Shown in pieces: positions 1 through 23,809 of a stretch of 23,809 nucleotides of DNA. How positions within the stretch are numbered: position 1 is the stretch's first letter; the number at the start of each line of letters is the position of its first letter. The position numbers and the translations under genes are program-made. The notes beneath the pieces were generated by a model. It did no database searches, had not been told where the DNA came from, and was given only the letters and a program-made list of their open reading frames with translations. The DNA comes from a virus: positions 1 through 23,809 of IMG/VR virus record IMGVR_UViG_3300021964_000537; one strand, written 5' to 3'.

Positions 1-1
1 A

Positions 2-868
2 GTAAACACTTACTTCAACAACTTCAACTATGCACGTGAACAAGACTTAATCGAAGATCTTACGATTGAGTCAATCAAGATGTATGGGCATGAAGTTCGA
101 TATCTTCCAAAAACTGCAGTTCGCACAGATTATTTGTTCGGCGAAGATACGTTAATGCAATTTAACGATGCAGTTGAGATGGAAATGTATATAAAGAACG
201 TTGAAGGATTTGAAGGGGAAGGTGATTTTCTTTCAAAGTTCAATTTAGAGATTCGTGATCAGATTACATTTGTTGTCGCTCGTAAAAGATTCGATCAGGC
301 TAAATCTGAGCAGTTGACTACTGAAGTTGGATATAACTATCTAACTGAGGAATCTGACACAAACTCACCATCACGCAGAAAACTCTCTACTGCCTACGAA
401 GGTTTTTCAGTATCGTTAGAAGACGGTAATGGAGAAGGTTATTCAATTACTACAAATCGCCCAACTGAAGGCGATTTAATCTATTTTCCACTTGTTGAAA
501 AGTTGTTTGAGATTAAGTTCGTAGAGCATGAACAAGTATTCTATCAAAACGGTAGACTACAATCATTTGATCTACGTTGCGAACTCTTTGAATACAGCAA
601 CGAACAGATTAACACTGGTAACACTTCAATTGACGTGATTGAGGATACTTATACTACGGATATTCTTGCCTACGAGATGATTCTTGAAGATGGTGACAAT
701 CTATCACTTGAAGAAGGTGGTTCGCTTATGCAAGAGTTTGTCATTACTGCTTCTGGTCAACTTGTTGCAAATAATGCATACTTTAGTAGTAATGATCCCG
801 TGTTCGTGCAAAGTGATATTATAGACTTTTCAGAATTAAATCCATTTGGGGAAACGGACCGCTACTAA
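2..868 (+). CDS. 14: Neck protein gp14 (5' end cut by window edge)
   Basis: Head-tail neck protein of the T4 gp14 family, which joins the filled head to the tail with gp13. The reading frame is open from base 2, and residues before the first in-window ATG (base 80) read VNTYFNNFNYAREQDLIEDL, the usual N-terminal region of this family, so the true start lies just left of the window and the ATG at 80 is internal. The conserved stretch continues with IKMYGHEVRYLPK and DAVEMEMYIKNVEGFEGEGD. At least 288 residues are visible, slightly longer than T4 gp14 (about 256). The stop overlaps the next start by one base (TAATG), so gp15 is probably translationally coupled. The assignment rests on recognised sequence and on the order gp14-gp15-gp16-gp17. 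Confidence 0.88.
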   Translation, partial: VNTYFNNFNYAREQDLIEDLTIESIKMYGHEVRYLPKTAVRTDYLFGEDTLMQFNDAVEMEMYIKNVEGFEGEGDFLSKFNLEIRDQITFVVARKRFDQAKSEQLTTEVGYNYLTEESDTNSPSRRKLSTAYEGFSVSLEDGNGEGYSITTNRPTEGDLIYFPLVEKLFEIKFVEHEQVFYQNGRLQSFDLRCELFEYSNEQINTGNTSIDVIEDTYTTDILAYEMILEDGDNLSLEEGGSLMQEFVITASGQLVANNAYFSSNDPVFVQSDIIDFSELNPFGETDRY

Positions 869-1698
869 TGTTTACTTCATTTTACCACGGCACGATTCGC
901 AAATATGTGATTGCATTTGGAAATCTCTTTAACGACATCGTTGTTCAGAGACTTGACATTAACGGAAATCGCATACAGTCTATTGCGGTGCCGCTTGCTT
1001 ACGGTCCAAAAGAAAAATGGTTGACAAGGCTCGCTCAAGATCCAAATCTGGATCAACAAGTAGCGATTACTCTTCCACGCATGGGATTTGAGATTGCCTC
1101 AATGAACTATGCACCTGCACGAAAGTTATCTTCAACCATAAAGAATATTCGTATAAAGACAACAGACTTTAATCGTGTTGATACGCAGTATGTTCCTGTT
1201 CCTTATGATATTAACATGTTGCTTTCAGTCTTTGTAAAGAACGCAGATGATGGTGCACAAATCGTTGAACAGATACTACCATATTTTCGCCCAGAGTTTA
1301 CAACGAATGTCATTCTAATACCTGATATGGGTGTAGTTGTTGATACACCAATCGTTCTACAAGATGTGTCAATTGAAGACGCATACGAAGGTGACTTTGA
1401 TACTCGACGTGCTTTAGTTTATAATCTAAACTTTCAGATAAAAGCATACTTCTATGGTCCAGTTTCTCATAGCGGTATTATTAAGAGAGCAATCACGAAT
1501 GTCTTTGGCGATACACCTGCGAATTCAGAGAAAATTGCAAAGGTTACTGTTACACCATCAATGTTTGCGAATGGTTCACCATTGACTTCTCCATCTGCGA
1601 ATACACAACTAGATGTAGGCATTAATCAAATCTCTATTGACAATGACTTCGGGTTTACAACTAATATTAATGAAGATGCTACAACTTTAAACGAGTAG
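868..1698 (+). CDS. 15: Tail completion and sheath stabilizer protein gp15
   Basis: Homologue of T4 gp15, which caps the head-proximal end of the tail, stabilises the extended sheath and forms the face that binds the neck. It is 276 aa against about 272 in T4. The N-terminus (FYHGTIRKYVIAFGNLFNDI) and the segment around LPRMGFEIASMNYAPARKL are typical of the family. It starts on the ATG that shares its A with the gp14 stop codon. The Ser/Thr/Asn-rich C-terminal 40 residues (around PLTSPSANTQLDVGINQ) look less constrained. It is followed after 4 bases by gp16, consistent with one co-transcribed neck/terminase unit. Confidence 0.9.
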   Translation: MFTSFYHGTIRKYVIAFGNLFNDIVVQRLDINGNRIQSIAVPLAYGPKEKWLTRLAQDPNLDQQVAITLPRMGFEIASMNYAPARKLSSTIKNIRIKTTDFNRVDTQYVPVPYDINMLLSVFVKNADDGAQIVEQILPYFRPEFTTNVILIPDMGVVVDTPIVLQDVSIEDAYEGDFDTRRALVYNLNFQIKAYFYGPVSHSGIIKRAITNVFGDTPANSEKIAKVTVTPSMFANGSPLTSPSANTQLDVGINQISIDNDFGFTTNINEDATTLNE

Positions 1699-1702
1699 TA
1701 AA

Positions 1703-2131
1703 ATGAAAACAAATCTTGAAAAGAATATGGAAGAACTTCTGAATTTAGATAATAATATTGAACCTATATCAGAAATTATTTCTAATTCAAGAGAAATCGT
1801 TGAGAAACCACCATTACAGATATCAGAATCTGATATCATTATGGATGATTACGAATATGCTAGACAGAATCTAAAGAGCATTATCGAGTCAGCACAAACC
1901 TCTATTGAAGATTTATCATCTATCGCTTCTACTTCTGAGTCACCGAGAGCTTATGAAGTATTATCTACGTTAATGAAAACAATCGTAGATGCTAATAAAG
2001 ATTTACTCGAACTTCAGAAGAAGGTAAAACAACTGAAAGAAGAGAAATTAGATAAACCACAGAACGTTACAAATGCATTATATGTAGGGAATACCAGTGA
2101 ATTGATTAAGTTAATCAAAGGTAATACCTAA
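1703..2131 (+). CDS. 16: Terminase small subunit gp16
   Basis: Small terminase subunit, which forms a ring on DNA and regulates the ATPase and nuclease of gp17 during headful packaging. It is 142 aa (T4 gp16 is 164). After a poorly conserved, acidic N-terminus, residues about 48-115 form the helical core: DDYEYARQNLKSIIE, a Ser-rich turn (SSIASTSESPRAYEVL), then a long amphipathic helix ending LELQKKVKQLKEEK, which fits the central coiled coil of the family. No N-terminal HTH is obvious. The position directly before gp17 supports the call. The last base of its stop codon is also the first base of the 50-bp inverted repeat described separately. Confidence 0.85.
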   Translation: MKTNLEKNMEELLNLDNNIEPISEIISNSREIVEKPPLQISESDIIMDDYEYARQNLKSIIESAQTSIEDLSSIASTSESPRAYEVLSTLMKTIVDANKDLLELQKKVKQLKEEKLDKPQNVTNALYVGNTSELIKLIKGNT

Positions 2132-2180
2132 TTCAAAAGCGACATACGCATTATAACGTGAAAACAAAAAGAAGTAAATA
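2131..2180 (-). repeat. Inverted repeat copy A (50 bp, mate at 23055-23104)
   Basis: The reverse complement of this 50-base stretch matches 23055-23104 at 49 of 50 positions; the one difference lies in the spacer between the two promoter hexamers. The match starts on the last base of the gp16 stop codon and breaks off on both sides. On the minus strand it carries the same TTTACT-N17-TATAAT pair found upstream of uvsY. Confidence 0.95.
2150..2178 (-). promoter_or_regulatory. Leftward sigma70-like promoter inside repeat copy A
   Basis: On the minus strand TTTACT (2173-2178) and a perfect TATAAT (2150-2155) are separated by 17 bases. Transcription would start near 2143 and run leftward, antisense to gp16, gp15 and gp14. 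All visible genes run rightward, so this promoter has no sense gene within the window. The hexamers are seen in the sequence; activity is inferred. Confidence 0.5.
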
Positions 2181-2257
2181 GATTTCACACCAACCGAAGA
2201 AAATAAGTTCAATATTGGTAAAGGGCAGTGGTTTATTTTTGGATCCACTAAAACATA

Positions 2258-3910
2258 ATGTCAGAGAACTACTTAGCAAATCCTAATTTAAAAAAGGCAC
2301 ATGTGCCGATTGAATGGACTGCGGAACAGGTTCAAGAACTGATTCGTTGTTCAAAGGACATGGCGTATTTCATTGAAAACTATGTTAAGATCGTCAATCT
2401 TGATCAAGGTTTGATACATTTTAAGATGTATCAATATCAAAAAGAAATGGTAAAGACGATTGATGAGAATCGTTTTACTGTAATTAAAACTTGTCGTCAG
2501 GCGGGTAAAACTACTACATCGGCAGCAATTATTCTTTGGCATGTACTTTTTAATGATAACTATAGTGTTGCAATTCTTGCAAATAAGTTGTCTACTGCTC
2601 GTGAGATTTTAGCAAGAGTTCAACGCGGATATGAATATTTACCGAAGTGGTTGCAACAGGGTGTGATTACTTGGAATAAAACGAATATTGAGTTAGAAAA
2701 CGGCAGCACGATTATCGCCGCATCAACTGCTTCCAGTGCTATCCGTGGTATGAGTATTTCATTACTATATCTCGATGAGTTTGCATTCGTACCTCGTAAT
2801 ATTCAGGAAGACTTCTTTACTTCAGTTTATCCTACTATTATTTCAGGTACAAAAACAAAAATCGTGATTACTTCAACTCCAAATGGTTTTGACTTATTCT
2901 ATAAGATATGGATAAACAGCGTTGAGAATCGAAATGAATATGCAAACTTTGAGGTTAACTGGGATGCAGTTCCAGGTCGCGATGAAGAGTGGAAACAAAA
3001 AACAATTTCAAACACGAGTGAAGATCAGTTTCGTCAGGAGTTCGAGGCTGAGTTTATTGGTTCAGCACATACTCTAATATCACCAACTATTTTAAGAACA
3101 CTTGCTTTCATTAATCCTATTCATACTTCTTATGGTGGCAATCTTAGAATATACAAAGAACCTGTAAAGGATCATCATTATTTTTGCGTGGTTGATACTT
3201 CAAGAGGTTCAGGAATTGATGCATCTGCTTTCGTAGTTGTTGATACAAGTACAGCACCATATGAGGTCGTCGCTGCTTATACTGATAATCTAATTGCTCC
3301 TCTTTTATATCCTGAAGTAATTCATAATGTTGTTAGGTCTTTTAACAATGCATCTGTTCTCATTGAAATTAATGATAATGGTCAACAAATAGCAGATATT
3401 CTACATTTTGATTTAGAGTATGAAAATGTGATCTTTACTGCAGTGAAAGGTCGTGCAGGTCAGGTTATTGGTGGCGGGTTCTCTAAAACCGTGCAGAAAG
3501 GAGTGAGAACTACAAAACAAGTAAAACGAATAGGTTGTGCGAACATTAAAACAATGATTGAGAAGTCACAGATACTATTACATGACTACCACGTTATCAA
3601 TGAGTTTTCTACTTTTATACAAAAGAACGCTTCATATGAGGCTGATGCGGGTGCCCATGATGATTTAGTAATGTGTCTAGTTCTTTTTGCGTGGTCTACA
3701 AACCAAGAGTTCTTCAAAGAGATCACAGACACTAATTTTCGTAAGAGATTATTGGATAATCGTGATCAAATGCTCTCAGATGATGTTTTACCATTCGGAT
3801 TTATCGATGATGGAAGTGAAATTGAAAATGTAATAAATAATTCAAACATGTCCAGCCAAGGTGAGATTTGGAATGGTTTAGATGGTAGTAACAAATGGAA
3901 TGACTGGTGA
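2258..3910 (+). CDS. 17: Terminase large subunit gp17 (packaging ATPase-nuclease)
   Basis: DNA-packaging motor and headful nuclease. It is 550 aa; T4 gp17 is 610 and has an N-terminal extension absent here. ATPase domain: Walker A CRQAGKTT (residues 79-86), Walker B ending LLYLDE (D173/E174), and coupling motif TSTPNG (about 205-210). RNase H-fold nuclease: acidic residues in VVDTSRG (D313), LIEIND (E370) and HDDLVM (D468/D469), matching the T4 catalytic triad in order and spacing. The start at 2258 is fixed by an in-frame stop at 2249, leaving no other ATG upstream. No clear Shine-Dalgarno precedes it; a weak hairpin (AGTGG 2227-2231 with CCACT 2245-2249) lies just upstream. No late-promoter octamer is seen in the 126-base gap before it. 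Confidence 0.97.
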   Translation: MSENYLANPNLKKAHVPIEWTAEQVQELIRCSKDMAYFIENYVKIVNLDQGLIHFKMYQYQKEMVKTIDENRFTVIKTCRQAGKTTTSAAIILWHVLFNDNYSVAILANKLSTAREILARVQRGYEYLPKWLQQGVITWNKTNIELENGSTIIAASTASSAIRGMSISLLYLDEFAFVPRNIQEDFFTSVYPTIISGTKTKIVITSTPNGFDLFYKIWINSVENRNEYANFEVNWDAVPGRDEEWKQKTISNTSEDQFRQEFEAEFIGSAHTLISPTILRTLAFINPIHTSYGGNLRIYKEPVKDHHYFCVVDTSRGSGIDASAFVVVDTSTAPYEVVAAYTDNLIAPLLYPEVIHNVVRSFNNASVLIEINDNGQQIADILHFDLEYENVIFTAVKGRAGQVIGGGFSKTVQKGVRTTKQVKRIGCANIKTMIEKSQILLHDYHVINEFSTFIQKNASYEADAGAHDDLVMCLVLFAWSTNQEFFKEITDTNFRKRLLDNRDQMLSDDVLPFGFIDDGSEIENVINNSNMSSQGEIWNGLDGSNKWNDW

Positions 3911-3928
3911 TCTATAAGTTCATCAAAT

Positions 3929-3936
3929 TATAAATA
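3929..3936 (+). promoter_or_regulatory. T4-type late promoter upstream of gp18
   Basis: Exact TATAAATA, 42 bases before the gp18 start. In T4 this octamer is bound by the late sigma gp55. An AAGGAG ribosome site follows at 3966-3971. Confidence 0.85.
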
Positions 3937-3978
3937 AAAAAGAATTTGATAAAAAACAATCTGACAAGGAGATAAAAG

Positions 3979-5940
3979 ATGCCTTTTCAAGTTTCACCAG
4001 GCGTTAATGTTTCTGAAATTGACTTGACAACAGTTGTTCCTGCCGTCTCAACCACAACTAGCGCTATTGCTGGTTGGTATCATTGGGGTCCAGTTGCAAA
4101 GAGAGTCCTTGTCGATTCAGAAAGCACTCTAACTTCACAGTTCGGAGAGCCTGATTCAAATAACTATCAAGAGTGGTTTACCGCAGCAAACTTTCTTGCT
4201 TATGGTAACGCTCTCTACGTAGCTCGCGTTGAAAATGATGCAAACAATGCTTCAACGTCAACTGTCGGTCGTTATGTAAAGAACGACGATGACTATGAGC
4301 AAAACTATTCAACTGGAATTACTGGTGGTGGTGACTGGGTTGCAAAGTATCCTGGTGTAATTGGTAATTCACTCAAAGTTTCAGTTTGCGTAAGTGCAAA
4401 CGCATATACTTCAACGATTGCAGCAAATCTAGAGTTCCAAGCTGGCAGAACTACAATTAAAACTGTTGGTGCAGATGGTCTACAAGCGATTAACGTATCC
4501 GGTTCTGTTTCTAATGGAGATGTAATTTTCCTACAGTCAGCTGGTATTAATCTTGGCGATGGTCTTTCAGTGACAAACGTAAGCGCAACTGAAATTACTG
4601 TAGCTACTGCTCCTACTCAAACTCAACTAGGAACAACAGATAATTCTACTCTAGTTTTTGCTAACACTGCTGTAAAGGCTGCTGAACGTCGTTGGGAATA
4701 CTACAATAACTTCGATGCTGCTCCTGGTACTTCAACTTATGTATCAAATAAGGGTGGTGCTAATGATGAACTTCACATTGCTGTTGTTGACGAAGATGGT
4801 GAGTTCGCAGGAGTTAACGGTCAAGTTCTAGAAGCATGGAGCAACGTTTCACGTGCTCTCGGCGCTCAAACAACTGATGGTGCTTCAAACTACTACAAGG
4901 ATGTTATTAATAATCGGTCATCTTATCTTTGGTGGGCAAGTCACGTTGATTCAATGACGGGCGCAGGTAGTGCTGCAACAACTACGTTCAGTGTTACAAG
5001 CGATAAAGCTGTTACAACTTCTCTCTCAGGTGGTGATGATGGTACTGCACCAACAAATGCTCAGATTATTGATGGTTACAATCTCTTTCAGAATGCTGAA
5101 GAAGTTGACGTTTCGCTTGTTCTAGGTGCTGATGCAAACGCAACAGTGGCTGCTCATCTTATTCAAAATATCTGCGAAACAAGACTCGATTGTATCGCTC
5201 TTCTTTCAGTAGAGTCTGGTGATGTTGTAAATAACTCAACATACGCTGGTAAGGAAGCAGAAGATTCAGTTACTTATCGGAATACTCTACCATCAAGTTC
5301 CTATGGTGTTCTTGACGGTGCTTGGAAGTATCAGTACGATAAGTACAACGATGTATACCGTTATGTTCCAATGAACGGCGATACTGCTGGTCTAATGGTT
5401 CGTACCGATACAACTCGTGATCCATGGTTCTCACCAGCTGGTTTCAATCGCGGACAAGTTAAGAATGTTGTGAAGCTTTCTTACAATGCTAAGAAGTCCG
5501 AGCGTGATACGCTTTACAAGGCTGGCATCAATCCAGTTGTAACGTTCCCAGGTCAGGGCACGGTTCTATTCGGCGATAAGACGATGCTATCACAGCCAAG
5601 TGCTTTTGATCGTATCAATGTTCGTCGTCTCTTTATTGTCCTTGAGAAAGCAATCTCAACTGCTGCTAAGTTTAGTCTGTTTGAGTTCAATGATGCTTTC
5701 ACTCGGTCACAGTTCCGCAATCTAGTTGAACCATTCCTAAGAGACGTTCAGGGTCGTCGTGGTATCACTGACTTCCGTGTAGTTTGTGACGAAACAAACA
5801 ACACTGGCGAAGTTATTGATCGTAATGAGTTTGTTGGTGATATCTACATTAAACCTGCTCGCGCGATTAACTTCATTCAACTTAACTTTGTTGCAGTTCG
5901 CAGTGGAGTTGAATTTGAAGAAGTAGTTGGACAGTTTTAA
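3979..5940 (+). CDS. 18: Tail sheath protein gp18
   Basis: Contractile tail sheath subunit, polymerised around the gp19 tube. It is 653 aa, close to T4 gp18 (659). The N-terminus (VSPGVNVSEIDLTTVVPAVS) and the AGWYHWGPV / LTSQFGEP segment are family hallmarks. The protruding middle (about residues 90-330) is Ala/Thr/Asn-rich and presumably variable. The C-terminal 150 residues, from GINPVVTFPGQGTVLFGDKT through FVGDIYIKPARAINFIQLNF, form the conserved sheath core that makes inter-subunit strand exchange. AAGGAG lies 7 bases upstream of the ATG, behind its own late promoter. gp19 follows after 35 bases. Confidence 0.97.
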   Translation: MPFQVSPGVNVSEIDLTTVVPAVSTTTSAIAGWYHWGPVAKRVLVDSESTLTSQFGEPDSNNYQEWFTAANFLAYGNALYVARVENDANNASTSTVGRYVKNDDDYEQNYSTGITGGGDWVAKYPGVIGNSLKVSVCVSANAYTSTIAANLEFQAGRTTIKTVGADGLQAINVSGSVSNGDVIFLQSAGINLGDGLSVTNVSATEITVATAPTQTQLGTTDNSTLVFANTAVKAAERRWEYYNNFDAAPGTSTYVSNKGGANDELHIAVVDEDGEFAGVNGQVLEAWSNVSRALGAQTTDGASNYYKDVINNRSSYLWWASHVDSMTGAGSAATTTFSVTSDKAVTTSLSGGDDGTAPTNAQIIDGYNLFQNAEEVDVSLVLGADANATVAAHLIQNICETRLDCIALLSVESGDVVNNSTYAGKEAEDSVTYRNTLPSSSYGVLDGAWKYQYDKYNDVYRYVPMNGDTAGLMVRTDTTRDPWFSPAGFNRGQVKNVVKLSYNAKKSERDTLYKAGINPVVTFPGQGTVLFGDKTMLSQPSAFDRINVRRLFIVLEKAISTAAKFSLFEFNDAFTRSQFRNLVEPFLRDVQGRRGITDFRVVCDETNNTGEVIDRNEFVGDIYIKPARAINFIQLNFVAVRSGVEFEEVVGQF

Positions 5941-5948
5941 TATAAATA
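5941..5948 (+). promoter_or_regulatory. T4-type late promoter upstream of gp19
   Basis: Exact TATAAATA starting one base after the gp18 stop codon, 27 bases before the gp19 start; an AGGAG ribosome site lies between. Confidence 0.85.
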
Positions 5949-5975
5949 TAAAAGGATATATCAGGAGAAAAAGTC

Positions 5976-6527
5976 ATGGCATTTAACATTAACGAATTTC
6001 AAGGAGCAATGATCGGCGGCGGCGCTAGACCTTCACTCTTTGAAGTTACGATGACGAATCCTTTTAACAGCGCGTCCGACGACAAGTTTCGTTTTATGTG
6101 CAGAGCAGCACAGATTCCTGGAACTAACGTTACTCCGATCAATGTTTTATACTTTGGTCGCGCAGTAAAGTTTGCAGGAAATCGCACCTTTGAGGATTGG
6201 ACAACAACAATAATTAATGATGAGGATTTCGCAGTTCGTGCAGGATTAGAAGAGTGGGTACAAAATATTAACTCAACAGAAGGCAACGTTCGTCTTACTG
6301 GTGCTAATCCTGAAGCCTATAAGTCACAGGCTCAGGTAAGACATTATGGTAAAGAGGGTGCAGTTCTTCGTGAGTATAAGTTTGTTGGATTGTTCCCAAC
6401 TGTTGTAAGCCCAATCGATCTAGACTGGACAGCAACAGACGCAATCGAAGAGTATCAGGTAACGTGGACATACGATTACTTTACTGTTGATACAGCTTCT
6501 TCGTTTGGTATTGCAATCAACACATAA
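5976..6527 (+). CDS. 19: Tail tube protein gp19
   Basis: Inner tail-tube subunit. It is 183 aa (T4 gp19 is 163). Typical features are FEVTMTNPF near the N-terminus, FMCRAAQIPGTNVTPI (about residues 42-57), the GRAVKFAGNRTFEDWTTTI strand pair, and a C-terminal EEYQVTWTYDYFTV. It follows sheath gp18 as in T4 and is followed at once by an intrinsic terminator. The gp3-position gene at 22518-23051 appears to share the same fold. Confidence 0.95.
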   Translation: MAFNINEFQGAMIGGGARPSLFEVTMTNPFNSASDDKFRFMCRAAQIPGTNVTPINVLYFGRAVKFAGNRTFEDWTTTIINDEDFAVRAGLEEWVQNINSTEGNVRLTGANPEAYKSQAQVRHYGKEGAVLREYKFVGLFPTVVSPIDLDWTATDAIEEYQVTWTYDYFTVDTASSFGIAINT

Positions 6528-6544
6528 AGATAACTATCTTTGCG

Positions 6545-6575
6545 AAAAAAAAGGGGGCTTTGGTCCCCTTTTTTT
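6545..6575 (+). terminator. Intrinsic terminator after gp19
   Basis: GGGG (6553-6556) pairs with CCCC (6565-6568), extended by a run of A before and a run of T after; the inner part closes as C(TTTG)G. The flanking A and T runs make it plausible on both strands. It starts 17 bases after the gp19 stop. Confidence 0.85.
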
Positions 6576-6588
6576 GTTTCAGTTCTAT

Positions 6589-6596
6589 TATAAATA
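6589..6596 (+). promoter_or_regulatory. T4-type late promoter upstream of gp20
   Basis: Exact TATAAATA just after the gp19 terminator and 30 bases before the portal start, so portal transcription is reset independently of gp18-gp19. Confidence 0.85.
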
Positions 6597-6626
6597 ATAG
6601 CAAACATCAACCAAGGATTTATTATA

Positions 6627-8273
6627 ATGGCTGAACTTTTTGGATTCACTATCGCAAGAAAAAAAGAAGAGAAGGAACAAGAAAAAACTCCTTCTATTGT
6701 AGCACCTACAGTAGAAGATGGTTCGATTGAGATTGCTCCTGGTGGTGCTTACGGAACGTATGTTGACTTAGAAGGTAAAGCTAAAAACGAAGGCGAACTT
6801 GTCACAAAGTATCGTGAGATGTCAGTTCAACCAGAGTGCGATACCGCAATTCAAGATGTTGTAAACGAATCTATTGTTGTTGATGAACTTGAGGGTCCAG
6901 TCGAAATTAACATGGACAAACTCAAGCAACCAGAAAGTATTAAGAAAAAGATTATTGAGAATTTTCAAGATATTCTCAGAATGCTTGACTTTAACAACAA
7001 TGGTTATGATGTATTTCGTAAGTGGTATGTTGACGGCAGACTCTATTACAATATCGTAATTGATGAAAAAAATCCAAGATCAGGTATTAAATCTCTTCGA
7101 TATATTGATCCTCGTCGTATTCGAAAAGTTCGTGAAGCAATTAAAGAGAAAGATGCACGAACTGGTGCTACTCTTTACAAGGGTATGAATGAATATTACA
7201 TTTATAATCAGAAAGGTGTATCATCAACTGCTTCTGCTGGTCAAGGCACCAAGATTGCGAAAGATTCAATCTGTTACGTTCATTCTGGTCTGTTAGATTC
7301 GCGTAATCATCTTGTCTATTCTCATCTACACAAGGCAATCAAACCTCTGAATCAGCTTCGTATGCTTGAAGATGCCGTTGTTATCTATCGTCTCGCACGT
7401 GCACCAGAGCGTAGAATATTCTACATTGACGTTGGTAATCTTCCAAAAATGAAAGCTGAACAGTATCTTCGTGATATGATGGTAAAGCATAAGAATAAGT
7501 TAGTATATGATGCATCGACTGGTGAAGTGCGCGATGATCGCAGATATATGACAATGCTTGAAGATTTCTGGTTTGCTCGCCGTGAAGGTGGTCGTGGTAC
7601 AGAAGTTACTTCATTGCCCGGCGGTCAAAATCTAGGTGAGATGGAAGATGTTGATTATTTCCGTCGCAAACTTTATAAGTCTCTAAACGTTCCCGTGACT
7701 CGTATGGAGTCAGAGAATCAGTTTAATCTTGGACGTGCTTCAGAGATTACTCGTGATGAGTTAAAGTTTAATAAGTTCATTCAAAGACTTCGCAATCGGT
7801 TTTCAATTTTATTTGATGAACTCTTAGAAATTCAGTTAGCTCTCAAGGGTGTTGCAACTCGGTCTGAGTGGCAAGAAATGAAAGAATACATTTATTATGA
7901 TTTCATGGAAGACAATCACTTTAGCGAACTGAAGCAGTCTGAAGTTATGACTGAAAGACTTCGTATTTTGCAAGAAGTTGATTCGTTTGTGGGTAAGTAT
8001 TTTTCAACTGATTGGATTCGTAAGAATGTTCTGCATATGTCTGACCAGGACGTTCAACAAATTGAAAAAGAGATTGATGCTGAATCTAAAGAAGGTGAAG
8101 ATCTTGAAGGAGATGATCAAGAAGCTCCTGAACAACAACCTACAGCGAACACTGCGCCACCAGAACCTGCAGAAGAGTTTGAACCACCGAAAGAACTCAG
8201 CGATGAGGAGAAGAAACTAGTTGAAAGCATGACACGTTTCATGGATTCGATGGTTGACACAGACAAGGTGTAA
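6627..8273 (+). CDS. 20: Portal protein gp20
   Basis: Dodecameric portal vertex protein: the DNA entry channel, docking site for terminase and, later, the neck. It is 548 aa (T4 gp20 is 524). Conserved stretches include [21 protein letters not shown] near the start, the [14 protein letters not shown] region, [35 protein letters not shown] (about residues 260-280), the [22 protein letters not shown] segment, and SRMESE-type [17 protein letters not shown]. The last 70 residues are a Pro/Glu/Gln-rich acidic tail that is probably disordered. It is preceded by AAGGA, and its stop lies 2 bases before the next start. Confidence 0.96.
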
Positions 8274-8275
8274 TC

Positions 8276-9370
8276 ATGAAACCAACAGTTGATAATGCTA
8301 AACTGCTCACGACAGTTCTTGCAGTTATAAAGAAACAAGGTATTGAAATCAAAGAGGATTTAAGAGAAAATCTATACAAATCTTTGAATGAAATAGAAAT
8401 ACCTGCTGGAGAACAAGGTCTTCAAGGAGAAGTTGGACCACAAGGCGATCGTGGTTTAATCGGCGAGCAAGGTCCAATAGGTCCACAAGGTCCACAAGGC
8501 ATACAAGGCGAGAAGGGAGAAGTTGGTGATAGAGGCGAGCAAGGTGAACCCGGTTTACTCGGCGAGCAAGGACCACAGGGAGAACAAGGCGAGCAGGGTA
8601 TTCAAGGTCCGAAAGGCGAAAGAGGGTTCAAAGGCGAGAAAGGTGATAAAGGAGAAAAAGGTGATAGGGGTGATGTTGGACCTCAAGGCGTAAAGGGTGA
8701 ACAAGGTCCTATTGGCGCTCAAGGAGCAAAGGGCGACAAAGGTGGAAAGGGCGACGCTGGAAAAGATGGAAAAGATGGTAAGGATGGTAAGAAAGGACTA
8801 AAAGGCGATAAGGGTGCTCGTGGTGCGAAGGGAGAAAAAGGAGCGAAAGGCGACCGTGGACTTGCTGGTAAAGATGGAAAGGATGGATCTCCTGGCAAAG
8901 ACGCAGATGTAAAAAAAGCGTTAGTTAAGTTTGAGAAAGATTTTAATCAGTACAAAGCAAAACTCAATCAGCAACTATCGACAATGGGTGGTGGTGGTTC
9001 TACTAGAATACTAGACAATGATGATGTTGTATTTAATCGCCCAAGCCAGTTAGCAAATAATGACGTTTTGATATTTAATCATTCAATACAAAAGTTTACT
9101 TCATTAAATATTGTTGATGTAATCAATACAGTAAGGATACAACTAGAAGTGCAGTATGATAGATTAGTCGATGAAACTGCGGTAGGAGCCAACACATACA
9201 CATATGTGGGTGAGGCTACTCCTGGATCTTATGCAAACACAGCTTCGTGGAGAATTAAGAGAGTAGGAGAAGTCAGCGGTAATACAGTTACGACGATTCT
9301 TTGGGCGAATGACACTGATAATTTCGATAAAATTTGGGATGATAGAACTACTTATACATATGACGTATAA
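8276..9370 (+). CDS. Collagen-like phage structural protein
   Basis: A 364-aa fibrous protein. Residues 1-44 are a short helical head. Residues 45-209 are 55 uninterrupted Gly-X-Y triplets, rich in [12 protein letters not shown] and GDR, i.e. a charge-stabilised triple helix. Residues about 213-235 form a likely coiled coil ([19 protein letters not shown]), followed by a GGGG hinge and a C-terminal domain with the phage-type [22 protein letters not shown] motif. By analogy with other phage collagen-like proteins it is probably a trimeric head, neck or tail fibre; which one cannot be told. It starts 2 bases after the portal stop and so should be co-expressed with gp20. It is not part of the T4 gene set at this place. 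Confidence 0.85.
8408..8902 (+). repeat. Gly-X-Y triplet repeat tract (55 triplets)
   Basis: Coding repeat with 9-base periodicity, every third codon a glycine codon (GGA, GGC, GGT or GGG mixed). Short DNA repeats such as GGCGAGCAAGG recur near 8462, 8534 and 8561 and could allow length change by slippage or recombination. Confidence 0.9.
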
Positions 9371-9381
9371 TTATACTTTTT

Positions 9382-9389
9382 TATAAATA
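9382..9389 (+). promoter_or_regulatory. T4-type late promoter upstream of the 880-aa structural gene
   Basis: Exact TATAAATA, 39 bases before the start at 9429. Confidence 0.82.
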
Positions 9390-9428
9390 AAGTAAAGAAA
9401 AACTATTTTCTAGAAGGGGAAAATAAAA

Positions 9429-12071
9429 ATGGCTCTTATCATTGACCCAGATAATCTGTCCCAAGGGCAATCAAACACAAATAGTGGTGGAATCAATATT
9501 GCCGTCCCAAGTGGTAATACTGCTGTTACAATTGTTAACGCTTCATCTACCGCTCTACCATCGTTTTCAGTAAATGATTATTTTGAAATTAGAAATTCAT
9601 TGAGCGCTAATACAAATGGTCTATATTATGTAACAACTGTTGGTACACCAACGAATGGTTATACTGTTAATAAAGTTGGTGGCGCTCAAGGTTCGCCAAC
9701 AGCTGATGCTCGGGATGATGGTCTTGCTAATGCTGGTATTACATTCCTAGGAGCTGATACAAACGCCTTTACTCAAAAATCTGTTTACTTTGATACTTAT
9801 TCAAAGAAAATTTGGTTAATTCGTCAAGGAAATCTTGACGACGTTGGTGAGTCACAAACGAACGGTGTTACCCTTCAGTCTCTCTACTCTTTCACAAAGG
9901 AAGAATGGAAGACCGACGATCTACTTATCAAGTTTGACTTCCCATTTACTGCTATTACGCCAGAACAGTTCGAAGTTGGAACTGGTTGGAGATTTTATGA
10001 TGAAAATATCACAGACGGAACAACGAATCGTAAAACTCGCGAACTAGTTCGTACTGGAGGTTGGTCAGAAGTTAGCGAAGCTGGCGATTTACTTCAACAG
10101 TATTCGGGTATTATTACTCTAGGATCATTTGAAGACACTGCTGACTTTGCTCACGTTCAATTTGGCACTGACCCTGAAGATACTACAGCCGCTGATGACT
10201 TTGTGTTTTCTGGTCGTGTGAACGAAGCACTTCGCACCTTTGATGTCGCTTATAATCCTGATTTGGGTGGTCTACCAACTGTTAAGTTTACTGCAAACAC
10301 AATTCAAATTATCGGTGGTACTTCTAATAACTGGGTAACTTTAGGATTCAATCAAGGCGGTAGTCTTCGCGTTACTGCTGCTAATACAGCTGGAAATATT
10401 CAAACATCTTCAGTGTTAATCACTGATATTTCTACTACTACTGCTACAAACGATACAGTTAGCGTTACTGGTGCATCTACTTACACTGTAGAAAATGCTG
10501 ATACAGTTGCTGAAATTGCTTATGATAATCGTAGCGCTCTATCGCTTTTCTTAAGAGCAAATACGGCAGGTCCGGCGGCAACTACTCAATCAAAAGGATT
10601 CGACTCTTCAGACTTGGCAGCAATCGGTGTTACCACTCTTACAAACCAGGTTTATCGTTTCCCACTAACAAACGCATTAGATCCAAAAATCAGTCTTTCT
10701 GACAGTACTGTAACAAGTGGCGATTATCCTGAAATTAAAATTCGTTATTTTGCAGTTCCATTTCAACAAGACGTTGATACAGCAGGATCACCTAGAAACT
10801 TTGGTATCGTAATTGATGCTGGTACTTATTCATTCCCAGACGGTGTTTATGATTCAGGAAGCGATGCAAATACTATTACCACAGCAATTGCAGGTATTCC
10901 ATCATCTACATTTGATGGTGGTACATTAACAATTCATGAAGGTGCTGATAGTGGTAATTATACCGTCGATACAGCATCTGGTGGTACTATTAATATTTTA
11001 GGAGCGGCACCATTATCGGGTGGAAGTCTTACTAATCTTTCCATGACTCTGCAAAGAGCTACTAAAATTATTGACGGTACGAATGGTCCTACAATTGAAC
11101 AAATTTACAACCGTGTACAGTATCAATTAAGACAAGATACAAATATTAACGATACAAATAGCGGTAATACTGTAACAGGTTCAACTGCTGATGAGTTATT
11201 GTTCTTCGTTGGTGACGCGATTACGGCTGGTTCAACTACTTCACCTCCAGAAAATCCCGAAGGCGGTGGAACGGGTGTTGCTATGCTTGGATTTAATCCC
11301 AACGATACAAACGACGTTACGCTTGTAGATAATGGTGATACTGCTAGAAACTTCCCGTTCTTGTCTGCTGGTAACATCAATTTCAATTCAAACTTAGATG
11401 ACGATAATGATGCTAAGTTCTGGATGTTCTTTACTTACACTCATCAACGTACATTGACAAATGCTGATGTAGGGGTGCCATCTGGAAGAACCGCAGTAAT
11501 TACGTGTGATGCTGGTGCTGGTAATGATATTGTAATTGAAGATTTTACTCGTTATCAAGATCAAACTTGGTCCAATGCTCCAGCTCAAGATCAATTAGCA
11601 GTTGGACAATATATTCGTTTTTCAGAATGGACTAATAGTGAAAACAATGGTATTTGGAGAATTACTGCATATACTAGTGCTACATCGATTACTTGCGTAA
11701 AGGTAGATGGTGATGCGCCAGTCCAAGAAACAAACACAACTGGTGTAAAACTACAGGAAGATCCAATTGATTCACCTGATGCTATTATTGTAAATGACAA
11801 TAATGCCGCACAAATTGCTGGTTTAGCAAATACTGCATCTGTTGCGTTTGACTTCGACTTTACAAACAATAATCAGGGTAGTCGTGTTCCTTCAGCTAAT
11901 ACTTTACTTTGGCCAACAGTAACTACAGGTAATCCTGCCGCAGTTACCGTCCGTGCAATTGGTTTCAATACCGCGCAGTTCGTGGAAGTTAGTTCAACCA
12001 TTACAAGAGCAACTGGTCAGAGCATCTCTGTGGTGTCTGGTCTTGAAAGAAACTACTCTAACCCAGTATAA
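9429..12071 (+). CDS. Large virion structural/adhesin-like protein (880 aa)
   Basis: A beta-rich, Thr/Asn/Ser/Gly-rich protein with very few Cys, typical of phage fibres or surface proteins. The segment around residues 165-260 (FDFPFTAITPEQFEVGTGWRF, then TRELVRTGGWSEVSEAGDLL and YSGIITLGSFED) resembles a structural-protein family I associate with environmental tailed phages; exact function unknown. Residues about 22-95 and 680-765 look like two copies of one domain: both begin VPSG(N/R)TAV, and both contain a hydrophobic-G/N-(D/Q)-Y-(F/I) strand followed by an N-x-NG turn. The C-terminus ends ERNYSNPV, closely like that of the 593-aa protein two genes downstream. It has its own late promoter, so a late virion protein is likely. 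Confidence 0.7.
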   Translation: MALIIDPDNLSQGQSNTNSGGINIAVPSGNTAVTIVNASSTALPSFSVNDYFEIRNSLSANTNGLYYVTTVGTPTNGYTVNKVGGAQGSPTADARDDGLANAGITFLGADTNAFTQKSVYFDTYSKKIWLIRQGNLDDVGESQTNGVTLQSLYSFTKEEWKTDDLLIKFDFPFTAITPEQFEVGTGWRFYDENITDGTTNRKTRELVRTGGWSEVSEAGDLLQQYSGIITLGSFEDTADFAHVQFGTDPEDTTAADDFVFSGRVNEALRTFDVAYNPDLGGLPTVKFTANTIQIIGGTSNNWVTLGFNQGGSLRVTAANTAGNIQTSSVLITDISTTTATNDTVSVTGASTYTVENADTVAEIAYDNRSALSLFLRANTAGPAATTQSKGFDSSDLAAIGVTTLTNQVYRFPLTNALDPKISLSDSTVTSGDYPEIKIRYFAVPFQQDVDTAGSPRNFGIVIDAGTYSFPDGVYDSGSDANTITTAIAGIPSSTFDGGTLTIHEGADSGNYTVDTASGGTINILGAAPLSGGSLTNLSMTLQRATKIIDGTNGPTIEQIYNRVQYQLRQDTNINDTNSGNTVTGSTADELLFFVGDAITAGSTTSPPENPEGGGTGVAMLGFNPNDTNDVTLVDNGDTARNFPFLSAGNINFNSNLDDDNDAKFWMFFTYTHQRTLTNADVGVPSGRTAVITCDAGAGNDIVIEDFTRYQDQTWSNAPAQDQLAVGQYIRFSEWTNSENNGIWRITAYTSATSITCVKVDGDAPVQETNTTGVKLQEDPIDSPDAIIVNDNNAAQIAGLANTASVAFDFDFTNNNQGSRVPSANTLLWPTVTTGNPAAVTVRAIGFNTAQFVEVSSTITRATGQSISVVSGLERNYSNPV

Positions 12072-12085
12072 TGAAAAGGTAGATA

Positions 12086-12289
12086 ATGAATATATCATTA
12101 GAACAAGCAGGTGAAGTTCTTGGCAAAACTTCAGATGAGATGATGTTTTTAGTACAGTCAAAAAAAATCCAGGCAGGGGTGGACCAAGACACCCTTGTTT
12201 GGACTTTTCAACTTGAAGATGTTTTGAAGTTAAAGAAAGAGTTAGAAGAAGAAACTTTACAAGAGGGTCAACAGTTTTTGTCTGAATAA
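12086..12289 (+). CDS. Small excisionase/MerR-like HTH protein
   Basis: A 67-aa protein with the layout of the HTH_17/excisionase winged-helix family: helix 1 ISLEQAGEVLG (residues 3-13), a turn and recognition helix KTSDEMMFLVQSKKIQAG, a short beta wing (TLVWTFQLEDVLKLK, where W39-F41 fills the usual hydrophobic wing positions), and a helical acidic tail KKELEEETLQEGQQF. Such domains bind DNA as transcription or recombination-directionality factors. The basic residues expected in the wing are mostly absent, so it could be a protein-binding derivative. It lies 14 bases after the 880-aa gene with an AAGG site, inside a block of structural genes. Function unknown; fold assignment from pattern only. 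Confidence 0.55.
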   Translation: MNISLEQAGEVLGKTSDEMMFLVQSKKIQAGVDQDTLVWTFQLEDVLKLKKELEEETLQEGQQFLSE

Positions 12290-12295
12290 TACATT

Positions 12296-12808
12296 ATGAG
12301 AAATTGTGGTGAATGTAATGTGTGTTGTGTAGTGCCCGAGATGACAGTGGCAGATCATGGTTTTTCTAAAAAATCATTTGTGAGATGCCCGAAACTATCA
12401 GGTATAATTTCTGACAAACAATGCACAATTTATAAAGATCGTCCGACTAAATGTTCGCAATTTACTTGTTTGTGGATAAAAGGATTTGGTAATGAAAACG
12501 ATCGACCAGACAAAAACAATTTGTTATTATTTAAGAATAGAATTAATAATGGTAATTGGATTTTTGCGATTGAGACAAAAGAAGATAGTATATTAAAGAA
12601 CAAAGAGATTTTAATCGAAGTTTCTAAAAAAAGTGATACTGCAATTATTATACAGAAGTTCAATTCTAAAAAGATTGCTGGTGATGAAACTGTATTAAAA
12701 AATTCATTGGTTTCAAAAGCCAAACAGATGATGGGAGAGTTTCTTCGCTGGATAGATGAGGATAAAGAAATTGGGTTGTACAAACTTTATAATCCTGCGG
12801 AGAAATAA
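12296..12808 (+). CDS. CxxCxxCC cysteine-cluster protein (YkgJ/UPF0153-like)
   Basis: A 170-aa protein with the N-terminal signature C4-x2-C7-x2-C10-C11, then C31, and C43-TIYKDRP-TKC53-x4-C58-LW. This matches the CxxCxxCC (YkgJ-type) family thought to bind a metal or Fe-S cluster and related to part of the flagellin lysine methylase FliB. All eight expected cysteines are present. The C-terminal half (about 75-170) is Lys/Ile/Asn-rich and unrecognised. No good Shine-Dalgarno is seen; the start is 6 bases after the previous stop, so coupled translation is likely. The next gene starts 2 bases after its stop. The role is unknown; a modifying or redox role toward the neighbouring fibre proteins is speculation. 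Confidence 0.7.
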   Translation: MRNCGECNVCCVVPEMTVADHGFSKKSFVRCPKLSGIISDKQCTIYKDRPTKCSQFTCLWIKGFGNENDRPDKNNLLLFKNRINNGNWIFAIETKEDSILKNKEILIEVSKKSDTAIIIQKFNSKKIAGDETVLKNSLVSKAKQMMGEFLRWIDEDKEIGLYKLYNPAEK

Positions 12809-12810
12809 AA

Positions 12811-14592
12811 ATGGCTGATCCCATCTTAGTCGAACTCGATGGTACTCGGGTAAATGATGCTGATACAGGCGGTACACCATGGGGTAACTGGACAAATTCT
12901 GGTGGCTCGGCTGGTGGTGCTGCTGTTTCTGCAGAACCTCAGCTAGCATATCAAGGAACAAACGCAGTAAATAAAAAAGTTACAGCAACTACTGACCGAG
13001 AAGGAGTGGATATTGATCCATTTGGAGCATCAGTAGATGTTACTACAGCAAATAATGCTCTATTTTTTTTCAAATTAAATGTTACAGATTCATTCGATTT
13101 GAACTCAACTTGGGGAGTTCAAATCGACATAGGTAATTTGGATACCCAGGTTTATCAATATAACGTATCTGGATCAGGAGCAAAACGACCAATTTTTGAA
13201 TCTTATGTCGCACAAAGTGGATATTTAATTGGACAAATTAATCCCACTGTTGCTGAATGGAGAGATGGTACTGTTGGTACTGTAACTGAAACTGCTATTG
13301 ATTTCTTAGCATTTGGGATGCAAACAATTAATGGCGCAACGAAGGATGTTAACTTCGCTGTAGATTCTGTTGATTTTGGTCGAGGATTAAGATGTCGTGG
13401 AGGTGGTCTCGATGGAGCATCTACTGGGTTAATTTCTTTCGGAGATTTTCTATCATCTGACCAGGAAACTCGTGCAAACCGTTGGGGAGTTGTCACTGGT
13501 TCTGGTAATTCATTGCAAGCTCGTGGTATGTTGGCCATTGGTCACGAATCGGGTGGCGGTGTAGCACAATCAAATACTCGTTTCCAAGATACAGAATCAA
13601 TTATCACATTCCTTGATGGTTACCATGCATCAAATAATGTTGGTGTAATCGTATATAATGCAAACACAAATGATTCTGTAACAATCAGTTCACTCTTTAT
13701 TGGTGGCGGCGCAAACACAGAAAATGCTGTACCATCTTCTCGAGACACAAGACCAGATTTCACAGTTGTTGGTACAGCTAATACTGTTGGTGTAAATTTA
13801 ACCAGCGCTACTTTCCGAAATTTTAGAAATATTAATTTAAATAGTTCTGTTACAGTTGATGGTTGTACGTTTACATGCGAAAAACTAAAACCAGGTAATG
13901 TAACAGTAGGAAACTGTTCAATTACAGATACATCTATTTTTACTACTGGACCAGCAGCAAATGCTACGGTAGAATTATTCCCAGATAATAATTCCAATAT
14001 TATTAATAACACAAATTTTTTTCAAGATGGGTTGGGGCATGCTGTTGAACTTGCAACAGTTGGTGGAACATATAACTTTGATAATTTATCATTTACTGAT
14101 TATAATGCATCAAACAATCAAAACGATTCTGCGCTTTGGGTTTCAGCTGGATCTGGCACAACCACAATCAATTTAAACAATGGTTCTGCTCAACCTTCAT
14201 TTAGAACTGCTGGTGCCACCGTAACTTTCGTTTCTTCTGTTTCGGTTACAGTAACAAATATGATAGCAAACACTGAACTTCGCATTTACAACACAGCATT
14301 ATCTGAATCAGACGCAAATTATCAAATTGCAGGCGTTGAAGATGTATCAAAAGCTACTGGAGATACAAGTGAAGAAAATGGTACAGCTTCCGGACCTGAT
14401 GGGAATGGAAGATATAGTTTCAATTTTTCGACCAGTCAAAACGTTAACTTGAAACTTAGATTTATCAATACTGCGTTTGTAGATAGTGCATACTGGATTG
14501 CGGATGATATTTCAGTAAATTCAGGAACAGATGCTACGCTATCGATTCAGGCGGCGCAACGAAGAGATAGAGTGTTTAGTAATCCTGTTTAG
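12811..14592 (+). CDS. Virion structural/adhesin-like protein (593 aa)
   Basis: A beta-rich, Asn/Thr/Gly-rich protein. Residues about 1-190 look like a jelly-roll or lectin-type domain (LFFFKLNVTDSFD, GVQIDIGN, TAIDFLAFGMQTING). Residues about 270-440 show short hydrophobic strands with turns of the kind seen in parallel beta-helices (NVGVNLTSATFRNFRNINLN, SVTVDGCTFTCEKL, TVGNCSITDTSIF, GTYNFDNLSFTDYN). The end is a beta-sandwich-like segment finishing RDRVFSNPV, almost the same as the end of the 880-aa protein. Probably a fibre, tailspike or surface adhesin. It is preceded by GGAG and tightly coupled to the cysteine-cluster gene. The fold is inferred from pattern only. Confidence 0.65.
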   Translation: MADPILVELDGTRVNDADTGGTPWGNWTNSGGSAGGAAVSAEPQLAYQGTNAVNKKVTATTDREGVDIDPFGASVDVTTANNALFFFKLNVTDSFDLNSTWGVQIDIGNLDTQVYQYNVSGSGAKRPIFESYVAQSGYLIGQINPTVAEWRDGTVGTVTETAIDFLAFGMQTINGATKDVNFAVDSVDFGRGLRCRGGGLDGASTGLISFGDFLSSDQETRANRWGVVTGSGNSLQARGMLAIGHESGGGVAQSNTRFQDTESIITFLDGYHASNNVGVIVYNANTNDSVTISSLFIGGGANTENAVPSSRDTRPDFTVVGTANTVGVNLTSATFRNFRNINLNSSVTVDGCTFTCEKLKPGNVTVGNCSITDTSIFTTGPAANATVELFPDNNSNIINNTNFFQDGLGHAVELATVGGTYNFDNLSFTDYNASNNQNDSALWVSAGSGTTTINLNNGSAQPSFRTAGATVTFVSSVSVTVTNMIANTELRIYNTALSESDANYQIAGVEDVSKATGDTSEENGTASGPDGNGRYSFNFSTSQNVNLKLRFINTAFVDSAYWIADDISVNSGTDATLSIQAAQRRDRVFSNPV

Positions 14593-14595
14593 TAT

Positions 14596-14603
14596 TATAA
14601 ATA
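14596..14603 (+). promoter_or_regulatory. T4-type late promoter upstream of the 818-aa structural gene
   Basis: Exact TATAAATA 3 bases after the previous stop and 32 bases before the start at 14636; an AGGAG ribosome site lies between. Confidence 0.83.
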
Positions 14604-14635
14604 TAAAAAACGAATTTCATTAGGAGAATAGTTAA

Positions 14636-17092
14636 ATGGCTGGTGATCGTAAATATACCAGAATTCCTCCAGAAAGCACTGGCGATAGAATACTCTTAGT
14701 TCATACACAAGAAGTTCCATTCGATAACCTACAGGGTGGTCATGTTTGGAAACGAGGTGAACAGTATACAATCACTGGCAACGGTGGTGCTACCATTACC
14801 ATAACACTTCATAAAGCTGTTATTGCTGCTGGTGGTACTTCAGGATTCTTGGTATATGAAATTGAAGAAGATGAAAACTATCTGAATTCTCCTGATGTAA
14901 TCGACAATCAAGAAATTCGTTTAGGTGGTTCCGGTGGAACATTAGTTGCTTATTCGAGCGGAACTTCTTATTGCGTTTATGTAAACGGTCAAGCGATTAT
15001 CGGTAAGGATAATTCTACATACGCGGCGAACGTTGATCGTTTCGGTGCCTTGTATAGCAGATTTTCTGAAGGTGCACCAGAAATTTCTAGTTTTGGTAAG
15101 TTACGTGTTACTGAACCAAAACTTTTAGCACAATATGATTTTACAAAATCAGCGCTGAAAGACGAATTTGTAAACTCTCAAGAACAATTAGGAAATTCTA
15201 CTTGGCAACCAGACATTGGCGCAATAAAACTTACTGTGAGCGGCGATAATACTGTTGACCGAGTTACGAACACTTCAAACTTATTTCACCCAGTAGTTCC
15301 TGGTTCTGGTATTCTTTTTGTATTCGCTGCTAGATCAGATAGCGTAACTCAAGGTGTGATTCGCAACTGGGGTGCATTTGATGCTACTGATGGTTATTTG
15401 TTTCAACAAAACGGAACAAAGTTAAGAGTAGTTCATAGATATACGCTTGATGGTAATGCTACTGCTAACATGCCAATAGAACAAGCAGACTGGAATCGAG
15501 ATACACTAGACGGAACTTTCAGTGCTCAAAATCCAAGCGGTATGAATTTAGATATACAAAAAATTAATTTATACTGGGTTGACTATCAGTTTTACGGTGG
15601 CGGGAGAACACGTTGGGGTGTTTTTTATCAGGGTGAACGTATTGTTTGTCATGAGATGCGTCATGGAAATGGAGAAGAGGGCAACGTAGGTCTTACAAAT
15701 CCAATCGGTAATCCAAATCGTCCATTATGTTGGGCAATAGCAAATAGAGTGGATGCTGATTCAGCAAGTCCAGATGGTTCAGAAGCAAACTTCTGGGTTT
15801 TTGGTGGTGCTGTTTATTTAGAAGCTAGCGTAGATCCATTAGCTGAATCGAATATTCGTGGTTATCGAAATAATAATTTTGTATTACCCGCAACGAGTAC
15901 GAGTACAACTTATGCATTTACTTTAAGTCCAGCGCAGTATTATCCAGAAGCATTTGTTCAGGATACTTCTGCGGGAGGTTCTTTTACATTATCAGGCGGT
16001 CAATTAGAAAACCATTCAATCTATTCTCCTCAAATATTAAATGTCGCATCGTATAATCAGTTAGATGATGACGTTGATAGAAAAGTTGAGATACGTATGT
16101 TTCAAAAATGTATCATGCGTGGATTAAACTATAACCCTGTAAGTTTCAGTAGTGTTGAAGTTGATACGGATGGTGATCACTTAGCTCACGGACCTGAGTT
16201 TGCAAGGTTTGTTGTTGATGGCGATAAAGATTTCAATTTCTTTGATCTCTTTAAAACGATTCAAAACGGTGCAGTAAAAAATAATAGTGACCAAGCATTT
16301 GCAAGAAATTCACAACCAATTACTACTTTTTATGAAGGCGCAGATCCAGAACTAACTGGTGTAAAACGTATCGTAGTAAAGATAAAGAGTCATCCGATTT
16401 TTGGAACTAACATTCACTTTTTTAATGACAAAAATAAAGTGGTGTTTAGAGACACAACGAATGTCACGGACCCAGAAGTTTTATTAGGATTCAATAATCA
16501 AGGTACGTTGAAAACAGCAAACACCACATCTACAGATTGGCATTATCTATCTTTTATTGATAGAGATGAAGCGTGGATTTATAATAGCACTGCAAACATT
16601 GATGATGATAGAAATGCCAGAGTGATAAACATAACCGGAAACAAAATGATTACAGCAGGTCTAGCGGTTGGAGATAGAATAACTTTAACAGGTACTGGTG
16701 GTAGTTCAGGACAAGATGGTACTGCATATGTACTTGAAGTCGCAGGTGGCGGCGGCGCTAATACTGTTACTTTACAAGGTAGAGACGCTACGTATTTAGA
16801 CGCTGGTTGGGTTGGTACTGCAAATAATACATCAACTGATTCGGATCCAGTATCATCAATTACTACACTCGGTGTTGGAACTTATCCACTTGATTATAAA
16901 ACATCGCTACTCGCGTTAGCGAATACTGATGTGGGTATTACGTTGTCTGGTAATACGATTACAGATCAAAACTCTTTATATGGTCCTCCACCAGCACGAG
17001 TTGCTTGGACATTTATGGTACGCCATCTAAGAGCAAAATCTTCTAACACTTTAGTTCGTTGGGCTATGACTTGGAAAGAACGCGTCCAGTAA
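14636..17092 (+). CDS. Large virion structural protein (818 aa)
   Basis: An unnamed structural protein. Residues about 1-145 form a compact N-terminal region ending GALYSRFSEGAPEISSFGKL, a motif I associate with marine myovirus virion proteins. Residues about 155-400 look like a concanavalin-type beta-sandwich (ALKDEFVNSQEQL, GILFVFAARSD, VDYQFYGGGRTRWGVFYQGE, VCHEMRHGN). A later stretch, about residues 655-725 (VINITGNKMITAGLAVGDRI and VTLQGRDATYLDAGW), resembles the repeated domain of the 880-aa protein. The C-terminus (FMVRHLRAKSSNTLVRWAM) is aromatic/basic. Probably a fibre, tailspike or head-surface component. It is behind its own late promoter and followed after one base by the 214-aa gene. 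Confidence 0.65.
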   Translation: MAGDRKYTRIPPESTGDRILLVHTQEVPFDNLQGGHVWKRGEQYTITGNGGATITITLHKAVIAAGGTSGFLVYEIEEDENYLNSPDVIDNQEIRLGGSGGTLVAYSSGTSYCVYVNGQAIIGKDNSTYAANVDRFGALYSRFSEGAPEISSFGKLRVTEPKLLAQYDFTKSALKDEFVNSQEQLGNSTWQPDIGAIKLTVSGDNTVDRVTNTSNLFHPVVPGSGILFVFAARSDSVTQGVIRNWGAFDATDGYLFQQNGTKLRVVHRYTLDGNATANMPIEQADWNRDTLDGTFSAQNPSGMNLDIQKINLYWVDYQFYGGGRTRWGVFYQGERIVCHEMRHGNGEEGNVGLTNPIGNPNRPLCWAIANRVDADSASPDGSEANFWVFGGAVYLEASVDPLAESNIRGYRNNNFVLPATSTSTTYAFTLSPAQYYPEAFVQDTSAGGSFTLSGGQLENHSIYSPQILNVASYNQLDDDVDRKVEIRMFQKCIMRGLNYNPVSFSSVEVDTDGDHLAHGPEFARFVVDGDKDFNFFDLFKTIQNGAVKNNSDQAFARNSQPITTFYEGADPELTGVKRIVVKIKSHPIFGTNIHFFNDKNKVVFRDTTNVTDPEVLLGFNNQGTLKTANTTSTDWHYLSFIDRDEAWIYNSTANIDDDRNARVINITGNKMITAGLAVGDRITLTGTGGSSGQDGTAYVLEVAGGGGANTVTLQGRDATYLDAGWVGTANNTSTDSDPVSSITTLGVGTYPLDYKTSLLALANTDVGITLSGNTITDQNSLYGPPPARVAWTFMVRHLRAKSSNTLVRWAMTWKERVQ

Positions 17093-17093
17093 A

Positions 17094-17738
17094 ATGTTAA
17101 CGTTTAATTATAACAATTGGCAGTTTTGGGAAGCATATAATCCTCCAGATTATCTAGGACCACAAAAAGTAACTTTTGATGGTTTAGCAAGATTAATTCT
17201 TGTGAACGAAAACGTAACTACGTTGAATTTTCAAGAAGACGTATATTCAGGGTGGAAAGAGTGGGTTAAAGATCCTACACAAGATAATGGTAAATGGGCT
17301 GAAGCAATATCAGCTGTTGGTGGTGACCCTCTCCCTGGAGATAGAACTCTTGGTTCTACTTTCTTCCTAGAAAACGATTGGAAAATGAGAACATGGGAAG
17401 GCGACCACGAAATAACCGTGTTTGGAAACGTCTTTACTCGTACTGGAGAATCGATATTTGTAAGAACTATTGATAAGTGGAACATCGTGATTAACTTGAA
17501 CACGTCTACTCTCGTGGAAACTGCCACTGTTGCTCTAGGTCCTGCGGCTGTAGAACAGATCGTTTCTGGTGTCTGGGCAGAAAGTCTTTCCGGAACTACT
17601 GCTGGCACTAGATTAATTAACGTTGATGATATACCTCAAAATGTTTGGGATTATATCATTGACAGCGGTAGAGCACAATCAGCAGGTGATAAACTGAAAA
17701 AAGTTGCTACGAAGACGCAAGACATTGCCTTTAAGTAA
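17094..17738 (+). CDS. Phage structural protein of unknown function (214 aa)
   Basis: I do not know a named function. Residues about 25-125 have the pattern FDGLARLILVNENVTTLN, then YSGWKEWV, then AISAVGGDPLPGDRTLGSTF followed by WKMRTWEGDHEITVFGN. I recognise this as a family seen in structural blocks of diverse environmental tailed phages. The last 60 residues (EQIVSGVWAE, QNVWDYIIDS) look helical and may be an attachment or oligomerisation tail. The start lies one base after the 818-aa stop, so the two are probably translated together and may form one appendage. No Shine-Dalgarno stands out before it. Confidence 0.6.
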   Translation: MLTFNYNNWQFWEAYNPPDYLGPQKVTFDGLARLILVNENVTTLNFQEDVYSGWKEWVKDPTQDNGKWAEAISAVGGDPLPGDRTLGSTFFLENDWKMRTWEGDHEITVFGNVFTRTGESIFVRTIDKWNIVINLNTSTLVETATVALGPAAVEQIVSGVWAESLSGTTAGTRLINVDDIPQNVWDYIIDSGRAQSAGDKLKKVATKTQDIAFK

Positions 17739-17746
17739 TCAATTTT

Positions 17747-17754
17747 TATAAATA
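17747..17754 (+). promoter_or_regulatory. T4-type late promoter upstream of gp67
   Basis: Exact TATAAATA 24 bases before the gp67 start; AAGGAG follows. Confidence 0.85.
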
Positions 17755-17778
17755 ATATAGAATTAAGGAGAATACATA

Positions 17779-18000
17779 ATGTCAGAAACTGAACAGAATA
17801 CAATCCGCGACGCTGTTCTTGCGTTACAAAATGGCGAATCAGGAGCATTCAAAGACGCAATCGCTGCTTCCCTTATGGATAAAGCAATGGACGCGATTAA
17901 TGTTCAAAGAATTGGCGCTGCTCAATCTCTATTCGCAGAACCTGAAATTTCTCCAGAAGAAAACACCGAACCAGAGGAAGTAGCTGATGAAGAAGTTTAA
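17779..18000 (+). CDS. 67: Prohead core protein gp67-like
   Basis: A 73-aa small core protein. The N-terminal half (NTIRDAVLALQNGESGAFKD, then SLMDKAMDAINVQR) is the recognisable gp67-type helical core, and the last 20 residues are strongly acidic (SPEENTEPEEVADEEV) as in T4 gp67 (80 aa). In T4 it is part of the inner scaffold and is cut by gp21 after assembly. The call fits its place upstream of gp21-gp22-gp23. Its 3' end overlaps the next gene by 14 bases in a different frame, implying coupled translation. Confidence 0.8.
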   Translation: MSETEQNTIRDAVLALQNGESGAFKDAIAASLMDKAMDAINVQRIGAAQSLFAEPEISPEENTEPEEVADEEV

Positions 18001-18571
18001 GAATTTATTTGAGTCAGTAGGTTCTCCAGCCACTGATTCAAAAGTAAAGGAAGATGACGAAGAAGAAGTCAAAGGTTATAAGCCTCGTTCTAAGGGTGAA
18101 GAGGATTTTGTAAACCAGCATAAAGTAGTGAAGAAGGAACATCCAGTCGCTGAACCTCATCAACACACTGGTGATCGCAAGGGTCCAAAGAGTGACTCTG
18201 GCGAAGACCATGAAGGTTTTGAAAAGAAGGGCGAACCAGTTCTAAAAACGTATGATCAGTTTAAGAAAATGGGTGGCTGGGGTTCTTCTTCAAAGCGCGG
18301 ACCAGATAAGACTGCTGGTGACACAAAGGCTGTGATGCAGGGTTCTTCTAAGATTAAAGAAGAAGTTGAGATTATTGATGAAGCATTTAAAGCAGGTACT
18401 GTTAAACTTAAAGATGGTAGTACTGTAAAGGTTAACGAAGCAACAGCAAAAGTTCTCAACAATGCTTTGAGTCAATTGAGCGCATCTAATAAAAAGCGAA
18501 TGGAAGCGGAAGCGATGAAGAACAAGAGTTCTTTTGAGTCGATGGTCAAGTTCGCAAAAGCTACAGTGTAG
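17987..18571 (+). CDS. Prohead-core-region protein in gp68 position (194 aa)
   Basis: It occupies the place of T4 gp68 (141 aa) but is longer, and I do not see clear sequence proof of homology. Residues 1-130 are highly charged and probably disordered: acidic (KEDDEEEVKG), then Lys/His/Gly-rich (EHPVAEPHQHTGDRKGPKSD). The C-terminal 70 residues look folded: KLKDGSTVKVNEATAKVLNN followed by a basic helix SNKKRMEAEAMKNKSSFESM. A scaffold/core protein to be cleaved by gp21 is the likeliest role. It overlaps the gp67 gene by 14 bases. Confidence 0.55.
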   Translation: MKKFKNLFESVGSPATDSKVKEDDEEEVKGYKPRSKGEEDFVNQHKVVKKEHPVAEPHQHTGDRKGPKSDSGEDHEGFEKKGEPVLKTYDQFKKMGGWGSSSKRGPDKTAGDTKAVMQGSSKIKEEVEIIDEAFKAGTVKLKDGSTVKVNEATAKVLNNALSQLSASNKKRMEAEAMKNKSSFESMVKFAKATV

Positions 18572-18578
18572 GTGAATC

Positions 18579-18971
18579 ATGGCTCAGGTAATTACAGTCA
18601 ATCAAAATAAAGGCAGTCGCGGAACAGGCATTTTAGTTGTCCGTTCTGATGCTACGGGGTTTGTGAGTGCTAATACGAACGGTGCTGAAGGAGTAAGTAA
18701 AGGCGCTACTTCTGGAGAAACCATTACTGGCATGCATGTCGCAGAAGTTGCATGGAATTGCGAAGCAGCTGCAACTTGGACGATTAGTCGTGGTAATGGC
18801 GCAAATGCTAACACTCTTTGGGTTACACATGGCGCTTCAGGATTTCATGACTTTCAAGCAAATCAAATGAGATTAGAGCCATCGGGTGCTGAAACTGCAA
18901 ACGTTATCTTTACACTTGCTGGTGGCACAGGTAACATTATTCTTAAACTTCACAAGAATTCCGGAGAGTAA
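18579..18971 (+). CDS. Unknown small beta-rich protein between core gene and protease (130 aa)
   Basis: Not recognised. The compact Gly/Ala/Thr-rich sequence has alternating hydrophobic strands (GTGILVVRSDATGFVSAN, AEVAWNCEAAATWTISRG, ANVIFTLAGGTGNIILKLHK), which suggests a small beta-sandwich or barrel. Its size and place among head genes would suit a head decoration or vertex protein, but that is inference from context only. It starts 7 bases after the preceding stop and ends one base before the protease start, so it is in the gp67-gp21 transcription unit. T4 has no gene of this kind between 68 and 21. Confidence 0.6.
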   Translation: MAQVITVNQNKGSRGTGILVVRSDATGFVSANTNGAEGVSKGATSGETITGMHVAEVAWNCEAAATWTISRGNGANANTLWVTHGASGFHDFQANQMRLEPSGAETANVIFTLAGGTGNIILKLHKNSGE

Positions 18972-18972
18972 A

Positions 18973-19626
18973 ATGAAACTCATCACAGAAATGCTTGAAT
19001 CAGAAGTTGAGTTTGTTACTGAAGCAAAAGAAGATGGTGGCAAAAATTATTTCATTGAAGGCATTTTCATGCAGGGAAACATGAAGAACCGCAATGGTCG
19101 CATGTATCCCATCGAAACTCTTATGAAAGAAGTCAATCGTTATAATAAAGAATATGTAGAACAAAATCGCGCTTACGGTGAACTTGGTCACCCACAGGGT
19201 CCAACGATTAATTTAGAGCGCGTTTCTCATATGATTAAAGAACTAAAGCAAGATGGTAATAATATTTACGGTAAAGCAAAGATTATGACCGAAACTCCTA
19301 TGGGTAAGATTGTAAAGAATCTTATGGATGAAGGAGCGAAGTTAGGTGTGTCTTCACGTGGCATGGGAACGCTAAAAGAAAAGAATGGCGTGAACATGGT
19401 ACAATCAGATTTTCAATTAGCAACCGCAGCAGATATTGTAGCAGATCCTTCAGCGCCTAATGCTTTTGTTGAAGGTGTAATGGAAGGCGTTGAGTGGTTA
19501 CAAATTGACAATCGTTGGGTTCCTCAATACGTTGAAGAGACTCAACAAACAATTCGAAAAGCATCAAGAGCTGAACTTCAGGAAGCAAAAGCAAAGGCTT
19601 TCATTCAGTTCTTGAAGCGACTCTAA
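18973..19626 (+). CDS. 21: Prohead maturation protease gp21
   Basis: Serine protease that cleaves scaffold, core and capsid proteins during head maturation. It is 217 aa (T4 gp21 is 212). The herpesvirus/T4 assembly-protease features are visible: FIEGIFMQGNMKNRNGRMYP at the N-terminus, the catalytic His in YGELGHP (H73) and the catalytic Ser in LGVSSRGMG (S127/S128). The frame is open further upstream to 18886, but the start at 18973 is chosen because it begins the family's usual N-terminus (MKLITEMLE), follows the previous stop by one base and has a GGAGAG site. It is followed by a late promoter for gp22. Confidence 0.95.
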   Translation: MKLITEMLESEVEFVTEAKEDGGKNYFIEGIFMQGNMKNRNGRMYPIETLMKEVNRYNKEYVEQNRAYGELGHPQGPTINLERVSHMIKELKQDGNNIYGKAKIMTETPMGKIVKNLMDEGAKLGVSSRGMGTLKEKNGVNMVQSDFQLATAADIVADPSAPNAFVEGVMEGVEWLQIDNRWVPQYVEETQQTIRKASRAELQEAKAKAFIQFLKRL

Positions 19627-19639
19627 AAGATGTGTTTTT

Positions 19640-19647
19640 TATAAATA
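19640..19647 (+). promoter_or_regulatory. T4-type late promoter upstream of gp22
   Basis: Exact TATAAATA 39 bases before the gp22 start; an AAGGAG ribosome site follows. Confidence 0.85.
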
Positions 19648-19686
19648 ATACTAAATTGAATACTTGTTAACAAGGAGAAATAACAG

Positions 19687-20778
19687 ATGTCCGAGAAAGA
19701 ACTAGAAGTACTAGAGGACGCTGATGCAGCTGAAACTCCTGAGATTTCAGAAGATGAAGATCTTTTAGAGTTCAAGGCATCAATGGGCGATCCTTCAGAA
19801 GTTCCTGATCCTAGCACAAAAAAGACAGATGAGAAGCCAAAGGGTAAGGGCGATGCAATGCAGAAGGTTAAGGTTCCTGGAACCAAAGCTGGCATGATCA
19901 ACGCCATGTATCAGGAAATGTCAAAGATGAAGAAATCTGATCTTCAAGCAATGTATAAAGGTATGAATGGTGTTAAGGAAGAGACAGAGATCGAGGAAGA
20001 AGAAATCGAGTCTCGCCCTCTTGCTAAGATTACCACTAACGACCTAAACATTCAAGAAGATATCGATGCTCTTTTCAATGGCACCGATCTTTCTGAAGAA
20101 GCTCAGGAAAGAATTACCACAGTGTTTGAAAGCGCTGTCGTTTCTAAGGTCAATGAAATCGTCGAGCAGTTTGCCGTTGATTCCGAGTCTGACATGGAAG
20201 TCGCTCGTGAAGAGATGGTCAATGAGATGACCGAAAAGGTTGACTCATATCTTGACTACGTTGTCCAGGAATGGGTTGAAGAAAATAAACTTGCTATCGA
20301 GAAGGGTGTTCGTGCCGACATGGTCGAAGATTTTCTTAGCGGTCTCAAGGGTCTTTTCGAAGAGCATTATGTTGATCTACCAGAAGAGAAGGTTGACGTT
20401 GTTGAGGAACTCCTTGGCAAGGTTGAAGAACTCGAAGGCAAGCTCAACAGTCAGATCGACGAGAATGTTGAACTTACCGCTGCTGTTAAAGAATTCAGCA
20501 AGGAAATGGTTTTCGCCGAGTCAACAGAGGATCTCACCGACACACAAGTTGAGAAACTACGTGGTCTCGCAGAAGGCATCGACTTTGTAGACGCTGAAAA
20601 TTTCACAAAGAAACTCGGCATGCTAAAGTCACAGTATTTTGATATTGAAGAAGTAACCGAATCGGTTATCGTCGATGATGAGAAAGATCCAGTTGCTCTA
20701 GATGAAGAAGAGAAGCAGGGTCCAACAGGTGCTATGGCAGGGTACATGAGTGCCATTTCAAGATCCATTAAAAAATGA
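19687..20778 (+). CDS. 22: Prohead scaffold protein gp22
   Basis: Main internal scaffold of the prohead, degraded by gp21. It is 363 aa, strongly acidic, with long predicted helices and coiled coil (about residues 150-270: SDMEVAREEMVNEMTEKVDS, then EEKVDVVEELLGKVEELEGK). The C-terminus (QGPTGAMAGYMSAISRSIKK) is the typical basic end that contacts the capsid shell. It is longer than T4 gp22 (269), with an extra N-terminal acidic/Lys-rich region. Codons lean to C- and G-ending forms more than in the fibre genes, consistent with high expression. It has its own late promoter and is followed by another for gp23. Confidence 0.92.
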   Translation: MSEKELEVLEDADAAETPEISEDEDLLEFKASMGDPSEVPDPSTKKTDEKPKGKGDAMQKVKVPGTKAGMINAMYQEMSKMKKSDLQAMYKGMNGVKEETEIEEEEIESRPLAKITTNDLNIQEDIDALFNGTDLSEEAQERITTVFESAVVSKVNEIVEQFAVDSESDMEVAREEMVNEMTEKVDSYLDYVVQEWVEENKLAIEKGVRADMVEDFLSGLKGLFEEHYVDLPEEKVDVVEELLGKVEELEGKLNSQIDENVELTAAVKEFSKEMVFAESTEDLTDTQVEKLRGLAEGIDFVDAENFTKKLGMLKSQYFDIEEVTESVIVDDEKDPVALDEEEKQGPTGAMAGYMSAISRSIKK

Positions 20779-20784
20779 AATTAT

Positions 20785-20792
20785 TATAAATA
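20785..20792 (+). promoter_or_regulatory. T4-type late promoter upstream of gp23
   Basis: Exact TATAAATA 42 bases before the major capsid start, with a strong AAGGAG ribosome site between. Confidence 0.88.
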
Positions 20793-20834
20793 ACATGAAC
20801 AAGGCTGAAAAACATTAGTAAGGAGAAAAAACAA

Positions 20835-22208
20835 ATGTTTCTATCTGAAGAATTACAGAAGAAGTGGCAGCCAGTGCTTGAGCATCCCGACCTCTCTGAG
20901 ATTAAGGATCCTCATCGTCGCGCTGTAACCGCAACACTACTAGAAAATCAGGAAAAGTCTGCACGTGAGCAGGGTTATGGTTCTGGTGGTTATCAGTCAC
21001 CTTCACTACTCGGTGAAGCTGCACCAACAAACGCAATGGGTGCTTCTAGCTCAGTTGCAGGTGATGGTAACGTTGACATCTTCGATCCAGTGCTTATTTC
21101 ATTGGTTCGTCGTTCAATGCCAAACCTAATTGCTTATGATGTTGCTGGCGTCCAGCCAATGTCTGGTCCAACTGGTCTCATTTTCGCAATGCGTCCACAG
21201 TACGCTTCACAGGGTGGCACTGAAGCCCTCTTCAACGAAGCTAATACCAACTTCTCCGCTGTTGCTAACAACGGTGTTGGTGGTGTTACTTGGACCACAG
21301 TTGACGCCGCAGCTGCTGCTACCGGTGATGATCCAACCGCTCGCGGTTCTGGTACTGGTTACACAGTCGGTGCTGGTTTATCAACTTCTACTGCTGAAGC
21401 TCTCGGCGATTCCGCTGACAACAGCTTCTCAGAGATGGCATTCTCAATTGAGAAAGTTGCTGTAACTGCTAAGTCACGTGCTCTAAAAGCAGAGTACACC
21501 ATGGAACTCGCTCAAGACCTCAAGGCAATTCATGGTCTTGATGCCGAGACTGAACTCAGCAATATTCTTTCCGCTGAGATTCTTGCAGAAATCAACCGTG
21601 AAGTTGTTCGCACGATCAACTACACTGCTACTGCTGGTGCTACTCAGAACACAACTACTTCTGGTACTTTCGACCTCGACGTCGATGCCAATGGTCGTTG
21701 GTCAGTTGAGCGCTTCAAGGGTCTAGTCTTCCAGCTAGAGCGCGAAGCAAATGCTATTAGTAAAGCAACCCGTCGCGGTAAGGGCAACGTCCTAATCTGT
21801 GGTTCAGATGTCGCATCTGCTCTTCAGATGGCTGGCGTTCTCGACTACACTCCTGCTCTTAGCAACAACCTCAATGTTGATGATACTGGCAATACTTTCG
21901 CTGGTGTTCTTAACGGTCGTATGAAGGTGTATGTTGATCCATACTTCTCATCTTCATCTTCTAACCAGTATGCCACAATTGGTTACAAAGGTTCCAGCGC
22001 ATTCGATGCTGGTCTCTTCTACTGCCCATACGTTCCACTACAGATGGTTCGCGCAGTCGGCGAGAATACCTTCCAGCCCAAAATCGGGTTCAAAACTCGT
22101 TACGGAATGGTTGCCAATCCTTTTGCTACCACTGGCGCAGACGGTACGATTACCTTCAATCAGAAGAATATCTACTACCGTATCGTCACTATTGCTAACC
22201 TAATGTAA
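20835..22208 (+). CDS. 23: Major capsid protein gp23
   Basis: HK97-fold major head subunit. It is 457 aa (T4 gp23 is 521). The N-terminal propeptide (about residues 1-61, with KKWQPVLEHPDLSEIKDPHR) is followed by L59-G60-E61 then Ala, a good match to the gp21 cleavage rule (Leu/Ile)-x-Glu; the mature N-terminus would be A62. Conserved family segments include DIFDPVLISLVRRSMPNLIA, GPTGLIFAMRPQY, KSRALKAEYTMELAQDLKAI, and the end FATTGADGTITFNQKNIYYR. It has a strong ribosome site and late promoter, and is followed by a strong terminator, as expected for the most abundant virion protein. Confidence 0.97.
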   Translation: MFLSEELQKKWQPVLEHPDLSEIKDPHRRAVTATLLENQEKSAREQGYGSGGYQSPSLLGEAAPTNAMGASSSVAGDGNVDIFDPVLISLVRRSMPNLIAYDVAGVQPMSGPTGLIFAMRPQYASQGGTEALFNEANTNFSAVANNGVGGVTWTTVDAAAAATGDDPTARGSGTGYTVGAGLSTSTAEALGDSADNSFSEMAFSIEKVAVTAKSRALKAEYTMELAQDLKAIHGLDAETELSNILSAEILAEINREVVRTINYTATAGATQNTTTSGTFDLDVDANGRWSVERFKGLVFQLEREANAISKATRRGKGNVLICGSDVASALQMAGVLDYTPALSNNLNVDDTGNTFAGVLNGRMKVYVDPYFSSSSSNQYATIGYKGSSAFDAGLFYCPYVPLQMVRAVGENTFQPKIGFKTRYGMVANPFATTGADGTITFNQKNIYYRIVTIANLM

Positions 22209-22210
22209 TA

Positions 22211-22224
22211 ACGATAATAATCGT
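22211..22224 (+). other. Short hairpin after gp23 stop
   Basis: A perfect 5-bp stem (ACGAT / ATCGT) with an AATA loop just downstream of the stop codon. It may protect the 3' end of the gp23 mRNA; the stem is weak. Confidence 0.4.
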
Positions 22225-22236
22225 TAGGTTGAAATT

Positions 22237-22264
22237 AGAGGGGGCTTCGGTCCCCTCTTTTTTT
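22237..22264 (+). terminator. Strong intrinsic terminator after gp23
   Basis: Stem AGAGGGG with CCCCTCT (22237-22243 / 22252-22258), extended by a G-T pair and closed by a C(TTCG)G tetraloop at 22245-22250, followed by a T run to 22264. The UUCG loop makes it very stable. Confidence 0.92.
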
Positions 22265-22276
22265 ATTTTCTAAACA

Positions 22277-22284
22277 TATAAATA
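22277..22284 (+). promoter_or_regulatory. T4-type late promoter 4 bases before the 81-aa gene
   Basis: Exact TATAAATA directly after the gp23 terminator. With T4-like geometry the start of transcription would be near 22290, inside or beside the first ATG of the next gene. Confidence 0.8.
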
Positions 22285-22288
22285 GTAT

Positions 22289-22534
22289 ATGATGTGGATT
22301 AGAAAACATATAGTAACGCTTGACGTTTTATACTACATGCCAGATTACTCTGAAATTGTTCAAGAGTTTATTTGGCAAACGAATGATATTACTCCAGAAT
22401 TACCAAAAGTACATAAGTTTTTAAATTACTGGAAGAATAACATCGAAGCGGTTATCAAAGAAGTAAAGGTTAGTTATACAGAATATAATGATTTCAACGT
22501 CATCAGAGAGATAAAATATGGCATTAGACACTAA
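22289..22534 (+). CDS. Small conserved-type protein between gp23 and gp3 positions (81 aa)
   Basis: No named function. It begins MMWIRKHIVTLDVLYYMPDY; the MW-basic-hydrophobic-D start resembles a short uncharacterised protein at the same place in T4-like cyanophages (from memory, not checked). It is rich in Trp, Tyr and Lys. Either ATG at 22289 or 22292 can serve; no Shine-Dalgarno precedes them, and the late promoter is so close that the message could be leaderless. The 3' end overlaps the next gene by 17 bases in another frame, which argues that it is translated and coupled to that gene. Confidence 0.65.
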   Translation: MMWIRKHIVTLDVLYYMPDYSEIVQEFIWQTNDITPELPKVHKFLNYWKNNIEAVIKEVKVSYTEYNDFNVIREIKYGIRH

Positions 22535-23051
22535 CATCAGCGTACTCTTAGACGACGCTAATCTTACAACAAACATAAACTTTCTATCGCCATTAGGTTT
22601 TAGATTTCAGTTAACACGAGCACCGAACGTCGAGTATTTCTGTCAATCTGCAACATTACCTACAATCTCTATGGTTGAGATTTTACAACCTAATCCTCTT
22701 GCTCAGTTAACAAGACCAGGAGATAGGATTACCTATGAACCATTCAGCATTCGGTTTCGTGTAGACGAAGAAATGAAAAATTATCTCGAAATCCACAACT
22801 GGATTATTGGATTAGGACATCCCGACAATTTAAATCAATACAAAACTTTGAATCAAGGAGCAGGAATCTATTCCGACGGATCTCTTGTAATTCTTTCTTC
22901 TAATAACAATCCCAAGGTTCGTATTGGTTTTGAAAACTTATTTCCGCTATCTCTCTCGCCACTTACCTTTGATACCACGCAAACAGACATCGAGTATCTG
23001 GAAGCCGAAGTTACTTTCAGATATCGTAAATTTACAGTAGAAGTTCTATAA
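22518..23051 (+). CDS. 3: Tail-tube-fold tail protein in gp3 position
   Basis: A 177-aa protein at the place where marine T4-like phages carry gp3, the tail completion/tube terminator (T4 gp3 is 176 aa). The sequence parallels gp19 in this window: FRFQLTRAPN... FCQSATLPTISM against FEVTMTNPF... FMCRAAQIPGTNV; PGDRITYEPFSIRFRVDEEM against the GNRTFEDWTTTIINDEDF region; and a shared end D-x-EY-x-E-x-VTF-x-Y-x-x-F-V. It therefore probably has the tail-tube fold and caps or extends the tube. The gp3 symbol rests on position and size; another tube-like protein such as gp54 or gp48 is possible. GAGAGA lies before the ATG. Confidence 0.7.
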   Translation: MALDTNISVLLDDANLTTNINFLSPLGFRFQLTRAPNVEYFCQSATLPTISMVEILQPNPLAQLTRPGDRITYEPFSIRFRVDEEMKNYLEIHNWIIGLGHPDNLNQYKTLNQGAGIYSDGSLVILSSNNNPKVRIGFENLFPLSLSPLTFDTTQTDIEYLEAEVTFRYRKFTVEVL

Positions 23052-23054
23052 AAG

Positions 23055-23104
23055 TATTTACTTCTTTTTGTTTACACGTTATAATGCGTATGTCGCTTTT
23101 GAAT
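23055..23104 (+). repeat. Inverted repeat copy B (50 bp, mate at 2131-2180)
   Basis: Matches the reverse complement of 2131-2180 at 49 of 50 positions. It fills most of the 65-base gap between the gp3-position gene and uvsY and contains the whole uvsY promoter. Confidence 0.95.
23057..23085 (+). promoter_or_regulatory. Sigma70-like promoter of uvsY
   Basis: TTTACT (23057-23062), 17-base spacer, perfect TATAAT (23080-23085). Transcription would begin near 23092, about 25 bases before the uvsY ATG. No late octamer is present here, so uvsY would be expressed by host-type sigma70, earlier than the structural genes. Confidence 0.7.
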
Positions 23105-23116
23105 ATGGATTAAGTT

Positions 23117-23554
23117 ATGAAGTTAGATGATATTATTGCTATGTGGCAAGAAGATTGTAGAATAGATGAGACTGAGTTATCTAGAGAAAGTCTTAATGTT
23201 CCTATTTTACATAGTAAGTATTTACAACACTATTCTCAATCGCGATTGAAACTTCGTGCAATGCGTATGAAGCAAAAACAGTTGCAACAGAGATTAATGG
23301 ATTACTATCGCGGTGATTTAAATAATCCAGAAGACTTGGCTGAATTAGGTAGAGAGCCATATCCTTTTAAGAGATTAAAACAAGATATAAATTATTATGT
23401 AGACTCTGACGATGAAATGGTTGCATTGAATACTAAACTTGCATTGCAACAAGAACTCGTAGATGTACTTGAAGAAATTATGAAATCAATTAATACACGA
23501 GGATATACAATAAAGAATAGTATTGACTTTTTAAGGTTTACTAGTGGAGGTTAA
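23117..23554 (+). CDS. uvsY: Recombination mediator UvsY
   Basis: Loads UvsX recombinase onto gp32-coated single-stranded DNA in recombination-dependent replication. It is 145 aa (T4 UvsY is 137). The N-terminus MKLDDIIAMWQEDCRIDETE and LSRESLNVPILHSKYLQHY match T4 UvsY closely; the middle is a basic helix (KLRAMRMKQKQLQQRLMDYY) and the end is INTRGYTIKNSIDFLRFTSG, equivalent to the T4 C-terminus. It is preceded by its own sigma70-like promoter within repeat copy B and followed by uvsW, as in T4-like phages. The -35 element of the uvsW promoter lies in its 3' end. Confidence 0.96.
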   Translation: MKLDDIIAMWQEDCRIDETELSRESLNVPILHSKYLQHYSQSRLKLRAMRMKQKQLQQRLMDYYRGDLNNPEDLAELGREPYPFKRLKQDINYYVDSDDEMVALNTKLALQQELVDVLEEIMKSINTRGYTIKNSIDFLRFTSGG

Positions 23555-23570
23555 TATAGTATAATATAAT
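23537..23570 (+). promoter_or_regulatory. Sigma70-like promoter of uvsW
   Basis: TTTACT (23537-23542), 17-base spacer, TATAAT (23560-23565), with a second overlapping TATAAT at 23565-23570. The hexamers and spacing are identical to the uvsY promoter, although the spacers differ. Confidence 0.65.
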
Positions 23571-23587
23571 ATGAAAGGAGTGATGTG

Positions 23588-23650
23588 ATGAAAAACAATA
23601 ATGAACAAAAATGCATGGAACACTTCAAATCTTTTATTAGAACCAAATAA
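23588..23650 (+). CDS. Possible 20-aa leader ORF overlapping the uvsW start
   Basis: The best ribosome site here, AAAGGAG (23574-23580), is 7 bases before the ATG at 23588, which opens a 20-codon frame (KNNNEQKCMEHFKSFIRTK after Met) that is not the uvsW frame and runs 50 bases into it. It may be a leader peptide coupling to uvsW, or chance. A still shorter ATG-TGA lies at 23583. Confidence 0.25.
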   Translation: MKNNNEQKCMEHFKSFIRTK

Positions 23651-23809
23651 AATACGTGGTAATGTTTTGATAGTTTCGAAAGAGAATGAAGTTTATATGA
23701 AGGTTGATGCAGAACCTGTTATTCGACAGGAGCTGACAGACTTCTTTTCATTTACGGTACCTGGTGCTAAGTTTATGCCAGCGTATCGTAATCGTGTCTG
23801 GGATGGCAA
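23601..23809 (+). CDS. uvsW: Helicase UvsW, N-terminal part (cut by window edge)
   Basis: RNA-DNA and branched-DNA helicase that moves T4-like phages from origin-dependent to recombination-dependent replication. Only about 69 residues are visible. The segment VDAEPVIRQELTDFFSFTVP and the end YRNRVWDGK align with the T4 UvsW N-terminal domain (HELRDFFSFEADGYRF... WDGR). The start at 23601 is the only ATG before the conserved region in this frame after the in-frame stop at 23589-23591, apart from an internal ATG at 23697 that would remove the first strand. The ATG at 23601 has no close ribosome site; see the leader ORF. The helicase motifs lie beyond the window. Confidence 0.9.
   Translation, partial: MNKNAWNTSNLLLEPNKIRGNVLIVSKENEVYMKVDAEPVIRQELTDFFSFTVPGAKFMPAYRNRVWDG

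Follow-up and report, generated by a model that had tools for sequence, protein, structure and literature searches.

The locus raises the question of why two nearly identical sequences, in inverted orientation, flank the 21-kb head/tail gene block of a T4-type phage. The window analysed is the entire IMG/VR record IMGVR_UViG_3300021964_000537, a linear 23.8-kb fragment (23,809 nucleotides), and the copy counts are confined to that fragment. The arms at 2131-2180 and 23055-23104 are reverse complements with 49 of 50 positions identical, and they can be lengthened to 2131-2185 and 23050-23104 (55 nt, 95% identity). Because the arm-to-arm match within the record also reaches a BLAST E value of 2.8e-20, a chance origin is excluded. 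Realignment of both arms thus confirmed the repeat given in the preliminary description, and its statement that the match is too long for chance holds as well. The arms had also been placed in intergenic gaps after stop codons. Both are intergenic; however, arm 1 starts within the gp16 stop codon, on its final base (ORF 1703-2131), so that this arm overlaps the stop rather than following it. Arm 2 starts 3 nt past the stop of the gp3-position ORF (end 23051).

The gene order is gp14, gp15, gp16 / gp17 ... gp3 / uvsY, uvsW, where the bars mark the repeat copies. The antisense RNA predicted for copy 1 would be copied from the small terminase gene gp16 (1703..2131, + strand; PHROG 445, E 2.9e-32), and the large terminase gene gp17 (2258..3910, +) is the neighbour on the upstream, -35 side of copy 1. 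To the left of copy 2 lies the gp3-position gene of the tail-tube/completion family (22518..23051, +; PHROG 45, E 4.8e-41). To its right are the recombination mediator gene uvsY (23117..23554, +; PHROG 231, E 2.7e-40), predicted to be driven by copy 2, and the start of the uvsW helicase gene (23601..23809, +), which is cut by the record end and is whole in L004. A recombination site that flips the 21-kb block, as had been suggested earlier, would fit the neat flanking by inverted repeats. However, the gene order is the standard T4-type one, and when inverted junctions were sought in the independent contigs with either site (L003, L004, L005 and L045), all junctions were uninverted. No recombinase was found among the annotated or larger ORFs scanned in the window, and the two element copies of a second phage have the same orientation. 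Such an inversion is considered extremely improbable.

The two copies share the anatomy of a sigma-70, T4-early-type promoter: TTTACT, 17 nt, TATAAT and then TGTCGC at the predicted start, with the hexamers within the 16-18 nt spacing of early promoters. In copy 2 (23055..23104, +), the -35 TTTACT is at 23057-23062, the -10 TATAAT is at 23080-23085 after the 17-nt spacer, and the predicted start GTCGC is at 23092-23096. In copy 1 (2131..2180, -), these parts occupy 2178-2173, 2155-2150 and 2143-2139. The sole mismatch between the arms (2161 / 23074) falls inside the promoter spacer. Copy 2 is located directly 5' of uvsY-uvsW and thus upstream of an early gene; copy 1, in the gp16/gp17 gap, instead faces gp16 and is antisense to all the genes around it. 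From this anatomy, the 50-mer is two copies of one early-type promoter, one predicted to drive uvsY and the other antisense. The preliminary description had missed both the antisense orientation of copy 1 and the identity of copy 2 as the uvsY promoter. The early promoters of T4 (sigma-70, strong -35 and -10) likewise have the TTTACTT -35, the TATAAT -10 and the 17-nt spacing, and T4 has five exact TTTACTT-N-TATAAT promoters of the same form, all on one strand; whereas the 50-mer has a conserved GTCGC start in addition, and one of its copies is antisense in a late region. No family was found in an Rfam scan of the window, and no ORF of at least 60 aa starts within 1 kb of the antisense start of copy 1. 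A host origin of the element was also considered and rejected; no sequence of the genome_contigs collection matches its 20-mer exactly.

Orthologous elements occur in separate assemblies, before uvsY in L003 and L004 for copy 2, and as an antisense element in L005 and L045 for copy 1. A diverged antisense element is also found at gp16/gp17 in L006-L011 and L016. In relatives 70-76% identical in gp17, the -35, the -10 and TGTCGC/TGTAGC are kept, whereas the spacers and flanks have diverged. Similarly, in 11 aligned sequences, including the gp16/gp17 gaps of the relatives, the TT of the -35, TATAAT, TGT.GC and the next TTT are invariant, and the spacer and flanks are variable. Judged by these comparisons, the antisense gp16/gp17 site is old. 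The gp16/gp17 region of the distant relatives L012 and L013 lacks the element, and T4 has no gap between these genes. The same promoter was not found directly before uvsY in relatives with 79-83% identical uvsY; L144-L146 instead have a promoter about 360 nt 5' of the gene. The pattern of conservation also bears on regulation of uvsY in trans by the sense gp16-gp17 mRNA, which contains AUUCAAAAGCGAC, the complement of the 13 nt with which the uvsY mRNA begins. The 13-nt pairing is perfect, as follows from the repeat itself. However, L005 and L003, from one sample, do not preserve it, and conservation is centred on the -35 and -10, which are both outside the uvsY mRNA; this regulation is therefore regarded as highly improbable.

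In close relatives, a 385-aa methyltransferase gene lies beside copy 1. The gene is intact in L005, whereas its loss from the window has left only a C-terminal remnant (2187..2257, +), and the deletion junction (about 2182-2187) adjoins copy 1. Copy 1 of the window matches copy 2 at 49 of 50 positions, yet differs from its L005 ortholog at five, and all five sites have the copy 2 base. Since copy 1 is nearer to copy 2 than to its own ortholog, the copies have probably been homogenised by recombination, although the copy-2-like sequence and the deletion junction have one assembly as their basis. The near-identity would come from recent ectopic recombination or conversion, and the methyltransferase loss might possibly belong to the same event; the outgroups give no polarity for the conversion between the copies. 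Alternatively, copy 1 of the window could be partly an assembly or amplification chimera of the two copies. Among the contigs found, the copy-2-like sequence with the adjacent deletion junction occurs in this record only, and a search of the genome contigs did not recover the junction 24-mer. Against this, L005, L045 and the diverged relatives all have an orthologous antisense element at this position, and at the mismatch copy 1 retains a base of its own. Such a chimera, which seems decidedly improbable, could account only for the near-identity and the deletion, not for the element; as an explanation of the whole finding it was rejected, because contigs from other samples contain each site as well.

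The occurrence of near-identical copies in separate gaps, with a methyltransferase gene gained or lost beside copy 1, might also suggest a mobile regulatory cassette, a promoter module that recombination would carry from gap to gap while genes are shuffled. The PeSL promoter-stem-loop cassettes of T4-type phages, said to have been reported by Arbiol in 2010 and Comeau in 2014 (cited in PMC4503421), are similar in being repeated early-promoter modules between genes. Moreover, in the second phage an element of its own is present twice, at 85% identity. However, the defining stem-loop of this earlier idea is absent; no stem-loop or terminator-like structure was detected in 2050-2320 or 22980-23200, the surroundings of the two copies. 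PeSLs were described from regions of non-essential genes, whereas the copies here are inverted, one of them antisense, with fixed positions flanking essential genes. The gain or loss of the methyltransferase gene beside copy 1 could hint at the gene shuffling ascribed to PeSLs in variable regions, yet the element stays in place in the relatives. Because copy 1 is antisense and its place is kept across relatives, it is not freely mobile, and a PeSL-type cassette is unlikely.

The preferred reading, given a probability of roughly 0.7, is that the copies are sigma-70 early promoters that have been homogenised, and that copy 1 serves mainly for early antisense transcription that restrains late genes or separates operons. 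The 50-mer would be a promoter for host sigma-70 of the T4 early type, in which the stretch transcribed first, TGTCGCTTTTGAAT, is conserved, and both copies would be active early through the unmodified host RNA polymerase. Copy 2 would thereby transcribe uvsY and uvsW. Copy 1 would produce a non-coding transcript back through gp16 and, if unterminated, through gp15 and gp14 too; this antisense RNA might keep the late genes off, or separate operons, until late transcription takes over. Nine matches to the late promoter TATAAATA (3929..22284, all +) start at 3929, 5941, 6589, 9382, 14596, 17747, 19640, 20785 and 22277, all between the two copies. This compares with 1.8 expected, and none of 100 shuffles reached nine. 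The gp16/gp17 gap of copy 1 contains no TATAAATA, and therefore the late-promoter link is not directly applicable to copy 1.

Sequence data leave two candidate functions for the copies: they may transcribe late genes in antisense early on, or they may be transcription-primed replication origins. As R-loop origins, the elements would make a short early RNA that stays hybridised and primes the leading strand, as at T4 ori(uvsY)/oriF, and the antisense copies in late regions would be counterparts of oriE. Early DNA synthesis in T4 mostly begins inside late-transcribed regions, oriE requires an early promoter, and oriF consists of a promoter and an A+T-rich unwinding element (PMC3016281). Copy 2, at the uvsY promoter, has the position of oriF, and copy 1 resembles oriE as an early promoter within a late-transcribed region. 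A non-coding promoter in antisense orientation whose initial sequence is conserved must also serve some end besides mRNA production. Downstream of the copies, A+T makes up 70% and 68% of the first 100 nt (GC at the 8th and 15th percentile of the window), a modest richness. The GC skew of the window has no clear switch, and the third-position skew gives no clean origin signal. The promoter of oriF is a middle (MotA) promoter, whereas copy 2 has a full sigma-70 -35, although an oriE-like early promoter would still be compatible. T4 origins have no common sequence motif, whereas the sites here have GTCGC in common. An origin role is rather unlikely.

The GTCGC start recurs beyond this window. Promoters coupled to GTCGC were antisense and intergenic in 49 of 130 matches, compared with 0 of 51 for a permuted pentamer; counted by family, the values were 14/48 and 0/26 (p = 0.0014), for a class that was defined by the GTCGC search, with a single permuted control and without phylogenetic independence among the families. 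Among intergenic promoter families of the fetched loci with assigned orientation, 22 with GTCGC were antisense and 12 sense, versus 9 and 61 without it (p = 1.4e-7). The antisense elements lie in gaps where both flanking T4-type genes have the same direction, upstream of gp55, gp25, gp17 and gp2, and the recurrent sites, seen across many T4-like phages, are the uvsW-side/gp55 gap, the position before gp25, gp4/gp2 and gp16/gp17. Recurrence in a few gaps suggests that antisense early promoters are conserved and not accidental. The preliminary description had considered an element of the early promoters of this genome; it was right in part, in that both copies are early-type promoters. A plain genome-wide consensus was rejected. 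A 63-kb fragment of a related phage (phage B) contains some 15 sense promoters that lack the GTCGC start, which is confined to its antisense sites, and a search for ACTT-N-TATAAT-N-GTCGC gave at most one match per record. Tentatively, and with less than even confidence, T4-type marine phages may have a previously undescribed class of antisense early promoters, with a GUCGC start (often GUCGCYUUURA) in fixed gaps before gp55, gp25, gp17 and gp2, which would act as transcription-primed replication origins or antisense gates on late operons and be homogenised within a genome. Replication start and late-gene restraint are largely uncharted in T4-type phages outside enterobacteria, and this recurring, often wrong-way sequence class would provide defined coordinates for antisense or origin activity. 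A 5' hairpin was rejected as a common feature, since the antisense members fold no better than shuffled sequences (mean z 0.01, 22 families), and stronger folding was confined to a sense group (mean z -1.26). The late promoter read backwards, TATTTATA, lies within 100 nt downstream in 8 of 23 antisense elements, versus 0.33 expected. Related antisense promoters also precede gp55 in the isolates HTVC008M and Mosig.

The linear record (23,809 bases, IMG/VR) is a fragment of a T4-type phage, and the nearest isolates of its gp17 protein belong to the Kyanoviridae, among them cyanophages, Methylophilales phage Melnitz and Pelagibacter phage Mosig (each <60% identical). The gene order is gp14, gp15, gp16, repeat copy 1, gp17 ... 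gp23, gp3, copy 2, uvsY and uvsW, with all larger genes on the plus strand. About 10 kb between gp20 and the gp21 protease (8276-18571) contain collagen/tail-fibre-like, virion-structural and unknown genes, including ORFs of 880, 593 and 818 aa; in Melnitz, Mosig and S-PM2, which are annotated relatives, gp20 and gp21 are close together.

The inverted repeat was confirmed, with 49 of 50 positions matching between the arms at 2131-2180 and 23055-23104, and could be extended to 55 nt at 95%. In the orientation of copy 2, the sequence is TATTTACTTCTTTTTGTTTACACGTTATAATGCGTATGTCGCTTTTGAAT. Each copy forms a predicted promoter: TTTACT as the -35 is followed by a 17-nt spacer, by TATAAT as a perfect -10 and, 7 nt on, by GTCGC at the predicted start; the sole mismatch is within the spacer. 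Copy 2 is in sense orientation, with 12 nt between its end and the uvsY start codon, and copy 1 has the identical promoter type on the minus strand, facing gp16 from its 3' end. Neither copy had a terminator-like stem-loop in its vicinity.

A 22-mer search covered 2.9 million viral contigs. In the matching contigs L003 and L004, copy 2 is located between gp3 and uvsY; in L005 and L045, from two samples, the antisense element has an ortholog, located between gp16 and the following gene. Inversion of the whole block had been proposed, and no inverted junction was present in these four contigs. In L005 (gp16 identity 93.7% to the window), a 385-aa class I SAM methyltransferase gene (6395-7552; Pfam Methyltransf_25, E 1.8e-20) lies between the element and gp17, an insertion found in close relatives. 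Only its last ~23 codons are left in the window (2187-2257), joined to the repeat arm edge at ~2182-2187; the rest of the gene has apparently been lost. Within the element, five sites separate copy 1 of the window from the L005 ortholog, and copy 1 equals copy 2 at 5/5 of them, so the same-genome copies are closer than the orthologs; at the single site where the window copies differ, copy 1 agrees with L005. This pattern is as expected after ectopic conversion between the copies, judged from few sites in one assembly with outgroups that give no polarity. L005 also has a 206-aa ORF (1578-2198, minus strand) that apparently encodes a 2OG-Fe(II) oxygenase/hydroxylase; it is on the strand not used by the late genes, and the antisense promoter is ~4 kb upstream of it.

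Further gp16/gp17 loci were chosen by gp17 similarity alone, with the promoter sequence unused. The gap contains an antisense promoter TTGACTTTTT...GATATAATAGC.TTGTCGC in L007-L011 (gp17 identity 70-71%), TTGACTTTTT...GTTATAATAGTGCTTGTAGCGC in L006 and a close variant of the latter in L016 (both 75-76%). Since the predicted promoter is present in the same gap of these 70-76% relatives, the antisense site is old. In an alignment of the elements, the -35 TT, TATAAT, TGT.GC and the TTT that follows are among the invariant columns. The gap of the more distant L012 and L013 lacked the antisense element, and in T4 the two genes overlap.

TTTACTT-N-TATAAT-N-GTCGC occurred in 48 viral stretches (21 with the pentamer permuted to CGCTG), and TTGACTT-N-TATAAT-N-GTCGC in 94 (30 permuted). 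Context separates the GTCGC matches from the permuted ones more than the counts do: in this class, found via its own motif and compared with one permuted control, 49/130 GTCGC matches were intergenic and antisense to both neighbours vs 0/51 (by families, 14/48 vs 0/26, p = 0.0014). Among all fetched loci, antisense/sense families were 22/12 with GTCGC and 9/61 without (p = 1.4e-7), which is supportive only, as the two sets were gathered differently. The antisense members share a weak extension, YTTTRARG, which is absent from sense and coding matches. A non-exhaustive literature search found no paper describing an antisense GTCGC promoter class. Other phages (L050, L061, L076, L166, L182 and L155) have sense GTCGC promoters whose predicted transcripts begin with a hairpin (GUCGC...GYGAC) at the 5' end, and this hairpin is more stable than in shuffled sequences; this group is distinct from the antisense ones.

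The identified neighbours of the antisense members are T4-type. Besides the gp16/gp17 gap of the window and its relatives, the antisense elements are located in the uvsW-side/gp55 gap (L051, L055, L072, L084, L153, L159), before gp25 (L053, L074, L149, L179, L196), in the gp4/gp2 gap (L173) and near a gp3-like gene (L165). In the isolates HTVC008M and Mosig, the gp55 gap likewise contains strong predicted antisense promoters, none of which has an exact GTCGC. Another phage (phage B, G013/G024) has a duplicated element of its own, and the two copies share one orientation and 85% identity over 75 nt. GTCGC is absent from the ordinary sense promoters of this phage (~15). Two copies in both phage B and the window therefore indicate within-genome duplication at least twice.

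The block between the copies has nine TATAAATA late-promoter matches, all on the plus strand (1.8 expected), and 8/23 antisense elements have a late promoter in reverse orientation ≤100 nt downstream (0.33 expected). An early promoter that fires backwards through late promoters would work against late transcription until the switch. If the elements are promoters, this is the role we favour, with a probability of roughly 0.45. The chief rival is that they serve replication, as origins: in T4, oriF consists of the uvsY promoter plus an unwinding element, an early promoter is required by oriE, and early synthesis begins mostly in late-transcribed regions (PMC3016281).

A weaker antisense TTTACT-15-TATAAT without GTCGC (9370-9428, minus strand) overlaps the late promoter (TATAAATA) that precedes the next gene. 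Moreover, a predicted TTTACT-17-TATAAT promoter spans the uvsY end (23537-23565) and suggests that uvsW has its own early-type promoter; in T4, a late promoter drives uvsW.
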